This document shows positions 1-64,000 of a stretch of 64,000 bases of DNA, piece after piece. The notes beneath the pieces were generated by a model, which made no database searches, had not been told where the DNA came from, and saw only the letters and a program-made list of their open reading frames with translations. The stretch's first letter is position 1. Each line of letters opens with the position of its first letter. Both the position numbers and the translations under genes were made by a program. Origin of the DNA: Zanthoxylum bungeanum. Lineage: Eukaryota; Streptophyta; Magnoliopsida; Sapindales; Rutaceae. The DNA is taken from positions 186,001 through 250,000 of the forward strand of contig SKCR01018431.1 of assembly GCA_019454045.1 (NCBI GenBank). Direction: 5' to 3'.

Positions 1-520
1 CTTAACAAATATCATGCCTAATTAAAATCAATCATAACAAATTAAATATATTGTATTCCTAATCTAGCCAAGACATGTCCCCCAATCAAATCCATTGCTT
101 TCCTTGTCTAACACTAAATCATATCCTAAATTGAATGCACCAAATCCCTTCATTGTGAGACAAGTGAATCGGCGTTCGAACGGTGTCGGTGTTTCTGGTT
201 TTGCTGCTAGCCTCACACCCAAGCCCAATTAGCCCACCAAAGCCCATAAAACACATCCAAATTAATAAAATACATATTTAACACATGGGGAATTAAATAA
301 AATCTAAAAATCATATACCAAATTAAAATCAATAAAATATATCCCTTCCTAATAAAACAAATATCATGCCTAAATCAAAACAAATTAAATATTTTAACTT
401 CCTAATTAGCCAAATTTTGTCCCCCAATCAATCTTAGGCTTTCCTTGCATGACACCAAATCATATCCTCCTTTAATGCACCAAATCGCTTCCTTGTCAAG
501 CAAGGATTCACCCATCCCTT
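1..520 (+). repeat. Diverged direct duplication in the U3-like region
   Basis: Positions about 5-155 recur in diverged form at about 358-500. Both copies share ACAAATATCATGCCTAA, TGTCCCCCAATCAA, CACCAAATCATATCCT-like and TTAATGCACCAAATC-like blocks in the same order. The spacing is about 355 bp. Both copies lie upstream of the TATA box, so this may be a duplicated upstream promoter block. Confidence 0.7.
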
Positions 521-525
521 TTGTC

Positions 526-533
526 TATAAAAG
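526..533 (+). promoter_or_regulatory. Candidate LTR TATA box
   Basis: TATAAAAG follows an AT-rich upstream region and precedes a C- and A-rich tract. It is the best core promoter candidate in this LTR-like segment. Confidence 0.4.
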
Positions 534-1345
534 AGACCCAAAACTAAGACACCCCCCTCTCTCATTGACGCCCAATACACAAAAACAACAAGAAGCAACT
601 TTCTTCTCCTCTCACTTTTCACGCATATACAACAAAAAAAGAGCTCTCAATTCACGCCTAAGACAATAACAAGAAGCAAGAAATCTCTCTTCCCCTCCTC
701 CCTCTACATCACCGAAACTAATCACCCTTGGAATAACCCTTACATTAACCGAAAATCAAACCCCCATAAAGTAGCCTAAACACCTTAAAACAGCCCCCAT
801 ATCACATAAAACAGTAAATAAAAAACTGCACTTTTAAACATCCAAAACAGTAGCCTAAAACAGGGACCGAAATACAGCAGCAAAACAGTAGTGAAACGGA
901 GGGAAAATAGCAGCCCGAACAGCCCGAAAAGGTAAACATTGAACAAGTGAACCAGAGGAGTTGCGGAGCACCCCCCCTTCCGACGACCGCGTACGGTACT
1001 TCCTAGAGTCGGCATAAAAGGTTAGACCTGAGGGCACTTTTTGTATTCATTTTTTACTCATCTTTTAATTGTTTTAATTATTTATTTCGTATGAGAGTCG
1101 TTTATGGATGCATGTTGTGGTTTTGAATAAAATGGAAAATGTGTCGCCTCTTGTGGTATATAGGATGGAAACCCAGACATAAATTCCGTAGCCGAATCCG
1201 AATAGACGGTAGTACTGTCTGTACTTGGGATACAACTCCACGTACCACTTGAGCAAACGGCGCATATTTTGTTTTATGTTATTTTGATTCGTTTATTATC
1301 CGCTATTTAAATTATGCATGTGATTTGTTTGAGTAATGATGAGGT

Positions 1346-1605
1346 GCGCATGGGCTTAGTAAGTGCTATTAAAGGTCCTATATTTCGAGGGGCTAAAATC
1401 CTTTACCATGATGCTTTGCCGCTCTGGATGATGTATATTCGGTTGAATGTGAGATGTGTTCAATCGGGTATACGAAGTCCGATATTATTGTTCTTTATTT
1501 CTTATATGCATTGCGTTATTAGCGCATGGGCTTAGTAAGTCGGATTAAAGGTCCTCTATTTCGAGTGGTAAAAATCCTTTACCACGATGTTTTGTCGCGC
1601 CGGAA
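1346..1605 (+). repeat. Two-copy direct repeat, about 174-bp spacing
   Basis: A block starting GCGCATGGGCTTAGTAAGT at 1346 recurs at about 1520. Each is followed by a GGATTAAAGGTCCT-like stretch and by AAAATCCTTTACCA-like bases. It adds to the internally repetitive nature of this LTR-like segment. Confidence 0.75.
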
Positions 1606-1689
1606 GAGGTACACATGATTGGATGGGAATGAGTTCAATCGGACACGTGAGGTCCTACATTGTAGATTTGTTTGTCTATGTATGTGTTG

Positions 1690-2172
1690 CATGCATCAGG
1701 TCTAGTTCCGTTCGAACGCGTTCTCGAATACTATACGAACACGAACCTTCTATTTACCGTTCGAACGTGTTTTCGGACGCTACTCGAACGTGCACGCATT
1801 TTCTTAGTTTTATCATGCATCAGGTCTGGTTCCGTTCGAACGCGTTCTCGAACGCTACACGAACGTGAACCTTATGTTTACCGTTCGAACGTATTTTCTG
1901 ACGCTACTCGAACGCACACACATTTTCTTAGTTTTATCATGTATCAGGTCTGGTCCCGTTCGAACATGTTCTTGAACGCTACACGAACTTGAACCTTCTG
2001 TTTACCGTTCGAACGCGTTTTACAAACGCTACACAAACGCGCATGTATTTTCTTTGTTTTATCATGTATCAGGTCTGGTTCCGTTCGAACGCGTTCTCAA
2101 ACGCTACACGAATGTGAACCTTATGTTTACCATTCAAACGTGTTTACGAACGCTACACAAACGCGCACACAC
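1690..2172 (+). repeat. Tandem array of about 124-bp units, nearly four copies
   Basis: The unit start TCAGGTCT occurs at 1696, 1820, 1944 and 2069, giving periods of 124, 124 and 125 bp. Each unit holds two CCGTTCGAACG-type palindromes and an ATTTTCTTAGTTTTATCATG-like linker. The long frames across it (for example 1672-1992) come from the repeat and are not genes. Confidence 0.92.
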
Positions 2173-2635
2173 TGAACTGAGTCCTTTTTATCATACTTTA
2201 TACATAATTACCCTATTAGTTATCCCTTTGTATTACGAATCTGATTGCTTCTCTTTATTACGCATGATTGTGCAATTGCCATTTATCTGTATTCCCCACA
2301 TGTATGAGTACAATGTGCGTATTAAGTTGTATGCTTGCCGTATGTTAATTTACCTTTATGCATGCAAATTCAGACATAGATTATATGCAAATAGGTTGTA
2401 TGCAAACATGAAAAATATGTTATGTGCAAACTTAGATATGAGCTTTGTACTTATGCATGCGAACTTAGGAGTAAATTATCCTTGGAAATATGTTGCTTAG
2501 GCTTGGTTGAATTATTGCACAAATCATTTTATTACAAGTGGCATAAGTAAGGGACCGTTCCGAACCCAACGGTTTGAGGTCTTCCCTTGCGAGGGGTGAG
2601 TGCGGCTTTAAATCATTTTCCCGGTTCACACTGGG

Positions 2636-2645
2636 TGGCGACTCC
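2636..2645 (+). other. Primer-binding-site-like core (Ogre/Tat type)
   Basis: TGGCGACTCC matches the first ten bases usual for Ogre/Tat primer sites, normally ascribed to tRNA-Arg (family knowledge). The following bases diverge from the usual extension, so this is a degenerate or approximate site. Confidence 0.35.
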
Positions 2646-2741
2646 ATTATTCTCTGGTTTAGTCCCCCACGGGCTACTCCGTACTCCTAACCAGGCCGCG
2701 AGCCCGGAATAGCATGCGTCACCCAGTTTCTATGTTCCCAA

Positions 2742-3067
2742 ACCCGTGTTAGTAAATCTTGACCAGGAACTTTATTTAAGGATATACATCTTATAGTACG
2801 CTTCCCAATGTCAATTATAAACTGCGTTGTAACTGCGCACTATATTGTAAATCCTAGGGTCTTTGTCTAATATACACGTATCACAAAACCTGATTTAGTT
2901 TCAATCTAATCATAATCAGATATCTAATCATAATTAGATTGAATAAGTATATAAAAGAGAAGGGTGGTACCATTAAATTAGTAATATTATGGAAAATATA
3001 ATTGCTCGTATTTATGAATCGGACATAAATACAATCCGGATTGGCACTCTGAGCACCAACCCTAACA
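2742..3067 (-). repeat. Element F truncated 3' LTR
   Basis: This segment matches 31045-31390 closely, from ACCCGTGTTAGTAAATC to CACCAACCCTAACA. The right copy has one extra TAATCATAATCAGATATC unit. Homology stops at 2742, so about 2.2 kb of this LTR is missing on the outer side. Confidence 0.8.
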
Positions 3068-3082
3068 ATTTCTCCCACTTGC
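3068..3082 (-). other. Element F polypurine tract
   Basis: Read on the minus strand this is GCAAGTGGGAGAAAT, directly before the LTR start TGTTAG. It matches the purine-rich tract found at this place in elements A and B (45787 and 56539). Confidence 0.65.
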
Positions 3083-6000
3083 TTTAGTGCCAATCCATGG
3101 TATCCTATATACATATTAATGTGTATCACATACCCATGGCCCTTAAGAGTTCACTAAACACTCAAGAGGTATGCAACAACAAGTAAGCCTGCTATAAAAA
3201 TCGAGTATGTCTAACAAACCCAACCATTTTCCTTAGCCAACATCATTCATATTTTGCAGAATCCAAATTCTACATTATTATGACTCAGACGCTATATCAG
3301 TTTTGTATTATAGTTGCTGAGTTGTCTATGTATTTAGAAATCAAATCCAAATACTATAAGACAACCGCATGCACTACACTAATACAAAAACTTCTAATCT
3401 ATAGGGTCACTATGCAACTTCATAAGTCCATACTTCATAAGTTGCAACTGATTCCACTAGTTTAGTAGAATCAATGGTGACACTCCCACATCATCTTTTC
3501 TGACTTTACATGACATAAACCATCTAATATCATAATTAGAATTAAAACTAATCTGACCTTATGGTTGCAGACTAAATTCTCAATGAATTAGAAACTCGTT
3601 CTTAATATCTTAAAGATCACAAAGAACATGTTTTAAAATCCATCATATGGTCTTCATCATATCAAAATAACCCGTAACAATTACAATTAAATTGATATCA
3701 TTAATCGCACAAAACATAGTATTCATTACGTCATCATCCTATGATACATAAGATTGACTAGACATTCCAATCAATTTTTCTTTCGACAAAGGAATCATCC
3801 TTTACGAAAGATGAATACTATATATATAAAAGACACGTTAACTGTCAAACAGTTATACTAACTGTCATACAGAAGTCTTACTGTGTCCTTTATTAGATCA
3901 TATCTAAAACGCGACTAATGGGAATATATCACAAGTCTCTTAGTTTTATATTATATATAAAACTTTATATCAAATATAAAAGAGACTACTCTCACTGCTT
4001 TCACGGAGAAAAGAAGACTTAAGTAAACGTTTTACTTCACTAACATCTCATTATTACTTTAATAATGATAATGCCGTTAGGATATATAACACTAGAAAGA
4101 AATTTCTACGCTCCCAATAACCCTACTATCAAATATGTATTCTCTATGCTTTGATAAAATCAGACAATCTGACTGTATCAAAATTAGAAAACACAGATTT
4201 TCGGAAAGATTATCTCAGTCTACAATAGGCTCTATAAGCTAATATATCAAACTGTGATTTCGGAAGAATACAAACTCTAGGTCCATTCTAGAATGAACTA
4301 TTCAAACCAAGAAATCATGACGGATCTCTCATTCGAAGAAATCACTAAAGAACGCCACTTTGCATTCTTTAGCCAAAATACATAGTTTAATATCAACATT
4401 AACCAACAGATCATTAACTGTTCAATTAGTGCGACTAGAGACAAGTATTCTCATCATCTACAATAGACTGCGGAGGATAACCTTTCTCATTGTCATACTA
4501 TAAAGGTCAAACCTTTATCAAGCTCAATTTGCTTTATTGCGCAAACAATTTGCTCGATTTATGAACAATTCATAACGAAAAGCTTAATCAAGTTCAAAAC
4601 TTGATCGTAGTAAGCTACGAACAATTTTAGATCTATGGTTCAATTCTAACTTCCGAAATCGATATCAAATATCGCTCCCATTATAATTTACATGATTATT
4701 TTCTTCGATATGAAAACAACAGAATTATTAAGTATCAAATACTTTGTAAATGATTCTGACATCCTATTGGACTTATACGGAAGTTACTAAGGGTCATTTC
4801 ATCTTATTAATTATGTAGTTCCATTACAGTTTATCATTCTCACATTTGACTTCAATAAGTCAAGTCTTCTCTGCAATCGTCAACATCCAATGTTAACCCC
4901 TAAGTAATAAAACAATTTAATTACTCGGGATCGTAGAAAAGATATTCTATAAAATAGAATACAATATTCTATTAAATAAAATTAATGATAAACCTTACTT
5001 GTACCTCCGAGGCGCAAGTACTTTCAATTATATAACAATTATACACAAGAAAGATTCAAATCTCAAACTTTTCAAGATTCGAACTTTCTACTATATATAT
5101 TATATATGTAACTGTAGGAACGAATGGAACCTGAACTAAAGAGATGAATAAGTGTTACTGGAGTATAACCCCAAGAGTATTGAAACTAATTCGGTAACAC
5201 TCAATATCAACGAATCAAATCATATAAGATTCAATTACTCTCACTGACCAATTCCATCAAATGGAATCATGGAAGTTTAATATTGAGTAAGAATCAAATT
5301 CATTAAATAAACTTAGAACTAATTGCCTTAAATTCATGTGTTTGATCATATCAAACATCTTCGAACAATTAAAAGACTGACGATGAATTTTATAGCTTTC
5401 AATGCTCGAATATAATATATTTGAACCATTCAAAATATTCTATCTGCGTTTCATCAGAAACATATTGAAAGTTCTCCAACAATTCAAGACGTTCAATATA
5501 TTTTCTATTAAAAATACGTAACTAAGTATTGACAATTCATTAACTAAGTTACGGAGTAAAGAAAACTATCTAAGGTAATTTCTAATTCATTAAACTACAT
5601 ACATCTAATGTATTAGTCTAACAAATCTTGTGGTCCAATGACGATCATTGGTTAAATGAGATTTAATCATATCCTGAATACAATATTCATTAAATGGACA
5701 AGGATATGTGGTGTGAACTCGTATTAGACCATCCTTACCATATGGAAAAAACATCTAATGCTTATATGATAAAATCTCATAAAGGACAATTCTAAGTTAT
5801 TTATTTTACCGAATATTTTTCTTAATGTTTATCTTTTCATTAATGACACTACTAGTCATATTAAAATAAGTAAAAATTGTTTATATAGAACAAGTAACTA
5901 TCCAATAGTCACAAGTTCTGATATCAAATATCTAAACAATCATTAAACATTATTTTAATTAACTAGATGGGAGATCTGGTATCCAATACCTACAATTGTC

Positions 6001-7279
6001 GTATTGTGAGAATCGATATTCTCTATACACAACTATACACATATCATTTCTTTAGCTTTATAATTTGCGTTCAATTATTCACAACAATTGCAAATGATTG
6101 ATTAGGAAACAGTGTCAAAATTGTGACTTTTAAAAGTCACTAAAGCCAAGAAACGTCATTATAAGATAAACAAATACTAATGGGGTTTTTTAAATGCCAG
6201 TCAAGAATCTCGAGACATGAACTAATTCGTGTCAATTCTTACTGCATAAGAAACTATTCTTCTTAGATAACTATATCCAAAACATATATCTAACCATCTT
6301 GATTTTTCAAGAAAATCGGAACAACAGTTCTAGATGGTTTGAACTAATCTAACAATATCTAAGTCTACTGTCTTTCTAGAATCTATTCTAGAATTACGCA
6401 ACCATAAGTAAAGTCAGAAAACCTATTCAAGTAATAAACATGCAGTGGATTAAAAGAATAATTCTATAAACAATATAGAATAATAAGAAAACAAAGCAGA
6501 ATTTCCATAAAATTACGCACTGCCTTAGTTATGGATATTTAACCCAGCACTATTTCCCATTACTTTTCGTAATACCGTAATCCCAAACGGAGACCGGGAA
6601 TTTGATAACTAAATCGAATTCCATAGTGATAGTAGCATCCCATGAATATATTTCGACTCACAGCTTTGGCACGATCTCGCCTACGTATATTAGTTAGGTA
6701 GACAACCTATTGTCAATCACTCACCAGTGACTCATAGTTTTGGTCCTGACCGTTTCTCGTTATGACAGCTTTGGCACGTTCATAAGGAGGTGTATCAAGG
6801 CTTCACTTATCAATGACAAACTCAAGCTACCGATGTAGTCCTGACAGCTTTGGCACGTTCAGGATTTCCAATTTCACTTGAATTTGTCCAGTATCAATAT
6901 ACAACCGGCATGGATAAAATCCCATAACCTACACCCTCACAGCTTTGGCACGATCTCGGATGCCGTTATAGAAAGATACCCATAAACCGTACTGACAAGA
7001 CAGACCAAGAAACATGTATCCAATACACGTCACTTTACAACCTTATTTTAAGAGGGTTTTTCCACAGGAAGCTATACACTACATCTAATGCAGAATTTTA
7101 ATCTAAATCATTTTCTAAACAATTCAATTCTACCTATTGAAAACATAACTCAATTTAACCATTAAATTTCCGTTACATTTCCGTTAGCGTAAAACCGAAA
7201 AGTAAAGAAACTTATATATATTATATGCATGTGCGAACATTAAAATTGGATTAAATATCAAATATCAAGCATGAATAAT
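3083..7279 (-). other. Element F interior, AT-rich, no gene seen
   Basis: I find no reading frame with a recognisable domain on either strand. The longest frames are about 60-80 codons and look random. The stretch is AT-rich and carries four copies of a short motif near its right side (6660-6952), close to the element's 5' leader. It ends at the duplicated ATAAT where E is inserted. Confidence 0.6.
6660..6952 (-). repeat. Four ACAGCTTTGGCACG motifs in the F leader
   Basis: ACAGCTTTGGCACG occurs exactly at 6660, 6765, 6844 and 6939, each followed by A or T and then TC or TTC. Elements A and B carry a similar set of CTTTGGC-containing repeats in the matching leader position (49917-50291 and 60276-60658). 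Confidence 0.85.
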
Positions 7280-8195
7280 TGACCGGCGTAAACACACACG
7301 TATAACGCAAGCGCACTTATCGTTCAAGCAGTATAAAAATATCGATCCCACGAGGACTTAATATCTAAACTATTAATTTTATAAGGTCAAATGATTACTA
7401 GTATCTAACAGGTTGTTTGATTGATTTGAAATGGTGACGAATCTAAATTTAAAAACAAGTAAATAAAATTGTTCGAAAGTAAGTTTTAAGAAAATTCAAT
7501 ATTAAAAACTATCAAGGGTTGTGAATCTTTCCAATATTATTTAAAGATGAAGTGGTTATCTTATAGTTGGGTAATATATTGATTTATTAACCTAGAATAC
7601 TAAATTATATGAAAGCCTCTGTCGATGGTCAGACACAAATACCCAGTTTAACCAAATTGAACCATATGTCTATGTCAACCAAATTATCTGGATTCATTAA
7701 GATCAAGTTCCAATTATGGATACCCCCGTCCGACAGGTATATGTCTATCCTGTAAGGAAATCTATTAAAAGGTTATCTATCCTCAAGGAAGATCGTGGGC
7801 TATTGATTCTAAGGTCTCAAACATAAAATCCCCATGTCTAGTTCATTTTAAGTTTACCTAATCAATTTTATTAGTGGCTAGTTAATAAAAAACATTAAGA
7901 TTAAGACTCAATAAATAAATCTTTATATTACCCAAACTATAATCTAACCCTTATAAACTGGTGATATTGAAATTCATCACAACCCTAGATAACTAATTTA
8001 GTTACAACACATAACTAGGGCTAGTAAAAACTTAAAAGTAAAAGCCATAAAGTAAAAATGTGGAAAAGTAAAAGCGGTAAAGTAAATACTGAAAAGTAAA
8101 TTACAATAAAATAAAATGCTAAGGTAAAAGGAATTACTTTTACTATTTACTATTTTAGATATCTCCCATAAAATAATATATAAACTTATGATAAC

Positions 8196-8400
8196 ATTAC
8201 CAACCAGCCATATAGGCGGTAACCTGATTAATTCAAATTAAGTCCGACCAGCCATAAAGGCGGTATGATTTGTCCATGAACCTGCCATATAGGCGGTAAG
8301 AAAATTTAATTGCCAACCAGCCATATAGATGGTATCCTTGATTAGTCAGGTTTAAATCAGTTTAAAATGAATTACCAACCGACCAATATGGCGGTATCCT
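8196..8400 (-). repeat. LTR minisatellite of CCATATAGGCGGTA-type units
   Basis: Five units of the type ACCAGCCATATAGGCGGTA occur about 35-60 bp apart. Equivalent arrays occur in every Athila-like LTR of the window (13908-14126, 21708-21914, 27718-27926, 32416-32585, 37148-37316), with unit sequences that vary between elements. Confidence 0.85.
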
Positions 8401-8682
8401 TTTTAAGTCAAATTTTAAATAGTGAATATATTATTTTTAAGGGAGATTAATCTAAATAGCAATAGTAAGAGAATTATCTTTCACCATAGCAGAGAGAAGT
8501 TACCTCCTCATGGTTGAATAGTAAACACTGTAAAAATAAAGAAAGTAAATTACTATTATTACAAAAAGTAATTGAAATTTAATTACAAAACTTAAATTAA
8601 AAGAAACTAGAGAGAGAAACTCCATATTTACATCAAAGAAATGAGAGAGAATGGTACAATTGAAACTGAAATCTCGAGCTCA

Positions 8683-8690
8683 ATTTATAG
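8683..8690 (-). promoter_or_regulatory. Element E LTR TATA box (3' LTR copy)
   Basis: CTATAAAT on the minus strand lies downstream of the G-box cluster and a GC-rich palindrome. The equivalent box in the 5' LTR is at 28205-28212. Confidence 0.55.
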
Positions 8691-8817
8691 ACATCGGTAG
8701 GCCATGGGCGTCGCGACGCCAAAGCCTTTGGCGTCCCGACGCGCGAACAGTTGATTTGGTCCACACGTTTTGACTTTGACTGTTGACGCGGATTTCATCG
8801 GCCCAATATGAATTCGA

Positions 8818-8991
8818 CACGTGGCACGCAGTAGATTCGGTTCAATGAGAAGATGACACATGGCAGAATATGATTCGCCGATGATTCGGTCCAATGAGAA
8901 GATGACACGTGTCACGCGGTGTGTCGGCACCATAGGCTTGTGACACGTGTCCCGGCGTATGTTAATGAATCCTCTGTGATGGTGACACGTG
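8818..8991 (-). promoter_or_regulatory. G-box cluster in E U3 (3' LTR copy)
   Basis: CACGTG occurs at 8818, 8906, 8944 and 8986, with a mutated CACATG at 8857. They lie within GACACGTGGC or GACACGTGTC contexts about 130-300 bp upstream of the TATA box. CACGTG cores bind bZIP and bHLH factors (established), so hormone, stress or light control is a reasonable inference. Confidence 0.65.
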
Positions 8992-9297
8992 GCATGGCGC
9001 ACGTTAGCAAAGTCAAAATTCTAAAATTCTGACCCGTTGACCCAGCGCACGTTAGCAGCTTTGGTGCATGTTAGGCGTCGCGATGCCAAGGTCTTGCGCG
9101 TCGTGACGCGCCCAAATTACCAAAATGCCTTTTTTCCAATTTTCACTGTTTTGGTCCAAATCACCTCCAGAATGTCCTGAAACTTTATTTATCTTCAAAA
9201 TAACACAAAACACATCAAAATATTCACAAAACACAAGAAATTATATAAAATATTAGGTTAAATGAGTGTGAAATAATGATAGATTTACCACTCATCA

Positions 9298-9310
9298 CAC
9301 CCCCAAACCT
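9298..9310 (-). other. Element E polypurine tract
   Basis: On the minus strand this reads TTAGGTTTGGGGGTG up to the LTR start TGATGAG. It is the same tract as in D (20742-20756). Confidence 0.85.
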
Positions 9311-10603
9311 AACATTTTGCTAGTCCTCGAGGAAAACATAAAATAAAATAACATAAATAACATTTAAAATAAAATTTAACTAAGCCACTTTCGTAGGGAT
9401 CACTGTTGCATTTAGCATATGCAACAAGCCTTTAAACCCCTAGGTGTCCCTAGTGGACGAGTTGTAGTCTCGTGAGTGTTTACAGCAATGATACCCACAA
9501 ACATTTTACAAAAGTAAAAAGGTAGTGAAACTAATTCACACAAAAGCAAAATGACAAGAGAAAAGAGAATAAAGAAGTTAGTGACTAATCAGGTGAAACT
9601 TCTACTCCAAGTTACTAGTTCTTTTCTTTCTTTCTAAATTTCTGAATAAGTAAATTCTCCGATTATATTTACCATTCTCCATATACACAGCTAACAAAAT
9701 ATTAAACAACTCATTTTTGCCCACAATAGTCACAAGTGCAGTTGATAAGAGAGTAATATTTTTGTCCTAAAGTTTTATCAGAATTCACACCTTTTTGTAG
9801 CAATGGAGTAATTTTTTTTTTCGATTGTTCTGAAATTTTTTTTTTATATATACAATACCTTCCGTCTATGTAGCGAGCTTTGGGTCGGTGGCTCCCAAAC
9901 CTGTTGGCTTTAGGGCACCAAGTGTTAAGACACCCCTACGAACTTAATTATTCAGACTTCAGATATATATATTTTTTCGGTAACATCTCTGATCCATGTA
10001 ACGAGCTTTGGGCCAGTGACTCCCAAACCAGTTGGTTTTAGGGCACCAGGTGTTAAAACACCCTTACAGACCTAATAACTCGGATCTCAGATGTTTTTTT
10101 TTCTTTTTTTTACTCCATCACTTGTTGAGATGCTTCCTCCAATTAAACTAGAGCACTGAATATTACAAACTTTTCAATTTTAGCTCATGTTCGCATGTTT
10201 CTATGTATGTTGATAATACCTGTCAGCTGAGAATACGAAGATCCATTTTAGTCAGTTTTATGGAGAATTCACAAATTAAATAATTCAAAAGGAAATAAAC
10301 AAAAATTAACTTGTTCCGAAATAGGTTTGAGATACGTCTCAGGAGTGGGAACTCCTTACTCTTCTATCTCTCACCAATTTCTCCCTATTAGTTAAAATAA
10401 AAACCCAAAAACCCAAAAATTTTTGTAATTTTTGAAAAATTTTCAATTTTTTTGTATTTTCCGAAAAAATTTGGACTAAAAATAAAAAGAACACACAAAC
10501 TAAAAACAAGGTACTGATCAACTATTTCCCTCCCCCAAACCTAAATGAGACATTGTCCCCAATGTTTTAAACAGTAGAAGAAGAGTTTAGAAGATAATAC
10601 TTG
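9311..10603 (-). other. Element E 3' untranslated region
   Basis: There is no credible ORF. The stretch holds a two-copy repeat of about 115-120 bp (about 9865-9950 and 9985-10080, both containing CGAGCTTTGGG and CTTTTAGGGCACCA-like blocks). It also holds poly-A/T-rich tracts, the inverted repeat at 10549-10566 and a second internal polypurine-like TTTGGGGGA at about 10530. The same layout is in D and C. Confidence 0.75.
10549..10566 (-). other. Conserved hairpin and internal polypurine-like tract (E)
   Basis: Minus-strand AACATTGGGGACAATGTC forms a short stem with a GGGA loop, followed by CATTTAGGTTTGGGGGA. D and C have the same combination with a perfect 7-bp stem. The first stem base is mutated here. 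Confidence 0.75.
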
Positions 10604-10740
10604 GTTAGCTGAAATTCTACACGAAAAGTTAAAGGTTAAGATCGAGATTAACACGACACCTATTACCACAATCGTCTCGGACCAATTTATCTTTGAAATG
10701 ATAGGGTCAACTTGTGGTTTATAGGCTAAGAGTTGTTCTA

Positions 10741-11280
10741 TTAGATCTGGAGCAGTTCTGGCAGTAAAGAGGGGTTCTTTAAAGGTTTTGGCACGAACCT
10801 ATTTCTCCGGGCATCATCAAGAAACACACAAGGAAAATCATAAAATTCATCAACGTTGTACAGCCTAATTGGTTTCTGGTGTATGTTCAGGTTCGCCCAA
10901 GATAGCACAATAAAAAATCCCTCCAATGTACCCAAGCCACCTGGCAAAGCAATAAAAGCATCAGCACGGTTAATCATTTCTACCAGTCGTTCAGACATAC
11001 CTGGTACGATCAGTTCCTCTCCGTTTGATGGTTCAATAAGAGTTGCCTCTGCCAAGGGTTTTGGGATGATTCCCAAAATGTGACTGCCTCCTTCCTGTAC
11101 AGCCTTTGAAATGATCCCCATAAGTCCAAGATTGCCTCCGCCATATATTAAGTGCATATTCCTTGCAGCTAAGACTCGGCCTAATTCTTGTGTTGCTTCT
11201 ATGTATTGTGGTTTAGTACCAACACTACTACCGCAAAACACACAAATGTTTTCAACTCGTCTTCTTGAAGTGGCTTCCAT
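10741..11280 (-). CDS. LOG-like: Captured LOG-family cytokinin riboside phosphoribohydrolase (E copy)
   Basis: The 179-residue product is a LONELY GUY family protein. Such enzymes cleave ribose-5-phosphate from cytokinin nucleotides, releasing active free bases in the cytosol (established). Visible motifs are CVFCGSSVG near residue 13, YGGGNLGLMG near 46, and IALPGGLGTLEG near 111. The family signature is PGGxGTxxE; here the final catalytic Glu is Gly, so activity is doubtful. The conserved Arg upstream (MSERLVEM) is kept. The last ~13 residues are out of frame relative to the D copy, which points to a one-base loss near 10775. The frame is intronless, whereas plant LOG genes usually have several introns, so capture from mRNA is likely. 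It sits between ORF X and the 3' UTR of E. Confidence 0.88.
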   Translation of the reverse strand: MEATSRRRVENICVFCGSSVGTKPQYIEATQELGRVLAARNMHLIYGGGNLGLMGIISKAVQEGGSHILGIIPKPLAEATLIEPSNGEELIVPGMSERLVEMINRADAFIALPGGLGTLEGFFIVLSWANLNIHQKPIRLYNVDEFYDFPCVFLDDARRNRFVPKPLKNPSLLPELLQI

Positions 11281-11529
11281 GTTTTACTCTGGATTTCTTC
11301 AAAAGTGCAATGATGGGTTGAATTTACAATACCTGAAAAGAGTGAGTAAAAATAGCACAAGTATATTCCAAAGGACGATTAGTAGCAAAATAGTAAAATA
11401 AATCGTGATAGTCAAAAAGGTCTGGATCGTGTCAGAGAAAATAAAAGAAAACAACAAAACAAATCACATTTATTAGGAAAAGACAAAGAGATATAATATT
11501 TACAAGAAAAGTAGCGGCTTGATTGACGT

Positions 11530-12079
11530 CTATGCGTCAGGGACAAGCTTCCCATCCAATTTTCTTATAAATTAGCAAACAGGGTCTTTTTGAGTCAGAT
11601 TCCCGAGACTTAACAATTGTCTTTCCTTTTGGAATAGTGCATATAACATGCGAATTTCATGATACACACATCCACTGGGATGCGTCTCAAGAGTTTTAGA
11701 TATGTCATCCAAAGACTCCTTACTCAAGCCATCCCTAATGAAATTAATCTTATCTTCGCGGTTATCAGACACCATTCCTAAGAACGACAACGAGTATTAC
11801 AAAACATACGAGCACATTTATAATTAACAAACACACATTCTTTTGGCTCTTCTCTTTTTAGCATATGCTCTTTCCTAAACCATGCAGATGTGAAATAAAA
11901 GAGTCAGAAGGCTCACCTACCAATCGAACCCGTGCTTCAATTAACCAACGAATGTCAGTAGGAATACCTTTGATCATCAGTAATCTCATCCGTTCCAAGC
12001 GAGCTTTGTAGACTTTCATCAGAGATTTTTGAGGGAGAGAAGGAAATTGCTTGCGAAGATTTGCGAGAGCTTCTTCCAT
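11530..12079 (-). pseudogene. ORF X, unrecognised cassette protein (E copy, broken)
   Basis: The start is MEEALANLRKQF at 12079. The frame runs about 73 codons to a stop after HGLGKSIC, then recovers in another frame (11790-11572) with SLGMVSDNREDKI. The ancestral frame probably ended near 11530. Its first 65 residues match the D copy at 57 positions. A Cys-rich segment (CARMFCNTRC, beginning of the motif mutated) lies in the broken middle part. I do not recognise the family. It lies directly upstream of LOG in the same element and orientation. Confidence 0.6.
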
Positions 12080-12152
12080 TGTGAAACGAATTTACCTGCA
12101 AAAACTAAACACACAGAAATAAAACACATCAGTAACAATATAATACAAAAAT

Positions 12153-12180
12153 GCATGGGTTGCCTCCCTGTGAGTGCTAA
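12153..12180 (-). other. Conserved GGGAGGCAACCCA motif (E)
   Basis: The minus strand carries GGGAGGCAACCCATGCAT, 37 bases after the integrase tail stop. The same block stands at 17861-17893 in D and 34632-34657 in C. It marks the left border of the ORF X/LOG cassette. Confidence 0.75.
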
Positions 12181-12216
12181 GTTTAAAGTCGTCAGCTAGA
12201 CTTTATTTCTCGATCG

Positions 12217-12319
12217 TTAGGCTGGATCTGAAAGTGTGACACTTTCTTTTTGTCGCTCAAATGATTCTCCCTAGTAGTGCTTAACACGCTTGTTTTTAAC
12301 CTTGAAAGTTTTGTTGGAG
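12217..12319 (-). pseudogene. Element E integrase C-terminal tail, distal part
   Basis: This encodes the last ~34 residues of the integrase tail (KTFKVKNKRVKHY, then a TAG stop where D has Trp, then ERQKESVTLSDPA). It is cut from its proximal part (24139-24624) by S. The stop and the insertion make it non-functional. Confidence 0.8.
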
Positions 12320-12324
12320 TCAGG

Positions 12325-12967
12325 TGTTGACATTATGTCCCATAGCGTCACTGTTTGTAAATGATATTGTATTATTGTACAAAATTAACTATGTGATAAA
12401 TGAAATAGCCTTTTGCCGTTTTGTAATATTATTTACTTTGATTATAAATGGCGAAAGTCCGCGATTAATACCGGATTGAGATGATATGAGCCAGTATCAA
12501 TCCTAAGGTTAATCATTAATATCCCTAGTCGGAGTGTATCGAGATTAACATCCTGATGGAAGGCTACACCATCGATAATGCGGATAGACTAGTATTGCCT
12601 TGTCCACGTTGTGATGGGCACAACGGCATAGTTCTCATATATTTAAGTATTGGATACTTATGCAAGTGCAATAGAGGTTGTGTTTTACCAATGGTACGGA
12701 AAATAGCTTCGCTCTGGATAGACCCCGCGGAATCCCATTGGTAGTATGTCGTGCGTGTCTATGGGAGGCCGCATCAAGGGTAGGTGTATATGGTCTAACC
12801 TGAGACTTACATCGCTAGTACTTGCGACAATCGGTAAACTTTGTTTTGGTGGTTGGGGACCTTAACCGGTTCTGTTGTACCACCTCTTCTGGGTTTATCG
12901 AGAATCGTAGTGTACTGGATGTGATGTCGAGATGGAAGTATCACTTCAGACATATGGAGGTGATGAT
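12325..12967 (+). repeat. S solo LTR, 5' segment
   Basis: This is the first 643 bp of the solo LTR, ending at the ATGAT duplicated on insertion of D. Short frames here (for example 12556-12744) are not genes. Confidence 0.9.
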
Positions 12968-13586
12968 TGATGAGCGGAAAATATCAATATTTACCGCCCC
13001 TTTTACTTAATATTTTGTTTAGTTTCTCGGGTTTGATGAACGTTTTGATGTGTTTTAGTTTATTTTGCAGATAAAATAATATCGGGTCTTAATGAAATCA
13101 TTTAGGACGAAATGTGGATCAAATAAGGGCAATTATTGGACTTGATATATTAATTTTGAAGATTGGAAATTTGAAAGGGCGTTTTGACGAAGTGCAGTTT
13201 TGGAAATTCCAGTTTTGTGCATCTGTCGTATTTTGGGCATAACTCTTTACTCAGATATCGGATTGAGCTGATTCAAGTTCCAGATTAAAGAAGACTCAAA
13301 GATCTACAACTTTGAAAGAGAAAATATTTTCGAATTCTGATGATTTCATGACCGAATTGATGAACCATCCAGAAGTGTGTGGAGTGTAATTATTAAAAGT
13401 CATTATCAATCATTTTCAAAGCAAAATATTAATTAATTAATAATTAATAAAAATTATCAAATCAACACCAAACAAGATAAGCAATTAATGGAGCAATTAT
13501 GGATTTGGTGGAGTAATTAGTGGAGAAATTAATAATGGATTTGGTGGAGAATTTGATGGATGATTTGATGTTGGCAAATTTTTGCC

Positions 13587-13594
13587 TATAAATA
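13587..13594 (+). promoter_or_regulatory. Element D LTR TATA box
   Basis: TATAAATA follows TTTTTGCC, about 620 bp into the LTR. The copy in the 3' LTR is at 21378-21385, and element C has the same TTTGCCTATAAATA context. Confidence 0.6.
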
Positions 13595-13907
13595 CCAAGC
13601 CATTTCATTTGTAAAATTCATACTTTCTTCCTTGAAATTCTTAATGAATAAATAAGAAGATTGTATCTAGTTTGTTTATTTTTAGTTTTCAGTAATTAAT
13701 TTTCAGTTTCGCACTTTCTTTTATTTACTTTTCAGTTTTTACTTTCCGCAATTTACTTTTACTCACAATACTTTTCTTTCTTTAATTTTTCAGTTTTTAC
13801 TTTTCAGTAATGAGGAGGTAATTTCCCAAGCTAGGTGAAAGGTAATTCTTTTACTATTACTATTTAGATTAATCTCCCTTAAATAATATATTCACTATTT
13901 AAAATAC

Positions 13908-14126
13908 TGATTAATAAAGGATACCGCTATATTGGTCGGTTGGCAATTCAATTTAATCTGGTTTAAACCTGACTAATCAAGGATACCGCCAGATTGGTCG
14001 GTTGGTAAATTTATTTTGTACCGCCTTTATGGCTGGATTATGGACAAATATTACCGCCTATATGGCTGGTTGGACTTAATTTGACTTAATCAGGATACCG
14101 CCAGATTGGTCGGTTGGTAAAATAAT
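13908..14126 (+). repeat. Minisatellite in D 5' LTR
   Basis: Units such as GGATACCGCCAGATTGGTCG followed by GTTGG recur five times, alternating with ACCGCC-TATATGGCTGGTTGG forms. The same array is at 21708-21914 in the 3' LTR. Confidence 0.85.
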
Positions 14127-15039
14127 ATCACAAGTTATATATTATTTTATGGGAGATATCTAAATTAGTAGTAGTAAAAGTAATTCCTTTTACCTAGCTT
14201 TTATTTTATTGTAATTTACTTTTCAGCTTTTACTTTACCGCAATTACTTTCAAGCATTTTCATTTTATGTCTTTTACTTTTAAGTTTTATTAGCCCTAGT
14301 TATGTGTGGTAACTAAATTAGTTATCTGGGGTTGTGATGAAATCCAATATCACCGTTTTATAAGGGTTAGATTATAGCTTGGGTAATATAAAGATTTATT
14401 TATTGTGTCTTAAACTTAATGCTTTTTCATTAACTGGCCATTAATAAAATTGATCTGGTAAATCTAAAATGAACTAGACATAGGGATTTTAGGTTTCAGC
14501 CTTAGACTCAATAGCCCACGATCTTCCTTGAGGATAGATAACCCTTTAATAGATTTCCTTACAGGATAGGAATATACCTGTTGGGCGGGGGTAGCCATAA
14601 TTGGAACTTAAACTTAATGAATCCAGATAATTTGGTTGACATAGACATATGGTTCAATTGGGTTAAACTGGGTATTTGTGTCTGACCATCGACAGAGGCT
14701 TACACATAATTTAGTGTTCCAGGTTAATAAATCAATATATTACCCAACTTTAAGATAACCACTTCATCTTTAAAATGATATTGGAAGAAATCACACCCTA
14801 GATAGTTTTTAATATTGAATTTTCTTAAAACCTATTTTCGACAATTTTATTTACTTGCTTTTAAATTTAGAATCGTCACCATTTCAAATCAATCAATCAA
14901 CTTGTTAGATATTAGTAATCATTTGACCTCATAAAATTAATAGTTTAGATATTAAGTCCTCGTGGGATCGATATTTTTATACTACTTGAACGATACGTGC
15001 GCTTGCGTTATACGTGTGTGTTTACGCCGGTCAAGTTTT

Positions 15040-15057
15040 TGGCGCCGTTGCCGGGGA
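15040..15057 (+). other. Element D primer-binding site (tRNA-Asp type)
   Basis: TGGCGCCGTTGCCGGGGA lies six bases after the LTR end. This is the classic Athila primer site (family knowledge). Confidence 0.92.
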
Positions 15058-15164
15058 CTTATTTATCTTTCACTATTAATTTAGGGGTTAGATACGTTAC
15101 TTGTATCTAATTTCTTTTTACTTATTGTTTTTGTTTTCTTGTGTTTCAGGTTCTCAGAAACTAC

Positions 15165-16789
15165 ATGAGACGAACCAGAAGCTTTGAACTCCGATCGCTT
15201 GACCCAGAAATTGAAAGAACCATCAGACAGTTGAGAAGGGAAGGCGAGAAGGCCAAGAAGCTTTAGTCAACATGGAACCTGAACCTTTGAACGTTGCACC
15301 ACCAATTCCCATTCGAGACAGAACCATTCCGGTGATTGACAGACTCATTTCTTGCATTGTACTTCCTCCCTTACCAGCAAATGCATGTGACATCAAAACA
15401 TGCATTCAGATGATTCAGCACTCAGTTCAGTTTGGGGGGAATGCAACTGAAGATCCGAATTCCCACATCAGCAACTTCCTGGAAGTTTGCGGCACTTTTA
15501 ATTACAACCGAGAAGCGGAAGAAGCAATGAGACTGCGAGTTTTTCCATACTCCTTGAAGGACAGAGCTAAAGCTTGGCTACATTCACTACCACCAGGTTC
15601 TATCACAACTTGGAACACTTTAGCCACCAAATTTCTTGCAAAGTACTTTCCACCAGCCAGAACCGGAAAGCTGAGGAATGACATCACATCCTTTGTACAA
15701 CAAGATTCAGAATCCCTCTGCGAAGCTTGGGAAAGGTAAAAGATTTGCTCCGGAAATGTCCTCACCATGAGATTCCAAAATGGCTTCAAGTTCAAACATT
15801 CTATAATGGACTTTCTGGAATAATGAGAACCACAATCGATGCTGCTGCTGGAGGAGCCTTGATGGCAAAAGGAGAAGATCAAGCCTGGGACCTAATCGAA
15901 GAAATGGCCAACAACAATTCCTTGTGGCCAACAGAAAGGAGCATGATCCAAAGAATTGCAGGAATTTATGAAGTTGGAGCAAACACAGCAGTGAATACCA
16001 GGCTGGATCAGATATGCAAATGTCTAGAAACACTTAGCACGCAAGTTGTGAACATCACTGGATCCACAAGTTCACCATATGGAGGAGCACCAGAACCTAA
16101 ACAACATGAAGAAACGGTGAATTATGTCAACAATTTCAACAGACAGGGGAACAACTCCATATTCCAACACCTACAACCCAGGGTGGAGGAATCATCCTAA
16201 TTTATCATGGAGTAACAATTCAGGCCAACAGCAGAACTATCCACCACCTGAATTTCAGCAACAGAACAAAGGCCAGGAGCATGAAAAAGAACCAGAAATG
16301 AAAGAATGGTTTGCAGAGATGTTTAAAAAGCAAGAAGCAAAATACGATGCTATGTTTCAATCCCAAGCAACATTAATTCAAAGTCAATATGCTTCTATTA
16401 AAGCACTGGAGAATCAAATGGGACAACTGGCAAATGCTCAGAGTTACAGACCGCCAGGTACCCTTCCTAGCAACACAGAGCCAAATCCAAGGAACATGGA
16501 GAAGGAGCAATGTCATGCCATCATGTTAAAGAGCGGTACTGAAATCAACAAAGATGTTGGAGTCAATTCAACTGCTGAGGAAGTTCCAAAAGAAACAAAG
16601 CAACAAATGGAGGAAAAAGAAGCAAAGGAAAAAGAACAGATCACTCCACCTCCACCTTTTCCCAACGTCTTCAGAAGAACAAATTGGACAAGCAATTTTC
16701 CCGGTTCCTGGAAATATTCAAAAAGCTGCATATCAACATTCCATTTGCAGAAGCGTTGGAACAAATGCCCACCTATGCCAAATTCATGA
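15165..16789 (+). pseudogene. gag: Element D gag, frameshifted
   Basis: The ATG at 15165 (MRRTRSFELR) follows a TTTCAG tract. A retrotransposon gag domain is clear at 15400-15740 (NFLEVCGTFNYNREAEEAMR, then a KAWLHSLPPGS-type block). Downstream are a central region (15727-16200) and a Gln-rich part with GWRNHPNLSWSNNSGQQQNY and a SQYASIKALENQMGQLANAQ block (16124-16789). These typify Athila-type capsid proteins, which pack element RNA into particles. The frame changes at least three times (near 15220, 15735 and 16160), apparently from single-base indels relative to E. Some may be assembly errors. Confidence 0.88.
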
Positions 16790-17214
16790 AAGATATTCTT
16801 TCACGAAAACGGAGATTGGGAGATTACGAGACAGTAGCATTAACAGAAGAATGCAGTGCCATCATTCAGAGGAAACTTCCCCCAAAGTTGAAAGATCCTG
16901 GCAGTTTCACTGTTCCTTGCGTCATAGGAGAACATAACTTTGGTAAGGCTTTATGTGATTTAGGTGCTAGTGTTAACTTGATGCCTTTTTCTATTTTCAG
17001 GAAATTACAGATTGGAGAAACAATGCCAACTTCAGTCTCACTGCAACTTGCTGATAGAACGCTCGTATTTCCAAGAGGTGTAGTTGAGGATGTGCTGGTC
17101 AAGGTTGACAAATTCATTTTCCCCAGCATTTTATTGTCCTTGATATGGAGGAAGACGCAGACGTGCCAATCATCCTTGGAGACCATTCTTGGCTACAGGT
17201 CGAACCATTATTGA
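16684..17214 (+). pseudogene. pro: Element D aspartic protease
   Basis: The frame holds the retropepsin active-site block KALCDLGASVNLMPFS at about 16942-16990, followed by a LADRTLVFPRGVVEDVLVKV segment typical of Athila proteases, which cut the polyprotein. After FIFP the frame shifts relative to E and loses the expected [10 protein letters not shown] block, which is still readable in E. The upstream frame overlaps the end of gag in another phase. Confidence 0.85.
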
Positions 17215-17229
17215 TGTACAAAAAGGAGA

Positions 17230-17829
17230 ACTAACCATGAGGGTACAGGACCAAGAAGTAACATTCAATGTTTTCAAGGCCATGAATTTCCCAGATGATG
17301 AAAAGAAGGAGGAATGTTTCAAACTGATGTGATACACAGTACCATTCAGAACTCTGATGAAAGACAAAGTTCTACTGACAAACTTAAAACATGTCAATTG
17401 CCTGTGGAGCCTAAAGATAAAACATCTTTTGCACTGAAAGAGCCAATTCTTGCTCTACAAGCAACAGAAGAGAAAAAGTTCCACCAGCTCAACGAATTGG
17501 AGGAATTTCACAATCAGCCTTTTGAAGATGCCAAATTGTACAAAGAAAAAGGCAAGAAAAGACATGATGAGAAGTTAGTGCGCATACAACTGGAACCAGG
17601 GCAGAAGGTACTGTTAAACAAATCAAGGGTGAAATTCTTCCCATGGAAGCCAAAATCACGGTGGTCAGGTCCATTTGTGATCACCAAAGTTTTACCAAAT
17701 AGAGCCGTTGAGATACATGATCCTGACGCTAACAAAACTTTCAAGGTTAAAAACAAGCGTGTCAAGCACTACTGGGGAAAATCATTTGAGCGACAAAAAG
17801 AAAGTGTTACACTTTCAGATCCAGCTTAA
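17230..17829 (+). pseudogene. Protease linker fused to integrase C-terminal tail (D)
   Basis: The protease-to-RT linker (TMRVQDQEVTFNVFKAM) is followed within about 100 codons by the integrase tail, with LYKEKGKKRHDEKL, LEPGQKVLLNKSRVKFFPW and SRWSGPFVITKVLP blocks. RT, RNase H and the integrase zinc finger and catalytic core are missing. The frame from 17314 is open to the stop at 17827. In D a one-base loss near 17325 separates the linker from the tail; in E both are in one frame. The tail helps target chromatin in some Ty3 elements, but alone it cannot integrate DNA. Confidence 0.85.
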
Positions 17830-17860
17830 CGTTCGAGAAGCCAAGTCTGGCTGACGACTT

Positions 17861-17893
17861 TAAACTTAGCGCTAGCAGGGAGGCAACCCATGC
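17861..17893 (+). other. Conserved GCGCTAGCAGGGAGGCAACC motif (D)
   Basis: TTAGCGCTAGCAGGGAGGCA is followed by ACCCATGC, 35 bp after the integrase tail stop. Its counterparts in C and E fix the left border of the cargo cassette. A conserved untranslated block at this place is a known feature of Athila-type elements. Confidence 0.75.
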
Positions 17894-17935
17894 AATTTGT
17901 GTATATATTATGATTTGGTGTGTTTTATTTTTGTG

Positions 17936-17951
17936 TGTTTAATTTTTGCAG
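17936..17951 (+). promoter_or_regulatory. Candidate 3' splice site before ORF X (D)
   Basis: A T-rich tract ending TTTAATTTTTGCAG precedes ORF X by 16 bases. E has TTTAGTTTTTGCAG at the same place. Use as an acceptor for a spliced downstream RNA is an inference. Confidence 0.45.
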
Positions 17952-17967
17952 GATTAGTCATTTCAAA

Positions 17968-18387
17968 ATGGAAGCTGCTCTCGCAAATCTTCGCAAGCAA
18001 TTTCCTTCTCTCCCTCAAAAATCTCTGATGAAAGTTTACAAAGCTCGCTTGGAACGGATGAGGTTACTGACAATTCACGGTGTTCCTAATGATATTCGTT
18101 GGGTAATTGAAGCACGAGTCCGATTGGCAGGTGAGTCTTCTGACTCTTTTATTTCACATCTGCCTGGTTTTGGAAGAAGCACCTATTCAAAGAAACGTAG
18201 AGCTAAGCAAATGGGTGTTTGTTACAAATGTGCACGATTTAATTGCAACACTCGTTGTCGTTCTTTAGGAATGGTGTCTGATAATCGCGAAGACAAAATT
18301 AAATTCATTAGGGATGGCTTGAGAAAGGAGTCTTTAGATGATCTATCTTCGACTCTTGAGACGCATCCCAGTGGATATGTTAATTAG
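17968..18387 (+). CDS. ORF X, unrecognised cassette protein (D copy)
   Basis: The product is 139 residues, starting MEAALANLRKQFPSLPQKSL. A basic helical-looking N-terminal part (MKVYKARLERMRLL, then DIRWVIEARVRL) is followed by a basic patch YSKKRRAKQ and a Cys cluster CYKCARFNCNTRC near residues 85-97 (C-x2-C-x4-C-x3-C). The cluster resembles a small zinc-binding motif but is not a standard CCHC knuckle. The end SLGMVSDNREDKIKFIRDGL is shared with E. The stop at 18385 looks secondary: E continues, and the D sequence stays homologous to about 18515. I do not recognise the family. Strong protein conservation between two independently decayed elements argues that it was once constrained. Confidence 0.6.
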   Translation: MEAALANLRKQFPSLPQKSLMKVYKARLERMRLLTIHGVPNDIRWVIEARVRLAGESSDSFISHLPGFGRSTYSKKRRAKQMGVCYKCARFNCNTRCRSLGMVSDNREDKIKFIRDGLRKESLDDLSSTLETHPSGYVN

Positions 18388-18691
18388 CCATTCGCAAATT
18401 ACATACACAATTCCAAAAGGAAAGACAACTGTTAAGTCTCGGGAATCTGACTCAAAAAGACCCTGTTTGCCAATTTATAAGAAAATTGGATGGGAAGCTT
18501 GTCCCTGACGCATAGACGTCAATCAAACCGTTACTTTTTTGTAAATATTATATCTCTTTGTCTTTTCTTAATAATTGTGATTTGTTTTGTTGTTTTCTTT
18601 TAATTTTCTCCGACAGGATCCAGACCTTTTTGACTATCACGATATTAATTCGTTACTAATCGTCCTCTGGAAGATATTTGTGCTGTTATTA

Positions 18692-18705
18692 CTCACCTTT
18701 TTCAG
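18692..18705 (+). promoter_or_regulatory. Candidate 3' splice site before LOG (D)
   Basis: CTCACCTTTTTCAG followed by GTACT lies 68 bases before the LOG start. E has CTCACTCTTTTCAG at the same place. Another acceptor-like CTCCGACAG is at about 18609-18617, mutated in E. Confidence 0.4.
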
Positions 18706-18772
18706 GTACTATAAATTCAGCCCGTCATTGCACTTTTGAAGGCATCCGAGTTGAAAAAGAAATACATAAAAA

Positions 18773-19367
18773 ATGGAAGCCACTTCAAGAAGACGAGTTG
18801 AAAACATCTGCGTGTTTTGCGGTAGTAGTGTTGGTACTAAGCCACAATACATAGAAGCAGCACAGGAATTGGGTCGAGTCTTAGCTGCAAGGAATATGCA
18901 CTTAATATATGGCGGAGGCAATCTCGGACTTATGGGGATCGTTTCAAAGGCTGTACAGGAAGGAGGCAGTCATGTTTTAGGAATCATTCCAAAACCCTTG
19001 GCAGAGGCAAACCTTATTGGATCATCAAACGGAGAGGAACTGATCGTGCCAGGTATGTCTGAACGACTTGGTAGAAATGATTAACCGTGCTGATGCTTTT
19101 ATCGCTTTGCCAGGTGGTTTGGGTACATTGGAGGAAATTTTTATAGTTCTATCTTGGGCGAACCTGAACATACACCAGAAACCGCTTGGATTGCTCAATA
19201 TTGATGGATTTTATGATTTTCTTTGTGTGTTTCTTGATGATGCCCGGAGAAATGGGTTCGTGTCAAAACCTATGAAAGAACTCCTCTTCACTGCCAGAAC
19301 TGCCCCGGATCTAATTGACCAACTCATAGCTATGAACCACAAGTTGACCCTATCATTTCAAAGATAA
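18773..19367 (+). pseudogene. LOG-like: Captured LOG-family cytokinin riboside phosphoribohydrolase (D copy, one frameshift)
   Basis: Two abutting frames (18773-19084 and 19068-19367) make a LOG-length protein of about 198 residues, slightly shorter than common plant LOGs. Motifs in order are CVFCGSSVG, YGGGNLGLMG, GHVLGIIPKPLAE-like SHVLGIIPKPLAE, MSER with the conserved Arg, and an intact PGGLGTLEE, the family's catalytic and phosphate-binding signature. LOG releases free-base cytokinins from their nucleotides (established). One extra T at about 19068 (CGACTTGG here, CGACTGG in E) breaks the frame. It may be real or an assembly error. The gene is intronless and lies where Athila elements normally have an env-like ORF. 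Confidence 0.9.
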
Positions 19368-20741
19368 ATTGGTTCGAAGACAATCGTGGTAAGAAGCGTC
19401 GAATTAATCTGGATCTTAACCTTTAATTTCCTGTAGATTTTCAGCTAACCAGGTACGACTTCTTAACTCTCTATTACTGTTCAAGACATTGGGGACAATG
19501 TCTCATTTAGGTTTGGGGGAAGGAATTAGTTGATAGTACCTTGTTTTTAGTTTGTGTGTTGTTTTTATTTTTAGTCCAAAATTTTTCGAAAAATACAAAA
19601 AAATTGAAAAATTTTCAAAAAATTACAAAAATATTTTGCATTTTTGTGTTTTTATTTTGACTAAAAAAGTGAAATTGGTAAGAGATAGCCGAGTAAGGAG
19701 TTTCCACTCCTGAGACGTATCTCAAACCTATTTCGAAACAAGTTAATTTTTGTTTATTTCATTTTGAATTATTTAATTTGTGAATTCTCCTTAAAACTGA
19801 CTAAAAAGGAATCTTCATATGTTTAGTTAGCAGATATTATCAACATGCATAGTAACATACAGACATGAGCTAACTGAAAGGATTGTAATATTCAGTGCTC
19901 TAGTTTAATTGGAGGAAGCATCTCAAAAAGTGATGGAGTAAAAAAAAAAAAAATAAAAAAATAAAGCATCTAAGATCCGGTTATTAAGTCTGTAAGGGTG
20001 TTTTAACACCTAGTGCCCTAAAACCAACTGGTTTGGGAGTCACTGGCCCAAAGCTCGTTACATGGATCAAGGATGTTGCAAAAATATATATATCTGAAGT
20101 CTGGGTAATTAAGTCCTTAGGGGTGTCTTAACACCTGGTGCCCTAAAGCCAACTGGTTTGGGAGCCACCGACCCAAAGCTCGCTACATAGGCAGAAGATA
20201 TTGTATATAAATAAAAAATAGAAAAAAAAAATCAGAAAAATCAAAAAAAAAAAAAAAAAAAATTTACTCCATTACTATAAAAAGGTGTGAAATCTAATAG
20301 AACCTTAGGACAAAAATATTATTCTCTTATCAATTGCACTTGTGACTGTTGTGGGAAAAAATGAGTTGATTAATATTTTGTTAGCTGTGTATATGGAGAA
20401 TGGTAAAAATAATCGGAGAATTTACTTATTCGGTAATTTAGAATAAAACAAAACAACTAGTAACTTGGAGTAGAAGTTTCACCTGATTAGTCACTAACAT
20501 CTTTATTCTCTTTTCGCTTGTCTTTTTGCTTTTGTGTGCATTAGTTTTACTACCTTTTTACTTTGTAAAATGTTTGTGGGTATCATTGCTGTAAACCCTC
20601 ACGAGACTACAACTCGTCCACTAGGGACACCTAGGGTTTTAAAGCTTGTTGCATATGCTAAATGCAACCGTGATCCCTACGAAAGTGGCTTAGTTTAATT
20701 TTAATTTTATTTTGTTGTTTTGCTCGAGGACTAGCAAAATG
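19368..20741 (+). other. Element D 3' untranslated region
   Basis: There is no credible ORF. It holds CAGCTAACCAGG at 19442 (right border of the cassette), a hairpin at 19485-19502, an internal polypurine-like GGTTTGGGGGA near 19509, A/T-rich tracts, and a two-copy repeat of about 120 bp (19985-20070 and 20108-20190) with CCTAAAACCAACTGGTTTGG-like blocks. Confidence 0.75.
19485..19519 (+). other. Conserved hairpin and internal polypurine-like tract (D)
   Basis: GACATTGGGGACAATGTC is a perfect 7-bp stem with a GGGA loop. It is followed by TCATTTAGGTTTGGGGGA. The purine tract resembles the true one at 20742-20756 but lies about 1.24 kb upstream of the LTR. Confidence 0.85.
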
Positions 20742-20756
20742 TTAGGTTTGGGGGTG
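20742..20756 (+). other. Element D polypurine tract
   Basis: TTAGGTTTGGGGGTG directly precedes the 3' LTR start TGATGAG. It primes plus-strand DNA synthesis (established role). Confidence 0.9.
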
Positions 20757-22828
20757 TGATGAGCGGAAAATATATCAATATTTACCGCCCCTTTTACTTA
20801 ATATTTTGTTTAGTTTCTCGGGTTTGATGAACGTTTTGATGTGTTTTAGTTTATTTTGCAGATAAAATAATATCGGGTCTTAATGAAATCATTTAGGACG
20901 AAATGTGGATCAAATAAGGGCAATTATTGGACTTGATATATTAATTTTGAAGATTGGAAATTTGAAAGGGCGTTTTGACGAAGTGCAGTTTTGGAAATTC
21001 CAGTTTTGTGCATCTGTCGTATTTTGGGCATAACTTTTTACTCAGATATCGGATTGAGCTGATTCAAGTTCCAGATTAAAGAAGACTCAAAGATCTACAA
21101 CTTTGAAAGAGAAAATATTTTCGAATTCTGATGATTTCATGACCGAAATTGATGAACCATCCAGAAGTGTGTGGAGTGTAATTATTAAAAGTCATTATCA
21201 ATCATTTTCAAAGCAAAATATTAATTAATAATAATTAATAAAAATTATCAAATCAACACCAAACAAGATAAGCAATTAATGGAGCAATTATGGATTTGGT
21301 GGAGTAATTAGTGGAGAAATTAATAATGGATTTGGTGGAGAATTTGATGGATGATTTGATGTTGGCAAAATTTTGCCTATAAATACAAGCCATTTCATTT
21401 GTAAAATTCTACTTTCTTCCTTGAAATTCTTAATGAATAAATAAGAATTGTATCTAGTTTGTTTATTTTTAGTTTTCAGTAATTAATTTTCAGTTTCGCA
21501 CTTTCTTTTATTTACTTTTCAGTTTTTACTTTCCGCAATTTACTTTTACTCACAATACTTTTCTTTCTTTAATTTTTCAGTTTTTACTTTTCAGTAATGA
21601 GGAGGTAATTTCCCAAGCTAGGGTGAAAGGTAATTCTTTTACTATTACTATTTAGATTAATCTCCCTTAAAAATAATATATTCACTATTTAAAATACTGA
21701 TTAATAAAGGATACCGCTATATTGGTCGGTTGGCAATTCAATTTAATCTGGTTTAAACCTGACTAATCAAGGATACCGCCAGATTGGTCGGTTGGTAAAT
21801 TTATTTTGGTACCGCCTTTATGGCTGGATTATGGACAAATATTACCGCCTATATGGCTGGTTGGACTTAATTTGACTTAATCAGGATACCGCCAGATTGG
21901 TCGGTTGGTAAAATAATATCACAAGTTTATATATTATTTTATGGGAGATATCTAAATTAGTAGTAGTAAAAGTAATTCCTTTTACCTTAGCTTTTTATTT
22001 TATTGTAATTTACTTTTCAGCTTTTACTTTACCGCAATTACTTTCAAGCATTTTCATTTTATGTCTTTTACTTTTAAGTTTTATTAGCCCTAGTTATGTG
22101 TGGTAACTAAATTAGTTATCTGGGGTTGTGATGAAATCCAATATCACCGTTTTATAAGGGTTAGATTATAGCTTGGGTAATATAAAGATTTATTTATTGT
22201 GTCTTAAACTTAATGCTTTTTCATTAACTGGCCATTAATAAAATTGATCTGGTAAATCTAAAATGAACTAGACATAGGGATTTTAGGTTTCAGCCTTAGA
22301 CTCAATAGCCCACGATCTTCCTTGAGGATAGATAACCCTTTAATAGATTTCCTTACAGGATAGGAATATACCTGTTGGGCGGGGGTAGCCATAATTGGAA
22401 CTTAAACTTAATGAATCCAGATAATTTGGTTGACATAGACATATGGTTCAATTGGGTTAAACTGGGTATTTGTGTCTGACCATCGACAGAGGCTTACACA
22501 TAATTTAGTGTTCCAGGTTAATAAATCAATATATTACCCAACTTTAAGATAACCACTTCATCTTTAAAATGATATTGGAAGAAATCACAACCCTAGATAG
22601 TTTTTAATATTGAATTTTCTTAAAACCTATTTTCGACAATTTTATTTACTTGCTTTTAAATTTAGAATCGTCACCATTTCAAATCAATCAATCAACTTGT
22701 TAGATATTAGTAATCATTTGACCTCATAAAATTAATAGTTTAGATATTAAGTCCTCGTGGGATCGATATTTTTATACTACTTGAACGATACGTGCGCTTG
22801 CGTTATACGTGTGTGTTTACGCCGGTCA
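20757..22828 (+). repeat. Element D 3' LTR
   Basis: The 2072-bp copy is nearly identical to 12968-15033. By eye about fifteen differences are 1-2 base indels, mostly in homopolymers, and there are two or fewer base substitutions. The TATA box is at 21378-21385. Confidence 0.95.
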
Positions 22829-24133
22829 ATGATCACGCAGGACACAGAACTAGTACTCTATAAAAGGTGCAACGTCGGGACAATATGACCAGGTCGGATT
22901 GTCCGATTTAAAGAGACTAGTGCTTGATGTCCGATATATTTGTTGTACGGGGCAACACATTTCCAGCCCCAGGCCTAACATGTGATCGTCCGTACTGGAT
23001 CGATGTACGCAATATACGTAACTACGCTTGATTAGATCTTAATTTCCTATAAGAATATTTCTGGAGAATTGGGTAGGCATGGCGCTTGGCTAGAAGCCAC
23101 CTTGTCTTTGTGAATCGGTAAAAACGTAGTACGAGGTACGTACGTGTTCGGATTATCCGACGACGTAATTTACTGCCAACATATCCGGAGATCTCTGGTG
23201 TCGCTCCCAAGATTTCACAATGATGTATGATTCAAACTCGATTAATCTGGATTAATTACGGAGAGACTTTATCTTGGATAAAGTACTATACATAGAGAGA
23301 GAACGATATTTGGAATTAATCGTAAAATTATTATATTCGATATAATAATCGAAATTCGTTTCGACGCGAAATTAAAATTAGATTTTAATTCGGGCAAACG
23401 AGTTAATTTAGAATTAATTCGTTAGCGACGTAAATAATATTTCGCTAGGCGCAATTATTTATTTAAATTCGATTTAATTACGTCGCGACGTAAGTTCGGT
23501 ATTTCGGAAATATTGAACCCGAACGCGTGAGTGCACGTGGGCCACTTTCATTGGAAACGTGTGGGGCCCACATGACACATGTCATATTATGGATTATTTA
23601 ACTCTAATGCATTGCATTGGAGATAGTGTACAATGCACTCAATGGTTTTGCATGGAATTGAGTGTTTGACACTCTAAGCCATTGCATGATTTGTGTCATA
23701 AGTTTATTATTAATTTAATAAATATTATGGCATAAATATAATTGATTTTTTGTAACAAAAATCATTCAACTCTCCTCTCTCTCACATTGCCGAAAACTAC
23801 ATGCAGTTTTGGGCTCTCCATTTCTTCAATTTTTGTGGCAAGATTTGAAGAAGTTGTGCATTCAAAATCACAACAAAGGCTAGCACCTTCAAGGGATCAT
23901 ACATAGGTGATATGGGAAACTAATCTTGAGCTTGGAAGGATCAAACTCGACTTGGAGTCCTCTTTTCTTCTTGGCCGAGAGCTTCACTGCACAAGGGAGG
24001 AATTTCGCATCATCTTAGCATCCATTTTCAAGTATTGTGAGTATGATTCCGCCATACTTCAATTAATTCATTCATGTATTTATATATTTTGCTTGTTCTT
24101 GTTGATCTTGGGGCTTGGTAATAGAAACCAACA
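22829..24133 (+). repeat. S solo LTR, 3' segment
   Basis: This is the remainder of the solo LTR after D. It includes a region dense in short inverted repeats (about 23340-23530, with ACGTCGCGACGT and AATTAAAATTAGATTTTAATT) and a G-box-like GTGCACGTGG at 23532. The 90-codon frame at 23907-24179 crosses into E and is a chance frame. Confidence 0.9.
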
Positions 24134-24138
24134 TCAGG

Positions 24139-24624
24139 ATCATGTATCTCAACGGCTCTATCTGGTAAAACATTGGTGATCACAAATGGACCTGACCACC
24201 GTGATTTTGCCTTCCATGGGAAGAATTTCACCTTTGATTTGTTTAACAGTACCTTCTGCCCTGGTTCCAGTTGTATGCGCACTAACTTCTCATCATGTCT
24301 TTTCTTGCCCTTTTCTTTGTACAATTTGGCATCCTCAAAAGGATGATTGTGAAATTCCTCTAATTCGTTGAGCTGGTAGATCTTTTTCTCTTTTGTTGCT
24401 TGTAGTGCAAGAATTGGCTCTTTCAGTGCAAAAGACGCTTTATCTTTAGGCTCCACAGGCAATTGACATGTTTTAAGTTTGTTAGTAGAACTTTGCATTG
24501 CATTGGAGTTCTGAATGGTACTGTGTATCACATCAAGTCTGAAACATTCCTCCTTCTTTTCATCAACTGGGAAATTAATGGCCTTGAAAACATTGAATGT
24601 TACTTCTTGGTCCTGTACCCTCAT
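24139..24624 (-). pseudogene. Protease linker and integrase tail, proximal part (E)
   Basis: The frame starts MRVQDQEVTFNVFKAINF at 24624 and passes without a break from the protease-RT linker into the integrase tail (KGKKRHDEKLVRIQLEPGQK, then SRWSGPFVITNVLPDRAVEI). This shows that the deletion of RT, RNase H and integrase core left an open, joined frame. S interrupts it after HDPD; the rest is at 12217-12319. Confidence 0.85.
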
Positions 24625-24639
24625 GGTTAATTCTCATTT

Positions 24640-25329
24640 TTATACATCAATAATGGTTCGACCTGTAGCCAAGAATGGTCTCCCGAGGATGATTGGTACG
24701 TCTGCGTCTTCCTCCATATCAAGGACAATAAAATCTTATGGGAAAATGAATTTGTCAACCTTGACCAGCACATCCTCAACTACGCCTCTTGGAAATACGA
24801 GCGTTCTATCAGCAAGTTGTAGAGAGACTGAAGTGGGCATTGTTTCTCCAATCTGCAGTTTCCTGAAAATAGAAAAAGGCATCAAATTAACATTTGCACC
24901 TAAATCACATAAAGCCTTACCAAAGTTATGTTCTCCTATGACGCAAGGAATGGTGAAACTGTCAGGATCTTTCAAATTCGGGGGAAGTTTCCTCTGAATG
25001 ATGGCGCTGTATTTTTCTGTCAATGCTACTGTCTCGTAATCTCCCAATCTCTGTTTTCGTGACAGAATATCTTTCATGAATTTTACATAGCTGGGCATTG
25101 TTCCAAGGCTTCTGCAAATGGAATGTTGATGTGCAGCTTTTGAACACCTCCAGGAAATGAGCAAACTACTTATCCAGTTTGTTTTTCTGAAGACGCTGAG
25201 GAAAATATGGAGGTGGTGTGGTCTGTTCTTTTTCCTTTGCTTCTTTTTCCTCTGTTTGTTGCCCTGTTTCTTTTGGAACTTCCTCAGCAGTTGTTTTGGC
25301 TCCAACATCTTTGTTGATTTCAGTACCAT
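24640..25329 (-). pseudogene. pro: Element E aspartic protease
   Basis: The frame 25329-24736 carries the active-site block KALCDLGANVNLMPFS and LADRTLVFPRGVVEDVLVKV. A TAA-type stop follows FIFP, after which the same frame still reads [18 protein letters not shown] and RPFLATG, the conserved protease end. It is better preserved here than in D. It overlaps the gag end at about 25166-25329 in another frame. Confidence 0.85.
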
Positions 25330-26644
25330 TTTTTAACATGATGGTATGACATTGCTCATTTCCCATGTTCCTTGGATTTGGCTCTGTGTTGCTAGGAAGA
25401 TTACCTGGTGGTCTGTAACTCTGAGCATTGGCCAGTTGTCCAATTTGATTTTCCAGTGCTTGAATAGAAGCTGATTGGCTCTGAATCACAGCATCGTACT
25501 TTTTTAACTGAGCTAAAACTTCTGCTATTTCTGGTTCATTTGCCTGCTCATGGCCTTTGTTCTGTTGCTGGAATCCAAGTGGTGGATAGTTCTGCTGTTG
25601 GCCTGAATTGTTGCTCCATGCAAAATTAGGATGATTCCTCCACCCTGGGTTGTAGGTGTTGGAATAAGGATTGTTCCCATGTCTGTTGAAATTGTTGACA
25701 AAATTCATCGTTTCTTCAAGTTGGTTCGACTCTGGTGCTCCTCCATCTGGTGAACTTGTGGATCCAGTGGTAAGAGTCTCCATGAATTTGCATATCTGAT
25801 CTAACTTAGCATTGACTGTTGTATTGGCTTTACTTTCATAAATTCCTGCAATTCTTTGGATCATGCTCCTTTCTGTTGGCCACAAGGAATTGTTGTTGGC
25901 CATTTCTTCGATTAGTTCCCAGGCTTGATCTTCTCCTTTCACCATTAAAGCTCCTCCAGCACCAACATCAATTGTGGTTTTCATTATTCCAGAAAGTCCA
26001 TTATAGAATGTTTGGACTTGAAGCCATTTTGGAATCTCATGGTGAGGACATTTCCGGGGCAAATCTTTGTACCTTTCCCAAGCTTCTTAGAGAGTTTCTG
26101 AGTCTTGTTGTACAAAGGATGTGATGTCATTCCTTAGTTTTCCAGTTCTGGCTGGTGGAAAGTACTTTGCAAGAAATTTGGTGGCTAAAGTGTTCCAAGT
26201 TTTGATAGAACCTGCTGGTAGTGAATGTAGCCAAGCTTTAGCTCTGTCCTTCAAGGAATATGGGAAAACACGCAGTCTCATTGCTTCTTCAGCTTCTCGG
26301 TTGTAATTGAAAGTGCCACAAACTTCCAGGAAGTTGCTGATGTGGGCATTAGGATCTTCAGTTGTATTCCCCCCAAACGGAACTGACTGCTGAATCATCT
26401 GAATGCATGTTTTGATGTCACCCGCATTTGCTGGTAAGGGAGGAAGTACAATACAAGAAATGAGTCTGTCAACCACCGGAATGGTTCTGTCTCGAATGGG
26501 AATTTGTGGTGCAACCTTCAAAGGTTCAGGTTCCATGTTGACTAAAGCTTCTTGGCCTTCTCGCCTTTCCTTTCTCAACTGTGTGATGGTACTTTCAATT
26601 TCCTGGTCAAACGGTCAGAGTTCAAAGCTTCTGGTTCGTCTCAT
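25166..26644 (-). pseudogene. gag: Element E gag
   Basis: The ATG at 26644 (MRRTRSFEL) is followed by an in-frame stop. A long frame then begins with RKERREGQEALVNMEPEP (26578), crosses the gag domain (NFLEVCGTFNYNREAEEAMR), and meets a TAA after QQDSETL at about 26087. The same frame reopens from 26062 to 25166. No frameshift is needed, only stop codons, so E preserves the gag frame better than D. Confidence 0.88.
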
Positions 26645-26751
26645 GTAGTTTCTGAGAACCTGAAACACAAGAAAACAAAAACAATAAGTAAAAAGAAAAT
26701 AGATACAAGTAAATGTATCTAACCCTAAACTAATAGTAAAAGATAAATAAG

Positions 26752-26769
26752 TCCCCGGCAACGGCGCCA
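26752..26769 (-). other. Element E primer-binding site (tRNA-Asp type)
   Basis: The minus strand reads TGGCGCCGTTGCCGGGGA, six bases after the end of the 5' LTR. It is identical to that of D and C. Confidence 0.92.
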
Positions 26770-28204
26770 AAAACTTGACCGACGTAAACACACACGTATA
26801 ACGCAAGCGCACGTATCGTTCAAGTAGTATAAAAATATCGATCCCACAAGGACTTAAAATCTAAACTATTAATTTTATGAGGTCAAATGATTACTAGTAT
26901 CTAACATGTTGTTTGATTGATTTGAAATGGTGACGAATCTAAATTTAAAAACAAGTAAATAAAATTGTTCGAAAGTAAGTTTTAAGAAAATTCAATATTA
27001 AAAACTATCAAGGGTTGTGAATCTTTCCAATATTATTTAAAGATGAAGTGGTTATCTTATAGTTGGGTAATATATTGATTTATTAACCTGGAATACTAAA
27101 TTATATGAAAGCCTCTGTCGATGGTCAGACACAAATACCCAGTTTAACCAAATTGAACCATATGTCTATGTCAACCAAATTATCTGGATTCATTAAGATC
27201 AAGTTCCAATTATGGATACCCCCGTCCGACAGGTATATCTATCATATAAGGAAATCTAATAAAGGGTTATCTATCCTCAAGGAAGATCGTGGGCTATTGA
27301 ATCTAAGGTCTCAAACCTAAAATCCCTATGTCTAGTTCATTTTAAGTTTACCTAATCAATTTTATTAGTGGCCAGTTAATAAAAAGCATTAAGATTAAGA
27401 CTCAATAAATAAATCTTTATATTACCCAAACTATAATCTAACCCTTATAAACCGGTGATATTGAAATTCATCACAACCCTAGATAACTAATTTAGTTACA
27501 ACACATAACTAGGGCTAGTAAAAACTTAAAAGTAAAAGCCATAAAGTAAAAATGCGGAAAAGTAAATGCGGTAAAGTAAATACTGAAAAGTAAATGCGGT
27601 AAAGTAAATACTGAAAAGTAAATTACAATAAAATAAAATGCTAAGGTAAAAGGAATTACTTTTACTATTTACTATTTTAGATATCTCCCATAAAATAATA
27701 TATAAACTTATGATAACATTACCAACCAGCCATATAGGCGGTAACCTGATTAATTCAAATTAAATCCGACCAGCCATAAAGGCGGTATGATTTGTCCATG
27801 AACCTACCATATAGGCGGTAAGAAAATTTAATTGCCAACGAGCCATATAGGCGGTATCCTTGATTAGTCAGGTTTAAATCACTTTAAAATGAATTACCAA
27901 CCGACCAATATGGCGGTATACTTTTTAAGTCAAATTTTAAATAGTGAATATATTATTTTTAAGGGAGATTAATCTAAATAGCAATAGTAAGAGAATTATC
28001 TTTCACCATAGCAGAGAGAAGTTACCTCCTCATGGTTGAATAGTAAACACTGTAAAAATAAAGAAAGTAAATTACTATTATTACAAAAAGTAATTAAAAT
28101 TTAATTACAAAACTTAAATTAAAAGAAACTAGAGAGAGAAACTCCCTATTTACATCAAAGAAATGAGAGAGAATGGTACAATTGAAACTGAAATCTCGAG
28201 CTCA

Positions 28205-28212
28205 ATTTATAG
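28205..28212 (-). promoter_or_regulatory. Element E 5' LTR TATA box
   Basis: CTATAAAT on the minus strand is placed as in the other LTR. This is the copy expected to drive transcription of E. Confidence 0.55.
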
Positions 28213-28339
28213 ACATCGGTAGGCCACGGGCGTCGCGACGCCAAAGCCTTTGGCGCCGCGACTCGCGAACAGTTGATTTGGTCCACACGTTTTGACTTTG
28301 ACTGTTGACGCAGATTTCGTCGGCCCAATAAGAATTCGA

Positions 28340-28513
28340 CACGTGGCACGCAGTAGATTCAGTTAAATGAGAAGATGACACGTGGCATAATATGATTCGC
28401 CGATGATTCGGTCCAATGAGAAGATGACACGTGTCACACGGAGTGTCGGCACCATAGGCTTATGACACGTGTCCCGACGCATGTTAGCGGATCCTCTGTG
28501 ATGGTGACACGTG
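28340..28513 (-). promoter_or_regulatory. Five G-boxes in the E 5' LTR
   Basis: CACGTG is found at 28340, 28379, 28428, 28466 and 28508, all inside GACACGTGGC or GACACGTGTC. They lie 130-300 bp upstream of the TATA box. All five are intact here, against four in the 3' LTR. Confidence 0.7.
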
Positions 28514-28846
28514 GCACGGCGCTCGTTAGCAAAGTCAAACTTCTCAAATTCTGACCCGTTGACCCGACGCACGTTAGCAGCTCTGGTGCATGTTAGGCAT
28601 CGCGACGCCAAGGTTTGCGCGTCGTGACGCGCCCAAATTACCAAAATGCCATTTTTCCAATTTTCACTGTTTTGGTCCAAATCACCTCCAGAATGTCCTG
28701 AAACTTTATTTATCTACAAAATAACACAAAACACATCAAAATATTCACAAAACTCAAGAAAATATACAAAATATTAGGTTAAATGAGTGGGAAATAGTGA
28801 TAGATTTACCACTCATCAATAATGTAATGGATGAAGCATCAGACTT

Positions 28847-28858
28847 GCTCTGATACCA
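28847..28858 (-). other. Element F primer-binding site (initiator Met type)
   Basis: The minus strand reads TGGTATCAGAGC, the standard plant Copia primer site, seven bases after the inferred LTR end. Confidence 0.8.
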
Positions 28859-28865
28859 TTTTTAT

Positions 28866-31390
28866 TGGGGTTTTGGGCGATGGGCGCAGCGGAAGCGCGA
28901 TTTGGGCGAAATCGTAATTTAAAACTTTTTCAAATTACAGAATAAATTATTCAATATTTTATATGAATAATTTATTCATATTTCACCTAAACCTATTTAT
29001 TCGATATCAAATAGTGACATAAATATGTATGAAACATCGCGAAACTTTTACGAAAAATGTTTTTCCCCAAAAATGGCATAAAATACGTTTTTGACCGAAC
29101 CGACTACCCAACACTTATGGGGACTGCCCAGGTCAGCCCCAGTTGTGTTAGGGCAGTTCATTGCCTGCCTGAACAGTGACGAACTCACTGTTTGGACAGC
29201 CGTAACCCGGTTGGCGCAAAAGTCACCCGGTAATACCGTTTTTGGCCGTTTTCAACTCCGAAACACTTTCCCGCAATTGTTCCAACTCCAAAAACACAAT
29301 AAATACATTCATAACACATTATTTTCATCACAAAATTTCCATTTTGCAATGATCTGATCCAGAACCAAAATTAATGATTTTTCATGCTTTAAATCCAATT
29401 TTTCAAGATTAAATCAATTAATCAAAACAACAACTCAAGTCACCACAAATGATTTACCCAAGAACAATTATAGGTGTCACAAGAGTGGTCATAACACTCT
29501 AGAATAGCAACTTGTCAGCAAATGAACAAATTGGAAACTTATTACAATAATAGCATCCAAAATCACTTCACACATGCACTATACTTCCATCTCCATCCAC
29601 CACAACCAAAAGCCCCAAATTTTACAAGCAAAGAAACCCTAGAAAAATTCTAAGAAATCAAGAAACAAGGAACTAATTTCAAGCTTAAAGAGTTTTGAAG
29701 ATTACCTTTAATACTCCAATTTTCCTTAAGCCATTTCCTTGATTTTTCTTCAATTTTCCATGGATTTATCAAAAAAAAATTTCCAAACCCATTTTTATTT
29801 AGGAGTTTCGGCTTTGGTGGTTCCAAATGAGAGAAAAAACAAATTTTTTATTTTAAAAAGGAAGAGACCGACTTTGGAGGGTCAAATTGGTAATTTTGCC
29901 AATAAAAAATAATTAATTAAAGTAAACATTTTGGTGACAAATCGAATTTTCACACATTTACTTTAATAAAGTCATGCCATGTGAACCAATAATAATTGGA
30001 CAAAATTCATAACATTTACGAAAAAAGTTTATTAATTAATCATTTAAATATTTAACAATTAAATATCCAAATAATTAATTAATATAATTATTATTATATA
30101 TGTATTTTTTTTTTACAATAAATAAAAAATACATATATTTATGGCATGTATCAAAATCTCATTTGACGAATAATTAATGTGTATCTAATCGTATTATGTA
30201 TCAAATACAAATACACAATAATTACGATTGGCCAAAAATCCCTATATGCATGTGTTTTTGTTTAACCGATTCGAATTAACTCATTTAATCAGGTGAAGTA
30301 TTATGAATAATCTGTATTATTCATATCGTGTTGCCCAAGTGCTCAACGAGTACACTTCATATTGTGGGACTCTCTAAGTTTAGGTTTATCCGTCACGAAA
30401 TCTAATTTCGTGTCCATAATTCACCCACTCACGAATTATGATGACCACAGATAATCTCGCTAAACTATGCAAGCCGAGGTCATTGCATACGTATAATCCC
30501 TCCGTCACAGGCTATCTATATTATACCTGGGGTATAAACTATGCTCGTTCGGTATAATATAGTCGACTTTCAATTTACGATCTCTAAATAACACTCGGAA
30601 CTGATTTTCAAAGTTATACCATGGCCAAGGATTTACTAGTTCGTAAACACGTGTAGGATGCCTATGCCCTGTACACAAGACTGGCGGATCCTTTCTTGAT
30701 ACGCACTGGATATCATGAGCATCAGTCCACACCCAACGAACAGGTGGAGGTCTGATCATGAATAGATTGGCGACGTGACTGCCATCAAAATATGGAGGTT
30801 AACTCATATATCCCACTGTGGTATCTCAAGTCAAAAGACCACTATGCTCACTCAACTCGTGAAGATTCCTATTGAAGTTGGTGTACCATCTATTAGGAAA
30901 TATTCAGTGAGTCATTCAATGTCTTATCAAATAAACACATACATGTCTATACGAGTCTCCCGAGACTCATGGTTCATTGGGATAAACCATCGGACCAAGT
31001 CATGATATACGACATGTACTGGTCTCAGCAGATTTTACTAACCGACCCGTGTTAGTAAATCTTGACCATGAACTTTATTTAATGATATACATCTTATAGT
31101 GCGCTTCCCAATGTCAATTACAAACTACGTTGTAACTACGCACTATATTGTAAATCCTAGGGTCTTTGTCTAATGTACACGTATCACTAAACCATATTTA
31201 GTTTCGATCTAATCATAATCAGATATCTAATCATAATCAGATATCTAATCATAATTAGATCGAATAAGTGTATAAAAGACAAGGGTTCTACCATTAAATT
31301 ATTAATATTATGAAAAATAGAATTGCTCGTATTTATGAATCGGACATAAATACAATCCGAATTGGCACTCTGAGCACCAACCCTAACAAT
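28866..31390 (-). repeat. Element F 5' LTR
   Basis: The inferred 2525-bp LTR has minus-strand ends TGTTAGGGTTGG and AACCCCA. The last 346 bp on the plus strand match the truncated copy at 2742-3067. It contains the inverted repeat TTTACTAAC...GTTAGTAAA at about 31035-31058. The frames at 29091-29357 and 30505-31005 show no domain and are taken as chance. Confidence 0.6.
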
Positions 31391-31660
31391 TTGTACCTTG
31401 TTATATTTAGCTCAATATACCAGACCTGATATTATATTCTCGGTAAATTTATTAACAAGATTTAGCTCTGTGCCAACTCAACGAATTTGGAATGACATCA
31501 AACATATATTCTATTATATTCATGGGACTAAAGACTTCAGATTGTTTTATTCAAATGAGCTAACATAAATTCCAAGTCTAGTTGGTTATAATGATGTAGG
31601 ATACCTCTCTGACCCTCATAAGACAAGCTAATAGATAGGCAAATAGAGAATGTATATAGT
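31391..31660 (+). pseudogene. G: Copia RT/RNase H relic, left part
   Basis: Translation from about 31393 reads TLLYLAQYTRPDIIFSVNLL, followed by a HGTKDFRLFYSNEL-like stretch and GYNDVGYLSDPHK, the junction of Copia reverse transcriptase and RNase H. It has stops and ends at the ATAGT duplicated by C. The upstream part of pol is missing because F and the rearranged left flank lie there. Confidence 0.8.
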
Positions 31661-33462
31661 TGATGAGTGGTAAAACTATCACTATTTCCCACTCATTTAA
31701 CTTAATATTTTGTATAGTTTCTTGAGTTTTGTGAATATTTTGCTGTGTTTTGTGTTATTTTGTAGATAAATAAAGTTTCAGGACATTCTGGAGGTGATTT
31801 GGAGCAAAACTGTGAAATTTGGTGAAATTTGGCAAAAGGGTATTTTGGTAATTTTGGACGTCCCGACACAAAGGGTATTTTGGGCATCCTGACACCGAAA
31901 AAAAGTTTTAGGACATTCTGGAGCTGATTTGGTGCAAAACTGTGAAATTTGGTGAAAATGGTATTTTGGTAATTTTCGGCGTACCGGCAAAAAAAGTATT
32001 TTGGTAATTTTGGGCGTCTGCACACCCATGCCACGTGTCAAAAATTCAACGAGCCGTCTTTTTTAGCCACCATGCCAGATGTCGAAAATTCAGCGATCCA
32101 AAAAAAAAATAATAATAATTAAAAAATAAAAATCAGAAAAATAATAATAAAAAATTAGAATTTTTTGCCTATAAATAGATTTCGAATATTTAGTTTCAAA
32201 TGTACCTCTTCCTCTGAAATCCTTATATATAAATAAAGAGTTCTCTTATTTAGTTTCTTATATTCAGTTTTATTTACGATTTATAGTAGTAATTCTATCC
32301 ATCCATGTGGGGTAACTTCTCTAATCTGAGGTAATAAGGTAATACTTTTACTTTTGCTATTTAGATTAATCTCCCTTAAAATATAATATATAAACTATTT
32401 AAAACCTGACTTAATAAAGGATACCGCCATTCTGGACGGTTGGTTATTCAATTTAATCTGGTTAAACCTGACTTAATGAGGATACCGACATACTGGACGG
32501 TTGGTTTAATTTTTGTTCCGCCTTATGGCTGGTTTTATTTAATTTGACTTAATGAGGATACCGCCATACTGGACGGTTAGTTTAAAATATCACAAGGATA
32601 TATATTATTTATGGGAGATATCTAAATAGTAAATAGTATAAGTTAATTCTTTTACCTTATCATTTTATTTATTTTTCCGCATTTATTTTTTTAGTTTTTT
32701 TTTATGTTTTTTTTTTACTTGTCATAACTATGTGTTATAACTACTTAGTTTTTTCTAGGTTGTGATGAAATCTAATATCTCCGGTTTATAAGAGGTTATT
32801 TTATAATTAGAATAATTTAAAGGTTACTTATTAAGTCTTAAGCTTAATGCTTCTTGTTGTTTGATCACCAATAAGATTGATGTGGTAAATCTAAAATGAA
32901 CTAGACATAGAGATTTTAGGTTTCAGCCTTAGACTTAATAGCCCACGATCTTCTTTGAGGATAGATAACCTTTTAATAGATTTCCTTACATGATAGACAT
33001 ATACTTGTCGGGCGGGGGTAACCAAAATTGGAACTTAAACTTAATGAATTCAGGTTAATTTAATTGACATAGACATATGATTCAATTGGATTAAACTCGG
33101 TATTTGTGTCTGACCATCGACAGATGCTTTCGCATAAATTCGTGTTCCAGGTTAGTAAACTGATTTATTACAAACATAAAATAATCACTTCATCTTTTTA
33201 AAGATATTAGAAAGATTCAACCCTAGATCTTTGAGTCTTTTTATTTCCATAGTATTTTCTTTTATCTTTTTATTTATTTAGCAAATCTTTAAATCAGATC
33301 ATTTCAAGCAATCAATCACTTCACCCTCAATTAGATATTTGTAAATAAATAGATTCAATAATTAATAAAAACAGTAGGAATTAATTCGTTGTGGGATCGA
33401 TATTTTTATACTACTTGAACGATACGTGCGCTTGCGTTATACGTGTGTGTTTACGTCGGTCA
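31661..33462 (+). repeat. Element C 5' LTR
   Basis: The 1802-bp LTR starts TGATGAGTGGTAAAAC and ends GTCGGTCA. The TATA box is at 32170-32177, the minisatellite at 32416-32585, and G-box-like CCACGTGTC near 32031. The start is closer to E's LTR than to D's. Confidence 0.93.
32170..32177 (+). promoter_or_regulatory. Element C LTR TATA box
   Basis: TATAAATA in TTTTGCCTATAAATAG has the same context as in D. The 3' LTR copy is at 36897-36904. Confidence 0.6.
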
Positions 33463-33468
33463 AGTTTT

Positions 33469-33486
33469 TGGCGCCGTTGCCGGGGA
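33469..33486 (+). other. Element C primer-binding site (tRNA-Asp type)
   Basis: TGGCGCCGTTGCCGGGGA lies six bases after the LTR end. Confidence 0.92.
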
Positions 33487-33600
33487 CTTATATTTTTTGA
33501 GTTATTAATTTTGAAGCTATCTAATTTATTTGTATCTAATTTCTTTGTTTTTTTATCTGTACTTTTTATTTCTTTCTTTTGTTTTCAGGTGATTGAAAAA

Positions 33601-34593
33601 ATGGAACATTTTGAAACATTACGAGCTTTACCAGAAAAAGATACACCCCAAATCCGGGAGCAACAATATAGTTTTCTGAGGCCTGTTGTCCATCCCAACA
33701 ACTATCACTGGAAGCCAGAATCAAGCAATACCACATTTGCTCATCAGAATGAAATGGGGAGATGTGTAATATGTGATGGTAACCACCCGAGCGATCAATG
33801 TATATACCTTTCAGAGTGGCAGAATTATTGGAATCATTCCAGGTATGTAGAATCATCACATTTTCCATCTTATCCACCATCTATCTACAATCTTCATCAA
33901 GAACCAGATCCATCAGAGGAAGATCAGTTGAATGACATGCTAAAAGATTGGCTCAAGAAATGAGAAGCTCAATTTGATGTACAAATTCAGAGTCAAGCAG
34001 CGTCTATACAGAAGATGACAGATCAAGTTAGACAACTAACAGACAACCTGAATCACATATCTCACGGAGCAAATTCAAATAATACTGAAGAACCCTTCAA
34101 ATATCCTGAGATTCATCATGACATCTTAACAGAGGACGAGGCTGAACAGTATCAAGAATTAGAGGTTGAAAATTTTGAAGCATGTATTTCACAGATGACA
34201 GATGAAAAGGTGAATACAGAAATTTTAAAATATATATGTGAAGAAAATGTGGAGCAAGAAGTAGAGCAAATGGAGGAGCAAATGTCTGACCAAATTGAAA
34301 ATCCAGAGCATTTAGGCGAAACATCACTGTTTTGGGGAGTACAATTTAGTGATATTACTCAGAAGCTTGAAAGAATGGAAATCCCATTCCAAGTCAAGCA
34401 TCATACAAGACCTCCTGATTTTCTTTCTTTCTTTTCAGGAATCACTAAAACAACAAAAGTTAAAAAGGTGACACAAGCACTGAATGAGACAAAATTCTTT
34501 TTACCACCTTACCGTTGGAAGAGACCCTTCAAAAGCAACGCACATGAGAATGTCTTTAATCGGACATCCAAAACGACGCTGAAACCGCCTTGA
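33601..34593 (+). pseudogene. gag: Element C gag-like ORF with one in-frame stop
   Basis: A single frame starts MEHFETLRALPEKD at 33601, just after a TTTTCAG tract. A Cys/His cluster CVICDGNHPSDQC (C-x2-C-x3-H-x4-C) near residue 58 resembles Athila gag zinc motifs. A TGA at 33961 interrupts it after DWLKK. The same frame continues with IQSQAASIQKMTDQVRQLTD, matching the coiled part of D and E gag, then an acidic Glu-rich stretch, and ends at 34593 after TSKTTLKPP. The capsid domain seen in D and E is missing. Its N-terminus is unlike theirs, so this is a shortened gag derivative. Confidence 0.75.
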
Positions 34594-34631
34594 CAGATAG
34601 ATTTTAGTCACGTCTAGCTGAAGACGAAAAA

Positions 34632-34657
34632 TTTAGCGCTAGCAGGGAGGCAACCCA
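34632..34657 (+). other. Conserved GCGCTAGCAGGGAGGCAACC motif (C)
   Basis: TTTAGCGCTAGCAGGGAGGC is followed by AACCCAT and at once by TTAACCAGG. In D and E the ORF X/LOG cassette lies exactly between these two blocks. Confidence 0.8.
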
Positions 34658-34700
34658 TTTAACCAGGTATGATCTTCTAAAATCTTCTTTTACTATTTAA

Positions 34701-34736
34701 GACATTGGGGACAATGTCTCATTTAGGTTTGGGGGT
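34701..34736 (+). other. Conserved hairpin and internal polypurine-like tract (C)
   Basis: GACATTGGGGACAATGTC is followed by TCATTTAGGTTTGGGGGTG, the same as in D apart from a few bases. Confidence 0.85.
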
Positions 34737-36370
34737 GAGGAATAGTTAATAGTACTTGTTTGTTTTGTGTTTTTATTTTTAGTCCAAAATTTTTCGAAAA
34801 ATACAAAAAAATTAAAAAAATTTCAAAAATTATAAAAATATTTTGCATTTTTATCAAAGGCATATTTAAAGCTAGGTGATGGTTTGGTGTCTTCCTTCAC
34901 TCACTACCTTTTTATAAGGAAAAGCTGTGAAGGCACCTAGATAATCTTTCACTTATAGTGTGTTGTGATAGACTAGTTTGGAGGACTCGTTGTTTATTCC
35001 TGACACCAAGCGATAAGAGCCTAAGGGGCTTGGGTATTTAAGTGAGCCTCGCTCCACCCTCCCTCTGGGGAATCTACAACAGGAAGTCCATTCGACAGTT
35101 AGTCACACACCATAAACTCGTTGGCACGTACCATAAGGTATAAAAAAAGTGCATTCACTTGGTCGCTTGAACCCTTGAGTGGGGAGTCCTAGTTGTGAAC
35201 AATCCTTCGTCAGCAAGAGCCTTTGATTAAACTTCTAAAACCACATGTAAATTACAGTTATATGACCAGTAGAAATGTTTTTTTGTTATGTTGACTAAAA
35301 AGATGAAATTGGTAAGAAATAGCTGTGTAAGGAATTCTCACTCCTAAGACATATTTCAAACCTATTTTTTCGAAACAAGTTAATTTTTGTTTATTTCCTT
35401 TCGAATTATTTAATTTGTAAATTCTCCATAAAACTGACTAAAATGGATCTTCATATACTTAGTTGGCAGGTATTATCAACATACATAGTAACATACGGAC
35501 ATATGATAAAATTGAAAAGATTGTAATATTCAGTGCTATAGTTTAATTGGAGAAACATCTCAAAAAAAAGTGATGGAATAAAAAAATAAAAAAAATGTCT
35601 GAGATCCGAGTTATTAAGTCTGTAAGGGTATTTTAACACCTAGTGCCCTAAAACCAACTGGTTTGGGAGTCATTGGCCCAACACTCGTTACATGGATCAA
35701 AAATGATGAAAAATATATATATCTGAAGTCTGGGTAATTACGTCCGTTGGGGTGTCTTAACACCTGATGCCCTAAAGCCAACTGGTTTGGGAGTCACCGA
35801 CCTAAAGCTCGCTACATAGATGGAAGATATTGTATATAAATAAAAAAAATAGAGAAAAAAAATCAAAGAAAAAATCAGAAAAATCAGAAAATTTATTCCA
35901 TTACTATAAAAGATGTGAATTCTGATAAAATTTTAGGACAAAAATATTACTCTCTTATCAATTGCACTTATGACTGTTGTGGGCAAAAATGAGTTGTATA
36001 ATACTTTGTTAATTGTGTATATGGAGAATGGTAAAAATAATCGGAGAATTTACTTATTCAGTAATTTAAAATGAAATAAAAAAACTAATAACTTGGAGTA
36101 AAAGTTTCACATGATTAGTCACTAACTTCTTCATTCTATTTTCTCTTGTCTTTTTGCATTTGTGTGCATTAGTTTCACTACTTTTTTACTTTTATAAAAT
36201 GTTTGTGGGTATCATTGCTGTAAACCCTCACGAGACTACAACTCGTCCACTATGGACACCTAGGGGTTTAAAGGCGTGTTGCATATGCTAAATGCAATCG
36301 TGATCCCTACGAAAGTGGCTTAGTTAAATTTTATTATGTTATTTTATTTTGCTCGAGGACTAGCAAAATG
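34737..36370 (+). other. Element C 3' untranslated region
   Basis: No ORF is credible. Compared with D and E it has an extra ~430 bp (about 34855-35285) between AATATTTTGCATTTTT and the TGACTAAAAAGATGAAATTGG block. The Athila repeat pair with GGTTTGGGAGT is present (35607-35700 and 35728-35820). Confidence 0.7.
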
Positions 36371-36385
36371 TTAGGTTTGGTGGTG
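36371..36385 (+). other. Element C polypurine tract (mutated)
   Basis: TTAGGTTTGGTGGTG precedes the 3' LTR. One G of the GGGGG run is T compared with D. Confidence 0.8.
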
Positions 36386-38198
36386 TGATGAGTGATAAAA
36401 CTATCACTATTTCCCACTCATTTAACTTAATATTTTGTATAGTTTCTTGCGTTTTGTGAATATTTTGCTGTGTTTTGTGTTATTTTGTAGATAAATAAAG
36501 TTTCAGGACATTCTGGAGGTGATTTGGAGCAAAACTGTGAAATTTGGTGAAATTTGGCAAAAAGGGTATTTTGGTAATTTTGGACGTCCCGACACAAAGG
36601 ATATTTTGGGCATCCCGACACCGAAAAAAAGTTTTAGGACATTCTGGAGCTGATTTGGAGTAAAACTGTGAAATTGGCGAAAATGATATTTTGGTAATTT
36701 TCGGCGTCCCGGCAAAAAGGGTATTTTGGTAATTTTGGTAATTTTGGGCGTCTGCACACCCATGCCACGTGTCAAAAATTCAACGAGCCGTCTTTTTTAG
36801 CCACCATGCCACGTGTCGAAAATTCAGCGATCCAAAAAAAAAATTAATTAAAAAAAAATTCAAAAAAATAATAATAAAAAATTAGATTTTTTTGCCTATA
36901 AATAGATTTCGAATTTTTAGTTTCAAATGTACCTCTTCCTCTGAAATCCTTATATATAAATAAAGAGTTCTCTTATTTAGTTTCTTATATTCAGTTTTAT
37001 TTACGCTTTATAGTAGTAATTCTATCCATCCATGTGGGGGTAACTTCTCTATGCTGAGGTAATAAGGTAATACTTTTACTTTTGCTATTTAGATTAATCT
37101 CCCTTAAAATATAATATATAAACTATTTAAAACCTGACTTAATAAAGGATACCGCCATTCTGGACGGTTGGTTATTCAATTTAATCTGGTTAAACCTGAC
37201 TTAATGAGGATATCGCCATACTGGATGGTTGGTTTAATTTTTGTTCCGCCTTTATGGCTGGTTTATTTTAATTTGACTTAATGAGGATACCGCCATACTG
37301 GACGGTTAGTTTAAAATATCACAAGGATATATATTATATTATGGGAGATATCTAAATAGTAAATAGTAGAAGTTAATTCCTTTTACCTTATAATTTTATT
37401 TATTTTTCCGCATTTATTGTTTTAGTAATTTTTATGTTTTTTTTTTTACTTGTCATAACTATGTGTTATAACTAAGTTAGTTTTCTAGGTTGTGATGAAA
37501 TCTAATATCTCCGGTTTATAAGAGGTTATTTTATAATTAGAATAATTTAAAGGTTAACTTATTAAGTCTTAAGCTTAATGCTTCTTGTTGTTTGATCACC
37601 AATAAGATTGATGTGGTAATTTTAAAATGAAATAGACATAGAGATTTTAGGTTTCAGCCTTAGACTTAATAGCCCACGATCTTCTTTGAAGATAGATAAC
37701 CCTTTAATAGATTTCCTTACATGATAGACATATACCTGTCGGGGCGGGGGTAACCAAAATTGGAACTTAAACTTAATGAATTCAGGGTAATTTAATTGAC
37801 ATAGACATATGATTCAATTGGATTAAACTCGGTATTTGTGTCTGACCATCGACAGATGCTTTCGCATAAATTCGTGTTCCAGGTTAGTAAACTGATTTTT
37901 ACACAAACATAAAATAATCACTTCATCTTTTTAAAGATATTAGAAAGATTCACAACCCTAGATCTTTGAGTCTTTTTATTTTCCTTAGTATTTTTTTTTA
38001 TCTTTTTATTTATTTAGCAAATCTACAAATCAGATCATTTCAAGCAATCAATCACTTCACCCTCAATTAGATATTTGTAAATAAATAGATTCAATAATTA
38101 ATAAAAACAGTAGGAATTAAGTCCTCGTGGGATCGATATTTTTATACTACTTGAACGATATGTGCGCTTGCGTTATACGTGTGTGTTTACGCCGGTCA
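36386..38198 (+). repeat. Element C 3' LTR
   Basis: The 1813-bp copy matches the 5' LTR with more base substitutions than seen between D's LTRs. It ends GCCGGTCA and is followed by ATAGT. Confidence 0.93.
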
Positions 38199-38517
38199 AT
38201 AGTTAACGTCAATTATCCATCACATTCATAGAACATGCAACTTGAACTCCATTAAAAATATCCCAACAGTGAGATATGAAGATAATATTGTCTGTATTGT
38301 ACAAATTAAAGAATGGTACATCAAGGGAGATAAAACCAAACACATCTCACCAAAGATCTTCTACACTTTTGAGCTCCAGCAGAGCAAGCAAATTGATGTC
38401 AAGCAAATACGTTTAACCAATAATTTTGCAAACTTATTTACAAAAGCTTTACTGACAACAACATTTGAGAACCTTATAAATAGCATTAGAATATGTCAAC
38501 ATAATAAATTATCTTGA
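38199..38517 (+). pseudogene. G: Copia RNase H relic, right part
   Basis: After C, the reading resumes as NSIKNIPTVRYEDNIVCIVQ, then GDKTKHISPKIFYTFELQQS and a NNFANLFTKALLTTTFENL end. These are the terminal RNase H blocks of a Copia polyprotein, where RNase H normally removes RNA from RNA/DNA hybrids. The 38242-38517 frame is open, but with its upstream half lost it is a relic. Confidence 0.85.
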
Positions 38518-38760
38518 TAATATCTTTTGAGGGGAGCATTTCATCAGGGGCGCATATTTATTGATGTGACACAAATGTATTGTACTGGATTTTACTAGCA
38601 AGGCTTTACGAGGCAATATCATCACGTCCAGAAGTCAAATAAATTATGTGAGATTAAAATAATCGGGCCCAAAGAGGAGTGTTGTGAATATGTAGTATGA
38701 TCCCCACTACTTTAATCTTTATTTTGTTTAATTTAGATAATTATTTTATTAATCTTGTAT
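38518..38760 (+). other. G: 3' UTR, polypurine tract and start of 3' LTR
   Basis: A purine tract AAAGAGGAG at 38671-38679 precedes TGTTGTGAATATG, which looks like the start of a Copia 3' LTR (from 38680). Only about 80 bp of it remain before H begins at 38761. Confidence 0.55.
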
Positions 38761-39174
38761 TGTAATGACCGGTAGTTTTTACTTCTGTATACAATTGTAC
38801 TGTTACATACGGGATGAAGGCAAACAAAATAAATTATGTTGAGACTCAAATATAGTCATGAAATGATTTTGGGGACAATTAGTAAACTTGCATTCCCGGT
38901 ACGAAACTGTACAATGTTCCCCTCCGGACAGCCCGTGGTATTTAGGGCGTAACATTCTCATACGAACTTCGATTTCTATGCAATTTATATCGTTGGAAAT
39001 ATGAGATCGAGACCTACAACTTTTACGTTGAACTTTTTCCCAATTTAGACCAGAAATAAGTAAATTTTGCAAAATCGGTAAAATGCTACAGTGACTTCAT
39101 GATTGATCTAGAATTGGATGAGGTGGCATCATCTTGGCCATTCATGCCCAATAAAAAAATCAGCCACTTTTGTC

Positions 39175-39182
39175 TATAAAAA
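39175..39182 (+). promoter_or_regulatory. Element H LTR TATA box
   Basis: TATAAAAA in TTTTGTCTATAAAAAGG is well placed for an LTR core promoter. Confidence 0.55.
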
Positions 39183-39636
39183 GGAACTATTCCCTCATCA
39201 TCAAGAGTGGGAAAAACGTGAGGGGTGATATGGGGAAATATTTTGATGCAAAACTTCTTTCCTTCTCCATTTCTTAATGCATCTTAAGCTATTTAAGCTT
39301 CATTTCCAAGCTTGATCATCGTATGAATCACAAGTTTCACCAGCAAAGTAAAGAAAGGATAGTAGAATTCCAATAACAGTGAGTGGACACTACCATTTTA
39401 AATTGATTTTCATTTTATTATTTTTGTAAAAGACTTACTTTTTCACTTTAGGGCGATATATCATTTTATACAGTTATTTTACAAAGATTTATTATTTAAG
39501 TTATATCTAAGAAAAGAAATGTTTTTAAAAACATGAGGTTTTTGATTTTCGAGGCATAGGGCAAAAACCCACCTCAGTATGTAACTTGTACAGCTATGGA
39601 ATTGACGGACAGATAACATATGCACATGTAGAGGAC

Positions 39637-39921
39637 TGGGGGGACGACGATACGTAAGGCCCCCAGATCCTAGCTCATGACTAGAGATGACAGATGTCCC
39701 GAAATCCTGGTTTCAGAGCTTGGAGGGTAGCATAGATCCGCACCCCCAGTTCTAGTTTAGTAGCTTGGAGGACGACGATACGTAACGCCCCAAGACCACC
39801 AGTTTCAGGGACAGTAGTGGCATGCTTTAGGGGACGGCGATACGTAACGCCCCAAAGTCATGGATTTGCACTCCTGGCTCTAGTTAGGGGTATGGGGGGA
39901 CGGTGATACGTAACGCCCCCA
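39637..39921 (+). repeat. Four GACGATACGTAACGCCCC units in the H LTR
   Basis: Units lie at about 39637, 39768, 39828 and 39893. Each has a G-run arm, a GACG(A/G)(C/T)GATACGTAA core and a complementary C-run arm (for example GGGGGGACG with CGTAACGCCCCC), so each can fold into a hairpin. Confidence 0.85.
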
Positions 39922-40574
39922 TGCGTCAATTTTTTCAGACAGAGACACAGATTTCAGAAACAATTTTCAATTTTCAGTTACAGTTTTCAGAAATTTTAGA
40001 AAAGAAAGTTTCCAGAAACATCAGTTTTGTAAGAGATTTTTAGAAAGGAGCTCAGAGTTTTAAGATAGAAAACAGTTTTCTTATAAAGCTATCTCATGAG
40101 TTTTCGGTTTTTCGAACCAAATGTTTTTATAACAATTTTTCATTTTTCGTCCACTCACTTAGATCGTACAACGGTCTAACCCCCCACTCCCAGTGTTTAT
40201 TTTGCAGGTATTCCCGGAGGATGAGCTCGAGAGGATGGATACTGATGTAGTCACTAGGGTATGGAGTCCACCGGTTCAAGTCAGAGAGAGTAAAAGTCTA
40301 GTCAGAGTCAAACAGAAGTCATGTATAAGTCTTTGGTTGTGTGATAGTCGTTGTAAAGAAATGTGTTTTATGTATATAGTTCTTTTTTTTTCTTGGAGTT
40401 GAGTTTGCATGATAAGTTGTTGAGATTGGGCTACGGTCCCATACATACTTCATATATATAATTAGAGAAAATAATATCAGATATTGAACAGTAGTTATCA
40501 GAGTCAGAGGCTTATGGGTTAGTACGGTCTATCCCCTGTCGATAGCATCCCCCAGATTATGGATGTTACAAAGA

Positions 40575-40586
40575 TGGTATCAGAGC
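40575..40586 (+). other. Element H primer-binding site (initiator Met type)
   Basis: TGGTATCAGAGC lies four bases after the LTR end. Confidence 0.85.
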
Positions 40587-43500
40587 ATGATCTAGGGAGT
40601 CAGTGACTGCAGTGGGTAGAGTGTTGGGGTCTTGTATACTTAGTATGTCCGGGACACTAGTATACGGGGCACTACCTCTCCAGTATCTGATCTTCGAGTA
40701 CGTCTTCTAGATCCACAGACAGGTTAGTAAGCATTCCCGAGCCATCTGAATCATTTTTCTTTACTCTAGTTAGGAATCATTCCGTAATCATCCTAGATTA
40801 TCCCTGAAGTTCCATACAAGGTAGTGAACCAGATAGTAAGTTCCAAAGAAAGTTATCCAAGAAAGTAAAAGAGGAAGAGAAAGCTAGAAGAGAAGTAAGG
40901 AAAATGTAAGGATGATCAAGTGGTCAGAAGTAAGAAAAGATAGAGCTACATGATTAGATCAGTAAGAAAGTACATGAACCTATAGTAGCCAAGGGAATAG
41001 AGAAAATCCCAGCAAGTTTTAGAGTTGCCTAATAGATGTAAGATCCCTTCCCTTCTCAGGAAATCTTTTCGGATAGATTACATAGCCTTCGCGTACCTTG
41101 AATAAATAGCGAGTTTCCTGAGTAACGAAGAATAGCCAGAGGGGTAACAGAAGTAAGAAACCCAGATTAGTCTTGAGGGCCCTAATGGATCTAGATGCCA
41201 AAAAAAGATTTAGAGAACTCCGATACCTAAACCTCGGCCCAGATCCCCAAGCAAGAAATATAAATGGTTAGCTACTTTACCCCAGAAATACGATAGAGAC
41301 AAGACCTTAAACTATCTAGTATTTGAACCCTCCAGTGACATCAGATAAGAAAGCTGCCCTGACAAAGCCTACCCCATACCTACCTTACATGAGGAATATA
41401 CTCTACCAGGACACGGAGCACCAGAATAAGGTCACTGAAACCCATTAAGATATAAGATGCTTGCCCTAACCCTTACCAGCCTAGATATATGTGACCATAA
41501 GAAATCGATGATAGTTCATCATAAGAAATGGAGGCATTCAGAAGATTGATTACCCAGAAAAGATTAAGGGAGATTTGAGAATATAAAGAAGAGAACCTGG
41601 CAGAGCCTAAAGACTAAAGCAAGCTAGCACGAGGCATGCAGTACTAGTAGAAGTCCTTAGAATAGATCAAGCATAGTAGGTTCCAAAGATTAGCCTAAAT
41701 TAGTAGAAATCCATAGAAGTATGAAAGAATGGACACTTGAGGCTGAAGATAATTAAGAATGACAAAATTACCAATATGAATATTGGAATAGAATACCATA
41801 GATATGGTTTATAGCTAGATCAGACAGCGGGGAACTATAGAGTATTTAGAAGAGCGAACCACCATTAGCCTCAATAGCATGGTGTAGAGCAAAGAAACGA
41901 GGTATGAAAATATTAAGCAGGAAATAGGAAGTGATAAGAGAGAGTTCAGTATGTATAGCAATACAAAACGAAGTTTGGAGATAGCAATATAGGTAAAGAC
42001 CCCAGAGTAATTGATAAAGAACAAATGATCTTAAGACATGGAGTAGACGATAAGGTCCCTGCAGAACAAATGACGACCCTCATTTCCATAAACCTTGATT
42101 CTAGAAAGCGTGCAAACACTAACCAGATCGTCACATAGCCTAAGTGTAAAGCAGAAATGCGTACCCGTAGATTCTTAGAGAATGAATGTACTCATCCATC
42201 AACTTAGCGCCCAATAAAGAATAAGAACCAGTAAAGAAGAGTAAGGGACATAATAGATGAATTAAGAAGATGACAATGTTTTATATGAGATAGGACAGTT
42301 GAAAGCACAATACGTTAAGCCGAATCTAGAAGTTGTTTTAGAATTATAATCCCTTAGGGGAGTAAAGGCTCAAATGAACAAAGGAACCAGAGAGAGAGCG
42401 ACTCTCGAGAGTATATTATATGACTCATAAGAGTCTCATTATTTTGAGAAAGGAGAACTAGATAAAAGTAACACCTGAACCTAAGGATTTAGTAGAAGAC
42501 GTCCTAAATAATTAAAGATGATAGAGTTCTCATGAGAGTAAAGATGTAAGGAGTTCAAGGGACTGAGATAAGAAAGAAACCTAAGCTGCAGACTGAGTTT
42601 CTTAAGGAAAGATAGTAAAGAGAGAACAGTGGCACCCAGAGAAAGGAAGTAATAACTTTAGAAGGCTAAACAACAGAGATAAGATAGGAAAAGTAAGAAG
42701 GCAGTACAAGGAAGTTCCTAGAGAGCATGACCTTATAAGGACTTCACAGAAGAGATAATGTGTTCGAGAGTCGGAAAAGAACTTAATTAAGTTGGAAGAG
42801 ACAAATCATACAATTTTAGCAGTAATACCCTAGTGTGAGAAAAGATGTCAGACGTATATACATGAGAGTTCTAAGCTTATAGTTCAGCAGTATGCACAAC
42901 TAGGCCACCATAAGAAAGGCCTCAGAACAAGGTCCCACCCTCCCGACCCTCGTTAAACAACAGCAGCAGAGGTGGATCCTAATGATCGCCTTAAGACATT
43001 CCCAGGGATAAGTGAAAATATAATGGAAGAAAACTGGAACAAAGACCTTTAGACATAGTTTAAGAACATAATAAAAGTAAGAGACAGTGCTATGTTAAAG
43101 AGTTAGGAAAGATGTTGTTCAGATGGTATGGTATAAGGATAAAGTAGTAGTCAAATATTGACTCTGATACAAAGCAACCAGTGTTAGATATAGTAATGGA
43201 TAAATAAAGGAAAAGATATCCTTTAGATAAGGAGCCAGAGACATATACCACAAGAGTTCTTAGTATAGCAAAAGACAAAGCAGAAAGCAAGAAGAGTGCA
43301 AGGAAGAAGTTTATAAGTAAGCTGTGGAGGTGCAACAATGGTAGTAGAAGAATACCAGTAAGCAAAGACAAGTGTATAACCATAAGGTTTCATAGTATCA
43401 AGATGAAACTGAAGATCCCTTACGTGTTAGTTCACGTAAATCACGTAAGATCCCTTACAAGAGTTCTTTGGGACGGCTTTAGCCACGGGTATGGGTGGTT

Positions 43501-43752
43501 TGGTAGATGTTTAGAATAGTATGAATCAAGGGGATAAGTTACTACAAGTTGCAATTAGCATATGGAGTGAATCCTTAAGGCATGTGATGTTCGCGTGTAT
43601 TCGAGAGTTGACCCTTAGCAGCCCTAGAACATGGAAAGCAAGTTGGTGTGGAACACCTTAACCAGACTTATAGTAGCAGTGAGAGTAAGGTATGAAGAAA
43701 ACATGGACTATTAGCTTAAATAAAAATTTCCAACATCCCCGTCTATAATAAG
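40587..43752 (+). other. Element H interior, purine-rich, no gene seen
   Basis: The plus strand is rich in A and G, with many AAGA, AGAAG and GAGAAAG runs. No frame longer than about 100 codons and no retroviral motif was found on either strand. Minus-strand frames such as 43090-43383 only mirror the purine bias. It may be a non-coding derivative or a heavily mutated pol. Confidence 0.6.
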
Positions 43753-45786
43753 TGTCGGTTACTAAAATTAGTCCCAAGGAAAGATTAAGCATATGAAATA
43801 CAACAAAATGAATATATTAATGAACTTGAAGCATGGCGGAATCATACTTACAAAGCTTTTGTGATGAAAAGATGAACAAAGGTTGAAGCTCCAAGATCCT
43901 TGAAGTTTCGGCCAAGAGGAGAAAAGAGTTGAAAGCTCCAAGCTTTGTGTATTCCATGCTCGAAGGTGGTTTCCCTATCACCTCCTTGATTCCTTGCTTG
44001 TGCTAGCAAAAATGGAGATGAGAAAACAATCTTCTACCTTGTATGTGCAGCTCACGGCGTGAGCAAGAGAGAAAGAAGAGGAGAGTGTTTCACTTTTAAT
44101 TTTGTTCCTTTTGCATGCCAAAAACCGTGAGAGACAAAGGAAATGAAAAGTGATATGATATCTAATACCAATAGAATTTTTTAATGCAAAAAATCCTTCA
44201 AAACCGTGCATGGCTTTCCCTCCAAAATGAAATCCATCATTTGCCATCATTACCACACTTTGAGATTAGAGACAATGTATCATCCCACAAAGGTGACTAG
44301 ATACATCCACCATCTATTCGTATTAAGTAATGAGATATCGCGATGTGATTTGCGGATATCACTCGATTCAAAATACGAATGTGTCCGCAAACACTTTCTG
44401 GCTCGGTTTCGTCATTCCGAATTAACGAATTTCCGTCGCGACGTGAATTAAATAATTACGCCTTGTGAAATTACTATTCAGTTCGCTAATGAATTAATTC
44501 TAAATTAATTCGTTTGCCTGAATTAAATCCGATTTTAATTCCGCGTCGAAATCTAATTTCGTTAATAAATATCGAATATAATTATCATTAATTATTAATC
44601 GATTAATACAATATTCGAATCGATCAATTCTTCAAATTCTCTCTTCTATATTTAATCATTATTATATCCTAATTCATAATCGAATATAAATCGTTATCAT
44701 CGATCTCTCTTCCTAATAAGGCAATCAAGATAAATCTCCGATTAATCCAAGATTAAAGTTCGAATCAAAAAGCATAGGTGAATCTTCAGGAAGCAACCCA
44801 AGAGATCTCCGGATATGTGGCTAGCAGTAATACGGTCGTTGGATAATCCAAATACGTACGTACCTTGTACTACGTTTTTACGATTTACAAGACAAGGTTG
44901 GCTATAGCAAAGCGCCATGCCTACCCAATTCTCCAGAAATATTCTTACTGGAATATTAGATCTATATCAAGCGTAGTATATCGTAGTATTGCGTACATCG
45001 ATCCAGTATCGGACGATCACATGTTAGGCCGGGGGCTGGAAATGTGTCTGCCCCGTACGAAACATATATCGGACATCAAGCAACTAGTCTCTTTAAATCG
45101 GGCAATACTGACCTAGTCATATTGTCCCGACGGTTGCAACCTTTTATAGAGCACTAGTTCTGTATCCTGCGTGATCATCAACTCCATATGTCTGAAGTGA
45201 CACTTCCATCTTGACATCACACCCAGTGCACTCCGATTCCTGATAAACCCAGAAGAGGTGAACACAGAACCACCGTTAAGGTCCCCCAACCACCAAAACC
45301 AAAGTTACCTACCTATTAGCGAGCAAAGCTCATGAAGTCTCAGGTTAAGACCATATACACCTACCCTGATGGCGGCCTCCCAGACACACAGACATACTAC
45401 AATGGGATTCCGCGGGGTCTATCCAGAGCGAAGGCTGTTTTCGTACCATCGGTAAAACACACCTCCTATCGCACTTGCATAAGTATCTACTATAAAATAT
45501 ATGAGAACCCGTTGTGCCCTCACAACATGCACAAGTGCAATAAAGTCTATTATTCCGCCATATCGATGTCCGCTCGATAATATCCGACTAGGGATATTTA
45601 ATGATTTAAACCTTTATGTAGATACTGTATCATATCATCTCAATACGGAATTAATCATATGGACTTTCGCCATTTATATATCAAAGTAAATAAATTACAA
45701 AACGGCCAATAATTATCACACATAGTTATTTGTACAATAAAATATCATTTACAAAACAGTGAAGCTATGGGTCATAATGTCTAACA
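43753..45786 (-). repeat. Element A 3' LTR
   Basis: The 2034-bp LTR has minus-strand ends TGTTAGACATTATG and ACCGACA. It matches 51857-53842 with many substitutions and an extra ~80 bp of AT-rich sequence near 44580-44700. Frames inside it are not genes. Confidence 0.95.
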
Positions 45787-45799
45787 ATCTCCCACTTGG
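45787..45799 (-). other. Element A polypurine tract
   Basis: On the minus strand CCAAGTGGGAGAT directly precedes the LTR start TGTTAG. Confidence 0.85.
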
Positions 45800-46098
45800 C
45801 CTATAGCAGTCCAACAAGCATCTAATACCATTCGAACTATGATAATGTCGTTCAACCTGAAGATTGCGGTAAAAAACAGGCGGATCCGGATCTGCAATGT
45901 TGTATCTGATGAGCCTTCTCGAGATTTAATCTCCCGAGAATCTCCGAAGGACGAATACCGAAGAACGAAGAAGATCGTTGATGAGAGACCTTGGTTCCTT
46001 AGCTTGTGCTATAGCCCCGTTATTGTCACAATACAATGGAATGGGCTCAACTGCTAACGGAACTACTCCTAATCTAATTAGGAACTTTTCGGAAAAAA
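45800..46098 (-). other. Element A 3' untranslated region, no gene seen
   Basis: This 300-bp stretch lies between RNase H and the polypurine tract. It may still hold the decayed end of RNase H. No open frame supports a gene. Confidence 0.5.
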
Positions 46099-46368
46099 CT
46101 ACTCCTTTGCTGCTTCCGACGCAGCAATATACTCCGCTTCTGTCGTTGAATCGGCAACAGTATCTTGCTTGGAAGATTTCCAGCTCACTGCTCCGTTATT
46201 CAAACAAAAAATGTACTCGGATTGCGACTTGAAGTCGTCCTTGTCGGTTTGGAAACTTGCATCGGCATACCCAGATACCACAAGTTCTCCTTCTCCGTAA
46301 ATTAAGAAAGCATCCTTAGTTCGTCTAAGATACTTAAGGATATTCTTACTGCCATCCAGTGACCTCAC
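46099..46368 (-). pseudogene. Element A RNase H (Copia)
   Basis: Blocks ILKYLRRTKDAFLIYGEGEL, VVSGYADASFQTDKDDFKSQ and VSWKSSKQDTVADSTTEAEY identify Copia RNase H, with the catalytic Asp in YADAS and the Glu in TTEAEY. It ends with EAAKE and lacks the normal C-terminal part. It is out of frame with RT. Confidence 0.9.
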
Positions 46369-46483
46369 CTGGATCGGCCTGATAGCGACTGCACATGCTA
46401 AACAAGATCAAAGCACAGGTACACAGGGCAGTGACATAATGGCAACATGATCGATCCGACTGCCGAGGCGAACGGTATCCGAC

Positions 46484-47224
46484 TCATGTTATCTCTCTCT
46501 TCTTGAGTCTTAGGACACATGTCCTTAGACAGAGAGGTACCACGTAACTTGGCATCAATCCCTTCTTGGATTGATCCATGCTGAATCGCTTCAACACTTT
46601 GTCAATATATGTACTCTGGGAGAGTCCAAGCAGCTTTCTAGATCTATCGCGGTAGATCTTTATTCCCAGAATAAAGGCTGCTTCTCCCAGATCTTTCATG
46701 GAGAATTTTAATGAAAGCCAAGCTTCACCGACGTTAGCATGGGAATGTCATTGCCTATAAGCAATACATCGTCGACATAAAGGACAATAAAAGTCAGTGC
46801 TCTCCCACTAACCTTCTTGTATACACAAGGGTCATCTTCGTTTTGCACGAAATTATATTCTTTTATGATTTCATCAAAACGCTGATTCCATGACCGTGAT
46901 GCTTGCTTCAATCCATAAATGGATCGATTTAACTTACAAACCTTGTTTGCAAGTCTAGGTACGATAAAACCGTCAGGCTGTTGCATATAAACATCCTCCA
47001 AAAGGTTTAATCATGGCAACGGGTGAGAAGGTTTCGCCATAATCAACACCATATTGTTGACGATACCCCTTTGCTACAAGCCTAGCTTTGTATGTTTGCA
47101 CGTTGCCATCCATGTCGGTCTTCTTCTTGAAGATCCATCTGCATCCAATAGGTTTTACACCTTCTGGTGCATCAACCAGTGTCCAAACTTGGTTGGCATA
47201 CATGGAATCCATCTCAGACTTCAT
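46484..47224 (-). pseudogene. Element A reverse transcriptase (Copia), internally deleted
   Basis: The N-terminal part (47224-46973) has [17 protein letters not shown] and [20 protein letters not shown]. The next frame (47001-46708) has [11 protein letters not shown] and YVDDVLLIGN, the active-site YVDD. A third frame (46699-46484) gives KDLGEAAFILGIKIYRDRSR, the thumb. Between SPVAMIK and LLEDVYM about 35 residues normally present in Copia RT are missing, including the segment with the first catalytic Asp. The enzyme cannot be functional. Confidence 0.9.
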
Positions 47225-47419
47225 GGCTTCTTGCCATAAAGCGGAATCAATATCTTGTATTGCTTCCTCATACGTAGACGGTTTATTATCCTCAATAAGA
47301 TTAATATCTACACGAGGCGAGATCAGGTACCCATACCTCTCAGGTACTGTCCTGACTCTCTCTGACCTACGCGGTCCTTGTGTATATGAAGGTTGTGGTA
47401 CAAACTCATCCCAGATGGT

Positions 47420-48534
47420 CTATTCATGTTCCGTCGTTGATTCATTGCCAGGAACAGTATCACCACGATTTTCATCGAGCTCCACTTTCCTCCCACTTAC
47501 CACTGCATAAGAATTCCTTTTCAAGGAAAAATGCATGTAGAGCAACAAATACTTTGTTCTCTTGCGGGTGATAGAAGTAATATCCTTGGTTTCCCTAGGA
47601 TATCCTACGAAAAGGCATTTATCTGATTTGGGTTCTAATTTGGTACCTTCCAAACGTTTAACATATGCCCATCAACCCCAAATCTTCAGGAAAGAGAAAC
47701 CCGGTTTCCTTCCTGTCCATATCTCGTTTGGAGTCTGTTCAACAGACTTTGACGGAACCTTATTCAAAATAAGTATTGCACTGCTTAATGCGTATCCCTA
47801 GAAGGATATTGGTTAGCTCAGTGCGACATCATCATGACCTTACCATGTCTAACAAGGTACGGTTTCTCCGTTCAGACACACCGTTTAATTGCGGTGTTCC
47901 AGGAGGAGTCCACTGTGAAAGAATACCATGTTCTTTCAAGTAATCTTGAAACTCATAACTTAAGTATTCGCCACCACGGTCCGACCGTAATGTCTTAATA
48001 CTCTTGCCTGTTTGTTTTTTCAACTTCGTGTCGAAACTCTTTGAATTTCTCAAAGGTTTCCGACTTGTGCATCATTAGATACACATAACCGTAACGTGAT
48101 GCATCATCCGTAAAGGTTACGAAGTATCGATATCTACCTCTAGCTTGGCTAGACATGGGCCCACATACGTCACTATGAACGAGGGCTAACAGTTCTGTGG
48201 CACGTTCACCTTTACCGCTAAAAGGTGATTTAGGCATTTTGCCTAAAAGACAAGATTCGCAGACATCATATGAATTAGGATCAAATCCGTCCAAGTACCC
48301 ACTCTTCGAAAGTATGGATATGCGAGTCTTATTAATGTGTCCTAGACGACAATGCCACATGTAAGCTTCATATTTTAGATTACTCCTTTTGAGCCTTTTG
48401 TTTGTCATTTTGTGTTTAGGAGATTCATTTACATTCAAAATATAAAGACCATTATTTGCAACAACATTGCAAATTTCTGCATCATTTTTTATATAAATAA
48501 CACCCAGTGTTTCTAAATACAAAAGTGTACCCAT
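47420..48534 (-). pseudogene. Element A integrase (Copia)
   Basis: The frame from 48534 carries the zinc-binding HHCC region (WHCRLGHINKTR, then CESCLLGKMPK) and the first catalytic block HSDVCGPM with TFTDDASRYGYVYL. The next frame (48053-47832) has LRSDRGGEY and NGVSERRNRTLLDM, holding the later catalytic Asp and Glu. The C-terminal part (47653-47420) has KSDKCLFVGYPRETK. Frameshifts lie near 48040 and 47830. The region between 47654 and 47831 is homologous but lacks an open frame. Confidence 0.9.
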
Positions 48535-48641
48535 GCTGGGTTAACAAAGATACAGATATAATATTCCTAGTTAAACTAGGTATATAATAACAGTTCAAAA
48601 GTTAAGTACATGCCCTGAGGGCAGTTCCAAAACAAAAGTCC

Positions 48642-48872
48642 CTACAGCCAAAACAGCAACTGGTGTTCTGTTCCGACTCGTAGGTCAACCTCCCCTGAAG
48701 CCAGCATCCTGCTATTCTGCAGATCCTGCAAATCAGTACAAATATGAGCAGCACAACCAGAATCAAAAATCCAATTTTTAAGACTAGAAGTAGTCATATT
48801 TATTTCAATAACAAACATACCAGAGGCTGGTGCCTTGCCTGCCTTGATATCCTCCTTGTGTCCTTTGCCCAT
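48642..48872 (-). pseudogene. Element A aspartic protease (Copia)
   Basis: The active-site segment WIFDSGCAAHICTDLQ is typical of Copia proteases. The frame opens with MGKGHKEDIK directly after the gag zinc knuckle and ends early after HQLLFWL. The rest of the protease up to 48534 is decayed. Confidence 0.85.
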
Positions 48873-49656
48873 TCGGCAGTCACGTTTCCAGTGACCCTTC
48901 TTGCCGCAGTGAGGCAGACATCTTGAGACTTGTCCCTAGGCTTCCCAGAAGCTTTTGTCAACTTGCCTTTACCCTTTTTCTTATGTTTCTTCTTCCTCAC
49001 CCCTCCAGTAGCTTTGGGCCCAGCCTTTGGCCTCTGAGAGGTCGACAAAGTGCGCCTCGCGCTTGCCCCCTTTTGGAGTTCTTTTTGCTTCAAAATGGAT
49101 AACAATTCTCCAAGAGTGTCATCTGTATCCATCAACTTGTAGTTGATTATGATTTGTTTCCAAGTATCAGGAAGTGACTGTAAGATCATATCTATGGTCA
49201 GCTCAGCCTCCAAGACTATTCCCATTGGCCAACTCATCAATATCGGCGATCATTTGAGCCCCGTGGGCCTCAACTGATGCGCCTTCAGTCATTCGGGCGC
49301 GGAAGAGTTTCTTCACCAACTCATATCTCCCCATCACTTATTGGAGCGGTGGAGATCTCGCAGTCTAGCCATGATATTATAAGGATCCAAGTCCCTATTT
49401 TGGCGACGAAAGTGCTGAGTCATCGAAGCTAACATAATAGCCTGAGCTGTGTCACAATCACTGCTGTGAGTTTTCCATAACTCCAGCTCAAGTGGGTCAG
49501 TGGGCTTAGGCGAGAGGTGAGAGGTATCTGTATAGTGTACAACATCCTCTCAGCCCCAAGGACTATCCTCAGGTTCATTTCCCAGTCAGCAAAGTTTGTG
49601 CCCTTAAAGACATTATCACCCATGATGATATCTCGGAAATTTCCTTTGCCTGCCAT
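48873..49656 (-). pseudogene. Element A gag (Copia, UBN2-like)
   Basis: The ATG at 49656 gives MAGKGNFRDIIMGDNVFKGT, followed by NFADWEMNLRIVLGAERMLY, a common Copia gag start. The second part (49240 onward) reads ILQSLPDTWKQIIINYKLMD and a Lys-rich stretch KKKHKKKGKGKLTKASG. A CCHC zinc knuckle with HCGKKGHWKRDC-type coding is present at about 48870-48910, but one base is missing, so it reads in another frame. Two or more frameshifts break the gene. Confidence 0.88.
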
Positions 49657-49916
49657 CTTAACTACGATAGTCCAACTATATAGTTAACGATAAAGTGGGT
49701 ACAGTCAAACTGTTACAAAAAAATAACAATGTATTAGTCCAACTAATTATAATAAATAGACGAAATAATTTTGAAGAACGCGTAGGCAAAGTATCTGAAT
49801 GAAATTGCAAATTCAACAGCCTCCCACTATTTTCATCAAGTCTCTAACCCTCTGTTGAGAACTCGGGAAATCCTATTTCTAGTGCTAGGCTAGGATCCCG
49901 TTAAATAACACACAAC

Positions 49917-50291
49917 CTTGACTTTGGCCAACAAGCTGTATGCTATTTAACTAGGTAGGTAGATCTCACAGATCAATTGGATCCAATCCAATTCCTAGAT
50001 CCGGTTAGGTGGACATCCAAGTCCTAAACATATAGCGTATGCCAATGTATCTAATACATTTTCTAACCATATCCTCCGAATCATCTAGGCCTTTGCTTTG
50101 GCACAACAAACCTAATGATTCCAGTTAAGCGGGACCCATTGACAAGGATAGTTTCGTAATCAATGTCGTTGGACAAGAAGTGATCTTGACTTTGGCCAAC
50201 AAATCACAACTTGGACAAGACACCGATGTGGAACAAAACTCTCATGATTCAAGTACATCCTAATTGACAAGGTCTTGACTTTGGCCAACAA
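49917..50291 (-). repeat. CTTGACTTTGGCCAACAA repeats in the A leader
   Basis: The motif occurs at 49917, 50185 and 50274 on the plus strand, with a diverged TTTGCTTTGGCACAACAAA at about 50093. B has the same four in order (60276, 60448, 60544, 60635). Confidence 0.85.
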
Positions 50292-51841
50292 ACCAATGCC
50301 AATCGGATCTTGAACAAGAATCATTCAATGGAAGGATAATCGCTTAATATAGATTGAGGGATTTTGCGTAATTGGCAACCAATTTATTATCTTTGTTAGG
50401 TCTCATCAACATACACCCTTAAGCATGCTTCTAAAACATCATAAAGCGCGGTAAAGTAAATTAATAGTGATATACGGATGGATATAACACAACTTGTTCC
50501 TAGAACAAATCACTCTTTCCTCTCCCTGCTAGCACTATTCTACTACTACCCAATTACATAATACAATAAGAGAAACCTCATTTGCATTGAGGGGAATCAG
50601 GTGAGAAGAGAATACAAAGAGATAAAAGAGATAAGGCTGGGACAGCAGGTCAGGTCCAATTTATAAATTCTAAATTTACAATAATTTCTAAAATTACCCT
50701 TTCCCTTCTAATATCCATCCGATATACACTATTCATTCATCACATACATATATATTCAAACAAGACATGCTTTTACAACCAATCTAATCCAATTAATTAG
50801 TCTTTGTTTAAATGATCATCCAATGTTCAAACAACGGTTTTGATTTTGCGCGAGTCCAACTCGGTTTCGTTTGAGATTACATTATTACGAATTGAATTAT
50901 ATCGAACTACTTATTAAATCTAATTTAATTCGTATTCAATACTAATTGAATTATTTAATTCCAAATTAAATGTTTACACTTTTAATGTGCTTTAAAGACT
51001 TAGATTCTAAATCTAATCTAATTGGGTCTCAAAGCCCAACTAACATCCAATGTTTGTTTAATTAAAGTCCGATGGGCTTTCAATTGATTTATTAAGGCTT
51101 GGGCTTTGGTCAATGTGGGCTAAATCCAATTACCAAGCCCAAAAAAAAAAAAAGAATCACCCTTAAATGCCACAAAATCAATTTCAAGCCCATAAGGCCC
51201 AATTAAACTTTAAAGCCCATTATGCTACATTTGGACTTAATGGAGTGATTTAGGCCCAAATTGGATCCAATCCTTTTGGCCCAAATCTACTTGGCCCAAC
51301 CAAGCCCATTATGCCCAAATATAATAATACAAGCCCAATTTAACAATTAAGCCCATTATTTAAATTTCAATATTCCAAATTTTAAAATTCAATTAATTAA
51401 AGTGTAATACCAAGATTAATACATTAAACCAAATATATCAAAATACCATTTAATTTATTAATCATCTATTGTTCAAAACATATGTCCAACATAATTTGAA
51501 CAAAAACAAGTCCATTTTCATGTCCATTAGTATTCGGCCAAGTGAGATTTTTGTGTCGATTTGTTTTTCAATCCAATTGAATCACTAATCTACATCCCGT
51601 ATACATTTTAAGTCATCCAATGATCTTGTACACAAAAAATTCCAACACATCCAATGTTCATACCCATTCGGCCAAGGTTACATTTTTGGGGAAAAATCAT
51701 CCAATGCATTTTTCTCAAAATTGATTCCATATAATATCATTCTATATACATGTAAGCATACTCATTCATCAAATTTCAAAAGAACATGCTTCAATCAATT
51801 TTACCCAAATTTTAACCTAATATATTTCATGCTTAAACATA

Positions 51842-51855
51842 GCTCAATGATACCA
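51842..51855 (-). other. Element A primer-binding site
   Basis: The minus strand reads TGGTATCATTGAGC, one base after the LTR end. The first eight bases fit the initiator-Met site; the rest diverge. Confidence 0.75.
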
Positions 51856-51856
51856 T

Positions 51857-53842
51857 TGTCGGTTACTAAAATTAGTCCCAAGGAAAGATTAAGCATATGA
51901 AATACAACAAAATGAATATATATAATGAACTTGAAGCATGGCGGAATCATACTTACAAAGCTTTTGTGATGAAAATATGAACAAAGGTTGAAGCTCCAAG
52001 ATCCTTGAAGTTTCGGCCAAGAGGAGAAAAGAGTTGAAAGCTCCAAGCTTTGTGTATTCCAAGCTCCAAGGTGGTTTTCCCTATCACCTCCTTTGATTCC
52101 TTGCTTATGCTAGCAAAAATGGAGAATGAGAAAACAATCTTCTGCCTTGTATGTGCAGCTCACGGCGTGAGCAAGAGAGAAAGAAGAGGAGAGTGTTTCA
52201 CTTTTAATTTTGTTCCTTTTGCATGCCAAAAACCATGAGAGACAAAGGAAATGAAAAGTGATATGATATCTAATACCAATAGAATTTTTTAATGCAAAAA
52301 ATCCTTCAAAACCGTGCATGGCTTTCCCTCCGAAATGAAATCCATCATTTGCCATCATTACCACACTTTGAGATTAGAGACAATGTATCATCCCACAAAG
52401 GTGACTAGATACATCCACCATCTATTCTTATTAAGTAATGAGATATCGCGATGTGATTTGCGGATATCACTCGATTCAAAATACGAATGTGTCCGCAAAC
52501 ACTTTCTGGCTCGGTTTCGTCAATTCTGAATTAACGAATTTCCGTCGCGACGTGAATTAAATAATTACGCCTTGCGAAATTACTATTCAGTTCGCTAATG
52601 AATTAATTCTAAATTAATTCGTTTGCCCGAATTAAAATCCGATTTTAATTCCGCGTCGAAATCTAATTTCGTTTAATAATATATCGAATATATTATTTTA
52701 TCGATTAATTCCAATTAATCGATCTCTCTCTCTCTCCTAATAAGGCATTTTATCCAAGATAAAGTTTCTCCGTTATTAATCCAAGATTAATAAAGTTCGA
52801 ATCAAACATCATAGGTGAATCTTCAGGAAGCAACCCAAGAGATCTCCGGATATGTTGGCAGTAAATACGGTCGTTGGATAATCCAAATACGTACGTACCT
52901 TGTACTACGTTTTTTACCGATTTACAAGACAAGGTTGGCTTCTAGCAAAGCGCCATGCCTACCCAATTCTCCAGAAATATTCTTACTGGAATATTAGATC
53001 TATATCAAGCGTAGTATACAGTAGTATTGCGTACATCGATCCAGTATCGGACGATCACATGTTAGGCCTGGGGCTGGAAATGTGTCTGCCCCGTACGAAA
53101 CATATATCGGACATCAAGCAACTAGTCTCTTTAAATCGGGCAATACTGACCTAGTTATATTGTCCCGACGGTTGCAACCTTTTATAGAGCACTAGTTCTG
53201 TATCCTGCGTGATCATCAACTCCATATGTCTGAAGTGACACTTCCATCTTGACATCACACCCAGTGCACTACGATTCCTTATAAACCCAGAAGAGGTGAA
53301 CACAGAACCAGTTAAGGTCCCCAACCACCAAAACCAAAGTTTACCTATTGTCGCAAGTACTAGCGATGCAAGTCTCAGGTTAAGACCATATACACCTACC
53401 CTGATGCGGCCTCCCATAGACACGCAGACATACTACCAATGGGATTCCGCGGGGTCTATCCAGAGCGAAGCTGTTTTCGTACCATCGGTAAAACACAACC
53501 TCCTATCGCACTTGCATAAGTATCCTATACTTAAATATATGAGAACTATGCCGTTGTGCCCTCACAACATGCACAAGTGCAATACTAGTCTATTCCGCAT
53601 TATCGATGTCCGATCTCGATTCTACTCCGACTAGGGATATTTAATGATTTAAACCTTTATGTATTGATACTGTCTCATATCATCTCAATACGAAATTAAT
53701 CATATAGACTTTCGCCATTTATATATCAAAGTAAATAAATTACAAAACGGCAAAAGGCAATTTCATTATCACATAGTTAATTTTGTACAATAATACAATA
53801 TCATTTACAAAACAGTGACGCTATGGGTCATAATGTCTAACA
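51857..53842 (-). repeat. Element A 5' LTR
   Basis: The 1986-bp LTR is flanked outside by ATAAG. It holds a run of short inverted repeats, including GAATTAAAATCCGATTTTAA followed by TTC at 52629-52651, and CGTCGCGACG near 52543. Confidence 0.95.
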
Positions 53843-54525
53843 ATAAGAAGTACAGTATAATCAGAAGTATACATACAGTTAAACTCCCATCGAAACTACC
53901 GGAACCAACCTTCTCTGTATGAACCCATTAGGTGAAAAACAGTAGAAGATAAAACTATATTAGAGTCTAAACCGCACTACAATGTCCTAAGTTATACAGA
54001 CAAGCAGAGACAAGAAATTATAGTGAGGAACCGATAAGCAGCCTAGTATAGACGTATGTACGTATATACCTTCCAGAGTCAAAGCCAAAGTAAAAGAACC
54101 CAGTTACAGGAAGAACAAATAACTATAGAGATAAAAGATCCGTAAGTAAAGGAGACTCTTAGAATATATCTTCTCGTAGAATAAATATGAAGAGTCTAAC
54201 CAGTCAAGAAATGGAAGGAGTGGACATAAACCATGAACCTAATACACTTTGGAATTAATAGCTCAGATGAGAAATGAGCTGAAGTAAGTAGAGTATAAAA
54301 AAAATCTAGGAACGAGATTCCTTGATGCACCATAAGAGTTAAGACATAACCGTAGTATAAAGTAATGAGCCAGAAGTTATGGAAAAGGAATGATGTGTTC
54401 CTTCTCGATCCAAAGTTCAAAAGTACTAAGTATGAAACATAAGCCAAGATAAGAGAAGGACTATGGCGAACGTGAGTTAGTTCACAAGAAAGTAAAGAGT
54501 ATGTTGGACAGTTATGACCTATATC
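53843..54525 (+). other. Element H interior, continued
   Basis: This is the part of H between A and B, again purine-rich and without a credible gene. The minus-strand frame 54196-54648 runs into B's LTR and is a chance frame. Confidence 0.6.
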
Positions 54526-56538
54526 TGTTGGTTTTCTATAAGGTCCCAAGATCAAACAAGACATGAAATTATGTGTGAACACATCAACGGAGGTAGCGGA
54601 ATACTCACATTGATCGGTAGAGTCGATTTGGAGATGATTCAAGCCCAAAAACGCACTGCCTTGATCTCACCACTGCAACCGTCCACTGTCCTACAAAACA
54701 GAAATTTGAGTGAAGAAACGGAGCTCCGAGCTTCGTCCGATGGATCCCGACTCATGGGGAAACCTCCCTACCACCTTCGCAAGACTCGTAGTGTGCTAGC
54801 ACTTGATTTCTCACCATGAGAAACCACTCTTGCTTCCCTTTAGCTCACGCCCAAACTGGTTCAAAACCAGTGAAGAATGGCCACCATTGCCGTGAGAGGA
54901 AGAGAGAATTTGAGAGAGAAGAAGTTGTGTTATGGTAATTAAAATGATTTACCAAAAATCAATTTATATTTATGCCATAATTTATTAAATTAATAATAAA
55001 TTTATGACACAAAACATGCAATGGCTTAGAGTGTCAAACACTCAATTTCCATGCAATAACATTGAGTGCATTGTACACTATCTACATGCAATGCATTAGA
55101 ATGACATGTGTCATGTGGGCCCCACACGTTTCAAATGAAAGTGGGCCCACGTGCACTCACGCGTTCGGGTTCGATATTTCCGAAATACCGAGCTTACGTC
55201 GCGACGTTAATTCAATCGAATTTAAATAAATAATTACGCCTGGCGAAATTATTATTTACGTCGCTAACGAATTAATTCTGAATTAACTCGTTTGCCCGAA
55301 TTAAAATCTAATTTTAATTCCGCGTCGAAATATAATTTCATTTAATATATCGAATATATTAATTCATCGATTAATTCCAAATTAATCGTTCTCTCTCTTT
55401 AGACGACATTTTATCCCGGATAAAATATCTCCGTTATTAATCCTAGATTAATTTTCTCTCTTCTATTATAATCCCAGATTATTCAAGAGTGCGAGTTGTG
55501 CGTCATCGGTGGATTATCGGGAGCGACCCATGAGATCCCCGGATAATCTGGCAGTAATACGGTCGTCGGAGTATCCGAATCACGTACATACCAAGTACTA
55601 CGTTCTACCGATTTACGAGACAAGGTCGACTCCTAGCAAAGCACCAAGTCTTCCCAAGTTCTCCGGACATATTCATCAAAGAATATCTAGATCTGTATCA
55701 AGCGTAGTATACAATTGTATTGTGCATATCGGCCCAGTATCGGATAGTCACGTGCTAGGGCTGGGGCTGGATAAGTGTCTGCCCCGTCCGAAACACATAT
55801 CGGATGTCTGGTAACTAGTCTCTATAATCGGATATTCATGACCTGGTCATAATATCACGATTGGATGCGCATCACTAAAAGAGCACTAATACCGTATCCT
55901 GCGTGACATCATCTCCATTATGACTAGAGTTACACTTCCGTCTTGACATCACATCCAATACACTACGATTCCTGATAAACCCAGAAGAGGTGAACACAGA
56001 ACCAGTTAAGATCCCCCGCCACCAAAACCAAAGTTTACCGATTGTCGTAAGTATTAGCGATGTAAGCCTCAGGTTAAGACTATACACACCTACCTTGATT
56101 TCGGCCTCCCATAGACACCTAGTCATAATACCAATGGGATTCCGAAGGGTCTATCCAGAGCGAAGCTGTTTCCCGTACCATCGGTGAAACACGACCTCCT
56201 ATCGCACTTGCACAAGTATCCAATACTTATATATATGAGAACTATGCCGTTGTGCCCTCACAACGCGCACAAGTGCAATACTAGCCTATTCCGCATTATC
56301 GATGTCCAGTCTCGATAATACTACGGCTAGGGATATTTAATGATTAATCCTTCGTGGACTGATACTGTCTCATATCATCTCAATCCAGGAACTAATCATA
56401 GGGACCTCTCTTCATTATATATCTAAGGTGATCTAATCACAAATGACGAGAGTGCAATTTCCTTGTTACATAGTTAATTTGCTACAACAACACAATGATC
56501 TGTGCAAATAGTGACGCTATGGGTCATTTTGTCCAACA
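54526..56538 (-). repeat. Element B 3' LTR
   Basis: The 2013-bp LTR matches 62359-64000 very closely over the shared part. It resembles A's LTR in the inverted-repeat region (about 55200-55400) and in the outer third. It contains GCCCACGTGCAC near 55145. Confidence 0.93.
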
Positions 56539-56551
56539 ATCTCCCACTTGG
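56539..56551 (-). other. Element B polypurine tract
   Basis: The minus strand reads CCAAGTGGGAGAT, identical to A. Confidence 0.85.
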
Positions 56552-59500
56552 CACATAGCGAGTCACTCAAGTGTCCTACACCTGAACTATGTACGGTTCG
56601 CTCAAATTGCTGAGGAAAGGTTTTCGTCAGCGGATTTGTTCGATTATCGTTTGACGCGATTTATACGATCATCACATCGCCACGATGTATGATCCGAACG
56701 AATCAGATGATATAGAAGTATATATCTGGATCGTCGATGAGACCTTTAATTCCTTAGCCTGTGCTGACGCCTAGCTCAGCTGCTAACAGAACTATATCTA
56801 ATCTAATTAGATTTATTTTCGACCCAAAGACTTCTATTGCTGCCTCAGCTGCAGCAATAATCCGCGTTTGTTGTTTATTCGGTAACAGTTATCTTGCTTG
56901 GAAGATTTCCAGCTCACTTGTCCCGGTGTTCAAACTTTATAGTACCGCAGTATTTAACTGTTTGGAAACTTGCAGCAGTGATCCCAGTCACTTCAAGTTC
57001 TCCTTCTCCATAGTTTAAGATAGCATCTTTAGTTCTCTGAGATACTAACAGATGTTCTTAACTTCAATCCAGTGACTGTCACTTGGATTGACTTGATTGT
57101 GACTCCATATGCTTGAAGCGTATGAGACACCAATACAAGTACATTTTAAATGTACAATTTCCTAGAGAGTGTTAACAACTCCAAATCTATCCCAGTAGAT
57201 CTTTATACCTCTAATAAAGGTTGTTATCTCTCAGAATTCTACGGAGAATTTCTATTGAAAGCCAAGCTTTCACAATAGCTTTATGGGAATTTCACTGTCA
57301 GTGCGCTCTCCCATTAACCTCCTTATATACACAAGAATTATTTCATTTTGAGTCAAATCATAAACTATTATGATTATTTCAAAAACGACAGTTCCAAGAA
57401 CCTTATGCTTGCATTGATCCAAACATGGATCGAATAACCCGCAAACCTTGTTTGTCGGTTATACAAAATTGTCAGGATGTTGTAAACATCCTCTAAAAGG
57501 TTTCCTTTTCAGGAAAGCGATTTTGATTTGTAACTGACATATTTCATAAATGAAATATACAGTTATCAACAAGCATCTTCAAAATGGATTTACCATGGCA
57601 ACAGGTAAAAGGTTGAACCGTTATTAACAAAATGTTGATAACGATACCTTTCCGTCGAAAGCATAGCTTTGCACGTTGGTATGTTGCCTTCCATGTATGT
57701 CTTCCTTGAAGACGTTTAATGTACCATAGGCACAACGCCTTGTGGTTCAACAACTAGTATCCAAACATAGTTGTTATACATGGAATCCATTTCGGACCCA
57801 TGGCACTTTGCCTCAACAGGGAGTCGATACCTCGTATCACTTCCTCATAACGTAGTCGGATGGTACACCTCCATAAGATTGACATCTTTATGAGGTTAGA
57901 TCAGAAACCCATACCCTAGGTTGTTTTCTGACTCTATCCGATCTACTAGTTTCTTGTGTATTTGAAGATTAATGGTATAGTTCATCATAGATGAACTATT
58001 TGTGTTCCATTACGGACTTCGTGCCAAGAACAGTATCACTCCGATTTTTCATCGAGTATCACTATCCTCCCACTGACCACTGCATATCGGTATTCCTCTC
58101 AGGAAAACCGCATGGTGAGCAACAATTACATTGTTCTCATGTGGGATTTATAAGTACTATACTTAAGGTTTCCCTTAGGATAACTTATATTGGCACTTAT
58201 CCAATTTGGGTCCTTAGTTTGGTATCAACCAAACGTTATGCCTGGCATACCCAAATTATCAGGAATGAGAAACCTCGTTTCTTTCCTGTTCATATCCTAT
58301 ATGATATCTGTCAAACAGATTTATATGGAACCTTATTCTAAATAAGTTTTGCACTGTTAATACATATCCTGTAGAAGGTAATAGTAGCTCAGAGCAACTC
58401 GTGATAAACCTTATCATGTCCAACAAAATTCGGTTTTAGTTCGGACACACCGTCTAACTGACGTGTCTCGAGAGGAGTCCTCATCTGAAAGAATACCATA
58501 CTCTTTCATGTACGTATGAAACTTACTGCTTAAGTATTTTCCATTACGGTATTACCGTGGCGGAATAACACTATAGCCGATCTGTTTATCTACTTCGTGT
58601 CGAAACTCTAAAGTTTCCGATCTGTGTTCTTCAAAAGAAACACATAACCACAACGTGATGTCACATCCGTTAAGGTCACGAAATATCATGTTAACATATA
58701 GCCTAGCTAGATATGGGCCCACTTACTTCACCATGAATAGGGCTAACAGATCGGTGGCCCTTTTACTATTACCAGTAAATAGTATTTTAGGTATCTTACC
58801 TAATAAACTAGATTCGTAGACCTTATTTGAATAGTCAAATCAGTCCTAGTACCCACTCTTCAAAAGTGTGGATATACGAGTCTTGTTTAATTGTGTCCCA
58901 GACAACAATGCCACAAATAAGTCTCCATTGATCAAATCAATTTGAGCTATTTATTTGTCATTTTATATGTTGAGATTTTTCTTTATATTCAAAATATAAA
59001 TTCTGTTATTTACATCCAATGTATTTATCTCAGTATCATCTTTATATATTGAAACACTTTAGTGTTCTAGAATATAAAGGTTTTATCCGCAATGGATTAA
59101 ACACTGATATAGAGATAATGTCTCTAGTTAAACTAGTTACATTATAACATTTCCTAATTTAAGTACATACCCAAAGGGTAGTTCCTAAACTTAGGTATCT
59201 ACGGTCGAAACAGCGACTTTCGTCCCGTTTCCGATTCGCAGAGAAATCTCGGCTTGAAGCCAGTATCCAGCTCACAGCGGATTCTGAACGTCAATACATA
59301 TATTTTATGTACCACACTAAGTATTCAATTTCAATACTAGTAGTGAACATAACTTTGACAAATATTTTAAAGTTAGAGCCTCGCCCTTTCTTTAATTCCT
59401 TCGTGTCTTCCATATCCAAATGGTAGTCACTTTGGGATATGTCAATTATCCTTTTCAATATTTCACAAACCTTTGGCTAAGCTTTGGGTTTCGGAATATC

Positions 59501-59620
59501 GAAACGATGTGCACCTTGTGCTACATGCCCAATTGCAAACTTTGACTTTTCTCCACTAGAATAGTCAATTAATTCTCCAAGAATTATTAATTGCAATTTT
59601 AATACTTTAAATCTAAAGAT
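56552..59620 (-). pseudogene. Element B gag-pol, heavily decayed
   Basis: No frame is open, but the DNA is colinear with A. For example 57300-57510 corresponds to A's RT region 46790-47010 (shared ACAAACCTTGTTTG-like and AACATCCTC-AAAAGGTTT blocks). 58430-58560 corresponds to integrase, and 56980-57030 to RNase H (CAAGTTCTCCTTCTCC). Indels are frequent, and the gag part near 59400-59600 is the weakest. Confidence 0.7.
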
Positions 59621-62358
59621 AGATTTGTTATAAGTATATTAATTAAGCACTAAAGTCATCATCACATAAATCTTCCAAAGACTTTATGCTCTACTATTTG
59701 CTTAATTTTGGCTTAGTCATAATAAGTTATTTTATCAAATAAATTAACCTATTATTAATTCCCAATTGAAAATTAAATCATTTAAAACATTTAATCCAAG
59801 GATTATATATTTTAAATATTCAACTTTTCAATTCCTTCTTGACTTCAATAGTCCAACTATTTAATCAATTTATTAAGGTACTATTTATTATAATGATTAC
59901 AATAATCCAATTATTTAATCAACTATAATTTTAATATTAATTACTATAATCCCATTAAAAAAACTATATCATTAATATCATTCATTATTATATGATTACT
60001 ATAATCCAATTACAAAATCAACTATAATATTAAATGAGTTTGTATATAGTCCAACTATATATATTTTAAAACAACATAAAATATTAGTCTGACTAATACT
60101 TTTGATTAATATGACGAGTAAAATATAAATGAGCGTGTTTAGCGAGTAATTGAACGAATGTTGCAAATTCAATACTTGCCTCCCACTATTTTTCGTCAAG
60201 CCTCTAACCCTCTGTGGAGTACTCGGGAAACCGTGTTTCCTAGTGGGCTAGGATCCTATTAAATAACACACAACCCTGACTTTGGCCAATAAAAAGCTGT
60301 ATGCTATTTAACTAGGTAGATCTCTCAGATCAATTGGATCTCATCCAATTCCTAGATCCGGTTAGGTGGACATCCAAGTCCGAAACATATGTATAATGTC
60401 AATGTATCCAATACATTTTCCTAACCATATCCTCCGAATCATTTAGGCCTTGGCTTTGGCCAAACACAAACCTAATGATTCCAGTTAAGCGGGACCCATT
60501 GACGAGGAAAGTTTCGTAATCAATGTCATTGGACAAAAAGTGATCTGACTTTGGTCAATAAAAATCACGATTTGGACAAGACACCGATATGCAACAAAAC
60601 TCTCATGATTCAAGTACATCCTTGATTGACAAAGGTCTTGACTTTGGTCAAAAACAAACCAATGCCAACTTCGGATCTTGAACAAGAATCATTCAATGGA
60701 AGGATATTTGCTTAATATAGATTGAGGGATTTTCGCGTGCAAATTGGCTACCAATTTAATTATCTTTGTTAGGTCTCATCATCATACACCCTTAAACATG
60801 CATTCTAAATACATAATAAAGCGAGTATGAAATAAAATAATAATGATATGCGGATGGATACTTAACACATTGATCCTAGATCAAATCTCTCCTTTCTCAC
60901 TCAAGCTAGCACTTGTACTACTTCTACCCGTTACACTACACTTCTAAAGAAACCTCATATACATAGAAGGGAATAGGTGAGAAGAGAATACAAAGAGAAA
61001 GAAGGTGATAAGGCTGGACACGCAGGTCCAATTTAATAAATCGAATTTATTACAACAATTTCTAAAATTGCCCACCCGACTAATATCCATCCGATATACA
61101 TTATTCATTCAACACAACCACGTATTCACACACATAAGCATGCTATCAATCAATCTAATCAAATTAATTAATCTGATAATTAAGTGATCATCCAATGTTC
61201 AAACAACGATTTGATTTTGTTCGAGTCAAACTCGTTTTTGCGAATAAGTACTCAAAGTACGAATTCATGAATTAAATTAAACTACATCATTAAATAAAAT
61301 TTAACATGTATTTAATATTAATTCATTATTCAATTCCAAATTAAATATTGCACTTTATATTTAATAAACCTTTTACGATTTAAATTCCAAATTAATCGTA
61401 ACGGGACTCAAAGTCGATTAACGTCCAACGTCAATTAATTTAAGTCTAATGGGCTTCAATTAATTTCTTTAGGCATGGGCTTCGGCAACCAAAGCCCAAT
61501 AGTGGAATCACCCAAAATGCCTTAGAAATCAATTTCGCCCATTAGGCCCAATAAACATTAAAGGTTCATTAGTCGCAATTGGGCTTTATGGTTAAGGTTT
61601 TGGGCCCAATTGGATCCAATCCACTTGGCCTAAACCAAACTTGATAAATCAGGCCCAATAGCCCCAAATACAACAATTCAAGCCCAAATCCAATTTAAGC
61701 CTAAATAATTAAATTACACTAATCCAATTACGCAATTTAATTACCTAAAGTGCATTACATGATTAATCGACTAAATCAATATTTTTAAAACACCAAATTA
61801 GTCTTATTAATCAATATTCAATTCATTATTACATGTCAAACACACATAATGAAAAATCAAACCCATTTACATGCTTCTAAGTCTCGGCCAAGGAAGGTTA
61901 TTTTGTCCGATTTGAATTCAATCCGATTAATTACACAATCGACAACGTATTAACTTCCCGAATGATTTCATACACATCCAATGTCATAAAATCAAAACAT
62001 ACCAAGACATTCAAGGGCATATCACATTCGGCCAACATATAGAATTTAGGGTTTATGTTCAATTCAAAGTACAATCCAATTGACCTCAAATTAACATCAT
62101 CCTACATGATTTTAACTCATCCAATGAATCAAAATCAAAAATTCCAAGGATTCAAAATCCATTAAACATTCGGCCAAGGCAATAAGTTTGGGGAAAATAA
62201 TTCCAAATCATTTTTCATCAAATTAGTCCAACCAAAATGAATTTAAACATGTTATAAGCATACTCAAACAAGCAATTCATTCAATCATGCTCAAACAAGA
62301 TTACCCAAATTTTAAGCCCTACAAATTTCATGCTTGCAACATAAGCTCTTGATGTCAT
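59621..62358 (-). other. Element B 5' leader, no gene seen
   Basis: This AT-rich untranslated region has the same order as A's leader: CTTTGGCC repeats (60276-60658), then GCCCA motifs (about 61450-61690). The primer site is degenerate, reading TGACATCAAGAGC on the minus strand (62345-62357). Confidence 0.7.
60276..60658 (-). repeat. CTGACTTTGGCCAATAAAAA-type repeats in the B leader
   Basis: Four related units lie at 60276, 60448, 60544 and 60635, each with a CTTTGG(C/T)CAA core. Order and spacing follow A. Confidence 0.8.
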
Positions 62359-64000
62359 TGTTGGTTTTCTATAAGGTCCCAAGATCAAACAAGACATGAA
62401 ATTATGTGTGAACACATCAACGGAGGTAGCGGAATACTCACATTGATCGGTAGAGTCGATTTGGAGATGATTCAAGCCCAAAAACGCACTGCCTTGATCT
62501 CACCACTGCAACAGTCCACTGTCCTACAAAACAGAAATTTGAGTGAAGAACGGAGCTCCGAGCTTCGTCCGATGGATCCCGACTCATGGGGAACCTCCCT
62601 ACCACCTTCGCAAGACTCGTAGTGTGCTAGCACTTGATTTCTCACCATGAGAAACCACTCTTGCTTCCCTTTAGCTCACGCCCCAAACTGGTTCAAAACC
62701 AGTGAAGAATGGCCACCATTGCCGTGAGAGAGGAAGAGAGAATTTGAGAGAGAAGAAGTTGTGTTATGTTAATTAAAATGATTTACCAAAAATCAATTTA
62801 TATTTATGCCATAATTTATTAAATTAATAATAAATTTATGACACAAAACATGCAATGGCTTAGAGTGTCAAACACTCAATTTCCATGCAATAACATTGAG
62901 TGCATTGTACACTATCTACATGCAATGCATTAGAATGACATGTGTCATGTGGGCCCCACACGTTTCCCAATGAAAGTGGGCCCACGTACACTCACGCGTT
63001 CGGGTTCGATATTTCCGAAATACCGAGCTTACGTCGCGACGTTAATTCAATCGAATTTAAATAAATAATTACGCCTGGCGAAATTATTATTTACGTCGCT
63101 AACGAATTAATTCTGAATTAACTCGTTTGCCCGAATTAAAATCTAATTTTAATTCCGCGTCGAAATCTAATTTCATTTAATATATCGAATATATTAATTC
63201 ATCGATTAATTCCAAATTAATCGTTCTCTCTTTTTAGACGATATTTTATCCCGGATAAAATATCTCCGTTATTAATCCTAGATTAATTTCTCTCTCTTCT
63301 ATTATAATCCCAGATTATTCAAAGTGCGAGTTGTGCGTCATCGGTGGATTATCGGGAAGCGACCCATGAGATCCCCGGATAATCTGGCAGTAAATACGGT
63401 CGTCGGAGTATCCGAATCACGTACATACCAAGTACTACGTTCTACCGATTTACGAGACAAGGTCGACTCCTAGCAAAGCACCAAGTCTTCCCAATTCTCC
63501 GACATATTCATCAAAGAATATCTAGATCTGTATCAAGCCTAGTATACAATTGTATTGTGGCATATCGGCCCAGTATCGGATAGTCACGTGCTAGGGCTGG
63601 GGCTGGATAAGTGTCTGCCCCGTCCGAAACACATATCGGATGTCTGGTAACTAGTCTCTATAATCGGATATTCATGACCTGGTCATAATATCACGATTGG
63701 ATGAGCATCACTAAAAGAACACTAATACCGTATCCTGCGTGACATCATCTCCATTATGACTGGAGTGACACTTCCGTCTTGACATCACATCCAATACACT
63801 ACGATTCCTGATAAACCCAGAAGAGGTGAACACAGAACCAGTTAAGATCCCCCCACCACCAAAACCAAAGTTTACCGATTGTCGTAAGTATTAGCGATGT
63901 AAGCCTCAGGTTAAGACTATACACACCTACCTTGATTTCGGCCTCCCATAGACACCTAGTCATAATACCAATGGGATTCCGAAGGGTCTATCCAGAGCGA
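62359..64000 (-). repeat. Element B 5' LTR, truncated by the window
   Basis: 1642 bp of the LTR are visible. Compared with 54526-56538 it differs at few positions, so roughly 370 bp should lie beyond the window. The 62404-62622 frame mirrors the one at 54514-54819 and is not a gene. Confidence 0.9.

Follow-up and report, generated by a model that had tools for sequence, protein, structure and literature searches.

Two Athila-like retrotransposons with similarity to LOGL4 were reportedly described by Steinbauerova et al. in 2011. The occurrence of the cytokinin-activating gene LOG in Gypsy elements has been published, with a 2011 report cited, and the YgdH/LOG domain was found there in Gypsy consensuses of Citrus sinensis, C. 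clementina and, under less strict filtering, Populus trichocarpa (PMC9289625); the statement of an earlier, sequence-only reading of the present locus, that no element of this kind was known to have been described, does not hold. As far as the passages on those consensuses go, both sets of elements resemble the ones described here in possessing a LOG-family extra ORF within a Ty3/gypsy (Athila-like) element of a related host. The account in PMC9289625 differs in that it devotes two sentences to the LOG domain; its passages on these consensuses give no copy number, constraint, tail, splice sites or single origin, and the terms NABP, carlavirus and nucleic acid binding do not appear in the main text of that article. 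The orchid Gypsy elements of the same article, whose ORF encodes an AlkB m6A demethylase, likewise have an extra enzyme ORF in many consensuses, but the enzyme and the host are different, and the activity that was demonstrated in vitro there is predicted from the sequence here. PMC11728184, which deals with extra ORFs of sunflower, does not contain the word cytokinin, and a literature search found no paper linking carlavirus, retrotransposon and nucleic acid-binding protein. LOG in Gypsy/Athila-like elements is already known; the virus-like nucleic acid-binding protein (NABP) neighbour and the tail added to the element LOG seem to be new.

The window, i.e., the whole stretch of DNA analysed, comprises 64,000 nt of the Zanthoxylum bungeanum genome (GCA_019454045.1, contig SKCR01018431.1, positions 186,001–250,000, forward strand) and contains nested LTR retrotransposons. 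Element E (7280–28818, minus strand) is flanked by the TSD ATAAT (7275–7279 and 28819–28823) and broken by F and D. F, a solo-LTR-like insertion with TG...CA ends (12325–24133, TSD TCAGG at 12320–12324 and 24134–24138), was inserted in E, and was itself split by the insertion of element D (12968–22828, plus strand, TSD ATGAT at 12963–12967 and 22829–22833). Stretches related to F are also present near 45, 53, 56 and 64 kb of the window. The LTRs of E lie at 26776–28818 (5′) and 7280–9297 (3′), with a K2P distance of 0.0325 and the PPT AGGTTTGGGGGTG immediately upstream of the 3′ LTR in the element sense; the LTRs of D (12968–15033 and 20757–22828) differ by five substitutions over 2061 columns and by 12 indels. 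The primer binding site TGGCGCCGTTGCCGGGGA, which we take to be of the tRNA-Asp type, is found in both elements (26752–26769 in E, 15040–15057 in D). It is followed in E by a gag split over two frames (25166–26614), a protease region (24619–25332) and, directly after it, the C-terminal region of the integrase (24028–24633), the final part of which is located beyond F at 12220–12324; the counterparts in D are a frame-broken gag (15215–16200), a protease region (16579–17242) and an integrase C-terminal region (17302–17829). A tblastn search with queries from a related copy did not reveal the RT, RNase H or integrase core in the window, and D and E both lack them. Another element, C (31661–38199, plus strand; LTRs at 31661–33463 and 36386–38199, K2P 0.0325), is related. 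It has the shared 3′ region and a fragment resembling gag, but lacks LOG, and nothing in it matches gag, pol or NABP of the E/D family.

Between the integrase tail and LOG, both E and D possess a second extra ORF, similar to NABPs of carlaviruses. In E it is split over two frames (11533–12079); in D (17968–18512) it is open to 18387, with the remainder in another frame, and is preceded by the splice-acceptor-like TTTTTGCAG (17943–17951). The LOG ORF of E (10741–11280, 179 aa) is continued by homology in another frame to 10629, where the tail (10629–10667) spells GNRCRVNLDLNL before the stop. The LOG gene of D (18773–19426), with the CAG of a splice-acceptor-like site ahead of it at 18703–18705, has a first frame break past approximately codon 99 and a second one further on, and ends with the tail GKKRRINLDLNL (19388–19426), composed of a basic stretch and an EAR-like LxLxL. 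The sequence-only reading had proposed two separate TSD-bounded elements on opposite strands, carrying the same LOG gene in the element orientation between the integrase tail and the 3′ LTR, and this arrangement was borne out. Since the TSDs of E and D are independent and their LTR divergences differ, an origin of the pair by segmental duplication is ruled out. The PGGLGTLEE signature attributed to both ORFs is present in D and reads PGGLGTLEG in E; similarly, the proposed LOG ORF kept its family identity, but not its integrity, as the frame shifts near the C-terminus in E and is broken in D, so the window offers no clean LOG copy.

The attribution of the family to the Athila lineage is indicated by the domain composition of related copies. 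A Pfam search of one copy found Retrotrans_gag, RVT_1, RT_RNaseH and rve in this order, which is that of Athila, as is the position of the extra ORFs towards the 3′ end, and RT was found in 11 of the 20 sampled loci; for the two pol frames of one copy, L015, Pfam reported neither a chromodomain nor a second (archaeal-type) RNase H. According to the section concerned of PMC6317226, the lack of both features distinguishes Athila from chromoviruses and Tat. The Athila ORF-1 domain PF03078 had no Pfam match in the copy tested; as this domain is reported there for only 16% of Athila elements (PMC6317226), it is not defining.

LOG proteins are cytokinin riboside 5′-monophosphate phosphoribohydrolases, which set free the cytokinin base of cytokinin nucleotides. 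The relationship of the ORF to the LOG family is clear. The ORF of E matches PF03641 in a profile search (E-value 4.8e-29), as the reading had supposed, and the element LOG matched the same profile at up to 5.1e-36 and the AtLOG3 structure (At2g37210, PDB code 2a33) at 5e-60; the element LOG shares with AtLOG3 the Lysine_decarbox/SLOG domain and the YGGGxxGLMG and PGGxGTxEE motifs. These matches, together with clade membership, rule out a chance ORF. Around the conserved Arg, the element LOG reads MSERLVEM and AtLOG3 MHQRKAEM, so substrate use could differ from that of host LOGs. Unlike plant LOG enzymes, the element LOG is intronless (one host LOG, spliced by eye, reads as five exons), bears a basic and LxLxL tail and belongs to a separate clade: 44 element-type LOGs grouped together (support 100/92), apart from 33 host LOGs. 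A host LOG of the present genome is 87% identical to Citrus clementina. The suggested capture from host mRNA fits the absence of introns; the search for a parent gene among the sampled host LOGs was unsuccessful, the element clade standing beside all of them. A comparison of the LOG protein with viral contigs gave four pattern matches and no relative.

The element regularly carries LOG, which is strongly amplified and under constraint. Among 20 elements sought via the NABP ORF, without reference to LOG, one was cut by a contig end, and all 19 evaluable elements contained LOG in place, in support of the view that the gene travels with the element; a genome-wide count found a LOG 35-mer 20,310 times (reversed control 0) and an RT 35-mer 6,574 times. 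A one-off capture confined to two elements is ruled out by these counts. Family LTR sequence flanks 17 of 20 LOG loci on both sides, and LOG is found in RT-bearing elements and non-autonomous derivatives alike. LOG is usually located downstream of the NABP-like ORF, and some copies reside in elements without it; these NABP-less copies are scattered in the tree (four changes) and do not form one clade. Taking all this together, we consider it fairly likely that an Athila-type lineage took up LOG long ago and has since retained it at the 3′ side as an accessory gene of its own.

EAR motifs (LxLxL or DLNxxP) are found in proteins that recruit TOPLESS and repress transcription. The tail of the element LOG contains the LxLxL form and resembles a nuclear signal joined to an EAR/TOPLESS motif. 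Of 98 element-type LOGs, 78 end in the basic stretch with LxLxL, as does none of 117 host LOGs; LxLxL as such lies within the last 12 residues of 79 of the former and one of the latter. LxLxL is present in 17 of 18 sampled copies of the window genome and absent from the end of two sequences basal in the element clade, P0065 (Xanthoceras) and P0033.

NABP proteins of carlaviruses play a role in silencing suppression. The NABP-like ORF matches both families of carlavirus-type NABPs, PF01623 and PF05515, above the curated Pfam cut-offs (28.9 bits against 23 and 27.6 against 20.9), the match covering part of each profile; at E ≤ 0.001, PF05515 and PF01623 were matched by 31 and 30 of 38 relatives, and the first 37 residues of the relative P0122 had no Pfam match. 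NABP relatives also occur in Xanthoceras and Populus. The predicted model of the ORF is of low confidence (pLDDT 60.7) and gave no Foldseek match at E ≤ 0.001; the best viral match, an "RNA silencing suppressor" of Fig latent virus 1, is not significant (E 0.42). A comparison of the protein with viral contigs gave five pattern matches and no relative. The dN/dS of NABP is 0.230 for eight open-frame rows, a selection that biases it low (L008 and L026 among them represent one locus, and the out-of-frame L014 was left out).

Ahead of gag, NABP and LOG there are sequences that resemble splice acceptors. For LOG, such a site was found in 53/54 rows, compared with 640 of 3000 random windows, and for gag in 15/15 rows; for NABP, the first rule recognised 3/22 rows. 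A second, post hoc rule, framed after TTTTTGCAG had been seen in front of NABP, recognised 22/22 rows, and 49 of 5000 random windows satisfied it. The rows include a few loci fetched twice (L001 with E, L003/L024, L004/L025 and L008/L026). The transcript from the 5′ LTR is predicted to be spliced to these three sites, so that gag-pol, NABP and LOG would each have an mRNA of their own. The product of LOG would probably be an active cytokinin-activating enzyme, working in the nucleus, where it could be anchored to TOPLESS-type corepressors through its EAR-like tail; its likeliest use would be a locally raised level of active cytokinin, or disturbed repression, in the expressing cells, which may then allow transposition into the following generation more readily. 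For the NABP-like protein, RNA binding is the probable activity, and it may shield the element's RNA. A bolder and rather doubtful version, which we put forward tentatively, is that the lineage joined a plant RNA-virus-type NABP of the silencing-suppressor family to a host cytokinin-activating gene and added the nuclear-localisation and EAR/TOPLESS tail, producing a nuclear enzyme acting on both hormone level and chromatin repression, and that the module has been kept across eudicots, a single genome holding tens of thousands of copies of it.

LOG might alternatively be a passive passenger, captured once and amplified with the element without a function for it. The LOG frame is uninterrupted in only 5 of the 19 evaluable sampled copies and broken as assembled in the other 14, element C of the same window does without LOG, and D, young by its LTR substitutions, has a broken LOG, so the gene may be dispensable in cis. 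Stops occur in 3/19 copies, however, against frame-shifting indels in 14/19, and the excess of indels over substitutions between the LTRs of D likewise suggests that some of the frame breaks may be assembly errors. The Ka/Ks comparison proposed at the outset also disfavours a passenger: dN/dS is 0.218 across 18 copies not chosen by LOG and 0.31 between E and D (Fisher p 4e-5); the values of 0.18 for 20 copies and 0.189 for eight NABP-less copies are biased low, as these copies were selected for similarity to LOG and for an open frame. In addition, the PGGLGTLEE motif and the tail persist among sequences about 50–60% identical, which makes the passenger very unlikely. LOG and NABP are apparently protected by selection, so the element probably uses both.

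Retention of LOG for a non-hormonal role, in which the fold is a scaffold and the tail recruits TOPLESS and alters silencing or host transcription, would suit the restriction of the tail to element-type LOGs and the partly altered neighbourhood of the active site; PGGLGTLEE, needless for a mere scaffold, is nevertheless kept in 20/20 open copies and in 15/18 copies not chosen by LOG, the EAR function is predicted from the motif, and we regard this role as unlikely. The least probable of the readings considered is that the "element-type" LOGs of other plants form a separate host subfamily, from which the element took the gene recently and repeatedly. These LOGs are known as proteins only, some of them annotated LOGL10, and no parent gene was identified among the sampled host LOGs; on the other hand, the Citrus and Populus Gypsy consensuses mentioned above contain LOG domains inside the element in the passages concerned (PMC9289625), and the NABP relatives of Xanthoceras and Populus point in the same direction. 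The LOG relative P0121 and the NABP relative P0148 lie on contigs that are both 8723 long, which is suggestive only. Uptake by an Athila-type lineage and retention as an accessory gene thus remains the reading we prefer.

For most accessory genes carried by plant retrotransposons, to our knowledge, no function can be recognised. In the present family, two neighbouring ones can be named and are constrained, and the predictions that follow can be tested: the LOG enzyme should act on cytokinin nucleotides and bind TOPLESS, the NABP-like protein should bind RNA, and subgenomic messages should arise by splicing. More than 20,000 sites of one genome carry a hormone-activating gene, which also matters for annotation: in plants that harbour such elements, the number of LOG genes may be overestimated through the counting of element copies. 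A survey of extra ORFs, in the section describing its filter, required at least 250 codons (PMC6317226), and both accessory ORFs, of 217 and 182 codons, would escape it.

The sequence-only reading had described two independent retrotransposons, each bounded by its own target-site duplication (TSD), and this arrangement was borne out: element E (7280–28818, minus strand) is flanked by ATAAT and element D (12968–22828, plus strand) by ATGAT, both being LTR elements of likely Athila affiliation. A solo-LTR-like insertion, F (12325–12967 and 22834–24133, TSD TCAGG), interrupts E, and D sits within F and splits it. The K2P distance of the LTR pair is 0.0325 for E and 0.0024 for D, and the two elements align with about 87–89% identity over long stretches. 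The primer binding site, TGGCGCCGTTGCCGGGGA, lies six bases after the 5′ LTR. Both elements retain gag, protease and the end of integrase; queries for RT, RNase H and the integrase core, taken from a related copy, matched nothing anywhere in the window, and E and D are therefore non-autonomous derivatives. Further along the window, stretches related to F occur near positions 45, 53, 56 and 64 kb, and a related LTR element, C (31661–38199), has the shared 3′ region together with a gag-like fragment but no LONELY GUY (LOG) gene.

As proposed, LOG occupies the same internal place in E and D, downstream of the integrase C-terminal region and upstream of the polypurine tract, and is read in element sense; the PGGLGTLEE signature attributed to both copies is present in D, but E has PGGLGTLEG. 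The E ORF comprises 179 codons (PF03641 match at 4.8e-29), with the frame shifted near its end, and the D frame is broken twice, first after about codon 99 and then further on. The D LTR pair (12968–15033 vs 20757–22828) shows 12 indels versus 5 substitutions, which suggests residual indel errors in the assembly, so part of the LOG frame breaks may be explained by such errors. Comparison of the E and D LOGs gave dS 0.193 and dN 0.060 (ratio 0.31, Fisher p 4e-5). On a second contig (L002, G000:C50663), the first 179 codons of a LOG copy encode the same protein as E; this contig may be a duplicate or represent the other haplotype.

LOG capture and constraint are well supported. Elements were gathered from the same genome through a neighbouring ORF, which avoids choosing by LOG. 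Twenty elements were taken from 150 scored matches to this nucleic-acid-binding-protein (NABP)-like ORF and the downstream DNA was fetched, a sample biased toward elements whose NABP ORF is well kept; a contig end truncated one of them, and LOG was in place in 19/19 others, 18 having at least 90% of its length. The LOG frame was uninterrupted in 5 of the 19 and carried frame-shifting indels in 14, three of which had stops as well; the mean values for 18 copies were dS 0.162 and dN 0.035 (ratio 0.218). In a separate sample of 20 loci (each spanning at most 9.9 kb around a LOG copy, hand-picked from 150 scored matches), family LTR sequence was found on both flanks of 17. RT was present in 11 (only partial in L023), and one RT-bearing copy gave the Pfam order Retrotrans_gag, RVT_1, RT_RNaseH, rve, with no chromodomain. 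Four loci (L010, L013, L017, L028) resembled D and E: gag, protease and the end of integrase are present, and RT, RNase H and the integrase core are missing; L027 had gag alone, and L019 and L020 were ambiguous in composition. L022 and L025 showed no gag-pol match of the E/D family; by eye, their gag-like fragment is similar to that of C, yet they bear LOG, unlike C.

In the 3.96-Gb genome, a 35-base LOG pattern (up to 3 mismatches) occurred 20,310 times and an RT pattern, selected for conservation, 6,574 times, with no occurrence of either reversed control; in the sampled loci except L015, the patterns were found in 19/19 and 10/19, respectively. The LOG:RT ratio of about three, rough because the two patterns differ in conservation, agrees with the retention of LOG in many elements without RT.

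Element-type LOGs often end in a distinctive tail, e.g., GKKRRINLDLNL or KKRKLDLTLRL. LxLxL lies within the last 12 residues of 79/98 element-type LOGs (those of 205–260 residues among 120 listed) vs 1/117 host LOGs (117 of 119), and LxLxL with a basic cluster in 78/98 vs 0/117. The tail ends 17 of 18 Zanthoxylum bungeanum copies in LxLxL and is still spelled by E and D. LxLxL is a form of the EAR motif, which recruits TOPLESS; the tail might confer a nuclear or EAR role, and an enzyme function of the element LOG is likely.

The NABP-like ORF (182 codons; 17968–18512, plus strand, in D; 11533–12079, minus strand, in E) lies between integrase and LOG, and its putative homology to carlavirus families rests on Pfam scores (Viral_NABP 28.9 bits, cut-off 23; Carla_C4 27.6 bits, cut-off 20.9). 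The database contains 356 relatives at E ≤ 0.01; among the best 120 (P0122–P0241) are proteins of several eudicot genomes, including Xanthoceras, Populus, Acer, Rhamnella and Orobanche; among 38 aligned relatives, 31 and 30 matched the two families, Viral_NABP and Carla_C4, and an RRAK run and four cysteines (85, 88, 93, 97) are fully or almost fully conserved. The dN/dS was 0.23 in eight open-frame rows, two being one locus. The structure model was poor (pLDDT 60.7), and the viral protein that matched it best, a fig-virus RNA silencing suppressor, did so without significance; the predicted protein might have a silencing role.

Acceptor-like sites suggest that one 5′ LTR promoter might give rise to spliced messages. 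Within 110 bases upstream of LOG, 53/54 rows have a pyrimidine-rich CAG or TAG (640/3000 random windows), as do 15/15 upstream of gag, the rows including a few duplicate loci and related, non-independent copies. The same rule matched upstream of NABP in just 3/22 rows; a TTTTTGCAG-like site, under a post hoc rule written after looking, precedes it in 22/22 (random 49/5000).

The observation is real, the element biology being ordinary and the cargo unusual; the supposition that no such element had been described does not stand, since PMC9289625 describes Gypsy consensuses with a YgdH/LOG domain from two Citrus species and, under a laxer filter, from Populus trichocarpa, and cites Steinbauerova 2011, so LOG in Athila-like elements was already known. 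The part of PMC7264820 that was covered contains no word beginning with LOG, and PMC6317226 gives an extra-ORF filter of 250 codons, which excludes the LOG and NABP ORFs. A search combining carlavirus, retrotransposon and nucleic acid binding protein found no literature, and a wider one, judged by titles, none on that combination; within the literature searched, what seems new is the tail, the adjoining NABP-like ORF, the constraint and the scale.

In the tree, 44 element-type LOGs formed one clade (support 100/92) separate from 33 host LOGs (100/95), which fits a single old uptake, the LOGs of other species being known as proteins and element location being read only in this genome. The 44 comprised six from Zanthoxylum bungeanum and 38 of 120 listed database relatives, filtered by length and redundancy; the rows whose source is named were Xanthoceras (P0065), Diplodiscus (P0060) and Reevesia (P0064, P0097), and near relatives stand in for the Populus and Paulownia proteins thinned out. 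The host set, every fourth listed relative of one host LOG plus one LOG3 and one LOG8 of Arabidopsis, leans LOG5-like. A host LOG gene of the genome (L030:557–1830) has five exons, and its product shares 87% identity with a protein of Citrus clementina, followed by 74% for one of Acer, as would fit a genome of Rutaceae; the host LOG and the Citrus protein share a long branch (0.31) among LOG5-like proteins.
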